A DNA stretch of 39,420 nucleotides from positions 1-39,420 of the forward strand of contig RDXM01000108.1 of NCBI GenBank assembly GCA_004292595.1. The letters are read 5' to 3'. The notes beneath the pieces are model-generated. The model saw only the letters and a program-made list of their open reading frames with translations. It had not been told where the DNA came from and did not search any database. Below, piece by piece: positions 1-39,420 of the stretch. The position numbers were made by a program, and so were the translations under genes. This stretch comes from Candidatus Kapaibacterium sp. GTDB taxonomy: Bacteria > Bacteroidota > Ignavibacteria > Kapaibacteriales > UBA4661. Every line of letters starts with the position of its first letter. Positions within the stretch are counted from its first letter, which is position 1.

Positions 1-54
1 GGTCGTCGCCTGAAGCCCGCACCAACACGCACAGACAGGAATGTCTGTGCCACT
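1..54 (+). repeat. 78-bp double-palindrome element, copy A (left part outside window)
   Basis: Right part of a dispersed 78-bp element. It shows the last base of the left arm, the 28-bp core (2-29) and the full right arm (30-54), which contains the internal palindrome CACAGACAGGAATGTCTGTG and ends GCCACT. Full copies lie at 15696-15773, 25502-25579, 27251-27328 and 29982-30059. The 43 bases after it (55-97) also match the 43 bases after the 15696 copy, with one mismatch seen. Confidence 0.9.
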
Positions 55-59
55 AAATA

Positions 60-278
60 TTGTTGAAGTTTATCCATTTAATTTTTGAGCCTTCCTTAGC
101 AATCTACGAGCAAGAAAAGCACCACAATTCAGCACTTCTGAACGCGTGGGTTTTTATCCAAGATAGTCAATGGAGCGAGAAAGTACGATATGCAGAACCG
201 TTCTCTTGCAGGGATGACAAAGCAACCCAATTTATTGATTCCGTTAAAATTTTGCTTCAATGGATACAGCAACACTAA
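60..278 (+). CDS. small hypothetical protein, probably 5'-truncated
   Basis: A 72-codon frame with no internal ATG. It can only start at a TTG (60), just after an in-frame stop (54-56) at the end of the 78-bp repeat. Its first 12 or so codons lie in sequence (55-97) also found after another copy of the repeat at 15774-15816, so they are repeat-associated rather than native. The rest reads as ordinary soluble protein, with motifs such as LLNAWVFIQD and KVRYAEPFS. Its stop overlaps the start of the next ORF by 19 bp, typical of translational coupling. I infer a remnant of a two-gene operon whose 5' end was replaced by a repeat. I do not recognise the family. Confidence 0.4.
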   Translation: MLKFIHLIFEPSLAIYEQEKHHNSALLNAWVFIQDSQWSEKVRYAEPFSCRDDKATQFIDSVKILLQWIQQH

Positions 279-610
279 AAGAAGCCTTGCTGCGCTACGC
301 AGAAACGTTCCAGAACGAGGGTCGCCCGTTTGATTTTCTTGGATTCGCGCCATTATACCATTTTCCAAGCACTTCTTACGTGGTACAGGTTCATGGTGTG
401 TGGATTGACGAGGCTTCGCGGCGGAGCGATATGCTGGAGATGCTCGTCGCGCGGCTTTTGACCGATGTTCCGAGCAACGTTATGCGCTTTATCAATCGTA
501 TCACTATTTGCTCATCCGAAGAACACGTCTATTCCACACCTCAAACGACACTTATCAACACGTGCGGGTTCATGCTACCAAGCGTTCCGCATAATTTCTT
601 GGAAGATTAA
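260..610 (+). CDS. hypothetical protein
   Basis: A 116-residue protein starting at an ATG that overlaps the end of the upstream small ORF by 19 bp. It has no signal peptide or membrane segment. It opens with an amphipathic helix (MDTATLKEALLRYAETF) and continues as mixed alpha/beta sequence (PLYHFPSTSYVVQVHGVWID). No catalytic motif or known domain is recognised. Codon use resembles its neighbours. The overlap implies co-translation with the preceding frame, whose 5' end appears lost, so expression may now depend on an incidental promoter. Function is unknown. It could be a small accessory or defence-type pair, but nothing seen here proves that. Confidence 0.6.
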   Translation: MDTATLKEALLRYAETFQNEGRPFDFLGFAPLYHFPSTSYVVQVHGVWIDEASRRSDMLEMLVARLLTDVPSNVMRFINRITICSSEEHVYSTPQTTLINTCGFMLPSVPHNFLED

Positions 611-711
611 TTCCGAAGAAGTGCAATCAGTCGCATGAAGAGAAACGATAATTGTACATCATTTACAAGATATGATGCCGCATACAGCCGATTTGCCGTA
701 GGAAAGTTTGT

Positions 712-3700
712 ATGAAAGCACGATTATACGACACATTCCAGCAAAAATTCCAGCAAAAACTCCAGCAGGTTTTCGCTTTGCAGCGTGAGGGAGCATTTTC
801 CTTTACGCTGTTTTCGTTATCGTGCCTTGCTTTCTCTGCCGCTTCAGTGCTTGTTTTTGAGCTACTTTTTCCGCCACTTTTTGCACAAGAACCACTGCCG
901 CGTGTTAGTTCAAATTTTAGTTCAAATTTTAGCTCGAATTTCGGACCAAATGTTGGTACGCGCCCTTCCTCCGCTTTTTCGCTTGCTCCCTCGCAGCAGC
1001 TCTATTTTGAGCGTTTTTCATATGAGCAGGGCTTGTCGGAATCGAATGTAACTGCGATTCTGCAAGACCGCGCGGGCTTTCTCTGGGTTGGCACAACGAA
1101 TGGTTTGAATCGCTACGACGGCTATAAATTCACCATTTTTCGCCACAATCCTACTGATTCCTCCTCGCTTGTCAGCAACGCTATCACTGCCTTGTACCAA
1201 GACAAAGCAGGTTCGCTCTGGATAGGCACACAAAATGGACTCAGCCGCTACACCCCGCGCACTGGCTCATTTACAAACTATCGCGCCGATGTGCCAATGC
1301 CAAGTCTGCCGTCCGCGCCCAGTAATTATGCGTCTTCTGCGACTATTTTTAGCAATGGTATTCGTGCAATTACTTCCGACAGCGCGGGTAACATTTGGAT
1401 TGGTACAAAGCGCGGCTTGCATAGATTTGATGCCGTTTCCAAGACCTTCAAACTCTTCAAAGCCGATAAAAAGAAAACCGATGCGCAATGGCGCGGCAAG
1501 GGTCCGACCGACAATGAAATTCTTGCCCTGCAATTCCTTCCCGCCGAGCCGCATATTCTCTGGATTGCGCCGCGCACAGGCGGTATCAACGCGCTCGACC
1601 TGCGCACAATGAAATTTGCAGCCTTTCCGATTGAAGATGAGGACGCGCATAGCACAGAAGAAGGCGAAGTTGTCGGCACAACCAACGGCATTGCTGCTAT
1701 GACTGCCGATGCTGAAGGAAATATCTGGATTGGAGCGCGTACCGACGGCAATGTTTTTAAATTTTCTCCCAAAACCCGCACCAGCGAACGCTTTAGCTAT
1801 GGAGTAGATGTGTTGGCTGCTACGGGAAACACCTCCAACACCGCTCCACTGCTTGCTTCTGCAATAAGCAGCGCAGAAAACAGAAACGGCGGCGGCGGCG
1901 CAATTCATACGCTCTTGGTTGATAAACAAGGAATTCTCTGGGTTGGAACGCGCACGGGACTCTGGATGTTCGACCAAACCCAGGAAGAATGGACGCTGCA
2001 CGCCAATTCTGCTACCGACCCAAACAGCCTGAGCGACAACGACATCAACACGGCATTTCAAGACCAAACGGGCGTTCTGTGGTTCGGGACACAATCAGGC
2101 GGCTTGTCGAAATTTGTCCCGCAAAGCGCGGCGTTTCGTGTGTTTAAGTACGACCCCACGTCGTGGCAGAATACTCTTACAGGCAGCACCATTACTGCGC
2201 TCGCAGAAAAGCACGGTACGGCATATCATCCCGTGCAGCGCGGCGAACTCTGGGTTGCCACGCAGCAGGGACTTTCGACCATGCTTGCTGATGGTACGCT
2301 GCGCCGCGAGGCAAGTTTTCAAGCGGCTTCCAAGCGGTCGGGTATGGCAAAACTCGCACAAATTCTTGCTGATAAGCCCATTCTCTCGCTTCTGCACAGC
2401 CGCATGGGAGAAACGCTCTGGATTGGCACCGAGCGAGGTTTGGTGCGCGTGGACGACCCTTACGGCGCACAAAAGCCAACGCTTTTTTCCATGCAAAGTA
2501 TGAGCGAAAATGGCACGTACATCCTCAGCGACGACATTGTGAGCGCACTCGCCGAAGATAGCGAAGGATACATTTGGGTTGGAACGCAAGGCGGCGGCGT
2601 AAACCGCATCAATCCTCGCACCAACGACGTGGAAATATTCCTTGCCGATGCAGAAAACCCGCGCTCACTGAGCGATAATTTTGTTTTTTCCATTGTTACC
2701 GATACCGCAAAAGCCAGCAACGGCGCGGTCTGGATTGGCACAAGCAATGGTCTGTGCCGCTTCGATGCCGCAACGCAGGATTTTACTGTCTGGCAGCGTA
2801 AAGGCATGAACAACACGTTATCGGGCAAATTCCCTGCAAGCCGCATTATTCCTGATGTTCCGATAGTGAGCTTGCTGAAGCACGGTGATGCGTTATGGTT
2901 GGGAACGCTCGGCGGCGGCTTGTATCGCTTCGATGCCAGAAGCGGCACTGCAACACGCTTCGGGCGCGATGAAGGTTTGCCCAGCGAAACAATTTATGGC
3001 ATTTTGCAGGCGAGCAGCAAACGCCTGTGGCTCGGCACCTCGCGCGGGCTGGTGCGCATGGATATTCCCCAAAAAGAGCAAGCACATTCCCACAGCGATT
3101 CTCTCAATGCCGCACCAAAACTCATTCTTCGCATCTACAATGCTTCCGACGGTTTGCACAGCAATACGTTTCATCAAGGCGCATCGGTGCGTGCTTCCGA
3201 CGGTTCGATGACCTTCGGCGTGGGCATGGGACTGGTGCGCTTTCTGCCAGAGCAGATTGTCCCAAACCTGCGCCCGCCGACGCTTGGCTTTGTGCGCTTC
3301 AAAATCTTTGGAGACCGCGAAGTTTCTGAATCCTTGCAGCTTGGCGATACGATTTCCATTGAGTATAACGACAATTTTGAAATAGAATACGCCGCACTGG
3401 ACTTCACCAACACCGCAAAAAATGAATACGCTTACAAGGTAGAGGGAGTTACCAAGAACTGGATGTATCAAGGCGTGGGGCGCACACTGACGGGAACAAA
3501 CTTTGACCCAGGAATCTACACTTTCCACATCAAAGCCGCTAATAGCGATGGCGTGTGGAATGAAGCTGGTGCGCAACTGACAATTATTGTGATACCGCCG
3601 TGGTGGGCGACGTGGTGGTTTCGCAGTCTCATATTTTTGCTTGGTGGCAGCGCGATTTTTGCTGGATATACGTTACGGGTGCAAGGAATCAATCGGCAAA

Positions 3701-4680
3701 ATGAGCGTTTAGCAAAACTCGTCGAGCAGCGCACTTTCACGCTGAAGGAGCAATCGCGCCTCATGGAAGTGCAAGCGGCTGAAATTCAGCTTGCTAATGG
3801 CGCGTTGCAAGGGAAAAATGTGGAATTGGCGACTATCTTGCAGGAAAGCGAACACGCCCGAACCGAGCTGCAACGCGCATACACGCTGCTTGACGCGGAA
3901 AACGCTCGCAAAACGCAGGAATTGGAAGAAGCCCGCACGTTCCAAGTTTCCATGTTGCCGAAAAAAATTCCGTCGCTGCCGCACGTAGAACTTGCCTTTG
4001 AAATGCGCACCGCTACTGAGGTTGGCGGCGATTACTACGATTACGTGCTTGCTGAGGACGGCACGCTCACGCTTGCCATTGGCGATGCGACGGGACACGG
4101 CGTGCGAGCAGGAATGCTGGTTTCGCTGGTGAAAAGCAGCTTCCACGCGCTTATTGCCGAAAATGACGTTGGGACAATCGTCAGCAGTATTTCGCAAACA
4201 ATTAAGCAGATGAATTTGCAACGAATGTTCATGTGCCTCACGCTTTTGCGCATTCGCAAGCAAACACAGGTAAACACAAGTAACAACGCGCTCTTTGTGG
4301 AATTTGCTGGTGCAGGAATGCCGCCAATGCTGCATTATTCGGCAAGCACAAAAACCGTCACCGAGCGTCGCCCGCAGGGAATCGCGCTTGGCGTGATGAA
4401 CAACGCGCAATACCCCACACACGCATTCACGCTGGAGTGCGGTGATATGCTCTTGCTTTTGTCGGACGGCTTGGTAGAATTGTTCAATAGCGAGATGGAA
4501 GAGCTAGGAACGGAGCGGCTGTACAGCTTTTTTGCCTCAGAATGCTCCTGCGAATCCTTGCAGAATGCCCCCAATCGCGCACAACATCTCATTTCCTCGC
4601 TTAACACTTTTGCCGATGAATGGCGCGGCGACACGCCTCAAGCCGATGATATTGCGCTGATGGTGCTGCGTTGCTTGTGA
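712..4680 (+). CDS. two-component-regulator propeller / Y_Y_Y / SpoIIE phosphatase signalling protein
   Basis: A 1322-residue membrane sensor. A hydrophobic segment near residues 31-59 acts as signal or anchor. From about 105 to 780 come a dozen or so reg_prop repeats with the signature LWVGTxxGL (e.g. FLWVGTTNGLNRYDG, NIWIGTKRGLHRFD), forming periplasmic beta-propellers. A Y_Y_Y domain (about 885-962, ending IPPWWATWWFR) precedes a transmembrane helix (968-988), a coiled coil (993-1076) and a C-terminal PP2C/SpoIIE phosphatase (about 1090-1320). That last domain has the metal-binding GGDYYD and GDATGHG motifs, LLSDGLVEL and a final ADDIALM. The usual histidine kinase output is absent, so output is predicted to be Ser/Thr dephosphorylation, for instance of an anti-anti-sigma factor. 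No partner gene is adjacent. Family assignment is secure; the ligand is unknown. Confidence 0.92.
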   Translation: MKARLYDTFQQKFQQKLQQVFALQREGAFSFTLFSLSCLAFSAASVLVFELLFPPLFAQEPLPRVSSNFSSNFSSNFGPNVGTRPSSAFSLAPSQQLYFERFSYEQGLSESNVTAILQDRAGFLWVGTTNGLNRYDGYKFTIFRHNPTDSSSLVSNAITALYQDKAGSLWIGTQNGLSRYTPRTGSFTNYRADVPMPSLPSAPSNYASSATIFSNGIRAITSDSAGNIWIGTKRGLHRFDAVSKTFKLFKADKKKTDAQWRGKGPTDNEILALQFLPAEPHILWIAPRTGGINALDLRTMKFAAFPIEDEDAHSTEEGEVVGTTNGIAAMTADAEGNIWIGARTDGNVFKFSPKTRTSERFSYGVDVLAATGNTSNTAPLLASAISSAENRNGGGGAIHTLLVDKQGILWVGTRTGLWMFDQTQEEWTLHANSATDPNSLSDNDINTAFQDQTGVLWFGTQSGGLSKFVPQSAAFRVFKYDPTSWQNTLTGSTITALAEKHGTAYHPVQRGELWVATQQGLSTMLADGTLRREASFQAASKRSGMAKLAQILADKPILSLLHSRMGETLWIGTERGLVRVDDPYGAQKPTLFSMQSMSENGTYILSDDIVSALAEDSEGYIWVGTQGGGVNRINPRTNDVEIFLADAENPRSLSDNFVFSIVTDTAKASNGAVWIGTSNGLCRFDAATQDFTVWQRKGMNNTLSGKFPASRIIPDVPIVSLLKHGDALWLGTLGGGLYRFDARSGTATRFGRDEGLPSETIYGILQASSKRLWLGTSRGLVRMDIPQKEQAHSHSDSLNAAPKLILRIYNASDGLHSNTFHQGASVRASDGSMTFGVGMGLVRFLPEQIVPNLRPPTLGFVRFKIFGDREVSESLQLGDTISIEYNDNFEIEYAALDFTNTAKNEYAYKVEGVTKNWMYQGVGRTLTGTNFDPGIYTFHIKAANSDGVWNEAGAQLTIIVIPPWWATWWFRSLIFLLGGSAIFAGYTLRVQGINRQNERLAKLVEQRTFTLKEQSRLMEVQAAEIQLANGALQGKNVELATILQESEHARTELQRAYTLLDAENARKTQELEEARTFQVSMLPKKIPSLPHVELAFEMRTATEVGGDYYDYVLAEDGTLTLAIGDATGHGVRAGMLVSLVKSSFHALIAENDVGTIVSSISQTIKQMNLQRMFMCLTLLRIRKQTQVNTSNNALFVEFAGAGMPPMLHYSASTKTVTERRPQGIALGVMNNAQYPTHAFTLECGDMLLLLSDGLVELFNSEMEELGTERLYSFFASECSCESLQNAPNRAQHLISSLNTFADEWRGDTPQADDIALMVLRCL
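736..771 (+). repeat. in-frame 12-bp tandem repeat (3 units)
   Basis: Unit TTCCAGCAAAAA occurs exactly twice (736-747, 748-759), followed by a diverged third unit. It encodes a FQQK/LQQ repeat at the cytoplasmic N-terminus of the propeller protein. Confidence 0.8.
907..942 (+). repeat. in-frame 12-bp tandem repeat (3 units)
   Basis: Unit AGTTCAAATTTT occurs at 907-918 and 919-930, with a diverged copy at 931-942. It encodes SSNF three times in the linker after the first membrane segment. Confidence 0.85.
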
Positions 4681-4705
4681 GGAACATTGTGCGATTGCCG
4701 AACCG

Positions 4706-4734
4706 CGCTGCAAGCTCATCTCGCTGCAAGCTCA
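4706..4734. repeat. 16-bp period tandem duplication across the recQ stop
   Basis: The 13-mer CGCTGCAAGCTCA is present at 4706-4718 and 4722-4734, separated by 3 bases. The recQ stop codon (4716-4718, complement strand) lies in the copy at 4706-4718. This is probably a small slippage duplication at the 3' end of the gene. Confidence 0.7.
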
Positions 4735-7424
4735 CGCCGCGCAAAGGCAGCAGCAATGCGGAGTATGTGCCATTCGGTTTCTGTGTGCAGCATAGCGCGA
4801 ATATCTTTCAAAAAAGCATCGGGGCGGATGCGCAGGTAATCGCGGATAATCAAATAGAGTTCTTCTGCAACGTAGTCTTCGCGGCGCAACGATGTGCCTT
4901 GCTCTAACGCGCTTTGGATGTGCTGTGCGAGCGTTTCTACCGTCAAACGCCGCTTCTCTGCTACTTCTTGCAAGGACATTCCCCCACGCAGCATCTCAAT
5001 CGTTGTGCGAACGGCAGGCGCGAGGGTGTACATATCGTTTCCGTTTTGAGCAGATTCGTGAGCAATAAAACCCTGCACCGCTTTCAAAAACAAGGGCGCG
5101 AAGCGTAGCATACATACCTGCCCCAAATGCCGCACCTCGCGTTTCATGCTTTCGATATTTTTTGGCAAGGCGTTCACCAGCGCAATAAGCGAGGATTCAT
5201 CCAGCACCGCATGAGGCGGGACGCGCTCAAGACTCGCCACTTCGGTGCGAATTTTTTGGGCAGTGACGAAAAGCTCTGGATACAAGCATTCATCGCGGTT
5301 GTAGCCGTCCAGAATGGCTGCCGCCGGCAGGTCTGGTGCGGCTTTCGCGCCTTCGGTGGAGAGCGCAATGGTCGGAAATTGTCCGCCCGTCGGAACGAGG
5401 TAGCCCGCATTCTGCGCCGTTTCCAGCATTTCGTGGACTTCTTGTTTGGGAAATTCTTTCGCTGCGGCAAAGCTCACCAAGCGATGCAAGCCAAATTTCC
5501 GCACTTTTTCTGCTGATTTTTCTCCTAAAAGCACACTTGCCATCACCGATTTTCCAAAGCGTCCATCCAGTTCCGATGCGGCTCGCAGGACGTGCTGCAT
5601 GAGAAATCGCTTGCGGTGCGAAATCGTTTCCAAGCTGCGCTGGGTGCGTTCTGCCTCGCGGCAGGAGGAACAGCGTCCGCAGCGCACTTCCACATCCGCT
5701 TCGCCGAAATAGGAAAGCAGTACATCGCGCTTGCATTCGCTTGTGGTGGCGTATTCCTCGACCGCAGAGCGTTTCTGCTCGGCGCGGGCGCGACGCAGCG
5801 TAAGACCTTGCCAGTCAATCGGTAATGCTGAACGCAAGTCATCGCGCCCAATGCGCGGTAGAAGCAAGGAAATACCGTCGTTAGAGCCAGGCGGGTCAAA
5901 TTTTACCAAATGCGCATACTCAAAACCCCGCACTGCTTCGAGGAAATCCTCAATCGGAACGTAATGCTTGCGCCACACGTCGTGAATATCGAACGCAACA
6001 GGGCGCGAAAAGCCTTCGCTGCCAATCAAGCGGGCAAGCGCGTTCAGGGCGTTTCGGCGGCGTTCTGGGATGTTATTGTGATATTCCCGCATTCGCTCTC
6101 GTGTTCCCAAAAATTGCGCCTGTGCTATACCACGCTCCCCGCCACGCCGCAGAATTCCTGCTCGCTCAAAGAGCGTCAGCACAGCCCGCACTTCCGCGCC
6201 ATATACATTTTGCCCAGCCTGTTGTCCGACAACAGAGGCAATCTGCTCCTCGCTTAATTTCACCGCATTGAACGGCTTTTCGCCGCGAGCGGCTTGGACG
6301 CTATCGTACAGCACATTGTACACATTGGCAATCAAGTCCGAATCGGGATAACTGCATTGCAGAAAAAAATCCATCATGCGGCGGTCTTGCACAGCGTAGA
6401 GCATGATGCAGCGAGCCGCTTCGCCGTCGCGTCCAGCCCGCCCTGCTTCTTGGTAATAGGCTTCGAGACTGAGCGTCAAATCACAATGCACCACCGCCCG
6501 CACGTTGGGCTTGTCCACGCCCATTCCAAAGGCATTTGTGGCAACAATGATATTCGTGCGGTTCTCTGTAAAACGCTCCAAGACTGCTCTGCGGTAGGCA
6601 TCGCCCAAACCCGCATGGTATGGCTCGGCGTGGATGTGGTAGTTTCGGAGCGATTGCGTGAACTGCTCGACGCGCTTGCGCGAGGCGCAATAAACAATCA
6701 CCGAACCCGCTTCATTGCTTGTTGTTTCGCGTGTTGCTTCGGCGCAAATATCGGCGAGGCGCGTGGTTTTGTCGTGGTCGTGTTCGACGGAATAGGTGAG
6801 ATTTGGTCGGTCAAAGCCACGAATGAAGCGATTGGTTTCCATGAGGCGTAGTTGTCGCACAACATCGTCCTGCACGTCGGGCGTGGCAGTGGCGGTCAGC
6901 GCAATAATGGGAAAGCGTCCTAATTCCTCGTTGGCACGAGCAATGGAGAGGTATGCAGGGCGAAAATCGTGTCCCCATTCCGACACGCAATGCGCCTCAT
7001 CCACCGCCAAAAACGACCACGAAACACGCTGTGCTTGTTCTTGAAATTGCTTGCTTTCAAGGCGTTCTGGCGCGACATAGACGAGCTTGTATTTGCCATC
7101 GCGGGCATCCGAAAGGCGGCGGCGAATTTCGTCCCACGGCAGCGCACTATTGATGAAACAGGCAGCAATGCCCGCTTTCTCCAACGACCGCACTTGGTCT
7201 TGCATCAGAGCAATAAGCGGCGAAATCACGAGCGCAGTGCCTTCGAGCATGAGCGCGGGAAGCTGATAGCACAAGGATTTCCCGCCACCAGTGGGCATGA
7301 CGACAAAGGTATCGTTCAGGCGTGTGATGGATTCAATAATTTCAAGTTGTCCAGCCCGAAAATTGGTGTAGCCAAAATGCTGGTACAGCAAGGTGTGAGC
7401 GAGGCGATGGAAAGAAGTATTCAC
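4716..7424 (-). CDS. recQ: RecQ-family ATP-dependent DNA helicase (long form)
   Basis: A 902-residue superfamily 2 3'-5' DNA helicase for recombination and repair. Visible motifs are Walker A MPTGGGKS (43-50, Lys49), the DEAH box (142-145), TATATP (177-182) and motif VI QEAGRAGRDG (325-334). Four cysteines (C564, C582, C585, C588) form the zinc-binding site. They lie roughly 180 residues later than in E. coli RecQ, so the intervening 350-560 region probably holds the winged-helix part, as in the second RecQ type common in Bacteroidota (recalled, not checked). A C-terminal region (about 730-900) looks like a reduced HRDC plus a helix-turn-helix tail, with MSLQEVAEKRRL near 845. Start at 7424 is the only sensible ATG, 52 bp after the pcm stop, suggesting an operon. 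It converges on the propeller gene with only 35 bp between stops. Confidence 0.93.
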   Translation of the reverse strand: MNTSFHRLAHTLLYQHFGYTNFRAGQLEIIESITRLNDTFVVMPTGGGKSLCYQLPALMLEGTALVISPLIALMQDQVRSLEKAGIAACFINSALPWDEIRRRLSDARDGKYKLVYVAPERLESKQFQEQAQRVSWSFLAVDEAHCVSEWGHDFRPAYLSIARANEELGRFPIIALTATATPDVQDDVVRQLRLMETNRFIRGFDRPNLTYSVEHDHDKTTRLADICAEATRETTSNEAGSVIVYCASRKRVEQFTQSLRNYHIHAEPYHAGLGDAYRRAVLERFTENRTNIIVATNAFGMGVDKPNVRAVVHCDLTLSLEAYYQEAGRAGRDGEAARCIMLYAVQDRRMMDFFLQCSYPDSDLIANVYNVLYDSVQAARGEKPFNAVKLSEEQIASVVGQQAGQNVYGAEVRAVLTLFERAGILRRGGERGIAQAQFLGTRERMREYHNNIPERRRNALNALARLIGSEGFSRPVAFDIHDVWRKHYVPIEDFLEAVRGFEYAHLVKFDPPGSNDGISLLLPRIGRDDLRSALPIDWQGLTLRRARAEQKRSAVEEYATTSECKRDVLLSYFGEADVEVRCGRCSSCREAERTQRSLETISHRKRFLMQHVLRAASELDGRFGKSVMASVLLGEKSAEKVRKFGLHRLVSFAAAKEFPKQEVHEMLETAQNAGYLVPTGGQFPTIALSTEGAKAAPDLPAAAILDGYNRDECLYPELFVTAQKIRTEVASLERVPPHAVLDESSLIALVNALPKNIESMKREVRHLGQVCMLRFAPLFLKAVQGFIAHESAQNGNDMYTLAPAVRTTIEMLRGGMSLQEVAEKRRLTVETLAQHIQSALEQGTSLRREDYVAEELYLIIRDYLRIRPDAFLKDIRAMLHTETEWHILRIAAAFARRELAAR

Positions 7425-7476
7425 GGTAGCGGAGAGGTCGGTGTGGTGATGGTTGGGTGCAGTCAGCAGTATTCAA

Positions 7477-8106
7477 TCACTGTCGCCATGCGGCTTTGCC
7501 GATAAGCGGCACAAAACGGAACCCCTGAAATTCTTCTGCGCGAAAGGCTTCTGCGCCCGTGCTTGCGCTCTGGCGCGTGATGCGATAAATTGTTTGTTCG
7601 CGCTGCGAACCAACGGGAATAATCATGCGCCCGCCGACGGCGAGTTGGTGCGCCAAGCCTTCTGGCACATCGGGCGAACCCGCCGTTACGATAATGCCGT
7701 CGAAGGGTGCGGCATCAATCCACCCAAGCGAACCGTCGCCAAAGCGCATCCTTGCTGGTATGCCGAGCCTGACAAAACGCTCACGTGTTTCTTCGTATAA
7801 GTCGCGCACACACTCAATCGTGTAGAGCGCACGAATGCCCATTGCCGCAAGCACGGCGGTCTGATAGCCGCTTCCAGTCCCGATTTCCAGCACTTTGCTT
7901 GTTTGGAGCGTTGTGCTTGTGGGCGCGAGAAGCTCGGTCATATAAGCAACGGTGAAGGGCTGAGAAATTGTTTGCCCAAAACCAATCGGCAAGGCAACAT
8001 TTTCGTAGGCACGTGCAGCAAGAATTTCTTGCACAAAGTCCTCGCGGCGCACAGCAGAGATTGCCCGCAAAACCGCTTCATTGCTGATGCCTTTTGCGCG
8101 AAGCAT
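7477..8106 (-). CDS. pcm: protein-L-isoaspartate O-methyltransferase
   Basis: Repairs isoaspartyl residues in aged proteins by SAM-dependent methylation. From the ATG at 8106 the protein has 209 residues, the usual Pcm length. It begins MLRAKGISNEAVL, then has VRREDFV, the family hallmark GFGQTISQPFTVAYMTELL, the SAM motif LEIGTGSGYQTA, and PFDGIIVTA. The open frame continues upstream to a TTG at 8304, but that stretch holds a hairpin (8220-8265) and no family similarity. An upstream GTG near 8172 is a possible alternative start. An AAGGCGAG sequence about 8 bases before the 8106 ATG could be its ribosome binding site. It lies downstream of the aminotransferase gene and upstream of recQ on the same strand. 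Confidence 0.92.
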   Translation of the reverse strand: MLRAKGISNEAVLRAISAVRREDFVQEILAARAYENVALPIGFGQTISQPFTVAYMTELLAPTSTTLQTSKVLEIGTGSGYQTAVLAAMGIRALYTIECVRDLYEETRERFVRLGIPARMRFGDGSLGWIDAAPFDGIIVTAGSPDVPEGLAHQLAVGGRMIIPVGSQREQTIYRITRQSASTGAEAFRAEEFQGFRFVPLIGKAAWRQ

Positions 8107-8219
8107 TGCCAAAAGCTCGCCTTTTTGCGTTTCGAGAACGCTGGCTTTCGTAAAATGAGAAACGTGGTCTATCACGGGAATATTCTGATATGATGATGCG
8201 GTGCGAAGAAGGGAAAGTT

Positions 8220-8265
8220 TTGACACTCTCTTGCCTATTAGGTCTGAAGGGCAAAAGAGTGTCAA
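8220..8265. other. inverted repeat (hairpin) upstream of pcm
   Basis: TTGACACTCT (8220-8229) pairs perfectly with AGAGTGTCAA (8256-8265). After one mismatch, TTGCC (8231-8235) pairs with GGCAA (8250-8254). There is no U-tract on either strand, so it is not a classic intrinsic terminator. It sits between the aminotransferase stop and pcm, where it could be an attenuator-like or processing hairpin, or an operator. Confidence 0.6.
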
Positions 8266-8304
8266 GAGGATGGGACACCGATAGCGACGATGACAATACA
8301 GCAA

Positions 8305-9420
8305 TTATACAGCGTAAAACTCTCGAATTGCTTTTGCAACGGTTTCAATTATCTGCACGTCCATTTCGGGGTAAAATGGCAACGCGATAATATGCTTCGA
8401 CAAATACTCCGTTACTGGCAGCGCGTCAGCATCCGTGCCGAAGGCAGCTTGATAGCCTTTTTGCTTGGTTGTCGGCATAGGATAATACACATTTGCTTGG
8501 ATGTTTTTATGTTCCAAAAACTGCAAAAGCTCATCGCGCCGACCGCTCACCGTCGCGCTGTACACGTGCCAGACCGATTCTATGCCTTCGCGGACGGCTT
8601 GCGGCTTGACGTGTTCTTTTGGCAAAAGCTCCGCATAGATGGCGGCAAGTTCCTGACGGCGTTGGTTCATTGCGTCCAAGTGACGAAGTTTGACGCGCAA
8701 AATCGCTGCTTGAAGTTCGTCTAAGCGTGTATTGATGCCGTCGGTAACAAATTCATCTTTGCTAATCATTCCGTACATTCGGCGTTTTTTCATCAGGTCG
8801 GCTGCTGCTGCATCGTTGGTTGCCACCAAGCCGCCATCGCCATATGCGCCGAGATTTTTCGTGGGATAAAAACTGAACGCAGAAAAATTTCCCATCGAAC
8901 CCGTCATTTTGCCGCGCACCTTTGCGCCGTGCGACTGCGCACAATCCTCGACGATGGAGATATTGTTGCCGACAATATCCCGAATCCGCTCCACATCCAC
9001 TGCATTACCGAAGAGATGCACCGGGACGATTGCTTTGGTGCGCTCGGTAATTTTGCTTTGGAGTTGGTCGAGATTCATCAAAAAAGTATCTGCCTCAAGG
9101 TCGAGAAAGATAGGTTTTGCGCCAATGTGCCGAATAGCGGAAAACGTAGGAATTGCGGTAAAGGGCGTGGTGATAACTTCGTCGCCGCGCTCAATGCCGC
9201 ACATCCAGAGCGGCATCATCAGTGCGTCGGTGCCGCTATTGACGCCAACGCTGTGTTCTACGCCGATGTAAGCGGAAAATTCTTGTTCAAATGCCGCTAC
9301 ATTTTCTGCCAAAACGTATCTGCCCGACATCAAGACGCGCTGCATTGCCGCATCAATTTCTGCTTTGTAAGCTTCGTATTGCGGAACTAAATCGCATCGC
9401 CAAATCATGGTATTTGCCAT
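8305..9420 (-). CDS. DegT/DnrJ/EryC1/StrS-family sugar aminotransferase
   Basis: PLP-dependent aminotransferase of 371 residues from the ATG at 9420 (MANTMIWRCDLVPQ). It is predicted to convert a nucleotide-linked 3- or 4-keto sugar to the amino sugar for surface glycans. Visible family features are NSGTDALMMPL (61-71), TPFTAIPTFSAI, the PLP-ring stacking region IVEDCAQSHGA (157-167) and the Schiff-base lysine in SFYPTKNLGAYGDGG (Lys188). An upstream ATG at 9462 would overlap the preceding gene, which ends at 9431. Starting at 9420 leaves a clean 10-bp gap and keeps the family N-terminus. Exact sugar specificity cannot be read from sequence. The nearest other glycan genes start about 18 kb away. 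Confidence 0.9.
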   Translation of the reverse strand: MANTMIWRCDLVPQYEAYKAEIDAAMQRVLMSGRYVLAENVAAFEQEFSAYIGVEHSVGVNSGTDALMMPLWMCGIERGDEVITTPFTAIPTFSAIRHIGAKPIFLDLEADTFLMNLDQLQSKITERTKAIVPVHLFGNAVDVERIRDIVGNNISIVEDCAQSHGAKVRGKMTGSMGNFSAFSFYPTKNLGAYGDGGLVATNDAAAADLMKKRRMYGMISKDEFVTDGINTRLDELQAAILRVKLRHLDAMNQRRQELAAIYAELLPKEHVKPQAVREGIESVWHVYSATVSGRRDELLQFLEHKNIQANVYYPMPTTKQKGYQAAFGTDADALPVTEYLSKHIIALPFYPEMDVQIIETVAKAIREFYAV

Positions 9421-9430
9421 AGTTGTTCTT

Positions 9431-10051
9431 TCAAAAAACAGATGAAGTATGATAAAAATCAATCAAACCGTGTAGTACGCCAAGAAGTTTTGGTATTTCC
9501 GCAAGCGAGTATATTTCGTTGTCAATAAGTAACTGTGCGCCTTCTAGGCGAAGAAAACGCCAGTCTCGTCCATTGGTTACTGCCCCGTGGATGGTGGTAA
9601 TTGGCTCGTTGCGTTGCTCGTTGAATATCCGCGCTGCGAGCATTTCTGCGCCACACTGCCCGTACCAATGCTCAATGTTATCATCTTTTGCCTCAAAAAT
9701 TGCAATGATTGGTGCGGAAATATCCAACGAAAGATGTTTGGTGAGAAGAAAATCACACCGCCCTTTGAGGGCTTGCTTTCTATCTACGTCGAGTGTATTG
9801 CCAGAAAAGCATTGAAATGTATGCGCTCGTTGTTGAGCGAGTTCCATGAGAATTGGCGTAATCAAAAGCTCGGAACGTGCTTTTTCAGTATTTATGCGCA
9901 ATGCTCTCGAATACGACAACGTTTCGACAAGCCATGCCGATGGTTCTATGCTATACTGCAATAAATTCAGCACCGATTCTTTATTCGTGATGCCAAACAT
10001 GACGCGCAAATGTTCAAGCGTAAAATCCGAATATGATTTTGGTGTTTTCAT
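9431..10051 (-). CDS. conserved hypothetical protein, PD-(D/E)xK-nuclease-like
   Basis: 206 residues from the ATG at 10051 (MKTPKSYSDFTLEHLRVMFG). The frame stays open upstream to 10282, but that part overlaps the 3' end of the neighbouring phospholipase-like gene and looks non-coding. The central block GRCDFLLTKH ... IIAIFEAKDD ... WYGQCGAEMLAARIFN resembles the restriction-endonuclease-like core, with an acidic residue, then ExK, then Q. Such single-domain proteins are widespread in cyanobacteria and Bacteroidota (recalled, not searched). The FEAK motif is followed by D-D and an alpha helix, as in the fold. No methylase or partner lies nearby. Function is unknown and nuclease activity is an inference only. 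Confidence 0.75.
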   Translation of the reverse strand: MKTPKSYSDFTLEHLRVMFGITNKESVLNLLQYSIEPSAWLVETLSYSRALRINTEKARSELLITPILMELAQQRAHTFQCFSGNTLDVDRKQALKGRCDFLLTKHLSLDISAPIIAIFEAKDDNIEHWYGQCGAEMLAARIFNEQRNEPITTIHGAVTNGRDWRFLRLEGAQLLIDNEIYSLAEIPKLLGVLHGLIDFYHTSSVF

Positions 10052-10229
10052 TCTCTTTGAGTAGCTATATTTCCGAAGTTCCCAGTGTATTGTTCGTGAG
10101 AAACGCAAAATACGGATAAATTGGGAAAGTTTAGGAAAAAGTATCAAAGCAAAGGTAGTGCCAGAAAAGAGGACAATCAAGCACAAGCAAGCAGGAACGC
10201 TGGCGTGAAAAATCGCACACCTCCTGTAT

Positions 10230-11285
10230 TCACGCGCCTTTGAAGTAGAGCATCGCACGGGGCGACTGCTGGAGACAACCATGCTCTAGCGACGCACCGC
10301 AGACGGCAAACCGAGTATTGGTGCTGTACGCATTCATAAGTTGCTCCCAAAGACTGATAGAATCTTCTTCGGCGGCATCAAAGAGCTGCTGATACGAGTG
10401 TTGGTGCGTATTTCCCGTAACAGGATGCTGATAAATTCCTTGTGTACTAATGTCTGCTTCTTCATCCAGAAATGTTTGCAAAAACGAATGCTTGGTGTAG
10501 CGCAGCGCGGTGTAGGCGCGAAGAGAAGCAGGCAACACATATTCGGTACGGTCGAGTAATGCTTGTAAGCGAGTATTTGTGCCGATTGTGCGAACTCTTG
10601 CCAATACTGCATAGCCCTGCAAAAGGTCGTCTGTATAAGGCGCAAGCGGCGGGAAGAGGCGCAAAAGTGCCGATAAATGCTGGGCTTCGGCATGGAGAAT
10701 GCTTGTAAGCGAGTATTTGTCTGGATTGACGGAATATGCCCGACAAAAAGCAAGGTCTAATGCGCTTTCCAGTGCGCGGTGGCGGCTCCATGCTTCGGTG
10801 GGCGATTGCCAGAGATTGCCAGAAACGAAGTAAATACGCGGGTGGAAACGGCAATCAGCGCAAATATGCGTACAGAGTCCCAAGAGAAACGCTTGCAAAC
10901 CCAAGATTTGGTGCGCTTTGCAGGCAGCGAGCGCAGAGAGACCCGCTCGGAGAATATCAAAACTATCGTCGTGTATAGCGAAAGAATCTGCGTCCTGCAC
11001 CGCTTCCGATGCAGCATGGAGGCGGTTTGCCAACCGAATTGCTTCGCGGCGTTGTGTGCCAACGAATACATCACGTGGGAAACTAAGCGTGTAATAGGGC
11101 GCATCGTGGAGAATTGCCCCGAGCAGCAGCATTCGCCGGCAATGCTCGTTGTGAAGCAAGGCATCGCTAAACCTCACATCGCGCAACTCCGCATCTGCGC
11201 TGGTCTTTGGACTGTTGTTCATGGACATCGCAGAACGCTTGGCAACGCGCTCGGCAAGCAGCCAATGGGTGAGTTCTTTGGGCAT
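10230..11285 (-). CDS. zinc-dependent phospholipase C-like protein
   Basis: 351 residues from the ATG at 11285, beginning MPKELTHWLLAERVA. This is the characteristic N-terminus of the Zn_dep_PLPC family, where Trp and His start the metal site. Further metal-site candidates are LHDAPYYTL (about residues 58-66) and the family-defining LGLCTHICADCRFHPRIYF near 135-153 (H..xD..xHP). There is no signal peptide in this start, as is common for the bacterial cytoplasmic members. The 50-residue upstream extension of the frame lacks family similarity and is not included. The gene carries a 23-bp sequence duplicated in two different reading frames (see 10558-10720), so its C-terminal half may have been altered by insertion. 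Catalytic activity and substrate are unproven. Confidence 0.8.
   Translation of the reverse strand: MPKELTHWLLAERVAKRSAMSMNNSPKTSADAELRDVRFSDALLHNEHCRRMLLLGAILHDAPYYTLSFPRDVFVGTQRREAIRLANRLHAASEAVQDADSFAIHDDSFDILRAGLSALAACKAHQILGLQAFLLGLCTHICADCRFHPRIYFVSGNLWQSPTEAWSRHRALESALDLAFCRAYSVNPDKYSLTSILHAEAQHLSALLRLFPPLAPYTDDLLQGYAVLARVRTIGTNTRLQALLDRTEYVLPASLRAYTALRYTKHSFLQTFLDEEADISTQGIYQHPVTGNTHQHSYQQLFDAAEEDSISLWEQLMNAYSTNTRFAVCGASLEHGCLQQSPRAMLYFKGA
10558..10720. repeat. pair of exact 23-bp direct repeats inside a gene
   Basis: The sequence AATGCTTGTAAGCGAGTA plus TTTGT occurs at 10558-10580 and at 10698-10720. The distance is 140 bp, not a multiple of three. The same DNA is therefore read in two frames of the phospholipase-like gene (DKYSLTSI and TNTRLQAL). 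It is a DNA-level, not a protein-level, repeat. Confidence 0.85.
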
Positions 11286-11490
11286 AGTGGTAATGGTAAG
11301 GAACGGCGAAAAACGACAGAATTGAGGCTCGAAGTTTTTGTTGTCAGCATTGAGTGCCTGAATTCTTGCGGCGAGCGCAGAAGGCGGGTAAAAATACCAG
11401 ATATTGCACTTCTCACCATCAAAAATTCTTATCATTTACCATCTCTCCACTATCGCCGTAATCTATACTGAAAAAGGTTTGTTGCTTCAG

Positions 11491-11519
11491 ATGTAGTCCA
11501 CCTTTGAGGTGGACTACAT
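11491..11519. repeat. mini-hairpin repeat, copy 1
   Basis: Perfect palindrome with a 13-bp stem (ATGTAGTCCACCT / AGGTGGACTACAT) and a 3-base loop. A second copy with the same TAGTCCACCT core lies at 13991-14013. There is no U-tract, so it is more likely a dispersed palindromic unit than a terminator. It sits in the divergent region between the phospholipase-like gene and the PHP gene. Confidence 0.85.
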
Positions 11520-11733
11520 CTCAACGCCTTCACTTTTTGATATGCAATTTTTACCCATTTTTAGTATACGTTCTCTGCCGAGCGCACCACACCAAGATGT
11601 ATCAAGACTGCTGCAATGCAATACTCGTAAATCCAGACGATTGTTTGCAAATATTTCCGTAGTTTGTGCATTCTTTTGTCGCATTTATTTCATCGCATTT
11701 TTTTCTTTTTCATCGTATTTCTGGTTTGTTTTT

Positions 11734-12729
11734 ATGCAACGCGGAACAATTTTTGCCGATCTTCACTCCCATACAACCGCCTCAGACGGCGCACACACGC
11801 CCACGATGCTCGTACAACGCGCATTTGAGCGGGCATTGAAGGTGATTGCCGTTACCGACCACGATACAGTTGCGGGTGTGGCAGAAGCGCGAAATGCGGC
11901 AGAAGCACGTGGAATGGGCTTTCTGAGCGGTATTGAGATGAGCGCGTCCCTGACCGATGCCACCCAGCGCGAGGTGCATATTTTAGGCTACAATCTTGAC
12001 GAAGAAAATACAGCACTTTTGCAATATTGCACACACACCACGAAAGAGCGCCAACGCCGTGCAGAGCGTATTCTTGCTCGCTTGGCAGAACTTGGTAAGC
12101 ATCTAACACTGGAAGAAGTTCGTGCAATCAGCGGCGATGGTGTCATTGGGCGGCACCACATTGCGATTGCCATGCGCAATGCACGTATCGTGCGCACGGT
12201 GCGCGAAGCCTTCGACAAATATCTCGCCGACGACGCGCCTGCCGCTGTGGCAAAATGGACGTTTCCAGCAGCAAAAGCGATTGAACTCATTCACCATGCT
12301 GGCGGCGTGGCTGTGCTGGCGCATCCTGGGCAGGTGGTAAGCGCAGAACAGCTTGAATACCTGATTTCATCTGGTTTAGACGGCGTTGAGGTCCATCATC
12401 CCGCACACGACGGTATGCTAGCGCACTACTACCAATATTTCACAGACAGCCGACAAATACTTGGCTCTGGCGGTTCGGACTATCACGGCGGAAGCAAACG
12501 CGACGATAGCAATTTGGGACGGTTTGGCTTGGTGCAAAGCGACTTTGAGTGCTTACATTCAGCACTGCAAGAGCGCTCGGCGCAGTATAAAAATCAGTCT
12601 CAAAGCACGTATAGAAGCGGCTTTCAGGCATTTGATACGTTCGCTTCATTCAGCGACGCTGTGCAGCATTCGGTTGCAGATTCGCTTGTACGCTTCAAGA
12701 CATTTTTTGCACAACAGTTTTCTTCATAG
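11734..12729 (+). CDS. PHP-domain phosphoesterase
   Basis: 331 residues from the ATG at 11734 (MQRGTIFADLHSHTTASDG). The reading frame is open from 11509, but that part translates the mini-hairpin and a low-complexity Phe-rich stretch, so it is excluded. Metal-binding PHP motifs are DLHSHTTASDG (9-19), VTDHDTVAG (42-50), GIEMSA, VHILGYNLD, AVLAHPG and a final GSGGSDYHGG. The pattern fits the single-domain nucleoside 3',5'-bisphosphate phosphatase/5'-3' exoribonuclease group (YciV/TrpH-like), acting on small RNAs or pAp. That specificity is inferred from family resemblance. It lies 51 bp upstream of ribH on the same strand. Confidence 0.9.
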   Translation: MQRGTIFADLHSHTTASDGAHTPTMLVQRAFERALKVIAVTDHDTVAGVAEARNAAEARGMGFLSGIEMSASLTDATQREVHILGYNLDEENTALLQYCTHTTKERQRRAERILARLAELGKHLTLEEVRAISGDGVIGRHHIAIAMRNARIVRTVREAFDKYLADDAPAAVAKWTFPAAKAIELIHHAGGVAVLAHPGQVVSAEQLEYLISSGLDGVEVHHPAHDGMLAHYYQYFTDSRQILGSGGSDYHGGSKRDDSNLGRFGLVQSDFECLHSALQERSAQYKNQSQSTYRSGFQAFDTFASFSDAVQHSVADSLVRFKTFFAQQFSS

Positions 12730-12780
12730 TTTTTTTTCCTTAACTTTCCCCATACTTTTCACCAATTATTTTGTAATCGC

Positions 12781-13257
12781 ATGGCAATCAATATCATAGA
12801 AGGTATCTTCTCCGCCGAAGGAAAATCCTTTGGCATCGTGGTTTCGCGCTGGAATAGTTTTGTTGTTGGCAAGCTCGTCGAGGGCACATTGGACGCGCTC
12901 AAGCGGCATAATGTCAAGGATGAGCGTATTACGATTGCGTATTGTCCGGGCAGCTTTGAGATTCCGCTCGTCGTTCAAAAAATGGCAAAAAGCGGCAAGT
13001 TCGATGCCGTGATTGCGCTTGGCGCGGTCATTCGTGGCTCTACGCCGCATTTCGACTACGTTTCGTCGGAAGTAACCAAAGGCGTGGCGCAGGTTGGCTT
13101 GGAAACAGGCGTTCCCTGCGTTTTTGGTGTTCTCACCACCGATACGATTGAGCAAGCGATTGAGCGTTCTGGCTCGAAAGCAGGAAATAAGGGCTTCGAG
13201 GCAGCCACCGTTGCCATTGAAATGGCTTCTTTACTGGATGCAATGAAAGCACTGTAA
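12781..13257 (+). CDS. ribH: 6,7-dimethyl-8-ribityllumazine synthase
   Basis: 158 residues, the normal length for lumazine synthase. It catalyses the penultimate step of riboflavin synthesis by condensing 5-amino-6-ribitylaminouracil with dihydroxybutanone phosphate. Family motifs are [50 protein letters not shown] (with the catalytic His in the TPHFDY segment) and [14 protein letters not shown]. No FMN-riboswitch-like leader is seen in the 51-bp gap before it, and the other rib genes are not in this window. It is probably co-transcribed with the PHP gene and the following histidine phosphatase. Confidence 0.97.
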
Positions 13258-13290
13258 GAATTGTAAGCACTTCCATTCCCCAAACACCTG

Positions 13291-13316
13291 ATGAAATCTC
13301 ATAATGAAATCTCACA
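13291..13316 (+). repeat. 13-bp tandem duplication at a start codon
   Basis: ATGAAATCTCATA (13291-13303) is followed directly by ATGAAATCTCACA (13304-13316). Because the period is 13, the two ATGs are in different frames. Only the second opens the histidine-phosphatase gene. Confidence 0.85.
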
Positions 13317-13936
13317 TTGTGTATTTGATTCGCCACACAAAGCCAGATATTCCGAAAGGCATTTGCTATGGTCAGTCGGATATTGGCGTAGCCACGTCGT
13401 TTCAGCAGGAAGCCACAGAGACGTTGAGGAAACTCATTGCTCTGGAAGGCTTGTCAGAGCTTGCTTCTGGGCATATTATCTCTAGCCCGCTTCAACGCTG
13501 TTTTCTGCTTGCAGAAGAACTCGCAAAGCATCTCCACAGCCCACAAGCATCACGCATTCAGACCGACGACCGATTGAAAGAAATGAATTTTGGCACGTGG
13601 GAAATGCAGCAGTGGAGCGCGATTGAGGAGTTTGTGCTTCATGCGTGGATGCGTGACTACGTGAATATTCGTCCTAACGGCGGTGAAAACTTCCGTGAGC
13701 TTGTAGAGCGCACCACAACTGCCTTTTATGAACTGAGCGCAGAACATAGCGCGGAACATAGCTCGAACAATACACCATTGCTGCTTATCTGTCATTCTGG
13801 TGTTATTCGTGGCATTCTGGCGCGTTTGCTAGAAATGCCACTTGAAAAGGCGTTTTCGTTGGAAATTGACTACGGCAGCATCACAGGAATTCGAGTACAG
13901 GAGCGACATACATCGGTATTATTCGTCAATCGCTGA
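13304..13936 (+). CDS. histidine phosphatase family protein (alpha-ribazole phosphatase / PGM-like)
   Basis: 210 residues with the phosphoglycerate-mutase-like catalytic core. The phospho-acceptor histidine is in VYLIRHTKPD (residues 5-14), followed by GICYGQSD, which is typical of alpha-ribazole phosphatase (CobC) and related enzymes. The acid residue lies in LKEMNFGTWE and the second histidine in LLICHSGVIRG. CobC would remove the 5'-phosphate of alpha-ribazole in cobalamin assembly, but no cob genes are nearby, so the substrate is open. The start at 13304 is the second ATG of a 13-bp tandem duplication; the first (13291) is out of frame. Residues about 145-156 hold a short SAEH repeat. It ends a short operon with ribH. 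Confidence 0.87.
   Translation: MKSHIVYLIRHTKPDIPKGICYGQSDIGVATSFQQEATETLRKLIALEGLSELASGHIISSPLQRCFLLAEELAKHLHSPQASRIQTDDRLKEMNFGTWEMQQWSAIEEFVLHAWMRDYVNIRPNGGENFRELVERTTTAFYELSAEHSAEHSSNNTPLLLICHSGVIRGILARLLEMPLEKAFSLEIDYGSITGIRVQERHTSVLFVNR
13736..13771 (+). repeat. in-frame 12-bp tandem repeat (3 units)
   Basis: AGCGCAGAACAT, AGCGCGGAACAT and AGCTCGAACAAT follow each other at 13736-13771. They encode SAEH-SAEH-SSNN inside the histidine phosphatase. Confidence 0.8.
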
Positions 13937-13990
13937 AGCACACATCTTTTGCCTACTTGCTGCAAACGCAGGTTTTGTGCGGGTGAAATA

Positions 13991-14013
13991 TAGTCCACCT
14001 TAAAGGTGGACTA
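13991..14013. repeat. mini-hairpin repeat, copy 2
   Basis: TAGTCCACCT (13991-14000), loop TAA, AGGTGGACTA (14004-14013). The stem core is identical to the hairpin at 11491-11519. It lies in the 249-bp convergent gap between the histidine phosphatase and the dioxygenase gene. Confidence 0.85.
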
Positions 14014-14070
14014 CATTTGCGACAACCACAGCACACGTATTGATGCGCCCTTCAGACTTGTGTGCATAGA

Positions 14071-14167
14071 CGAGCTTTCTGAAGCGGTGAACGGGTTTCA
14101 CGGAAAAATTCTTACCGTGAAACCCGTGCGAGGTCAGCGTTCGCGCACTCCTCAGCCAGTAGGACAG
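14071..14167. repeat. 40-bp hairpin-unit repeat, head-to-head pair
   Basis: ACGGGTTTCACGG (14091-14103) and CCGTGAAACCCGT (14115-14127) form a perfect 13-bp stem around an 11-base loop. Outward from each arm runs one unit of the family. The left one (complement) shares about 35 bases with the unit at 23849-23887. The right one ends GTAGGACAGG, like the units at 35320-35410. An inner GCG-TTCG-CGC hairpin lies at about 14138-14147. Confidence 0.8.
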
Positions 14168-14185
14168 GAAGAGCGTATCTATGCT

Positions 14186-15538
14186 TCACAAACTATACAC
14201 CGCTTTTGCTGAAATCATACACGGAAGGCTGTGTTTGTGGGCTATTTCTGCGCTGAGTTGCGTGGCAAAGGTCTTTGCTTCATTGGCGGTGTCGGTATCG
14301 GGAACGCTGTATTGAAGCCATATGCCATCGGTATTGTCGGGGTGTTCTTCTTCGCTGAGGAAGTAGGCATCGGGGAAACGCTCGGTAAATGCCGCTTTCA
14401 CTTCTTGGACGGCAAGCCGCTTCAGTGCTTCTTTGCGGCGTTTTTCCAAGAGGTCGATATAGACAAAATCCAGCATCGAAGCCACTTCTTCAGGCAAGGG
14501 CGGCAGCGAACCGCGTGGAATCAGAAATGCGCTCAGAGCAGAGAAGTCCGTAAAGACGCGGTGTTGCGTCGTGGCTCGCATGAGATAATCGTAGCCGCTT
14601 GAGCCGCCCGTGCCGACTTTCATGCCAATCATCCGCATCACCATTTGCACGTGGCGGTATCGCCAAATCGAGAGAACTTCGTCGAGAGCCGAGAGAATAT
14701 CCAAAAGACGAAAAGGCAGATGCAGCAAGGGATATTCGCGGTAGAGCAGCGTAAAGAGCGCGGCTTGTGTGGCTTTGAAGGAAAGCCGTTTCTGTCCTTG
14801 CTCGCGGAGCTTGTTGTATTCTTCCTCGCTAAAAAACGCCCGAAAACTTTGCTCGTTCATGTCGGTTTGCGCAAGCATTTCCGTTTGCATCCGCTCGGCA
14901 ACACTGAGACCCGCTTCGCTGCTCAGGCGAATCATATTTCTGTCATGCTCGAACATTGCCGCAACCGCATTTTTGTACTCTTGCCAAAAAGAATACGACG
15001 GCTTTTGAATGAATGGCATTCGCTCCAGCCACGCCTCAATCACCGAAAAAAGCGTGGGTTCTTGCTCGGCGGCACGAATGCGTTCTTTATCCTCCGCCGA
15101 AAGCGGCAAATGCTTGGAAACACGCTGCTCGGAGCGAAGTCCAAGTTTGATTTCCACAAGGCGAAATTGCACCGATTGAAAGCCGCTTGCGGGATACAGC
15201 ACGTTGCGAAAGTCCAGAAAGTCCATGGGTGTCATGGTTTCCAGCACGTCTATTTGCTGAAAAAGTATCGGACCAATGGCGTGAATACGCTCCAAACGGT
15301 GCAATGCCGTCGCAACGTGGTGTTCAGGCACAACGTGATGATTGAACAAACTGATGGCAGAATCCAATTCATGCAAAATCTGCTTAAACCACAGTTCATA
15401 CGCCTGATGCGTGATGATAAACAGCATTTCGTCGTGCGCCGCCTCGCGTGGGGACGAGCCAGAACGCGGGTCTTGGGCATTCAGAATTGTGGGCAAACGG
15501 AGATAATCTCCGTAGTAGAGCGGTTCGTAGGCAGCCAT
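14186..15538 (-). CDS. kynA: tryptophan 2,3-dioxygenase with C-terminal extension
   Basis: Heme enzyme opening the tryptophan indole ring to N-formylkynurenine. From the ATG at 15538 it has 450 residues (MAAYEPLYYGDYLRL). Diagnostic motifs are IITHQAYELWFKQIL (substrate-site His44), FLDFRNVLYPASGFQSVQFR (substrate-carboxylate Arg126), WRYRHVQMVMRMIG (proximal heme ligand His296, by comparison with human His328) and GTGGSSGYDYL. The core ends near residue 370. The last 80 or so residues, including DNTDGIWLQYSVPD, form an extension I cannot assign. Bacterial forms are often about 280 residues, so this one resembles the longer eukaryote-like type. No kynurenine-pathway partner is next to it, and it converges on the histidine-phosphatase gene across repeat-filled DNA. 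Confidence 0.93.
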   Translation of the reverse strand: MAAYEPLYYGDYLRLPTILNAQDPRSGSSPREAAHDEMLFIITHQAYELWFKQILHELDSAISLFNHHVVPEHHVATALHRLERIHAIGPILFQQIDVLETMTPMDFLDFRNVLYPASGFQSVQFRLVEIKLGLRSEQRVSKHLPLSAEDKERIRAAEQEPTLFSVIEAWLERMPFIQKPSYSFWQEYKNAVAAMFEHDRNMIRLSSEAGLSVAERMQTEMLAQTDMNEQSFRAFFSEEEYNKLREQGQKRLSFKATQAALFTLLYREYPLLHLPFRLLDILSALDEVLSIWRYRHVQMVMRMIGMKVGTGGSSGYDYLMRATTQHRVFTDFSALSAFLIPRGSLPPLPEEVASMLDFVYIDLLEKRRKEALKRLAVQEVKAAFTERFPDAYFLSEEEHPDNTDGIWLQYSVPDTDTANEAKTFATQLSAEIAHKHSLPCMISAKAVYSL

Positions 15539-15556
15539 GATAAAAAAGAAAAGCAC

Positions 15557-15896
15557 CTGGTCAGGTCTCAACCATGAAGAGGGGACGCAGATGGAGATGA
15601 TTGGATTGATGAAGATGATATTGATAAAAAAATCAGAGCGTGAATGCAGACTTCATCCGTTGGGAATGGTACAAAAATAAGTGGTACAAGTCAGTAGTGG
15701 CAGAGACATTCTTGTCTGTGGTTGTCGCCTGAAACCTGCATCAACGCGCACAGACAAGAATGTCTGTGCCACTAAATATTGTTGAAGTGTATCCATTTAA
15801 TTTTTGAGCCTTCCTTGTTGATGTTTTCTGCATTTTCATCATCTTCATCCATTCCATCATCTTCATCTGCGTCCAAAAAAATCATGACCTGACCAG
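15557..15896. mobile_element. 340-bp MITE-like element with terminal inverted repeats
   Basis: Begins CTGGTCAGGTC (15557-15567) and ends with the exact complement GACCTGACCAG (15886-15896). Inside each end, GATGAAGAT-rich sequence continues as an imperfect inverted repeat, left end to about 15623 and right end from 15815. The right 86 bases (15815-15900) recur inverted at 39324-39409 with two mismatches seen. It carries no transposase and encloses a copy of the 78-bp double-palindrome element. It occupies most of the 427-bp gap between the dioxygenase and sortilin-like genes. No clear target-site duplication is visible. Confidence 0.7.
15696..15773 (+). repeat. 78-bp double-palindrome element, copy B
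   Basis: Left arm 15696-15720 (one change: CAGAGAC for CACAGAC), core 15721-15748, right arm 15749-15773. Each arm is itself a palindrome, and the two arms are complements of each other. Core orientation is as in copies A and C. It is followed by 43 bases shared with copy A. Confidence 0.92.
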
Positions 15897-15965
15897 TTAC
15901 AAAGAAAAAATGAACGGTGTAATATTTTTAGAATTTTTAGACTGAGTTTTGGGCTGAGTGCGGCA

Positions 15966-18900
15966 TTATTCCTTCATCTTCACCGCATCCATCTTCCCGA
16001 AAATGCTAAATCCTGCGGCTTCCACCTGCTGTTTGTATGCCTTTACGTCGGTGTCGAAGAGCGTATTTACTTGCTCCAGCACTGTTTTTAAGCGAGCCTT
16101 TACTTTGTCAAATTTCACCAATGCTGGCTCGGAAGGCGCGTCAAAGCTCGAACCGATTGTTCCCAGCAAACCGTTCAACTGTGGCATAATTTCCGCAACG
16201 CGGTCGTAAATGCCAGAGCGGTCGTCATTCGGAAGGAGCTGCTCTTTCAGCGAATCCAGCTTGGTTTCAAGCGACTTTCCCAACTTCGCAATATCTTTCG
16301 ACTTTGCCGTGTCCATGAGCTTGGTGAACTCGCCAACGGTCTTGATTGCTTTCTTCGCATCCTGAATCTGCTTCACGGCTTGTGTGACGGTTTCAATCAT
16401 GCCGCCGACGCGCATTTGCAAATCGTACTGTGCTTTGAGTGCCGCAACATCAGTTTTCATGCGGGGTTCAGGCACAATTTCAAAAGGTTGTACTTGTGTT
16501 GTTCCCGCAAATTTCATTTTTGCCAAATATTTGCCCGGAAGGAGCGTAATTCCTGACGGGTCGGCATCTTCTGCTTTGCGTTCTGTTGCGCGGTAGCGGT
16601 CAAAATCTTTGCGGGCAAGGTCGAAGGCAATACGATTCAATCCTTTATTCATTGAACCCTTCAAAGTCCGCACCACTGCTGAATCCGCCGTCAAAATCTG
16701 CACGTCAATTTTCTGTGCTTTCGGCGTGTCGTTTTTCGCTAAAACGCTGTCTGCCGGATTCAAAACGTAGGAAATAAGCGTACCGTAAGGGCGATTCTCA
16801 CCTTTGAACATCGCGTGTCCCGTGCCGACGTAGCTGCCCGCCCAAAACTCGTTGTTGTAGATAACGCCTTTGCTTGGCTCAAATAAATGAAGCGGATTCT
16901 TTGCCAATGCCACATTTTTTGCCAACGTGCGCAAGGGGCGAATATCGTCCAAAACGTAGATTCCGCGCCCGTGTGTGCCGATAACAAGGTCGTGGTCGCG
17001 GGGGTGCGTGATAATGTCGTTCACAGGAACAGTCGGGAATCCTGCCATCCACTTTTGCCACTTCTTACCCGCATCAATGCTGACGTACAAGCCAAATTCT
17101 GTGCCGAGCCAGAGCAAATTCGGCTCGACAATATCTTGGCGAATAACGTGGCAATAGCCGTCAATGTCGTTTGTGGCAAGGGATTGCCACGTTTTGCCGA
17201 AGTCGCGTGTAACGAACACGTAGGTTTCCCAATTCGAGCGGCGGTGGTCGTCAAAAACCACAAACGCTGTTCCTGCATCGTGCCGCGATGCTTCCACGTG
17301 TGGCGACCACGCGCCTTTCGGCACAGCAGATTTCGCACCGTCGGTGAGGCTTGCGCTCACGCGCGACCACGTTTTTCCGCCATCTTGCGTGAGTTGTACG
17401 TTGCCGTCATCCGTTGCAACCCAGATTACGCCTTCCTTCACAGCACTTGGCGCAATGGACAAAATCGTGCAGTGATTTTCTGCCGCCGTTACATCCCGCG
17501 TTAAGCCGCCAGACTCAAAGGATTTCTGCTTTGTCGCATCATTGCTCGTGAGGTCAGGGCTGATTATTTGCCACGTGTTGCCTTTGTCGGTGCTTTTGTG
17601 CAAAAACTGACTGCCGTAGTAAAGCGTTTTCGGATTGAACGGGTCAAGCGCGATGCCTGCATTCCAGTTGTAGCGGTGCTTTACGTCGGGTTCGCTGAGT
17701 TTGGATTCCGTCGGGCGAATTGATTTACGCACACCCGTTTTTACGTGAAAATAGAACAAGCTGCCGCCTTGCGACATTCCGTAACCGTAGTTGTTGTCTT
17801 CGGGGTCGGGCAAGGTCGCAAAACCGTCGCCGAAGCCGACCATTTCAAAGTTGTAATTGTAAATGCCGTCGTACTTCAAACTGGTCGAAGGACCGCGCCA
17901 CGAGCCGTTGTCCTGCAAGCCGCCGTAGATGTTGAAGGGCGTGTCGTTGTCGAGCGCAACGTGGTAAAATTGCCCAAGCGGAAGATTGTCCACGAACCGC
18001 CAGTTTTTGCCATCATCCTCTGAAATGCCGATACCACCGTCGTTTCCGACAATCATGTATTTGCCGTTCGGGTGAATCCACAGCGCGTGGTGGTCGGGGT
18101 GAATCGTTGTGTAATTGTAGAGCGGAGCAAAGCTCTTACCCGCATCAATGCTTACGTCCATCGTTGTTTGCAAACGATAGACCGTGTTTTCGTGTTGCGG
18201 ATGAACACGAATGTCGCAGAAGTAGAAGGGACGCGGGTTTACGTCGTAGCGGCTGTTCACGGTGCGCCATTTCAAGCCGCCGTCGTCGGAGCGCAACAGA
18301 ACGCTTTCTTTCGCTTCCACAAGCGCGTACACGACGTTTGGATTCGACTGCGAAAAAGCAATGCCCGCACGTCCCAAGTTTCCTTCGGGCAAGCCGTCTT
18401 TATTGGTCAATTTTGTCCACGTCTCGCCGCCGTCGAAGCTAGAGTAGATGCCACTTCCCGCGCCGCCGGAATTGAAAAACCACGGATAGCGGCGGTGTTC
18501 CCACATTCCCGCAATAAGGTGATTCGGATTTGCGGGGTCTTGGGCAAGTTCGGCAGCACCTGTTTTATTATCCACAAACAAGGTTTTGCGCCATGTTTTG
18601 CCGCCGTCGGTGGTTTTGAACACGCCTCTGTCCGCACTCTCGCCCCATGTTGTTCCCATTGCTGCCGACCACGCAATATCTGGGTTTGTGGGATGCAGGA
18701 AAATTCTGTGGATGCGTTCTGTTTTTTCCAAACCAACATTCTTCCATGTTTTGCCGCCGTCGAGCGATTTAAACACGCCTCGCCCAACACCCGCACTATT
18801 CCTTACGTTCCCTTCGCCTGTGCCAACCCACACGATATTCGGATTTTGCGCAAAGCAAGCAATAGAGCCGATTGCAGAGGTGTTTTGTTCGTCAAAAATT

Positions 18901-19166
18901 GGTGTCCATGTTGTACCGCGATTGGTGGATTTCCACACACCGCCCGTAGCCGCACCAACATAGATAATATCAGGGTTCTGGGGGACGGACTCAATCGCTG
19001 CCACACGACCGCTCATGCCCGCCGGACCGATGGAACGAGCTTTCATGCCAGCGAGGAAGGCGGAATCAAGTTGAGCGAAAAGAGGATTTTTCACAATAGT
19101 AACAATAATCACACACAGAACAATATGACGAAGCATAGTAACGATGCGCCCTAGAAGCGAATTCAT
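15966..19166 (-). CDS. secreted BNR/sortilin (VPS10)-like beta-propeller protein
   Basis: 1066 residues from the ATG at 19166, which has AAAGGGA 7 bases upstream. The frame is open to 19361, but that part overlaps the next gene. An N-terminal signal peptide (LRHIVLCVIIVTIVKNPLFAQ) points to export. At least ten Asp-box repeats (SxDxGxTW) are visible, e.g. STNRGTTW, SLDGGKTW, TTDGGKTW, SFDGGETW, STDKGNTW and TQDGGKTW. They span about residues 60-750 and form one or two propellers as in VPS10/sortilin and sialidases. The last 300 residues are a beta domain followed by helical sequence. Homologues are often labelled glycosyl hydrolase, but no catalytic site is evident. No type IX C-terminal sorting domain is seen (it ends MDAVKMKE). 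The role may be binding or extracellular degradation. Confidence 0.88.
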   Translation of the reverse strand: MNSLLGRIVTMLRHIVLCVIIVTIVKNPLFAQLDSAFLAGMKARSIGPAGMSGRVAAIESVPQNPDIIYVGAATGGVWKSTNRGTTWTPIFDEQNTSAIGSIACFAQNPNIVWVGTGEGNVRNSAGVGRGVFKSLDGGKTWKNVGLEKTERIHRIFLHPTNPDIAWSAAMGTTWGESADRGVFKTTDGGKTWRKTLFVDNKTGAAELAQDPANPNHLIAGMWEHRRYPWFFNSGGAGSGIYSSFDGGETWTKLTNKDGLPEGNLGRAGIAFSQSNPNVVYALVEAKESVLLRSDDGGLKWRTVNSRYDVNPRPFYFCDIRVHPQHENTVYRLQTTMDVSIDAGKSFAPLYNYTTIHPDHHALWIHPNGKYMIVGNDGGIGISEDDGKNWRFVDNLPLGQFYHVALDNDTPFNIYGGLQDNGSWRGPSTSLKYDGIYNYNFEMVGFGDGFATLPDPEDNNYGYGMSQGGSLFYFHVKTGVRKSIRPTESKLSEPDVKHRYNWNAGIALDPFNPKTLYYGSQFLHKSTDKGNTWQIISPDLTSNDATKQKSFESGGLTRDVTAAENHCTILSIAPSAVKEGVIWVATDDGNVQLTQDGGKTWSRVSASLTDGAKSAVPKGAWSPHVEASRHDAGTAFVVFDDHRRSNWETYVFVTRDFGKTWQSLATNDIDGYCHVIRQDIVEPNLLWLGTEFGLYVSIDAGKKWQKWMAGFPTVPVNDIITHPRDHDLVIGTHGRGIYVLDDIRPLRTLAKNVALAKNPLHLFEPSKGVIYNNEFWAGSYVGTGHAMFKGENRPYGTLISYVLNPADSVLAKNDTPKAQKIDVQILTADSAVVRTLKGSMNKGLNRIAFDLARKDFDRYRATERKAEDADPSGITLLPGKYLAKMKFAGTTQVQPFEIVPEPRMKTDVAALKAQYDLQMRVGGMIETVTQAVKQIQDAKKAIKTVGEFTKLMDTAKSKDIAKLGKSLETKLDSLKEQLLPNDDRSGIYDRVAEIMPQLNGLLGTIGSSFDAPSEPALVKFDKVKARLKTVLEQVNTLFDTDVKAYKQQVEAAGFSIFGKMDAVKMKE

Positions 19167-19324
19167 AGCAAATTCCCTTTGAAATTGATGAGATGATTGA
19201 GGAGAGTAGTTTTTATTGAGGCAAGCACGAACATAGCATAAAATCTGGATTCTGGGAAATTTTTTTCGTAAAAAATGCGCAAGACCAGTGAGTAGAAGCC
19301 TCGCTCTGTCATACAATTTGTCCC

Positions 19325-19798
19325 TCACTCGCCACCCAACGCATTCTCTGGCGGAAGCCATTCCGTGCGGGCTTCAGACGAAAAGAGCCGTTCTTTTGTG
19401 TAAAACCGCAATGGATATTCGCGCCTCGCGCATTCGCTCTGGAGAAGAGCATTGATAAGCGTTTCAGGCGATTGCAGCGTTATTTCTCGTGCAAGAAATT
19501 CCTTGAGAAAGCGCACAACAACGTGAATGTAAAAGACCGTCAGCGTTTCGTGATAGCCGCTTGTGGTCGTATTTTCCACGCCCACCGCCAGATTGTAGGC
19601 GCGAATACGCGGACGAATATGCGACAAAAGCTCGCTTTCGGGCAGATGCAGCGCGTACCACATCGCCATAACGAGGTGCGCCGCGTGTGTCCATTCTGCT
19701 TTGGGCAATGTTCCTTGCTCAAAGCCAGTGATGATGCGCTCTACGTCGGAGGCGGTAAGTGAAAATTCGGTGGAATGGAATGTTGGTAAGGCGTTCAT
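19325..19798 (-). CDS. conserved hypothetical protein
   Basis: 157 residues, soluble and mostly alpha-helical. The sequence contains the conserved-looking blocks FEQGTLPKAEWTHAAHLVMA (two histidine/tryptophan positions), HIRPRIRAYNLAVG and TTSGYHETLTVFYIHVV. The regular His/Glu placement (TH-AAH, GYHE) suggests a metal or ligand pocket. I recall similar uncharacterised proteins with THAxHL...GYHET in proteobacteria and Bacteroidota, but no function is known to me. It starts at 19798. Its 3' end stays clear of the true start of the sortilin-like gene (19166), so the two may be co-transcribed. It is divergent from the sigma-factor gene. Confidence 0.8.
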   Translation of the reverse strand: MNALPTFHSTEFSLTASDVERIITGFEQGTLPKAEWTHAAHLVMAMWYALHLPESELLSHIRPRIRAYNLAVGVENTTTSGYHETLTVFYIHVVVRFLKEFLAREITLQSPETLINALLQSECARREYPLRFYTKERLFSSEARTEWLPPENALGGE

Positions 19799-20063
19799 GG
19801 TGGGTTCAAAATTTTGTATGCGAAAACAAGTATTCTTCCGTTAGACAGTATTCCGCCAAACGGCTATAATAGACGCTTGGATGGGATGAAACCTGAGCGT
19901 TTACAAAAATTCTACAATTCTTCTGCATTTCCTGTAACTTTTTTCTCGTTGCCTTGTTTTTCCTATTTGAGAGCCAAATAAAGTACCTGAAAGCAAGCAA
20001 ATACGCCAAAGATATGCGTGATTTTTTCAGGACTTCTTCACACACGATGCTACGGACTGAATT

Positions 20064-20651
20064 ATGCAGGCAGCCGTCCCTCAATCTATAGAGCAAACCG
20101 ACGAGGAACTTTTCGCGTTGGTGCGCGAAAATGCAAGCGAGCAAGCCTTTCGTACGCTTTATCGCCGATACGACAAACGTTTGTTTGCGTATTGTCTGCG
20201 AGCAATGCAAGCCCGCCAAGCGGCTGAGGACGTGTTCCAAAGCGTGATGACGCTGGTCTTTGAAAAACGACAATCATTTTCTGGTGGCAGTTTTGCGGCA
20301 TGGCTTTTCACGATTGCGCGAAACCAAACTTTGAATCACAAGCAGAAACAGCGCATCACGACGGACATTGACGACGTTGCGTATTCCATGAGCGATGAGA
20401 GCGACAGAACTGGCGAAGATGTTTTCTTATCCGACGCGCTCAAACAAGCAGTTTCCACGCTTCCAGAGGATTACCGCGAAGCATTAGAACTTAAACACTT
20501 CGACGGCTTTGCCTACGAAGAAATTGCACAAATGCTGAATATCTCGCTTTCGCTGGCAAAAGTGCGTGTCTTTCGCGCCAAGAAAATGTTACAGGAATCG
20601 CTTGCGCCCTACCTCCGCGAGCTTTCTGCGACGAATAGTGAGGAAATGTAA
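20064..20651 (+). CDS. ECF-type RNA polymerase sigma factor
   Basis: 195 residues of the sigma-70 family with regions 2 and 4 only. Region 2 spans about 25-95 (FRTLYRRYDKRLFAYCLRA, QAAEDVFQSVMTLVF, AAWLFTIARNQ). Region 4 spans about 130-185 (LPEDYREALELKHFDGFAYE, EIAQMLNISLSLAKVRVFRA), which is the helix-turn-helix reading the -35 element. The next gene (20816) is a membrane protein with an anti-sigma-like N-terminus on the same strand, which fits the usual ECF/anti-sigma pairing. It is the only recognised transcription regulator gene in this half of the window. The target regulon is unknown. Confidence 0.93.
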   Translation: MQAAVPQSIEQTDEELFALVRENASEQAFRTLYRRYDKRLFAYCLRAMQARQAAEDVFQSVMTLVFEKRQSFSGGSFAAWLFTIARNQTLNHKQKQRITTDIDDVAYSMSDESDRTGEDVFLSDALKQAVSTLPEDYREALELKHFDGFAYEEIAQMLNISLSLAKVRVFRAKKMLQESLAPYLRELSATNSEEM

Positions 20652-20729
20652 CGAGAAAGTATAAGAAGAAAATTTTTGTTGAAAATGTGATGCAGCAAGC
20701 TACCTCTTTCTGCGCCACAACGCCCCAAA

Positions 20730-20765
20730 AACGGAGATGATGCAGGATTTTTCCGTTCTTTTTTG
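20730..20765 (+). terminator. weak intrinsic terminator after the sigma-factor gene
   Basis: AACGGA (20730-20735) pairs with TCCGTT (20752-20757), followed by CTTTTTTG. The 6-bp stem with a 16-base loop is short, so it could be partial or attenuating and still allow read-through into the anti-sigma-like gene. Confidence 0.4.
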
Positions 20766-20815
20766 ATTATCATTGTCTATGCAAAATATCTGACCACATT
20801 TATCTTACTTGCGCC

Positions 20816-21874
20816 ATGACAAACGATGAACTTTTGGCACTCTATCTTGACAATACGCTCTCGGAAGCGGAGCGTCAAGAATTTGAGGTGCGCTTGCAAG
20901 GCTCTCCAGAGCTGATGCAGGAGATGAAAGAGCTTCATGCTATCCAAAATATGCTCTTTACGCCAGCAAAAGACGATGCGCTTTCGTTTGCATTTCTGCG
21001 CAGCGTGGAGAACAATATCGCGGCTTCCATTCTGGCTTCTGGCGCGGCAGCAACAGGCGCAGTTGTCTCGGCAGCGAGCCTCAAAACAGGCGCGAGTGCT
21101 GTTGCGAGCGTTGCAGCGCAAACTGCCGTTAGCACGGGCGGCACGAGTATTGGTGGAATGTGGGCATCGGCAGTGGCATCGGTCAGTTCGAGCCTTGTTG
21201 GAGCAAGTTTAGCGGCGGCAAGCGTGATAGGAAGCGGCGTAGCAGTGTATTACGCGGTCAGTCCGAGTGTCGCAGAAAAAGCTGCGCCGCAGCAAACTCC
21301 AGCGCAGAGACCACAACCATTACCAGAAAAGCAACAGCACATTGTACAAGAGCAGCAACTACCACCTTCTCCCACAGCAAGCAGCGCAGCAAGCGCAACC
21401 TCTCCGGTAGAAAAATCTCGTATCGTAAGCAATACTGCGGAAGCGGAAAATACTGCACACGAAGCACCGCACTCGGCGGAGTATTCTGCGCGAATTAGCG
21501 GCGGCACAAGCATTCAAGGGCGCTTTGCCGCAAGCATTCAGGAATATCGGCGGCAACTACAAGAAAAAGAAACTACCGGAGACCGCATTGGTGCTGCATT
21601 AGTAGAAAAGTCGCTTGCCTCAGTTTTGCGCGAAGCGGCACAGTTTTCTGAAAGCCGCCGTTACGGGCAAAAAGCCTTGAAAGCCGCACAACAACTGGGC
21701 ATGAAAGAGTTAGAAGGTGATTTGTATGGTGAGCAAGGACTTCTCTTGCTTGCCGAAGGAAAATCCACACAAGCAGAAGAGGCATTGCGCAATGCCGTCG
21801 ATATTCTCACGTCCCAGCAAAGCCGCAATGCCGCTCGTTGGCAGCGTGAGTTAGAAAAACTGACCAATAAATAA
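20816..21874 (+). CDS. membrane anti-sigma-like protein with C-terminal TPR region
   Basis: 352 residues. The first 45 (MTNDELLALYLDNTLSEAER) match the start of many anti-sigma factors, in which a short helical domain clamps the ECF factor. The HCC zinc motif is absent. Residues about 60-145 are Ala/Ser/Gly-rich, with a transmembrane segment near 125-145 (LVGASLAAASVIGSGVAVYY). A Pro/Gln/Ser-rich linker (about 150-220) follows. The C-terminal part (about 240-352) is helical with TPR-like repeats (ALVEKSLASVLREAAQFSES, YGQKALKAAQQLG, GLLLLAEGKSTQAEEALRNA). It is probably the membrane-bound partner of the sigma factor 164 bp upstream, with the TPRs outside or as a protein-binding platform. The anti-sigma role is inferred from position and N-terminus. 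Confidence 0.75.
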   Translation: MTNDELLALYLDNTLSEAERQEFEVRLQGSPELMQEMKELHAIQNMLFTPAKDDALSFAFLRSVENNIAASILASGAAATGAVVSAASLKTGASAVASVAAQTAVSTGGTSIGGMWASAVASVSSSLVGASLAAASVIGSGVAVYYAVSPSVAEKAAPQQTPAQRPQPLPEKQQHIVQEQQLPPSPTASSAASATSPVEKSRIVSNTAEAENTAHEAPHSAEYSARISGGTSIQGRFAASIQEYRRQLQEKETTGDRIGAALVEKSLASVLREAAQFSESRRYGQKALKAAQQLGMKELEGDLYGEQGLLLLAEGKSTQAEEALRNAVDILTSQQSRNAARWQRELEKLTNK

Positions 21875-22125
21875 CGACAATAACACAGCACACAACGACA
21901 ACTATCAACCATAATATCAATCTCAGCACCGACCGACCACAGTAGCGCGTTTAGACCGACAGCAGAGGAAGAAAGAAAATGTAAGAGTACATTCACAAAT
22001 CAGGAGCGGCAGTAATAACGATGGCACAGATGCTGAGGGGTAATGGGTGTTGCAACGAGGCATTGTGTGAAATCTGTCGGCATTATTTCACCGCAACTCA
22101 GGATTCAATTTGTTCATAGAAACCA

Positions 22126-22250
22126 TCGAAGAAACCGTTAGAAAACGGCATCTCTCATTAAAGGGGAAGTAGTTCTCAATCGGGCATCGGTTGAATAACT
22201 ACAAAGCGGCAATAGGCACGTGTGAAGGCTTATTGTCGCTTTTTATTTTC
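22126..22250 (+). ncRNA. candidate structured small RNA or 3' UTR
   Basis: The 383-bp gap 21875-22257 between convergent genes has no plausible ORF. Its right end holds three consecutive hairpins on the + strand: CCGTT/AACGG around 22135-22148; GTAGTT ... CAATC/GGTTG ... AACTAC at 22169-22202; and a terminator hairpin at 22203-22242 followed by a T-rich tract. An unpaired AAAGGGGAAG lies just before the second hairpin. A further GTGAAAT/ATTTCAC stem lies upstream near 22067-22091. It could be an independent small RNA or the structured 3' end of the anti-sigma-like mRNA. It matches no family I can name with confidence. Confidence 0.35.
22203..22246 (+). terminator. intrinsic terminator between convergent genes
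   Basis: AAAGCGGCAATA (22203-22214) pairs with TATTGTCGCTTT (22231-22242) apart from one G-T position, and TTTTATTTT follows on the + strand. An AAAA-like stretch on the other side is short, so it probably serves mainly the + strand and may also stop the PD40 gene on the - strand. Confidence 0.75.
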
Positions 22251-22257
22251 AATCGTT

Positions 22258-23655
22258 TTATTTGCTTGCTGTCTGCATATCCACATCAAAACGTAGTATT
22301 TTCGAGCGTTGTAGGCTCGGCGCAACAATCATCCGCTTGACTTCTTTATAGCCTTGCACGACAATATGCTGCTCGTAGCTTTTTCCGGGCATCAGCACCG
22401 TAGAAAAATAGCCAGAAGCCGCATTACTGCTTACTTCTTCTTCCTCTTCGCTGCTTTTTGCACGAAAGGTTATTTTGGCAGCAAGCGGCGTGCTCGTGGT
22501 TTTATCTTTCACCGTTCCCGTCACCACCACGACTGGAAGCGGCTTTACGGCGTTCTGTGCGGTGCCGAGCTTTGCCATATACATATCGTCGTTGCGGCTA
22601 AAATAGGCTTCATCGCCCGCCGCACTGACCACAAAGCCGTAGTCGTCGGCTTTCGTGTTAAAGGGTTCGCCGATGTTGGTAATATCGCTCACCGAGCCGT
22701 CATCGTTCAATGTGGCTTTGAAAATATCTAATCCGCCAAAGCCACCGAAACCGTCCGACGCAAAATAGAGCGTTTTGCCGTCGGCGGCAAGGAATACCGA
22801 GCGTTCATTGCCCTCGGTGCTGATTGCGAGCTTCTGGCAGAGTAACCATCCCGCTTTGCCCGCTTTGCGGCTCCAATACAAGTCCATTGGTCCATCGTAA
22901 TCCTGCCCACACGCAACCACGAAAATACGCCCGTTCGGAGAGAATGCCGCGCCGTCGGTGGCGTACTGCTCCTTATTTTTGCGCCGCATTTCGCTGAAAA
23001 AGAGGTTGATACCACCGCCTATACCCATAACATTTGTCCACGATGCTCCATTTGTGCCGCCGAGGTGCGCTGTCCAGTACGGACCGCCCTTCTCGCGCCA
23101 GCCCTGCCGCCAGCTTTGAAAGGTAACGGTTTGCCCGTCGGGAGAAATACTTGGTTCGTCCTCGCCGCGTGAGGTATTTATCGTGGAATCAAGGCATTTC
23201 GGCTCCTGCCATACATCATTGACACGCTCGGAGTACCAAATATCGCCATCGAAACGCTCACTCGAATCAGGATGCCGCGACCATACTTGTTCGCCTCGGT
23301 CGGACAAGAAAAACATCAGCCGTCCGTCGGGCGTAAGCGAGATATTGCGCTCGTTGAGCGATGAGTTCAACTGATTGAGCCGCGTAATGGTTATGTTTCC
23401 TTTATTTGTCAGCGTTTTGATTTTCAGCTTTGGCAACGCGGTATTTGCATCCGCTTGTGGCAGAAGGACAGATGGAAGCGCGACGGACAACATCAATCCA
23501 TAGAAAACATATCCGCAGAACCTGAGGCAGAATCGCTTGAGCAGCCGAGTATTGCTGGGGTCAGCATTGCTGGCGAAATACGAAAAAATACGCTGACGGC
23601 GAAGAGTGGAAAAGCAGCGAGCGAAGAGCGGGAGAAGAAAAGCAAGCGGAGGCAT
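22258..23655 (-). CDS. PD40 beta-propeller protein (TolB-like) with carboxypeptidase-regulatory-like end
   Basis: 465 residues from the ATG at 23655, though a later start before the hydrophobic export signal (YVFYGLMLSVALPSVLLPQADA, about residues 50-72) is possible. The middle contains WD40-like PD40 repeats: NISLTPDGRLMFFLSDR, EPSISPDGQTVTFQSW, GAAFSPNGRIFVVACG and KTLYFASDGFGGFGGLDIF, the last being very typical of Bacteroidota envelope proteins. A C-terminal beta domain (VTGTVKDKTTSTPLAAKITF) resembles a carboxypeptidase-regulatory-like domain. This layout recalls PorE/OmpA-type periplasmic proteins that carry PD40 and CRD domains, but both the TPR and the OmpA peptidoglycan-binding domain are missing. 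It is predicted to be periplasmic or surface-anchored. Link to type IX secretion is speculative. Confidence 0.8.
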   Translation of the reverse strand: MPPLAFLLPLFARCFSTLRRQRIFSYFASNADPSNTRLLKRFCLRFCGYVFYGLMLSVALPSVLLPQADANTALPKLKIKTLTNKGNITITRLNQLNSSLNERNISLTPDGRLMFFLSDRGEQVWSRHPDSSERFDGDIWYSERVNDVWQEPKCLDSTINTSRGEDEPSISPDGQTVTFQSWRQGWREKGGPYWTAHLGGTNGASWTNVMGIGGGINLFFSEMRRKNKEQYATDGAAFSPNGRIFVVACGQDYDGPMDLYWSRKAGKAGWLLCQKLAISTEGNERSVFLAADGKTLYFASDGFGGFGGLDIFKATLNDDGSVSDITNIGEPFNTKADDYGFVVSAAGDEAYFSRNDDMYMAKLGTAQNAVKPLPVVVVTGTVKDKTTSTPLAAKITFRAKSSEEEEEVSSNAASGYFSTVLMPGKSYEQHIVVQGYKEVKRMIVAPSLQRSKILRFDVDMQTASK

Positions 23656-23779
23656 GATAAACTCAATGAAGTAGAAAAAAATCAACAAACTGTGAACACA
23701 CCTCGAAAAATACGTGTTTTTTCTCTTCTTTGCACATCTTTTTATTGGAAAACAACGGAAATTTTGAAAGTCAATGCAG

Positions 23780-23836
23780 AACACCTTTCCGAGCGGCTAT
23801 TATGCTTGCGATAACAGCCGCTTGGGTGTGTTTTTT
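23780..23836 (+). terminator. long hairpin with T-tract on the + strand
   Basis: AGCGGCTATTAT (23792-23803) pairs with ATAACAGCCGCT (23811-23822), with one mismatch and a 7-base loop. Flanking ACACC/GGTGT extends the pairing, and TTTTTT follows at 23831-23836. It reads as a terminator on the + strand although both flanking genes (PD40, proS) are on the - strand. It may stop antisense transcription or be a folded proS 3' end. Confidence 0.55.
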
Positions 23837-23848
23837 ATGAAAATTTTT

Positions 23849-23887
23849 CGTGAAACCCGTTCACCGCTTCAGAAAGCGTAGGACGGG
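23849..23887 (+). repeat. 40-bp hairpin-unit repeat, single copy
   Basis: Reads CGTGAAACCCGTTCACC, then GCTT-CAG-AAAGC, then GTAGGACGGG. It shares about 35 bases with the left arm of 14071-14167 (complement). It is also similar to each 40-bp unit at 35320-35410. It sits immediately after the proS stop. Confidence 0.8.
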
Positions 23888-23899
23888 AAAATGCAAGGC

Positions 23900-25411
23900 T
23901 TAATACGCCACAGCAAAGAGCACACGCCGCTTTGAGGGCTTGCCAGAGTAAATACATACGCCGTCTTCTTCTGGTGCGCCAAGCGGAATGCAGCGAATCG
24001 TGGCTTTGGTTTCTTCTTTGATTTTCTGCTCGGTTTCGTCCGTGCCGTCCCAGTGCGCAAGCACGAAGCCGCTTACCGCGCCTTCGCCGCGTCCCATGAT
24101 TGCTTTGAACTCGTCGTAGCTATCGACATTGCGCGTGTTGGCGGTGCGGAAAGCGAGTGCTTTATTGTACATATTTTGCTGAATTTCCTCCAATAAATTT
24201 TGTACCGTGTCCGCCAGACCTTCGATATTTGCGACGGTTTTCGCGCCTTCTTCGCCACGCTCTTTGTCGCGGCGCGAAACTTCAATCGTGCCATTTTGCA
24301 AATCGCGCTCGCCAAGTGCCAAACGCACCGGAACGCCGCGCAATTCCCAATCGGCAAACTTAAAGCCAGGTGTCATGCCGTCTCGCGTATCGAATTTCAC
24401 CGAAATATCACGCGCTATCAGGCTTTTACGGATTTCGTCCACTTTTGCGGTAATCGCAGCAAGCTGTTCTTCGCTTTTGTAAATCGGCACAATCACCACT
24501 TGAATTGGAGCCAGTTTCGGCGGAACAATCAAACCGTTGTCGTCCGAATGCGCCATGATGAGCGCACCCATAAGGCGCGTACTCACGCCCCACGACGTTC
24601 CCCAGACGTGTTCTAGCTTGTTTTCTTTGTTCGAGAACTGCACGTCGAATGCTTTGGCGAAATTCTGTCCCAAAAAGTGCGATGTTCCTGCTTGCAACGC
24701 CTTTCCATCCTGCATCATTGCTTCGATGCAGTAGGTTTCTTCTGCGCCTGCAAAGCGTTCATTCGCGGTCTTTACGCCTTTGAAGACGGGCAATGCCATA
24801 AATGTTTCGGCAAATTCTGCATACACATCCAGCATCTGCTCAGTTTCTTTCACGGCTTCGTCTGCGCTTGCGTGGGCGGTGTGTCCTTCTTGCCAGAGGA
24901 ATTCGGTTGTCCGCAAAAAGAGGCGCGTCCGCATTTCCCAGCGTACCACGTTTGCCCATTGATTGATGAGCAAGGGCAAGTCGCGGTAGGACTGAATCCA
25001 GTTTTTGTACGTGTTCCAAATCACCGCTTCCGATGTAGGGCGCACAATCAATTCCTCTTCCAAACGCGAGTCGGGGTCTGCCATGAGCGCACCTTTTTTA
25101 TCGGGGTTTGCTTTCAAGCGATAGTGCGTCACAACCGCGCATTCCTTCGCAAAACCTTCGGCGTGTCCTTCCTCTTTTTCAAGGAAACTTTTCGGCACAA
25201 AGAGCGGAAAATAAGCGTTGGTGTGTCCTGTGGCTTTGAACATATCGTCGAGTGCGCGTTGCATTTTTTCCCAAATCGAATAGCCGTAGGGCTTAATCAC
25301 CATGCAGCCACGCACCGCCGAGTTTTCGGCAAGGTCGGCGCGTTTTACAAGGTCGTTATACCATTCGGAATAATTTTCACTGCGTTTCGGGAGGGCGGCT
25401 TTTGTACTCAT
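23900..25411 (-). CDS. proS: prolyl-tRNA synthetase (archaeal/eukaryotic type)
   Basis: 503 residues, class II aminoacyl-tRNA synthetase charging tRNA-Pro. It is the short form without the YbaK-like editing insertion. Visible features are the N-terminus [30 protein letters not shown] (Pro-binding TxE), motif 2 around [21 protein letters not shown], motif 3 [16 protein letters not shown], and an anticodon-binding domain from about residue 285 ([13 protein letters not shown]). The family-typical C-terminal zinc-like end ([10 protein letters not shown] ... [18 protein letters not shown]) is present and complete. This type is normal for Bacteroidota relatives. It lies alone, flanked by repeats on both sides. 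Start at 25411 gives the standard N-terminus. Confidence 0.97.
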
Positions 25412-25501
25412 TTTTTCAAAGAAGTGTTAAGTTGTAGGTGTTGAGTTTTATGTTTTTTGGGGATACGACAAAGTCTCTGGAGTCAGGTAATATCAGGCTT
25501 C

Positions 25502-25579
25502 GGTGGCACAGACATTCTTGTCTGTGTTCCTTGCCTGAACGCTTCACCAACATTCACAGACAAGAATGTCTGTGCCACT
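25502..25579 (+). repeat. 78-bp double-palindrome element, copy C
   Basis: Arms 25502-25526 and 25555-25579, core 25527-25554, all the same lengths as other copies. Core orientation as in A and B. The 25 or so bases after it (AATTTTGTCGTGTACTGAG region) match, inverted, the bases before copy D, so these two copies share a flank. It fills much of the 231-bp gap upstream of proS. Confidence 0.92.
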
Positions 25580-25642
25580 CATGAAAGAATTTTGTCGTGT
25601 ACTGAGTTATTTATTGAATTCTGTGTATTGCGCTACTTGTCT

Positions 25643-26239
25643 TTATGCGGTTTGCGGGGAAATCCATTTCGCAACGACTTGGGGTTGATACGACCGCATT
25701 TGCTCAAGTGTATCACGTACCGATGAGCCTACTAGCAGCATAGAACGGTTCTCTTCGCGGAGGAAGCCTTTCTGCACCGTTTCCTGCAAAAATGCTATCA
25801 GTGTATCGTAAAAACCTGCTACGTTCAAGAGTGCGACGGGCTTAGAATGCAGCCCAAGCTGCCCCCACGTGAGCATTTCAAAAAGTTCTTCCAATGTTCC
25901 CATGCCGCCTGGCAGCGCGATGACACCATCGCAAAGTTCATTCATTTTGAGTTTGCGTTCGTGCATGGTTTCGACCAAGTGCAATTCCGCCAGCCGCGTG
26001 TGTGCAAGCTCTCTTCGTTGCAAAAAATGTGGCAGAACGCCAATAACTTCGCCGTTTTTAGACAATGCGCCATCAGCAACTGCGCCCATCAGCCCAACAT
26101 TCGCGCCGCCATACACCAAGCCGATGCCTTGCTCTGCAAGGGTTTTGCCGAGTTCAAAGGCAATGTCTTTGTACACGCCAGTCGCGCCAAAACTTGAGCC
26201 ACAAAAGACAGAAACTCGCTTCATTGGTTGATTGGTCAT
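25643..26239 (-). CDS. LOG-family Rossmann protein (TIGR00730; possible cytokinin riboside 5'-monophosphate phosphoribohydrolase)
   Basis: 198 residues, full length for the LOG family. The nucleotide-binding and catalytic signature PGGMGTLEE is at 110-118, with the accompanying MHERK (92-96), an N-terminal VFCGSSFG and LVYGGANVGLMG. LOG enzymes hydrolyse N6-modified adenosine monophosphates, or more generally nucleoside monophosphates, to base plus ribose 5-phosphate. In bacteria the physiological role is mostly unclear. Either ATG 26239 or 26224 is possible; neither has a good Shine-Dalgarno sequence. It stands between proS and the SAM methyltransferase with repeat-like spacer DNA upstream. 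Confidence 0.93.
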   Translation of the reverse strand: MTNQPMKRVSVFCGSSFGATGVYKDIAFELGKTLAEQGIGLVYGGANVGLMGAVADGALSKNGEVIGVLPHFLQRRELAHTRLAELHLVETMHERKLKMNELCDGVIALPGGMGTLEELFEMLTWGQLGLHSKPVALLNVAGFYDTLIAFLQETVQKGFLREENRSMLLVGSSVRDTLEQMRSYQPQVVAKWISPQTA

Positions 26240-26308
26240 TAGTTACTTGGTGTTTGGTTATTTGGTCGTAGAAATGTCTTCAAACCTTTATCCCTTTGCC
26301 CTCATCCT

Positions 26309-27193
26309 TCATCCTTTTTTTGCCGCTTCCATAAAGAGCGAATCTGCTTTGCGCACCGTTCCTTGCGGCGTGGAATCAAGGAGATAGCTGGAAAAATTGG
26401 GAATGCGGCTTTCATCGAAGCGGCAGACGCGAATATCGCTGAAACCAACTTCGCGTAAAAGCTGTCCAAGCGAGATTCTATCATACATCCAGAGGTGCAG
26501 CTCGCCCGAAGAACGGAAAAGACTTTCCTTGAACGCCGCCGCCGCACCAGAACCCGCCAAAAGCCGCACCGCAGCTTGCGCCAATGCCTCACGTACTTTC
26601 TGAATAAGGAACGACGGGCTTTTGGAAAGAACTTTTTGGAGTAATGATTTCTGTGCAGAATGTTGTGCAGAGTGTTGTGCACCTTGCTGCGGAGAAGCCT
26701 GATTCTGCGCTACTTTCAGCCATTCCTCTGCTTCATCGCCGATACGCTCGACGAGATATTCTGCATTCTGCAAATTCGGACGCAAAATATACGCGCCCAT
26801 TTCGCCGCCAACTTTCGTGCGCACCATTTGGTCGAGCAGTTCCAGTATCATCCACTCGTGATTTTGTGCGGTGTTTGGGCTGGTTGTGGTGCTGGACATT
26901 TCATCCAGCAAGCGCACATATTCGCGGGCTTTATTTTCCAAATCTGGCACCACAACCCGCACAATTCCGCCCTTTTTCAACACCCGAAACTGCTCTTGGA
27001 GCGAGATGCGGGCGTGGTGCGGCGTGAGATGCTCCAGCACGTGCGAGGTGTAGGCGGCATCGAAGCTGTTCTCGGCGTAGGGAAGCCCTTTGCGGAGGTC
27101 GTAGGCGCGTACTTCGGGCGCAGTCGAAACGAGGTCAATGTTTGTCCACGCGGGATGAAAATGCCCGCCGCAGCCGATATTGAGAAGGTTCAT
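26309..27193 (-). CDS. class I SAM-dependent methyltransferase (type 11 like)
   Basis: 294 residues from the ATG at 27193 (MNLLNIGCGGHFHPAWTNID). The frame is open farther upstream only because it reads through the 78-bp repeat, so that extension is not native. SAM-binding motif I is LNIGCGG, followed by the acidic residue in NIDLV, then SFDAAYTSHVLEHLTP and VLKKGGIVRVVVPDLE (motifs II/III). This arrangement is common among methyltransferases in polysaccharide clusters. Residues about 160-180 hold a Gln/His/Ser repeat (AQHSAQHSAQKS) from a 12-bp tandem repeat. The C-terminal half is a substrate lid of unknown specificity. Glycan methylation is inferred from the glycosyltransferase genes just upstream. 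Confidence 0.85.
   Translation of the reverse strand: MNLLNIGCGGHFHPAWTNIDLVSTAPEVRAYDLRKGLPYAENSFDAAYTSHVLEHLTPHHARISLQEQFRVLKKGGIVRVVVPDLENKAREYVRLLDEMSSTTTSPNTAQNHEWMILELLDQMVRTKVGGEMGAYILRPNLQNAEYLVERIGDEAEEWLKVAQNQASPQQGAQHSAQHSAQKSLLQKVLSKSPSFLIQKVREALAQAAVRLLAGSGAAAAFKESLFRSSGELHLWMYDRISLGQLLREVGFSDIRVCRFDESRIPNFSSYLLDSTPQGTVRKADSLFMEAAKKG
26652..26687 (-). repeat. in-frame 12-bp tandem repeat (3 units)
   Basis: TGTGCAGAATGT, TGTGCAGAGTGT and TGTGCACCTTGC follow each other (plus-strand reading). In the gene they encode AQHS repeated twice with a diverged third unit, in a linker of the methyltransferase. Confidence 0.8.
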
Positions 27194-27250
27194 GAACGAT
27201 GGAAGATGAGGATACACGTTTAGCTCAGTACACAACAAAATTTCTTCAGT

Positions 27251-27328
27251 AGTGGCACAGACATTCTTGTCTGTGAGTATTGGTGCAGGTTTCAAGCGAT
27301 GAACACAGACAGGAATGTCTGTGCCACT
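27251..27328 (-). repeat. 78-bp double-palindrome element, copy D (reverse core)
   Basis: Arms 27251-27275 and 27304-27328 with a 28-bp core. The core reads in the opposite orientation to copies A-C. It lies between the GT2 gene and the methyltransferase and supplies the spurious upstream reading frame of the latter. Confidence 0.92.
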
Positions 27329-27360
27329 GAAGCCTGATTGTACCTATTGACTCTGTTCAT

Positions 27361-28104
27361 TTATTTTTTACTATTTCTTGCTGGCAAGCGCCGAGAACGC
27401 CCAAAGAGCGAGGAAAATCGCAGCTTCCAGACGAGCCATGCTGCTTCCCCAATAATATTTTTGCTCATTTTGGAAACGCCGTTTAATCTATCGACAAACA
27501 CAATCGGTATTTCCACAATACGTGCGCCGCGTTTCCAGCATTTGAAGTTCATTTCAATTTGAAACGCATAGCCGTTGGAATGGATAGCTTTCAAGTTGAT
27601 TGTCCGCAAAATATCCACGCGGAAGCACTTGTAGCCGCCTGTTGCGTCGTGGATGGGCATTCGCGTAACCCAGCGTGTGTACTGGTTTGCGAACCAACTG
27701 AGCAAGAGGCGTTGCATGGGCCAGTTCACCACATTTACGCCCGTCAAGTAGCGTGAACCCAGCACCACATCTGCGTTTTCGATTGCTTCCAAAAACTTGG
27801 GAATTTCTTTCGGGTCGTGTGAAAAATCAGCATCCATCTCGAAAACGAGGTCGTAATTGCGCTCAATCGCGTAGAGAAATCCTTCGCAGTATGCCGTTCC
27901 CAAGCCCAGCTTTCCTGCGCGTTGTAGCAAATGCACACGCGTCTCGGTTTGCTGCATTTCCTTCACCAATGCGGCAGTGCCATCGGGAGAATTATCATCC
28001 ACAACGAGAATTTCTACAAGCGGATGCACCTCCAAGACCGCACGGGTAATGGCGCGGACGTTATCGCTTTCGTTGTAGGTGGGAATAATGATAAGAATTT
28101 TCAT
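27361..28104 (-). CDS. GT2 glycosyltransferase, polyprenol-phosphate mannose/glucose synthase (DPM1-like)
   Basis: 247 residues from the ATG at 28104 (MKILIIIPTYNESDNVRAIT). Motifs of the dolichyl/polyprenyl-phosphate mannosyltransferase group are ILVVDDNSPDGTA (nucleotide-binding Asp-Asp), GLGTAYCEGF, the metal-binding MDADFSHDP, DVVLGSRYLTG and GGYKCFRVDIL. The C-terminus ends LFGRSRR with no membrane helices, as in the soluble DPM1 type. It transfers a hexose from GDP- or UDP-sugar to a lipid carrier, supplying donors for surface glycosylation. It follows the polyprenyl-phosphate sugar transferase gene by 121 bp on the same strand. Sugar identity is not readable. Confidence 0.92.
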   Translation of the reverse strand: MKILIIIPTYNESDNVRAITRAVLEVHPLVEILVVDDNSPDGTAALVKEMQQTETRVHLLQRAGKLGLGTAYCEGFLYAIERNYDLVFEMDADFSHDPKEIPKFLEAIENADVVLGSRYLTGVNVVNWPMQRLLLSWFANQYTRWVTRMPIHDATGGYKCFRVDILRTINLKAIHSNGYAFQIEMNFKCWKRGARIVEIPIVFVDRLNGVSKMSKNIIGEAAWLVWKLRFSSLFGRSRRLPARNSKK

Positions 28105-28225
28105 GAGCAAATATTCAAAGAGAGGGGAGGAAAAGATGAGGGGTGAAATCTGAGGGCTGAAGCAAGGAAAGAAGCGGCTTCCCAGCAAAAACTTCCTCCT
28201 TCATATTTCAACCTTCATCCTTTCG

Positions 28226-29809
28226 TCAAGTTCTTCCATGCCCTTTGATAACACGAACAACCGTGCGGGCAATAATTTCAAGGTCGAGACGAAACGAGAC
28301 ATTTTCGATGTAGTAAAAATCGTAAATGAGTCGCTCACGAATCGCATCAATGCTTTCTTGGTATTGCAAATAGTTGTAGCTCACTTGCCACCAGCCCGTG
28401 AGTCCTGGACGCACCTTGTGGCGGCGCGGGTAGTAGGGAATTGCAGCAGTGAAACGTTCTACAAAAAGCGGCATTTCTGGGCGCGGACCGACAAGACTCA
28501 TATCGCCCTTTAAAATGTTTATCATTTGCGGAATTTCATCTAAATGTGTCTTGCGAATAAGCCGCCCGAAGCGCGTTACGCGGGCATCATTGACCTGCGT
28601 AAATCCAATTTTCTTTTCCGAGCCTGCGTACATGGAGCGAAATTTATACATCATAAAGGGAGTGTTGTAGCGTCCAATGCGTGGTTGTCGGAAAATCGCG
28701 CCGCCAGGAGTTTCGAGTTTGACAATAAGCGCAATCAAGAGCCACAGCGGCGAACCCAGCACCAATACGAGCAAACTCACGATAATATCAATGATGCGCT
28801 TGATAGCTCGCTGCCACGGGGTCATAATTTGCGAACTGATTTCGATAAGCGAAATGCCGTAAATATGCTGTGCGCGGGTTTGTCCAGAGAAAATTTCGTA
28901 GAGGTCGGGAACAATTTTCATCGTGATATTCCGCTCTTCGCACTCGCCCGCAATACGCAGCAGTTCCTCGTGGTTGGGGGCTTCGACGGCAACGATGATG
29001 CTGTCTGGCTTCGCGGTATCAAGAATGGTGGCGGCTTCGGCAAATGTTCCTAAAATAGGCATGGTTGCGGTGAAGTGTCCTTGATAACTTGCCAGCCATT
29101 TTTCTAATTCCGCCGCTTCGTTCATAACAATACCAACGGGCTGAAACCCAAATGCTGGTGCGTGATGCAGCGATTCGACAAGCGAAGAAATATTTTCCGC
29201 ACAACCGAAGAGAATCACGCGAAAGCTGATAATTCCTCGCTTGCGAAAGATATTTTGCAAAACGCGAGCAGTAATGCGCCCACCAGCGACGCTGAGAAAA
29301 AAAGCGAACCAGTACATCAAGACCAGAAGCCGCGTATTTGCTGCATTGCTGAGGTCATCCAGAAAAATCACGATGCCAAGCAGACAGCTTCCTAAAAACG
29401 TCACGCGCAAAATAGTAAAAAATTCATCGAAGGTCGAGCGCACGTACCAATCGGCATACAAGCCCGAAAACCAAAATACCGTGAGCCAATATCCCAACAA
29501 AGCAATTCCAGCAAACGCTAGAAACCACGAGCTTTCCGAGCTGACAAAAGGCTGCGTAAAAACGGTAACAGACGTTTCAAAGAACCCACTATAAAAGCGC
29601 AATGCGTAATAGACCACAAAACTGAGTCCGTAGCCCAGCACGTCAAATACAAGCTGGTAGGTGCGCGGCGAGCGCGGCACAAACAAGCATTTTCGCGCTT
29701 CTTCGGGAATTCGTACAGGTACAGCCGCAGAATCTTCCGAAGAAAATGGTTCTTGGGAAGAAGGCGCGGAAGCGGTATGAAGAGAAGATTGTGTGCGAGG
29801 TGGTTGCAT
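28226..29809 (-). CDS. polyprenyl-phosphate sugar-1-phosphate transferase (exopolysaccharide initiating enzyme, WbaP/WcaJ-like)
   Basis: 527 residues. A Ser/Pro/Gln-rich cytoplasmic N-terminus (1-45) is followed by four or five transmembrane helices (about 50-190) and a CoA-binding-like Rossmann region (about 195-320, VILFGCAENISSLVESL). A further helix and the bacterial sugar transferase domain (about 325-527) complete it. That domain has KRIIDIIVSLLVLVLGSPLW, GGAIFRQPRIGRY, MYKFRSMY, LIRKTHLDEIPQMINILKGD, MSLVGPRPE and RHKVRPGLTGWWQV, all core motifs. It loads a hexose-1-phosphate on undecaprenyl phosphate, the first committed step of exopolysaccharide or O-antigen units. The start at 29809 gives a natural N-terminus. 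Neighbouring GT2 and ligase genes support a glycan role. Confidence 0.94.
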   Translation of the reverse strand: MQPPRTQSSLHTASAPSSQEPFSSEDSAAVPVRIPEEARKCLFVPRSPRTYQLVFDVLGYGLSFVVYYALRFYSGFFETSVTVFTQPFVSSESSWFLAFAGIALLGYWLTVFWFSGLYADWYVRSTFDEFFTILRVTFLGSCLLGIVIFLDDLSNAANTRLLVLMYWFAFFLSVAGGRITARVLQNIFRKRGIISFRVILFGCAENISSLVESLHHAPAFGFQPVGIVMNEAAELEKWLASYQGHFTATMPILGTFAEAATILDTAKPDSIIVAVEAPNHEELLRIAGECEERNITMKIVPDLYEIFSGQTRAQHIYGISLIEISSQIMTPWQRAIKRIIDIIVSLLVLVLGSPLWLLIALIVKLETPGGAIFRQPRIGRYNTPFMMYKFRSMYAGSEKKIGFTQVNDARVTRFGRLIRKTHLDEIPQMINILKGDMSLVGPRPEMPLFVERFTAAIPYYPRRHKVRPGLTGWWQVSYNYLQYQESIDAIRERLIYDFYYIENVSFRLDLEIIARTVVRVIKGHGRT

Positions 29810-29981
29810 TCAAGTAATCGTCGTTACGGGCGGTCAATGATGGCGCATATATGCTCCATTCCAGTTGCAAATATAGAACTCTTCAGGGAAACACGCAATG
29901 CAGCAATGGAAATTCCTTTGGAAAGGAGGAAGGTACTTGTAAGATTTTGTTGGAAAAGAAGAATCGAAAAGATAAAATATT

Positions 29982-30059
29982 CAGTGGCACAGACATTCCT
30001 GTCTGTGAACTTTTGTGCGGGTTTTAAGCGATAAACACAGACAAGAATGTCTGTGCCAC
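29982..30059 (-). repeat. 78-bp double-palindrome element, copy E (reverse core)
   Basis: Arms 29982-30006 and 30035-30059, 28-bp core in the same reverse orientation as copy D. Left arm has CATTCCTG for CATTCTTG. It lies in the 280-bp gap between the hotdog thioesterase and the sugar-transferase gene. I see nothing else in that gap. Confidence 0.92.
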
Positions 30060-30089
30060 TATTGACACCACTCATTTTTATCATATCGC

Positions 30090-30512
30090 CTACACGTCCA
30101 GAACTGCTATCGTCAGGCGGCTAATACACACGAGGTCGTCGTGTTCATTGGTAATGGTAATTTCCCACACCTGCGTTGTGCGTCCGATGTGGCGTGGTGT
30201 GGCGCGTCCTATTACAAAGCCGCTTCGCACCGAGCGAATATGATTGGCATTGATTTCCAAGCCCACACAGGTTTGCTCATTCGGGTTCACGCACAAAAAC
30301 GCACCAAAACTGCCCAGCGTTTCTGCCAATACAACTGAAGCGCCGCCATGCAGCAAGCCTGCTGGCTGATGTGTGCGCTTATCCACAGGCATTCGCGCTT
30401 CCAAGTAATCATCGCCGATGGCGGTAATTTCAATGCCCAAATGCTCCACCATTGTATTCTTGGTGAAGGGAAGTAATTGCTCAATGTTTGGGTGTGTGAA
30501 CCAGATTGCCAT
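30090..30512 (-). CDS. hotdog-fold acyl-CoA thioesterase (PaaI/MenI-like)
   Basis: 140 residues, single hotdog domain. The catalytic segment GLLHGGASVVLAETLGS (52-68) carries the family HGG and the general-base Glu64. The end shows GLEINANHIRSVRSG and a final TRTTQVWEITI-like strand pattern. This layout (HGGxxxxLxExxxS, GLxINxNH) matches the bacterial 1,4-dihydroxy-2-naphthoyl-CoA and phenylacetyl-CoA thioesterase group (YdiI/MenI/PaaI). The menaquinone role is plausible for this lineage but no men genes are near. It precedes the repeat E region and lies 68 bp after the smpB stop on the same strand. Confidence 0.88.
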   Translation of the reverse strand: MAIWFTHPNIEQLLPFTKNTMVEHLGIEITAIGDDYLEARMPVDKRTHQPAGLLHGGASVVLAETLGSFGAFLCVNPNEQTCVGLEINANHIRSVRSGFVIGRATPRHIGRTTQVWEITITNEHDDLVCISRLTIAVLDV

Positions 30513-30580
30513 ACTGAATCAAAGGTAGTGGTGAATGGAGGACGGTTAGTGTGAAATGATGCTGAAAGCACCGACGCAGA

Positions 30581-31123
30581 CTACTCATCAAAGCTGCCGC
30601 GCCGCAACGATCTTTGTGCATCTCGTTCTTTGATGGATTCTCGCTTGTCATATTTTGCTTTGCCTTTAGAAATGCCTAATTCTACCTTTGCATATGGTCC
30701 TGAAAAATAGACCGAAAGCGGCACGAGCGTATAGCCTTTTTCCTGCACCCGCGAGTAGAGTTTTTGAATCTGTGTGCGCTTCAAAAGCAGCTTGCGTGGG
30801 CGCACGGGAACGTGGTTGAAGAGATTTCCCTGTTCGTAGTGGCTGATGTGAATACCATGCGCAAAAAGCTCTGGTTGCAGCTTTCCCTCGAACATTGCAA
30901 ACGAATCTTGCAAATTGCATTTGCCCGCCCGTAAGGATTTTACTTCTGTTCCTTGCAGCATAATTCCCACTTCCAGCGTTTCGGTAATGAAGTAGTCATG
31001 CCGTGCCTTACGGTTTTGCGCTACACTTTTTTGTGGACGTGCAGCACGGTCGGCAGCCGTTGTACCAGAAGAACTGCCAGAAGAAGAGCTTAATTTGCTT
31101 TGTGTATGAGTATTTTTTGCCAT
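30581..31123 (-). CDS. smpB: SsrA-binding protein SmpB
   Basis: 180 residues from the ATG at 31123 (MAKNTHTQSKLSSSSG). SmpB carries tmRNA to stalled ribosomes in trans-translation. The core begins near residue 35 with NRKARHDYFITETLEVGIML, then QGTEVKSLRAGKCNLQDSFA, PVRPRKLLLKRTQIQKL and GYTLVPLSVYF. The basic C-terminal tail is KAKYDKRESIKERD-AQRSL. The Ser/Ala/Arg-rich N-terminal 30 residues exceed the usual length (about 150-160 total) and contain a 12-bp DNA repeat (31065-31088). The tmRNA gene is not in the window. It lies between a small hypothetical gene and the thioesterase. Confidence 0.96.
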   Translation of the reverse strand: MAKNTHTQSKLSSSSGSSSGTTAADRAARPQKSVAQNRKARHDYFITETLEVGIMLQGTEVKSLRAGKCNLQDSFAMFEGKLQPELFAHGIHISHYEQGNLFNHVPVRPRKLLLKRTQIQKLYSRVQEKGYTLVPLSVYFSGPYAKVELGISKGKAKYDKRESIKERDAQRSLRRGSFDE

Positions 31124-31194
31124 GGAGGAAATAGGATGAAAAAGATGCAATGCCGAATATGAAGAGGCAAAAAGCAGAATGGCATCATGCGACG

Positions 31195-31467
31195 CTACAT
31201 CATGCTGAACTGCAACGCCTCGCGCATTTCGGGCGTAATATCTTCTTTCTGGAGCGGAATGTGTATCGTCAGTAAGCGTTCTTCATCGCGATAAGTAATG
31301 CGTAATTCACTCAGAAACTCATTATATTCGCTATCGGCAACATCGTTCAAGCCAATAGTTTTCAGCATACTAGATGGATTATCGGGGTCGAAGCCGTCAT
31401 CTTCGCGTGTCAAAATAAGTGCGCCTAATATCGGGGCATAGCGGACGGAGGTAAAAAATCCTAGCAT
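31195..31467 (-). CDS. small hypothetical protein
   Basis: 90 residues, acidic and soluble apart from a mildly hydrophobic start (MLGFFTSVRYAPILGALILT). It has no cysteine, His cluster or recognised motif. The middle contains DDGFDPDNPSSML. The end is a beta-alpha pattern (LRITYRDEERLLTIHIPL, ITPEMREALQFSMM). It sits in same-strand order between mraY (61 bp upstream) and smpB (71 bp downstream), with no other frame of comparable quality in the interval. Co-transcription with these genes is likely. I do not recognise a family, and expression is assumed only from context and codon use. Confidence 0.6.
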   Translation of the reverse strand: MLGFFTSVRYAPILGALILTREDDGFDPDNPSSMLKTIGLNDVADSEYNEFLSELRITYRDEERLLTIHIPLQKEDITPEMREALQFSMM

Positions 31468-31528
31468 AACAAGTATTCAAAAAATGATAAAAAAATCTTT
31501 TGGAGATACATTGCCACAAAACCTGATT

Positions 31529-32659
31529 TTATCGAACTTTGAACGTCGCCATGGTAATAATTGCGAGCAACGTTGCGATGATATAAAAGCGCGAAACGAT
31601 TTTTGATTCGTGCCAGCCACTTTTTTCAAAATGATGATGCAAAGGTGCAATCTTGAAAATACGCCGTCCTTCGCCGTATTTGCGCTTGGTGTAGCGGAAA
31701 TAACTCACTTGAATAATAACCGATACTGTTTCAGCGAAAAACACTCCACCCAAAATTGGCAAGAGTAGTTCTTTTTTGACTAAAATACACAAACCCCCAA
31801 GCGCACCGCCAAGCGCAAGCGAGCCTGTATCGCCCATGAATACTTGCGCTGGATAGGCATTGAACCACAAAAAGCCAAGTGCCGCGCCGATAAGGGCAGC
31901 GCAAAAAATTGTTAGCTCGTCCGAGCCGCGTAAATGCACGATGTTGAGGTAATTTGCAAATTTCGCATTGCCAGAAACATAGCAAATCACCGAGAGCGCG
32001 AGCGCAGAAATCCCGACCGTGCCGATAGCAAGCCCATCTAAGCCATCGGTGAGATTAACGGCATTCGAGGTTGCGGTAAGAACAAAAATGACCATTGGCA
32101 CATACAAAATACTAAAATCAAAGTTTGTATTTTTCAAAAAGGGAATGGTTGTCAGCGTTTTTAATTGCACAAACCCCGCACCAAACCATTCGGGAAAGAA
32201 GTAAATACTGCCGCCAAGCACCAAGCCGATTCCTACTTGTCCAACAATTTTGTAGCGTCCGATTAAGCCTTTTTTGTATTTTTTTACCACTTTCAAATAA
32301 TCATCCAAGAAGCCGACAGCACCCAGCCACGCCGTTACGAGCATAATCAGAGCAACGTAGGGATTGAGGATATTCGCCCAGAGCAGCGTCGGTACAAGCA
32401 GCGCGGAGAGGACAATCAAGCCGCCCATCGTCGGTGTGCCTTTTTTGCTTGCGTGATTTCCTGTGCCAGCAAGTTCGATTTTTTCTTGTTCGCCGAGTTG
32501 ATTGCGCTTGAGGGCGCGAATGATATACGGACCAATGACGAAACTAATAAACAACGCCGTAATTGCCGCTGCCGCCGCACGGAACGAAATGTATTGAAAC
32601 ACACCAAAGCCTGGCGGTGCAAAGGTTTGTTGAATGTACTGTGCGAGGTAATAGAGCAT
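31529..32659 (-). CDS. mraY: phospho-N-acetylmuramoyl-pentapeptide-transferase
   Basis: 376 residues from the ATG at 32659 (MLYYLAQYIQQTF). The frame is open beyond it only through the upstream terminator hairpin. MraY makes lipid I by transferring phospho-MurNAc-pentapeptide to undecaprenyl phosphate in the inner membrane. Motifs include KKGTPTMGGLIV, WLGAVGFLDDYLKV (catalytic Asp pair), NAVNLTDGLDGLA, FMGDTGSLALGG and the C-terminal PLHHHFEKSGW. About ten transmembrane helices are visible. It is not embedded in a mur/fts cluster here; neighbours are a surface-polymer ligase-like gene and smpB. That separation from the division cluster is unusual in many bacteria, but not unique. Confidence 0.96.
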   Translation of the reverse strand: MLYYLAQYIQQTFAPPGFGVFQYISFRAAAAAITALFISFVIGPYIIRALKRNQLGEQEKIELAGTGNHASKKGTPTMGGLIVLSALLVPTLLWANILNPYVALIMLVTAWLGAVGFLDDYLKVVKKYKKGLIGRYKIVGQVGIGLVLGGSIYFFPEWFGAGFVQLKTLTTIPFLKNTNFDFSILYVPMVIFVLTATSNAVNLTDGLDGLAIGTVGISALALSVICYVSGNAKFANYLNIVHLRGSDELTIFCAALIGAALGFLWFNAYPAQVFMGDTGSLALGGALGGLCILVKKELLLPILGGVFFAETVSVIIQVSYFRYTKRKYGEGRRIFKIAPLHHHFEKSGWHESKIVSRFYIIATLLAIITMATFKVR

Positions 32660-32790
32660 AAAAATGAAGCTAAATGAAAGCGTAATGTATACGATATGTG
32701 TGCGATAGATTGTGCGGGTTTTGAGGTCAATACAGATGTGCTTTCCACTCACTGCACGAAGGGGCAAAGATACGGACAAAGCAGGGAAAT

Positions 32791-32836
32791 ACAAAAGCCC
32801 GTTGTACCAAAAAAATGCAGTACAACGGGCTTTTGT
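32791..32836 (-). terminator. strong intrinsic terminator after the ligase-like gene
   Basis: A perfect 17-bp stem: the arm ACAAAAGCCCGTTGTAC (32791-32807) and its complement (32820-32836), with a 12-base loop. The TTTTGT end on the - strand serves as the U-rich run. It lies 19 bp after the stop of the gene ending at 32855 and may act on both strands. Confidence 0.85.
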
Positions 32837-32854
32837 CATATTACTGACCGCTCT

Positions 32855-35134
32855 TTACGGGATAAAATCGTTCTTATTTGCCTGTCCTTGCATAAGCTGG
32901 ATAACTTCTGCTTGCGTTTTGCGCGTAATGCGACGCTGCCAGAAGTCTTGCACGAGCGGTTGCTGCGGAGCAAGCTGTACTGCGCGATAGAAGGATTTGG
33001 CTGCGCCGAGGCTATCGCCTAATTCCAACTGTACCTGTCCTCTGAAAAGGAACAAATTATGGTCGTCGCGCTTGAGGGTGATATATTTGTTAATCCATTC
33101 AAACGATTCTTTGTATTCGCCCTGACGGAAGTTAATTTCTGCCAAGCGTCCCATTGCTTGATAATTTGTTGGGTGCATGATGAGCAATTCCTTCAATACA
33201 CGCTTGTCAATATCCTGCATAGAACGCACGATTTGCGGGTTTTTGCTTGCTTCGGGGTCATTTGCCATGCGGTCGACTTGCTGGTCTATGGCGCGTTGCA
33301 TATCGGAAACAGGGCTGAAAATCAAGTATTTGCCAAAGCCGCTCTGTAAGGTATTCCACGTGCGCTCGCCTGCCATTGGACCAAAAAGGCGGTCTGTTAC
33401 CATATCCACTGGCTCGCCTTTGGTCAGCATCACGTAGATTTGGCGGTCGCCCCACATGGTAATTCCCCACGAAACAGCAACCCAAATATAGAACACACCT
33501 GCAATCTGGCGAAACCACGGAAACCACTTCACGTTCAGCGTGAAGAGCGCACGGGCATTGGCTTCGGAACAAATCATCGCTGCCATGCCGCCCACCCATA
33601 CCGCCGCATACACACGCGGCGTAGCAAAGTCCGTTTGCGTAACGAATACCCACGCAATAATACCGCCGATAGAAGCATACATCAAACCGTTCTTGCGCTC
33701 GCGCCATGCGTAATACAAAAGCGAAAGCATGAAGCCATTCCAGCAAATAAAACCAATCGGACCAAGTTCGATGAATGATTGTATCCAGTCGTTGTGAATT
33801 TCCGCACCGAGATTGTGCAAAATTGGTGTGTACATCGGCACGTACAATGGGAATTGACCAAGCCCTACGCCGAACAAATATGCGGGAACACCGAAAGGAT
33901 GCTCGTATTTTTCGCGGGCAGATTTTTCAAAGGCAATACGACGCGACATACTCCAGAAGTCAAAGCGGTCGTTGTGGTCGGCTGTTACGACGCGCCCAAT
34001 GCTGCCGAGTGCGGTGTGGGTAAATTCTTTGCTTGTGCCAGAGAGTTTTTGTGGGTTCGTGTCGTTTTTAATAAACTCTTGGCTCGGCGGCAAAAAGCTA
34101 ATAGCAATCGTCAAGGCAGCCACAACCAGTGCGTGGGGCAAATACTTGATTTCTTTCCAACGCTTTTGAAAAACAAAAATAATCGCCATCACGGTAAAGG
34201 TAACGAAAAAGCTAATCCAGCCAGAACGTGCGCGGATGTGGAAGAGCATAATCACGGTTACGGCAAATGCAGACGAGGCAAACAAGAAACGTCCGACGGT
34301 CTGAATGTGGCGCGAAAACATATACCACGCAAGGAATGGCAAGGCTGTCGTCAGATAGCTCGCCGCATATGCACGATACGCCAACGTCGAGGACGGACGA
34401 CCTGCGGACATAATCCAGTCAAACGAAATAATATATTTCCATTCCATATCGAAGAACGGCTTATCAAGCTGGATATGGCGCATCGGAACGTTTGCATCCA
34501 CGCCAAAGAAATACATACACATATTGATAAGACCAACAATGAGCGCGGTTGCTGCGTACACATCCCAGAACAAGCGCGATTTCCAGAACTGCGTTTGTTT
34601 GCCCAAAATGTAGCCGCCAATACCGTAAGAAAGCAAGTAAACAAGACGCTCGTAGCCAAGCGTCGGGTTCATTGACCACGACAGCGCGACTGTCCCCCAA
34701 ATCATGTAGCCAAGCCAGAGAATTTCGGGCAAGGAGAACGTAAGCGGCGCATTTTCCTTACGCTGCGACTTGGTAAAGAGAAATGTGAGCGCGAAAACCA
34801 TTGCGATATAAATCGCTTTGATGTAAAAATCCACCGTGTGAACGCCGTTCATAATGTAGAGCGGGTTTGCGGCAATAAGCGTCCACGGAGCGCGAATCGT
34901 GAAGAAACACGCCACCGCACCAAGCAGCGTCCAAATAATCATGCCGCTAAAGGGCATTCCTGCGAGGCTGTTGATGAGCAGAAGCGGGTTTAAGAGCAGT
35001 GGAATACACATCCACAGTTGGAGCGATGTTTCGTCGTCGTTCGAGGCGAAGAAGCTACTCGTCGTGCCATTGCGCCGAGAAGCAGAGCCAATATTTGCGC
35101 GGGCTGCTTTCTGCGCTGTTGCTGATTTTGCCAT
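32855..35134 (-). CDS. O-antigen ligase-family membrane protein with C-terminal TPR
   Basis: 759 residues. After a basic N-terminus, about eleven transmembrane helices span residues 40-560. The Wzy_C/WaaL-type periplasmic loop has HNDRFDFWSMSRRIAFEKS, FGVGLGQFPLYVPMY and the conserved EIHNDWIQSFIELGPIGF (His in the HN motif). The last 150 residues (about 640-759) are TPR helices: LLIMHPTNYQAMGRLAEINF, EYKESFEWINKYITLK, LFLFRGQVQLELGDSLGAAK. Wzy_C proteins with a TPR tail are frequent in Bacteroidota and relatives. The protein may join polysaccharide to a lipid or protein acceptor. It precedes mraY, with a strong terminator between them, so the two are separate units. The exact acceptor is unknown. 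Confidence 0.88.
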   Translation of the reverse strand: MAKSATAQKAARANIGSASRRNGTTSSFFASNDDETSLQLWMCIPLLLNPLLLINSLAGMPFSGMIIWTLLGAVACFFTIRAPWTLIAANPLYIMNGVHTVDFYIKAIYIAMVFALTFLFTKSQRKENAPLTFSLPEILWLGYMIWGTVALSWSMNPTLGYERLVYLLSYGIGGYILGKQTQFWKSRLFWDVYAATALIVGLINMCMYFFGVDANVPMRHIQLDKPFFDMEWKYIISFDWIMSAGRPSSTLAYRAYAASYLTTALPFLAWYMFSRHIQTVGRFLFASSAFAVTVIMLFHIRARSGWISFFVTFTVMAIIFVFQKRWKEIKYLPHALVVAALTIAISFLPPSQEFIKNDTNPQKLSGTSKEFTHTALGSIGRVVTADHNDRFDFWSMSRRIAFEKSAREKYEHPFGVPAYLFGVGLGQFPLYVPMYTPILHNLGAEIHNDWIQSFIELGPIGFICWNGFMLSLLYYAWRERKNGLMYASIGGIIAWVFVTQTDFATPRVYAAVWVGGMAAMICSEANARALFTLNVKWFPWFRQIAGVFYIWVAVSWGITMWGDRQIYVMLTKGEPVDMVTDRLFGPMAGERTWNTLQSGFGKYLIFSPVSDMQRAIDQQVDRMANDPEASKNPQIVRSMQDIDKRVLKELLIMHPTNYQAMGRLAEINFRQGEYKESFEWINKYITLKRDDHNLFLFRGQVQLELGDSLGAAKSFYRAVQLAPQQPLVQDFWQRRITRKTQAEVIQLMQGQANKNDFIP

Positions 35135-35319
35135 AGTTTTTTGGTAAAAAAAACGAATGTAAAAATATAGATGTTTGTTGAGCGTTTGTTACGTGTACGG
35201 CGTGAAGTGCCGATAGATTCTTGTGTTTCTGTTAATTGATGTTAAAGTCGTCTTCCCGTTCTATTGCTTCTTCGCGGTAGTAAGGGTTTCTAGGCAAAGC
35301 TCTTGTTGGCGCGTCTTTA

Positions 35320-35410
35320 CCGTGAAACCCGTTCTACCGTTAGGAAACGGTAGGACAGGATGTTGTCTGCCCCGTCCTACGCTTTCGGAAGCGTAGAACG
35401 GGTTCCACGG
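35320..35410. repeat. 40-bp hairpin-unit repeat, inverted pair
   Basis: Unit 1 (35320-35359) runs CCGTGAAACCCGTTCTACCG to GTAGGACAGG with an inner CCGTT/AACGG hairpin. An 11-base spacer follows. Unit 2 (35371-35410) is its complement-oriented partner, with an inner CTACGCTT/AAGCGTAG hairpin. The pair can fold as one long stem or as two. It lies 10 bp after the FkbM stop, in the 285-bp gap before the ligase-like gene. I see nothing else in that gap. Confidence 0.9.
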
Positions 35411-35419
35411 AACCACATA

Positions 35420-36154
35420 TCACCGAGCATACACAACATACTCGCCCTGCGGCGGTAATACCCTGAACGCCTCTTGCTGCGCGGCTTGCGCGACAGCATT
35501 GCGACACTCTTTTCCATGCACTTCCACGAGCATCGTTTGTACACGGGCAAGCCAGTGCGTGTCGTATTGGAAAAGCTGTTGTTCGCCGCCTTCGATATCA
35601 ACTTTGAGAACGTCAATGGTTGCGCCATTCGAGAGTTCATCAATGGTATAGCCGCGAATGCCTTCGGAAGTCTCTTCAATGCTGCGCTCGCGCATTCGGA
35701 ATGCCCAGCTTTCACCGTCGGGATTTTCAATTTCCAGCATTTTTGCTTGATTCCACACCGCACCTTCAACAATGCGAACATTTGGGTACGTTCTGCAATT
35801 CCGCCGCGCGAGTTCGGCATTCTGCACATCTGGCTCAACGGCAACAATCGCAGCTTTTGGGTACGTTTTTGCAAAGAATAATGCCGTACAGCCAATATTC
35901 GCGCCAGCATCCACAATCAGTTGTGGCGAGGAAACGTGCGTGAGAACACATTGATTCAATCCAAATGTTTGCCACAGCACCAGAACATCAGCTTTCGTGG
36001 GGCGAATCTTCAGCGTGTCTGGGAGGTGAGGTAAGCGTACTTCAAGCGTATCGCCGCGCTTGGTTTGAAAGACGCGGAGCAGTTGAGCAATACCGAAATC
36101 AAGCAGGAAAAACCGCAGTGTACCGGTAATATATCGCCAAATATTATTCGCCAT
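35420..36154 (-). CDS. FkbM-family SAM-dependent methyltransferase
   Basis: 244 residues. The N-terminus has a hydrophobic patch (YITGTLRFFLLDFGIAQLL). The FkbM core includes LIVDAGANIGCTALFFA (SAM motif I), AIVAVEPDVQNAELA, VRIVEGAVW and TIDVLKVDIEGGEQQLF (the DIEGxE hallmark), ending MLVEVHG. FkbM enzymes methylate hydroxyl groups on sugars or polyketides, and members near polysaccharide genes usually modify O-antigen or exopolysaccharide. Its ATG at 36154 sits at the end of a 13-bp tandem repeat array (36161-36212) that makes up most of the spacer from tsaE, so expression might be variable. Substrate unproven. Confidence 0.88.
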   Translation of the reverse strand: MANNIWRYITGTLRFFLLDFGIAQLLRVFQTKRGDTLEVRLPHLPDTLKIRPTKADVLVLWQTFGLNQCVLTHVSSPQLIVDAGANIGCTALFFAKTYPKAAIVAVEPDVQNAELARRNCRTYPNVRIVEGAVWNQAKMLEIENPDGESWAFRMRERSIEETSEGIRGYTIDELSNGATIDVLKVDIEGGEQQLFQYDTHWLARVQTMLVEVHGKECRNAVAQAAQQEAFRVLPPQGEYVVYAR

Positions 36155-36160
36155 GAAAAC

Positions 36161-36212
36161 GTGCGTTGAAAATATGCGTTGAAATTGTGCGTTGAAAACG
36201 TGCGTTGGATTG
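36161..36212. repeat. 13-bp tandem repeat, four units, upstream of the FkbM gene
   Basis: GTGCGTTGAAAAT, ATGCGTTGAAATT, GTGCGTTGAAAAC and GTGCGTTGGATTG follow each other at 36161-36212. The start codon of the methyltransferase lies in a partial fifth unit. The period is not a multiple of three, and the array occupies the promoter or leader position. Confidence 0.85.
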
Positions 36213-36247
36213 TTGGATGTCGTGTTGTCGCTGGAATACGTGAGAAT

Positions 36248-36745
36248 TTACGATGCGTGAGCAATATTCACCACTTCATCGGTATCGTCCTGAAAGGTGC
36301 GCCGAATCTCAATTTTGCGCATATCTTCTTCTTTGTCGTCGAGCGTAAAAATTACCGAGTAGCGTTTGCGTGGCAGCGAGCCGTTTGCCTTCTCTGCCCA
36401 TTCGATGAGCTTGACGGAATCATGCGCGGCGAGGCATTCATCGAAGCCAATTTCTTGCAATTCTTTGACGGAATTGATTCGGTATAAATCCAGATGATAC
36501 AGCTTTAATTCTTCTTCTTCTGGAGGCATTATGCCTTCGTACGAATTGATAATTGTAAAGGTTGGGCTAGAAACAATATCGCCAACGTGAAAATACTCGC
36601 AAATACCGCGTACAAACTCGGTTTTGCCCGCGCCGAGGTCGCCGTAGAGGGCAATCACATCGCCAGCGAACAGCGTTGCCGCAAATTCTTTGGCAAGCTC
36701 AAGTGTTTCGGTTTTGTTGTGTGTGATATGGTAGTGGTGTTCCAT
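36248..36745 (-). CDS. tsaE: tRNA threonylcarbamoyladenosine biosynthesis ATPase TsaE
   Basis: 165 residues from the ATG at 36745 (MEHHYHITHNKTETLELAKE). The upstream part of the open frame runs through the terminator hairpin of porX and is excluded. TsaE is the P-loop ATPase of the TsaB/TsaD/TsaE complex that makes t6A37 in ANN-decoding tRNAs. Motifs are Walker A GDLGAGKT (35-42), SSPTFTIINSY, YHLDLYRI (HxDxYR, 83-90), and DECLA with IEWAEKA later. It lies just downstream of porX across a terminator. A porX-tsaE neighbourhood is, as I recall, common in Bacteroidota, so this synteny helps place the lineage. Confidence 0.95.
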   Translation of the reverse strand: MEHHYHITHNKTETLELAKEFAATLFAGDVIALYGDLGAGKTEFVRGICEYFHVGDIVSSPTFTIINSYEGIMPPEEEELKLYHLDLYRINSVKELQEIGFDECLAAHDSVKLIEWAEKANGSLPRKRYSVIFTLDDKEEDMRKIEIRRTFQDDTDEVVNIAHAS

Positions 36746-36767
36746 CGGCAATAGATAAGAAAACAAA

Positions 36768-36801
36768 CCCGCCGAACAAGCAATGAAGCTCTTCCGGCGG
36801 G
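36768..36801 (-). terminator. intrinsic terminator after porX
   Basis: On the - strand, CCCGCCG and CGGCGGG pair around a 20-base loop that begins GAAGAGC, followed by TTTGTTTTC. It starts 13 bp after the porX stop and precedes the tsaE ATG by about 20 bp, so tsaE may depend on read-through or its own promoter. Confidence 0.75.
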
Positions 36802-36813
36802 ATAAAAACATAC

Positions 36814-38388
36814 TTACTTTGCTTCCAAACTCAGAACAGGCAAAATCATTTCCTCAAGCGAAATGCCGCCATGCTGGAAACTATCACGGTAATGGTTCAG
36901 ATAGTGATTATAGTCCGTCGGATACACAAAATAAAAATCTTCTTTTGCAATGATATAATTCGTCGTAACGCCATGCTTTGGCAAATTATATTCTTCGGGG
37001 CGTTCGATAATCAGTGCGTTGCGTTTTTCTGCCTTCACATTTCGCCCAAATTTGAAGCGCAAGCACGTAGAAGTATCTTTGTCGCCAAGTGCCTTTGCGC
37101 CACGCATACAGCGCACCGAGCCGTGGTCGGTGGTGATGATGATTTTTGCGTTCTTCACGTTGGCAAGTGCCTTTAGCATACCGTAGAGGCTTGAATGCTG
37201 AAACCACGAGCGCGTAAGCGAGCGATAGGCAGCTTCATTGGGCGCGATTTCTTTCAAAATCGGATAATCCGAGCGTGAGTGTGCAATCATATCAACGACG
37301 TTCACCACAATCGCATTGAGGTGGTTGTTGGCATAGCTCAAAATCTCGTTTTCAATTTTTTTACCAAAATCAGTATCAATGATTTTCACGTACTTAATAT
37401 CGTTGCGGAGCTTGATTCTCCGGCGTTCCACGTACTTACCAAGCAAATCTTTCTCAAAGCGATTTTGCCCGTGGTCGTCGCCGCTTCCGTCCACCCAAAA
37501 ATCGGGATAATGTTTTTGAATTTCCGACGGATACAAGCCAGCAAAGATAGAATTTCGTGCGTAGGGCGTGGCGGTGGGCAAAATACCGCAATAATAATCT
37601 TTTTGTACGGTGAAGTGTGGGCGCAATAATTCTTCCATGAGCTGCCATTGGTCGAGGCGCATACAATCTACAACGAAAAAGAATACGGGCGCACTTTCTT
37701 TTTGGTCTTTCAGATGCGGAGCAACGAATTTATCAAGGATTTGCGGCGAGAGAACTGGCGTATTTGCGTCGTTGGGAGCTTTCAGCCAGCCTTTGTAGGA
37801 ATCTTCCACAAAGCGCGAAAACTCCGCATTGCACTCTCGCCATTGATTTGCGAGCGTTTCGGACAAACCCAAGTCAGGGTATTTATCCAATTCCATACTC
37901 CACGACACGAGTTTTGTATAAATATCCACCCAATCGCGCCACTCCAACGGCTCCATTAAACGGCGTGTAACCTCGTTAAAACCTTGGAGATAATCTTGCG
38001 TGAACTTTTGCGAGGTGATTTTGTCAGATTCCAAAAATTTCTTGCAGGCAGCAAGGATTTGTGCGGGATTGACGGGTTTGGTGAGATAATCATTGATTTT
38101 TCGACCGATTGCCTCTTCCATGACCGTTTCAGCTTCATTTTTCGTCACCATCACCACTGGCACAGAATTATCAATATCTTTCAGTACCGAGAGCGTTTCC
38201 AAGCCGCTCATCCCAATCATGGATTCATCTAAAAAAACGAGATTAGGGCGATGTTGCTTAAACATCTCAATAGCGTCTTCGCCGTTGGTCGCGGTCAAAA
38301 CGTCGTAGCCGCGCTGCTGGAGAAGGATAGTGTGCGGACGAAGAAGATCTATTTCGTCATCAACCCAGAGAATTTGGTGTTTTGGCAT
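36814..38388 (-). CDS. porX: PorX-type response regulator with PglZ phosphatase domain
   Basis: 524 residues. The N-terminal receiver domain (1-120) has the acidic pair D10-D11, the phospho-acceptor D54 (LVFLDESMIG) and K104 (YLTKPV). A linker (about 120-225) leads to a PglZ/alkaline-phosphatase-like domain (about 230-524). Its candidate metal and catalytic residues are D241 (FFVVDCMR), T272 (PTATPYARNS), D366 (VVDMIAHSRSD), D421-H422 (TTDHGS) and H507 (QHGGIS). This is the PorX architecture; PorX regulates type IX secretion together with the kinase PorY and sigma factor SigP in P. gingivalis and relatives. All expected residues appear intact. No porY, porL/M/N or gldK/L gene is in the window. 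Terminators and repeats flank it, so it is probably a single transcription unit. Confidence 0.93.
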   Translation of the reverse strand: MPKHQILWVDDEIDLLRPHTILLQQRGYDVLTATNGEDAIEMFKQHRPNLVFLDESMIGMSGLETLSVLKDIDNSVPVVMVTKNEAETVMEEAIGRKINDYLTKPVNPAQILAACKKFLESDKITSQKFTQDYLQGFNEVTRRLMEPLEWRDWVDIYTKLVSWSMELDKYPDLGLSETLANQWRECNAEFSRFVEDSYKGWLKAPNDANTPVLSPQILDKFVAPHLKDQKESAPVFFFVVDCMRLDQWQLMEELLRPHFTVQKDYYCGILPTATPYARNSIFAGLYPSEIQKHYPDFWVDGSGDDHGQNRFEKDLLGKYVERRRIKLRNDIKYVKIIDTDFGKKIENEILSYANNHLNAIVVNVVDMIAHSRSDYPILKEIAPNEAAYRSLTRSWFQHSSLYGMLKALANVKNAKIIITTDHGSVRCMRGAKALGDKDTSTCLRFKFGRNVKAEKRNALIIERPEEYNLPKHGVTTNYIIAKEDFYFVYPTDYNHYLNHYRDSFQHGGISLEEMILPVLSLEAK

Positions 38389-38965
38389 AAGCTAAAAAAT
38401 GAGACAATAAAGAAAACGTTCTCCACAAGCGTAAGGGCGGCGCGAGCCTGATGCTTACAAGTGTTGGAGCGTGAAGAAAAGCCACTGCGCTCGTGTGTGT
38501 GTGATGGCGGATTGCGAAAGCATGATACAAATTATGAAGCACCTAATCGTGAATCACAACAAGAGTTTCACAAGATAATTTATGGAAGATTCCACACTAC
38601 AAAGCGCATGAATGCTTAACGGTGTAACAACAATGATATGGGTCTCCATTTGCTTATGAGAAACGTAGAAGGAACTGAATAAACAAACTATAAACAAACT
38701 AAATGAACAAAATAAACACGGCGTACGAGAGTTGATTTTTTTAGCAAACCACTAAATTTGCAAAGATAGCAGTATTTTCAAAGATATTTTTTTCTTTTAA
38801 ACAAATAAGTCTTTGTAAAACAATAGCTTCAGTTGTCAAAGAAATTTTTATCTTTTTTTTCACATTAACGTTATTTCATTTTTATTTGTGCGAGGAGGTT
38901 GTATTTTGAGTTTCCGACAGCAACTATTTCTATCACGTTGTACCATCACAACACGAGGTGAATTT
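38389..38965. other. AT-rich intergenic region between divergent porX and hpf
   Basis: 577 bp with no convincing gene. The right half (38690-38890) is very AT-rich with T-runs, as expected for promoters. I cannot assign -7/-33 boxes with confidence. Small frames at both ends lack family similarity. A strong GAGGAGG (38892-38898) precedes an in-frame TTG at 38906, upstream of the likely hpf start. No RNA motif is recognised. Confidence 0.5.
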
Positions 38966-39265
38966 ATGGAGATTAAGGTAACTGCCCGCCATTTTGATGC
39001 CAAACCCGACCTTCGGGACGATGCCATCAATGCCGCTAAAAAATTTGAAAAATTTTATAGTCATATTATCAGTACAGAGGTCATACTGAGTTTTGAGAAA
39101 ATACACGACTCCATCAAAACGGCGGAATTTATTGTTCATGTTCACGACCATACTCTTGTTGCAAAGGAATCAAGCGATGATTTCTTCAAAAGCCTCCACG
39201 ACGGCTCGGAAAAAATGGTTCGACAACTGACCAAGCTCAAGACAAAACAACACGTACAGCTTTAA
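38966..39265 (+). CDS. hpf: short ribosome hibernation-promoting factor (HPF/RaiA family)
   Basis: 99 residues from the ATG at 38966 (MEIKVTARHFDAKPDLRDDA), with GAGGTG five bases upstream. HPF binds the 30S decoding centre and silences ribosomes in stationary phase. The S30AE domain is complete: ARHFDAKPDLRDDAI, AKKFEKFY, EVILSFEKIHDSIKTAEF, then VHDHTLVAKESSDDFFKSLHD. There is no C-terminal dimerisation domain, so it is the short form needing a partner for 100S dimers. An additional in-frame TTG with an even stronger GAGGAGG lies 60 bp upstream and would add 20 residues (LSFRQQLFLSRCTITTRGEF) that do not look like HPF. The downstream 155 bp hold the repeat end. Confidence 0.94.
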   Translation: MEIKVTARHFDAKPDLRDDAINAAKKFEKFYSHIISTEVILSFEKIHDSIKTAEFIVHVHDHTLVAKESSDDFFKSLHDGSEKMVRQLTKLKTKQHVQL

Positions 39266-39323
39266 AAAGCGGTCAATATCGTAAGGGGTAACGGCAAAAA
39301 AAACGTTTGAAGAACAATATTTT

Positions 39324-39420
39324 GTAACTAGTCAGGTCATGATTTTTTAGGACGCAGATGAAGATGATGGAATGGATGAAGATGATGAAAATGCAGAAAA
39401 CATCAACAATGGATGAAGTC
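39324..39420. repeat. end of the 340-bp MITE-like element family (second copy, continues past window)
   Basis: 39324-39409 is the complement of 15815-15900 with two mismatches seen. It begins GTAACTAGTCAGGTC and continues with the GATGAAGATGATG-rich subterminal sequence. The final TGGATGAAGTC differs from what adjoins the first copy but resembles the complement of 15647-15656. The element continues to the right beyond the window. Confidence 0.8.

Follow-up and report, generated by a model that had tools for sequence, protein, structure and literature searches.

A REPIN family, its IS4-type carrier MITE and a RAYT nested in frame in recG of a Candidatus Kapaibacterium genome

The stretch of DNA analysed here (the window, 39,420 nt of a Candidatus Kapaibacterium contig) carries several copies of a 78-bp element built of two palindromic arms, and the question it raises is what these copies are and what multiplies them. 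Four copies are complete: B at 15696-15773 and C at 25502-25579, with the core in the forward orientation (+ strand), and D at 27251-27328 and E at 29983-30060, with the core reversed (- strand). An earlier note on this DNA had given the same length for all four and the same positions for B, C and D; only E, placed there at 29982-30059, had to be moved. Copy A (1-54, + strand) is a partial REPIN cut by the edge of both the window and the contig; its right arm lies at 30-53, it is oriented as B, and positions 1-97 are 93% identical to 15720-15816. The opposition of A, B and C to D and E, also noticed earlier, therefore holds. So does the description of the arms: in all four full copies the two 25-bp arms are complementary at 24 of 25 positions, and each is itself a palindrome able to form a hairpin with an 8-bp stem (7 of 8 in the copy at 15696), with a GTGG foot followed, in the window arms, by CACAGACA-TTCT-TGTCTGTG. 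A 25-28-25 inverted repeat matching at 23 or more of 25 positions was found in none of 20 single-base shuffles of the window; the real window gave three, the fourth copy failing only the first-base filter of the scan. The copies were said to lie all between genes, and no convincing gene of the window holds one: C and E are crossed by short open frames only, while the long ORF that runs over D does not reach a Met until 27193, past the copy.

The element is by no means restricted to the window. Arm matches in the whole genome numbered 584, against none for the reversed control, which establishes the high copy number. A 402-kb sample of the same genome contained 76 arms at 45 places, of which 31 were inverted pairs and 14 had one arm only, and the neighbours differed from copy to copy. 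Forty of the 45 places were outside open frames of at least 200 codons; the other five were inside such frames (three of them in recG), so that the intergenic rule stated for the window does not extend to the sample. The core measured 28 bp in 22 of the 31 pairs and 22-49 bp in the rest: constant length, as proposed earlier, is true of the four full window copies and of that share of the sampled pairs. The foot agrees with the 5' GT[AG]G tetranucleotide given as a REPIN hallmark in one survey (PMC6006769), being GTGG in the window and varying to GTAG in G002, G007 and G009; the comparison within the family covers ten genomes, G000 (that of the window) and G001-G009. Among these relatives, REP arm matches were abundant in G001 (211) and G005 (622), with 0-2 in each of G002, G003, G004, G008 and G009. 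Insertion sites differ from those in sister species; for instance, the REPIN of copy C is absent from the same site in G005. The window repeats are thus REPINs of one family, with two inverted REPs, a GTGG foot and a 28-bp core.

Could they be conserved gene leaders or RNA elements, such as attenuators or riboswitches? The window copies do sit between co-directional genes, and their predicted folding is strong: as single strands they form one long stem of about 25 bp (z from -8.3 to -10.4), a prediction that speaks against the cloverleaf or four-way cruciform suggested earlier. The hundreds of copies with their differing neighbours, the different positions in sister species, the target duplications described below and the absence of an Rfam match at gathering score nevertheless lead us to reject such an identity, which we regard as next to impossible. 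The outer inverted repeats (matching flanks of some copies) were also considered as a covarying RNA stem; they were then accounted for as the ends, in several variants, of a MITE flanked by target duplications.

Sequence common to unrelated copies often extends beyond 78 bp and may reach about 152 bp, and many REPINs form the centre of a MITE of about 152 bp with IS4-type ends. In the window, copy C lies within such a carrier, whose outer terminal inverted repeat is intact at 25590-25606 (CTCAGTACACGACAAAA on the - strand) and whose opposite repeat is degenerate at 25461-25473 (+ strand, GGATACGACAAAG). Copy D retains one outer terminal repeat at 27224-27240 (+ strand, CTCAGTACACAACAAAA, one mismatch), the other end being unrecognisable, as are the carrier ends of copy E. 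The flank of copy B at 15774-15816 (+ strand), common to copy A and to G000:C40:7599, belongs to a second type of carrier, whose ends resemble TAAGGAA. Carrier ends gave 66 matches in the genome and none in the control. A 9-bp target duplication, scored as a flanking direct repeat of at least 8 of 9 bases, was present in 16 of 28 carriers versus 17 of 2000 mixed pairs, the remaining 12 carrier copies having no good one. An IS4-family element of Methylobacter has the 18-bp sequences CTAAGTACAGGACAAAAA and CTTCCGTCC as its ends, one immediately at each side. In the genome of the window, the cognate IS4-type transposase is represented only by a 41-aa C-terminal fragment, found beside the carrier end where two contigs stop (G000:C19 and C191); it is weakly similar to a Methylobacter IS4-family protein (E 0.01) and had no meaningful Pfam or NCBIfam match. 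No Y1 transposase is known to produce 9-bp target duplications; with the IS4-type ends, these duplications mean that a RAYT was not the sole copier and that the REPINs did not spread by RAYT alone. Of the earlier proposal (REPIN- or MITE-like elements, actively copied, possibly by a RAYT), the REPIN-like nature and the presence of a RAYT in the genome stand, as do the high copy number and the differing insertion sites in sister species that were to be checked; a RAYT as only copier does not. Neither the fact that many copies are centred in a ~152-bp IS4-type MITE with 9-bp duplications nor the location of the RAYT, in frame inside recG, had been foreseen.

One may go further and see in the repeat a plain IS4-derived MITE, the REP arms of which are mere internal hairpins, with the RAYT of recG irrelevant to its spread. 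The many copies with IS4-type ends and 9-bp duplications speak for this, together with a carrier that has its own 9-bp duplication and no REPIN (G000:C68:12773). The latter also shows that carrier and REPIN are separable. Moreover, 7 of the 31 REPIN pairs had no carrier mark and five had marks of the second type, two of them those alone (loose matching makes these counts approximate), and the same REPs, in inverted order, flank a RAYT in three genomes. The plain MITE is, in our opinion, unlikely.

The RAYT of the window's genome is located on contig C139, in frame within recG between helicase motifs II and III, and is flanked by inverted REPs of the window family: the RAYT gene looked for beside a copy was thus found. 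Its catalytic motifs are intact (PDHVH for HUH and YIQANP for the tyrosine). It scored 79.3 bits with the NCBIfam model REP_Tyr_transpos, just below the cut-off of 80, and was the only match in this genome at E ≤ 1e-10. The best PDB relative was 4er8 (TnpArep), by sequence with RAYT profile A1 and by fold with the Clear-D13 model; for RecG itself the AlphaFold prediction, made from a thin alignment, was poor. This RAYT is the cognate transposase, the enzyme that best fits the window REPINs, and it probably mobilises them. No RecG was found in the genome besides that of C139, the two other matches, at C117, being far weaker. There is no Met from RecG motif II to the LPHW motif of the RAYT, and we infer that the latter is expressed as a fusion with its host protein. 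No splicing (Hint) domain appeared among the 8 Pfam matches of the RecG ORF or the best 25 of its 37 NCBIfam matches.

Three of the ten family genomes have a RAYT between RecG motifs II and III: G000 and its congeners G006 and G007, and in the two congeners, too, inverted REPs of the window family accompany it. It is absent from the recG loop of G002, G003, G004, G008 and G009, and also from G001 and G005 despite their many REPs; G005 has two other RAYT-like matches, outside the RecG-nested type. Within the genus the RAYTs are 45-53% identical and the C-terminal parts of RecG 83-92%. Divergence so far beyond that of RecG makes simple vertical inheritance of the nested RAYT doubtful, and we do not retain it.

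Nesting is not peculiar to this genus. Among the 80 nearest RAYTs of public genomes, 42 share their reading frame with a host protein that could be named (for example AlaRS, ThrRS, IleRS, PurH, MetH, GcvP, PriA or RecG) and 35 have an open frame of at least 120 aa on both sides; in a phylum-wide list, however, only 5 of 150 RAYT entries were nested. An assembly artefact, caused by repeats in metagenome bins, comes to mind: the record titles of the nested cases point to metagenome bins, and the G007 copy is split over two contigs, broken at a contig end in a repeat. Yet the same host, loop and frame recur in independent assemblies (a single site accounts for 11 of the 13 AlaRS cases, though for two of these only the N-terminal side could be judged), several nested cases lie deep inside long contigs, the joins are in frame and the motifs intact, which makes an artefact very improbable. 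In a model of an AlaRS-RAYT protein, whose structural matches were AlaRS structures and 4er8, the RAYT blocks had a pLDDT of about 72-93 and the linkers (418-450 and 602-624) were below 50. A scan of nested ORFs, made with stricter limits, gave no Hint domain among its matches, and a search of open-access papers brought up no description of nested RAYTs.

Is the nested RAYT a dead passenger, a neutral in-frame loop insert devoid of transposase activity? The position of the catalytic tyrosine is lost in two nested cases (L166 and L191), and close relatives of the carriers do without a nested RAYT. Against this, HUH is kept in all 42 RAYTs with a named host and Y..NP in 39 of them, and dN/dS was 0.04-0.16 in the 10 of 11 pairs for which it is defined, most pairs being within the range of the host enzymes; we consider inertness improbable. 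Outside the genus, divergence of RAYT and host goes hand in hand in 6 of 11 nested pairs; four of these six are among the same four AlaRS genes. As to translation, an ATG within 20 codons upstream was seen for 1 of 38 nested RAYTs versus 19 of the 38 others. When ATG, GTG or TTG with a Shine-Dalgarno-like stretch were counted, the two groups did not differ (7 of 38 each), so that internal starts may occur in nested RAYTs.

Taken as a whole, the data are quite probably best explained by one REPIN family, a recG-nested RAYT acting on its REPs, spread as an IS4-type composite and persistence of the cassette in host genes. During replication the RAYT would act on single-stranded REP hairpins and in this way make or move REPINs. 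One REPIN would have landed in an IS4-derived MITE, the composite then spreading through IS4-type transposition. Three features would let the REP-RAYT-REP cassette persist: its place in permissive loops of host proteins that matter to the cell, its translation as a segment of the host chain, and its loss by in-frame removal alone. A bolder proposal, to which we give an even chance, is that RAYTs of this group lead an intein-like life without splicing: the cassette would land repeatedly, in the same loops, in frame in housekeeping enzymes (the hosts named above and a RarA-like ATPase); having no start codon of its own, the RAYT would be produced solely as an additional domain of the host protein, whose gene would secure its expression and prevent its deletion, and in some lineages it would have become a lasting part of the enzyme.

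RAYTs have been described as housekeeping-gene-like and without evidence of their own mobility (PMC8266576); embedding in a needed gene would be a simple reason for their persistence. An earlier survey (PMC6006769) left out proteins that were longer than expected, as 'gene fusions or annotation errors', so that the nested class could have been overlooked. For REPINs, the composite with a MITE implies that the genomic abundance of REPs need not measure RAYT activity. RecG, PriA and RarA-like ATPases work at replication forks, the presumed place of single-strand transposition, and nesting joins a hairpin-cutting enzyme to them in one polypeptide.

How does this compare with known systems? As in the REPIN/RAYT systems of Pseudomonas and E. 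coli (REPtron), there are inverted hairpin pairs with a GT[AG]G foot, in high copy number and mostly intergenic, and an HUH-Tyr transposase flanked by its own REPs with 4er8 as best PDB relative; unlike there, the RAYT is in frame inside recG rather than a free gene, and many REPINs are carried in an IS4-type MITE. The carrier resembles IS4-family elements and their MITEs by its ends (CTNWGTACACGACAAAA versus CTAAGTACAGGACAAAAA in Methylobacter) and its 9-bp target duplications, but its central REPIN belongs to another transposase system. With inteins and nested homing endonucleases, too, housekeeping genes carry a DNA-cutting enzyme in frame, and the sites recur. The embedded RAYT resembles them in this, except that no splicing domain was seen among the matches of the RecG ORF and of the other ORFs scanned and that the insert appears to stay as an extra protein domain. 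Finally, in-frame REPs and the Rickettsia palindromic elements are palindromes that keep the frame of the protein genes they enter, often genes for DNA repair and also for tRNA synthetases (PMC3733652). Our cassettes likewise keep the frame of their host genes; those elements code for 20-82 aa of repeat only (PMC3733652), whereas here a transposase domain of about 150 aa stands between the repeats.

All five copies (A to E) of the 78-bp type that the earlier note had claimed in the window proved real, copy E lying at 29983-30060, one base off the place it had been given. As described there, the arms are complementary and palindromic; they match at 24 of 25 positions, and every arm forms its own hairpin. 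The cores are indeed forward in B and C versus reversed in D and E. What did not survive is the cloverleaf or cruciform fold, in place of which single-strand folding predicts one long stem. No inverted repeat of the 25-28-25 type was found in 20 shuffled windows. The window also holds an 89-bp inverted repeat (15815-15903 and 39321-39409; 98% complementary) containing GATGAAGATGAT-type simple repeats, and two more palindromic repeat families, one (CCCGTTC...) at 14074-14110, 23844-23888 and 35316-35412, the other (TAGTCCACCTTTGAGGTGGACTA) at 11491-11519 and 13988-14016.

The element, a REPIN (two inverted REPs, the 25-bp arms, round a 28-bp core), is abundant. At up to three mismatches, the own genome, G000 (4.6 Mb in 199 contigs, the window being C73), contains 294 forward and 290 reverse arm matches (reversed control: 0). 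Matches are present in eight of 61 genomes, own and relatives: 584 in G000, 622 in the sister genome G005, 265 in G007, 211 in G001, 103 in G006, 3 in G020 and 2 each in G002 and G009. A 402-kb sample of G000 (the window plus 20 stretches, picked partly for known arms) gave 76 arms at up to five mismatches, i.e. 31 inverted pairs, 22 of them with the 28-bp core, and 14 single arms; 40 of the 45 REP places lie outside open frames of at least 200 codons and, of the five inside, three are in recG.

Insertion sites were compared with those of the sister genome, where the site of copy C is a shorter intergenic stretch without REPIN. The copy E site shows in the sister only a degenerate single arm, unpaired; copy D is non-syntenic on its left and may or may not be shared, a sister REPIN being some 150 bp away from the block that is homologous on the right. 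In a second region (9 kb, five elements), two elements are common to both genomes, one of these pairs being identical, flanks included, across the aligned stretch, and one is at a contig break; at the remaining two, the corresponding intergenic position in the sister is taken by an unrelated palindrome, CCCTCTCCC...GGGAGAGGG. In the sister, this palindrome stands at three places where G000 has the REP family: in frame in the recG loop (G005:C78, L089) and twice between genes (G005:C23; L227, L228).

The sequence common to unrelated REPIN copies is about 152 bp, versus 78. Its ends are CTTTGTACACGACAAAA and complement, and we refer to it as the carrier, a MITE with IS4-type ends. Thirty loci were fetched, from which one duplicate and one lacking the left flank were dropped; intact copies are favoured among them, because the best 40 of 420 candidates were scored against a single query copy. 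A direct repeat of at least 8/9 was found at the ends of 16 of the 28 (9/9 in nine of them), against 17 of 2000 mixed pairs. Y1 transposases are not known to make target duplications. There are 66 carrier end matches in G000 (control: 0), and one carrier, of 119 bp, lacks a REPIN but shows, by eye, a 9-bp duplication. At two contig ends, sequence reading as a transposase C-terminus adjoins the same carrier end. The best annotated relative of that sequence (E 0.01), a transposase of the IS4 family on a Methylobacter plasmid (DDE_Tnp_1, 7.3e-14), belongs to an element whose 18-bp ends are CTAAGTACAGGACAAAAA and which is bordered on either side by the 9-bp repeat CTTCCGTCC. At least one carrier end within three mismatches accompanies 17 of the 31 sampled pairs, eight having both (chance 4-6% per side); five show the inner flank only, two only ends of a second carrier, and seven none, under a matching loose enough for copy B to count for both carriers. 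TAAGGAAYGG-like ends mark this second carrier, within which the same REPIN lies (window 1-97 and 15696-15816; L042, L048, L276); no target duplication was established for it.

The earlier note had proposed that a RAYT (a REP-linked transposase with HUH and Tyr motifs) might be encoded elsewhere, and a Pfam Y1_Tnp search of G000 did find one. Of the two places detected, C19:31-315 (L031), at a contig end, is what remains of an IS200-like transposase and has two stops; the other, C139:7101-7331, lies within a frame of 1060 codons which is RecG (RecG equivalogs, up to 839.8 bits). Against a cut-off of 80 bits, REP_Tyr_transpos scores 74.6 for the complete ORF and 79.3 for the domain taken alone. 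RecG motif II (DEQHRFG) is followed by two forward REPs translated VAQTFLSV, the RAYT (RNLPHW...PDHVH...YIQANP), an inverted REP translated QTRMSVP, a variant REP and RecG motif III. A RecG query revealed no second RecG in G000, the two other matches, both on C117, being much weaker. The same loop is occupied in G006, where the RAYT DNA is that of Ignavibacteria bacterium isolate Clear-D13, and in G007, where the gene is split across two contigs at the repeat; inverted REPs of the window family flank the RAYT in all three. The repeats flanking a stand-alone RAYT of G007 differ from that family. The loop is short in G001, G002, G003, G004, G008 and G009, and holds the other palindrome in the sister. 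The cassette is therefore often gained or lost, or replaced, in its own genus: the three RAYTs are 45-53% identical versus 83-92% for the RecG C-terminal parts, and G001, with a RecG C-part 99% identical to the G006 one, carries no insert.

Such nesting, in frame inside a host protein gene, is not confined to recG. One genome per species was scanned with a profile (A1) of four RAYTs, a query biased toward nested relatives because three of the four are RecG-nested. Among the best 80 of at least 458 confirmed loci, 35 have an open frame of at least 120 aa on both sides of the RAYT and 42 were assigned a host: AlaRS (13), RecG (7), DNA methyltransferases (5), ThrRS and PurH (3 each), IleRS, MetH and RdgB (2 each), and PriA, a RarA-like ATPase, GcvP, a DrmD-like helicase and archease (one each). 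Twenty representatives were scanned with NCBIfam, ten of them also with Pfam, which gave a host for 18 (none for L127); several hosts scored below the curated cut-offs, which split genes are expected to do. L164 and all other members took their names from the representatives they resemble. Contig ends truncate some of the named-host loci (L133, L166 and L196, among others); L149 and L164 have their RAYT close to the N-terminus. Order-wide, further RAYT frames look methyltransferase-like by eye in G012, G083 and G100, the last possibly the same record as L133. One MetH open frame (L142:3-3692) seemingly contains two RAYT domains, of which one is truncated where the contig stops. In a less biased control, REP_Tyr_transpos matched in 251 of 395 genomes of the own phylum, and five of the 150 rows listed (hand count) were RAYTs in frames of at least 400 codons. 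Set against the A1 counts, nesting is therefore a minority habit overall, concentrated in the RAYT group of the A1 relatives.

A tree of 83 RAYTs places the own trio in a supported set (100/95) with two non-nested sequences. A Verrucomicrobial group (92/92) has 25 nested rows out of 26, and an inner set (99/99) takes in 25 of the 26. PurH- and ThrRS-nested rows are single clades; AlaRS- and RecG-nested rows are not. Insertion sites number two in AlaRS (one with 11 cases, two of which were judged from the N-terminal side only, and one with 2) and one each in ThrRS, PurH, MetH and IleRS; RecG has two areas (own type and Chthoniobacterales type). Two RAYTs that are 91% identical (L139 and L150) occupy different AlaRS sites, a hint from sequence that the RAYT itself moved recently. 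Inverted repeats flank the RAYT at a score of at least 13 in 38 of 42 nested versus 19 of 37 other loci, and of at least 18 in 30 of 42 versus 14 of 37 (mixed pairs: 95th percentile 13, 99th 22). The repeat of AlaRS-nested L168 has 11 copies in its own genome, 12 and 20 in two other genomes carrying a nested RAYT and none in G487 (reversed control: 0).

The HUH motif is present in all nested (42/42) and other (38/38) RAYTs, and Y..NP in 39/42 and 36/38; of the nested exceptions, L130 retains the Tyr (YIEANA), which L166 and L191 lack. With four of the 42 nested cases excluded for a short upstream frame, an ATG precedes the LPH motif by at most 20 codons in 1/38 nested versus 19/38 others, and by at most 40 codons in 8/38 versus 30/38. 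An ATG with a Shine-Dalgarno-like stretch was seen in one nested case versus six others; when GTG and TTG are admitted the counts are equal (7 versus 7), so that translation may be initiated internally at nested RAYTs. The RAYT dN/dS is 0.04-0.16 in the ten pairs, out of 11, for which it is defined, rough values because dS exceeds 1.5 in seven of these ten. Identity of the RAYT parallels that of the host C-part in six pairs (85/81, 74/73, 77/75 and 78/77, all among the same four AlaRS genes, 73/74 and 69/70) and less so in four (86/93, 77/80, 69/59 and 76/80).

The Clear-D13 RecG-RAYT model (54-row alignment) has a mean pLDDT of 50.8, with 88-98 over most of the RAYT and below 50 in much of RecG; its best PDB match (E 1.1e-8) is 4er8, the structure of a RAYT with a bound REP hairpin. 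The AlaRS-RAYT model (28 rows; mean pLDDT 73.7) shows the RAYT at about 451-600 (72-93 in 10-residue blocks) between linkers below 50 (418-450 and 602-624); at a pTM of 0.40, its domain placement should be considered unreliable. AlaRS entries predominate among its top PDB matches, and 4er8 ranks 43rd (E 3.1e-5).

In our searches of the open-access literature, we recognised no report of in-frame nesting of a RAYT gene within a host gene. In-frame REPs are reported from repair genes and tRNA synthetases (PMC3733652), REPs are reported within tnpAREP genes, and unexpectedly long proteins were put aside as gene fusions or annotation errors (PMC6006769).

What the first reader, a model, noticed from the sequence alone, without database searches (positions are those of the whole stretch)
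15557..15896. MITE-like 340-bp element with 11-bp perfect terminal inverted repeats, second end at 39324
CTGGTCAGGTC and its exact complement bound the region. Subterminal GATGAAGAT-rich inverted repeats follow, and the right 86 bp recur inverted at 39324-39409 with two mismatches seen. Near identity of copies 23 kb apart implies recent spread or gene conversion. It carries no coding sequence, so a transposase in trans would be needed.
Basis: partly seen in the sequence, partly recalled or inferred. Interest (0 to 1): 0.6.

Follow-up and report, generated by a model that had tools for sequence, protein, structure and literature searches.

The report
IS66-type mini-transposon with nested second mini-transposon
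The sequence is a short gene-less jumping DNA element, about 195 bases long and present in dozens of copies in this bacterium, that was split by a second, different short repeat element; it is very probably moved by an IS66-type transposase and is a well-resolved but ordinary genome parasite.

Summary
The outer element is a MITE of 193-195 bp. Its real terminal inverted repeat is 15 bp (GTAACTGGTCAGGTC), not 11, and it is flanked by an 8-bp target duplication. In the window it spans 15553-15900, with AAAGAAAA at 15545-15552 and 15901-15908; the left tip has decayed from GTAA to GCAC. A second, unrelated 152-bp repeat (15663-15814) sits inside it, with a 3-bp duplication (TTG). Elsewhere in this MAG the outer element is uninterrupted, 92-96% identical between most full-length copies, and mostly has perfect 8-bp duplications. 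The copy at 39324 is another complete 194-bp MITE cut by the contig end: contig C92 supplies the other half (86-bp exact overlap, same TSD AATATTTT). GTAA-type ends with 8-bp duplications fit the IS66 family. A congener (G002) carries about nine near-identical IS66 tnpC elements with exactly this 15-mer at their ends, three with matching 8-bp duplications across contig gaps (0.0012 expected). The window's own genome keeps only an internally deleted IS66 remnant. Conclusion: a type II MITE very probably mobilised in trans by an ISBst12-like IS66 transposase; a new member of a known kind.

The parts
15545..15552 (.). left 8-bp target-site duplication AAAGAAAA
   Evidence: identical to 15901-15908
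15553..15900 (+). composite: outer IS66-type MITE interrupted by inner element (348 bp)
   Evidence: alignment with 193-195 bp uninterrupted copies
15553..15567 (+). left TIR, GCACCTGGTCAGGTC (consensus GTAACTGGTCAGGTC; tip decayed)
15886..15900 (-). right TIR, GTAACTGGTCAGGTC on the - strand
15553..15662 (+). left part of outer MITE
   Evidence: 93-96% identical to the left parts of the best-matching copies
15815..15900 (+). right part of outer MITE
   Evidence: 94-99% identical to most other copies
15583..15619 (+). subterminal inverted repeat, left arm
15838..15874 (-). subterminal inverted repeat, right arm
15660..15662 (.). TTG, left 3-bp target duplication of the inner element
   Evidence: uninterrupted copies read CGTTGTTG here
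15663..15814 (+). inner 152-bp repeat element (GGAATGG...CCTTCC), nested
   Evidence: other full-length copies 84-94% identical with the same borders; 3-bp duplications at most
15815..15817 (.). TTG, right 3-bp target duplication of the inner element
15695..15720 (+). left arm of the palindromic core of the inner element
   Evidence: 26-nt arms, 96% complementary
15749..15774 (-). right arm of the palindromic core of the inner element
15901..15908 (.). right 8-bp target-site duplication AAAGAAAA
39316..39323 (.). 8-bp target-site duplication AATATTTT of the second MITE copy
   Evidence: matches the flank of the MITE end on contig C92
39324..39420 (-). second MITE copy, first 97 bp; the rest lies on contig C92 (194 bp in all)
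   Evidence: 86-bp exact overlap with the C92 end
14186..15538 (-). host gene: tryptophan 2,3-dioxygenase; the insertion (first TSD copy) begins just upstream of its ATG
   Evidence: PF03301 8e-90; the G005 orthologue lacks the insertion

Best explanation
15553-15900 is a miniature inverted-repeat transposable element (type II MITE, native length about 195 bp). A transposase of the IS66 family (single-ORF, ISBst12-like group) recognises its 15-bp ends GTAACTGGTCAGGTC in trans and inserts it with an 8-bp target duplication. Here it landed a few bases upstream of the start codon of a tryptophan dioxygenase gene. After that insertion a second non-autonomous element of 152 bp, from a different transposition system with a 3-bp target duplication, jumped into it. 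The left tip has also mutated (GTAA to GCAC), so this copy is probably immobile. Shown by sequence: borders, both duplications, nesting order, copy number, and the same 15-mer at the ends of IS66 elements in a congener. Inferred: mobilisation in trans by that IS66, loss of mobility of this copy, and which transposase moved the inner element.
For: Uninterrupted 193-195 bp copies, mostly 92-96% identical to the window copy with its inner insert left out. Across distinct TIR-paired GATGAAGAT elements in G000 and congeners, 19 of 29 have perfect and 4 have 7/8 8-bp duplications. Six exact duplication pairs link MITE halves across contig ends, 0.0013 expected. The second copy is completed by contig C92 with an 86-bp exact overlap. 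Congener G002 has 9 left and 9 right IS66 tnpC ends beginning with exactly GTAACTGGTCAGGTC, with 3 exact 8-bp TSD pairs across contigs, 0.0012 expected. In G001 a PF03050 DDE_Tnp_IS66 match lies directly inside GTAACTAGTCAGGTC. In G000 contig C11 holds an internally deleted IS66 remnant between ATAACTGGTCAGGTC and a decayed opposite end. ISDge4, an ISBst12-group IS66 element, has TIRs GTGACTACTCAGCA / GTAACTGCTCAGCA and an 8-bp repeat (PMC12898284), and two Paracoccus IS66 elements have 8-bp repeats (PMC3281130). Nesting: uninterrupted copies read CGTTGTTG at the insertion point, and the inner element has the same borders and 3-bp duplications elsewhere.
Against: No intact IS66 transposase was found in the window's own genome, nor a complete one in any congener; multi-copy IS elements fall into assembly gaps here. 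The sequence shared by MITE and IS66 is confined to the ends. A few diverged copies show no target duplication.
Confidence: 0.9

Rival explanations
1. One native 348-bp MITE, with the shorter copies being deletion derivatives.
For: The window copy has both TIRs and a perfect 8-bp duplication around the whole 348 bp.
Against: Only this copy has the insert. The 152-bp piece occurs alone at many unrelated sites with the same borders and its own 3-bp duplications, and the 195-bp form is the common one.
Confidence: 0.02
2. A plain inverted duplication or gene conversion between two places in the contig.
For: 98% identity of about 89 bp 23 kb apart.
Against: Dozens of copies genome-wide; the two window copies have different 8-bp duplications (AAAGAAAA, AATATTTT) and the second is a complete 194-bp MITE.
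Confidence: 0.02
3. The MITE is moved by a transposase of another family that also makes 8-bp duplications, and the resemblance to IS66 ends is convergence.
For: No intact IS66 gene in this genome; only the ends are shared.
Against: The exact 15-mer is at the ends of an IS66 in the same genus with the same duplication length, and a remnant of such an IS is in this genome.
Confidence: 0.06
4. The repeat is kept for a host function (hairpin in the leader of the tryptophan dioxygenase mRNA, terminator or regulator) rather than being only a parasite.
For: It lies just upstream of the start codon and has an extremely stable predicted fold (-153 kcal/mol, z -16.6).
Against: The G005 orthologue lacks it; any inverted-repeat MITE folds well; copies sit at unrelated sites; no Rfam match.
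Confidence: 0.05

Closest known systems
IS66 family insertion sequences, ISBst12 group (e.g. ISDge4 of Deinococcus geothermalis, PMC12898284)
   Same: Ends of the form GTAACTGsTCAG (ISDge4: GTAACTGCTCAGCA), 8-bp direct repeats; the congener IS encodes an IS66 transposase with these ends.
   Different: The window element has no gene and is natively about 195 bp.
Bacterial MITEs, e.g. Chunjie of Geobacter and MITECca01 of Cardinium (PMC10969869, PMC9769881)
   Same: Short, non-coding, terminal inverted repeats, many copies, need a transposase in trans; MITECca01 likewise shares its ends with a parental IS.
   Different: Here the inferred parent belongs to IS66 (IS982 for MITECca01), and this copy contains a second nested element.
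REP/BIME-type palindromic repeats
   Same: The core of the inner element is a paired palindrome (CAGACAAGAATGTCTGTGCCACT), abundant in the genus and in this contig.
   Different: The inner element as a whole has fixed borders and 3-bp target duplications, so it behaves like a MITE.

Membership tests
MITE | short, no coding sequence | tested here: met
   193-195 bp native length; no ORF of 100 aa or more lies within it, and the two listed ORFs that reach into it are extensions past the dioxygenase start or its antisense
MITE | terminal inverted repeats | tested here: met
   15-bp GTAACTGGTCAGGTC at both ends in most copies
MITE | target-site duplications of fixed length | tested here: met
   8 bp; 19 of 29 perfect and 4 at 7/8, plus pairs across contig ends
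MITE | multiple copies at unrelated sites | tested here: met
MITE | empty site in a relative | tested here: inconclusive
   the G005 tryptophan dioxygenase orthologue has no insertion before its ATG, but its upstream sequence is too different to align base by base, so this shows absence rather than a clean empty site
MITE of the IS66 family | same ends as an autonomous IS66 | tested here: met
   identical 15-mer at IS66 tnpC ends in G002 and G004
MITE of the IS66 family | same target-duplication length as that IS66 | tested here: met
   three exact 8-bp pairs across contigs in G002
MITE of the IS66 family | intact transposase available in the same genome | tested here: not met
   no PF03050 or PF05717 match in G000; only an internally deleted remnant. 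Not strictly required for membership; a collapsed or unbinned multi-copy IS, or past loss, remains possible
MITE of the IS66 family | mobilisation in trans by the IS66 transposase | not testable with these tools
   needs a transposition assay
ISBst12 group (single-ORF IS66) | tnpC reading frame begins right behind the end, with no tnpA/tnpB before it | tested here: inconclusive
   the tnpC-like frame begins about 50 bp inside the left end in G002 and G004 and PF05717 is absent from G000, but no complete IS was recovered

The most novel reading that the evidence does not exclude
In this genus one IS66-type 15-bp end drives a whole set of unrelated MITE families: GATGAAGAT type, CGTAG-hairpin type, GGCGGCTG type and others, each with its own palindromic core and 8-bp duplications. 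This would suggest that the IS66 ends repeatedly capture unrelated hairpin repeats, possibly helped by the fold-back structure.
Probability: 0.25. Interest if true: 0.4.

Novelty: new member of a known kind. Interest (0 to 1): 0.22.

Why it matters
IS66-derived MITEs seem little described; none was found in the open papers searched here, which is not proof of absence. The element also explains part of the fragmentation of this MAG: some twenty contig ends lie inside elements with this end, and matching target duplications lets such contigs be joined. Beyond that it is a routine mobile element.

Tried and rejected
A native 348-bp MITE: rejected, since other copies are 193-195 bp and the middle is a separate repeat. 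Inverted duplication or gene conversion: rejected, since the target duplications are independent. An autonomous copy in the own genome: not found. Lone ends on C11, C70, C76 and C183 were read out; C11 is a deleted IS66 remnant, the others are different TIR-sharing elements or ends whose partner was not found. A known RNA: no Rfam match. Literature searches combining IS66 with MITE terms gave no description of an IS66-derived MITE. The autonomous partner of the inner element was not searched for.

Full report
Observation. Both 11-bp ends are at the stated places and are exact complements. Allowing one mismatch the window holds three matches against 0.36 expected; genome-wide there are 60 exact copies of the 11-mer against 0 of the reversed control. 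The 37-nt subterminal inverted repeat is real, and the right end recurs inverted at 39321-39409 with 98% identity.

Borders and duplications. Aligning the ends of all copies shows that GTAA precedes CTGGTCAGGTC at almost every end, so the true TIR is GTAACTGGTCAGGTC. Outside it lie 8-bp direct duplications, perfect in most paired copies. The window copy is 15553-15900, its left tip mutated to GCAC, flanked by AAAGAAAA on both sides.

Composite nature. A search of the own genome with the window element gives two kinds of match: bases 18-123 and 276-364 of the query adjoin each other in many copies, while bases 124-276 match other places on their own. Uninterrupted copies are 193-195 bp and most are 92-96% identical to the window copy with the insert left out (the low values of several copies in that table come from diverged copies left in reverse orientation). 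The 152-bp insert 15663-15814 has fixed borders GGAATGG...CCTTCC and 3-bp duplications (TTG here; TAA, TTA, AAA, ATA, TAT elsewhere) at most of its copies. Uninterrupted outer copies read CGTTGTTG at the insertion point, so the inner element entered an already formed outer element.

Second copy. The window is the whole contig C73. The copy at 39324 is cut by the contig end after 97 bp. The end of contig C92 holds 183 bp of the same MITE; the two overlap by 86 bp without mismatch, and the flanking octamers are the same duplication (AATATTTT), giving a 194-bp element. Six such pairs of contig ends were found with 0.0013 expected by chance.

Source of the transposase. GTAA-type ends with 8-bp duplications pointed to IS66. 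No IS66 domain was found in the own genome. In congeners the same 15-mer stands at the ends of IS66 elements: in G002 nine left ends lead into a tnpC N-terminus-like frame and nine right ends lead out of a tnpC C-terminus, and three left/right pairs share an exact 8-bp duplication (0.0012 expected). In G001 a PF03050 match lies directly inside GTAACTAGTCAGGTC. A G007 relative of the same C-terminus scores over the PF03050 cut-off. The own genome has one internally deleted remnant on C11. A published ISBst12-group IS66 element, ISDge4, has the end GTAACTGCTCAGCA and an 8-bp repeat (PMC12898284); two Paracoccus IS66 elements have 8-bp repeats (PMC3281130). Only the ends are shared between MITE and IS, which is the definition of a type II MITE (PMC10969869).

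Range. The query sequence was found only in the genus among 41 genomes compared, the outer part clearly in G000 and G005 and the inner core more widely. The exact 15-mer occurs in 6 of 123 genomes of the order, five of them in this genus. Congener records G002 and G005 correspond by match position to Ignavibacteria MAGs JAAFHM and JAAFIV, and one G007 element is the same as in a Candidatus Kapaibacterium MAG; the window organism is therefore inferred to be a Kapabacteria-like bacterium. Several other short elements in the genus share the 15-bp end but have unrelated cores.

Setting. The insertion begins a few bases upstream of the ATG (15538) of a tryptophan 2,3-dioxygenase gene on the - strand (PF03301). 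The G005 orthologue, 92% identical in protein, lacks it, although its upstream region is too different to show a base-by-base empty site. The leader RNA would fold strongly (z -16.6), but this follows from the inverted repeats and is not evidence of function.

Verdict. A new member of a known kind: an IS66-type MITE interrupted by a second MITE-like element. Transposition is shown by the target duplications and the copies at unrelated sites; mobilisation by IS66 is a strong inference.

Noticed in passing
window 25502-25579, 27251-27328, 29983-30060, 32-54: The palindrome pair CAGACAAGAATGTCTGTGCCACT (arms 55 bp apart), which forms the core of the inner element, also occurs in three other places of the contig and as a half at 32; 9 matches against 0 expected. 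It is abundant across the genus.
   Followed up: partly
L216, L245, L109, L110, L130, L199, L221 and other loci of G000 and congeners: Other short elements with the same 15-bp ends, many with 8-bp duplications, but unrelated palindromic cores.
   Followed up: partly
L213 (G004 contig C85:1-124): An IS66 right end abuts a 29-bp piece of an IS66 left end, as if one copy had inserted into the end of another.
   Followed up: no
L067 (G000 contig C180:1-126): A MITE left end is interrupted after about 33 bp by sequence beginning GGGCTGTTGCATCC, possibly another IS.
   Followed up: no
window 10558-10588 and 10698-10728: A 31-nt direct repeat (90%) AATGCTTGTAAGCGAGTATTTGTG within an ORF on the - strand; similar stretches seem to recur in the translated ORFs there.
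   Followed up: partly
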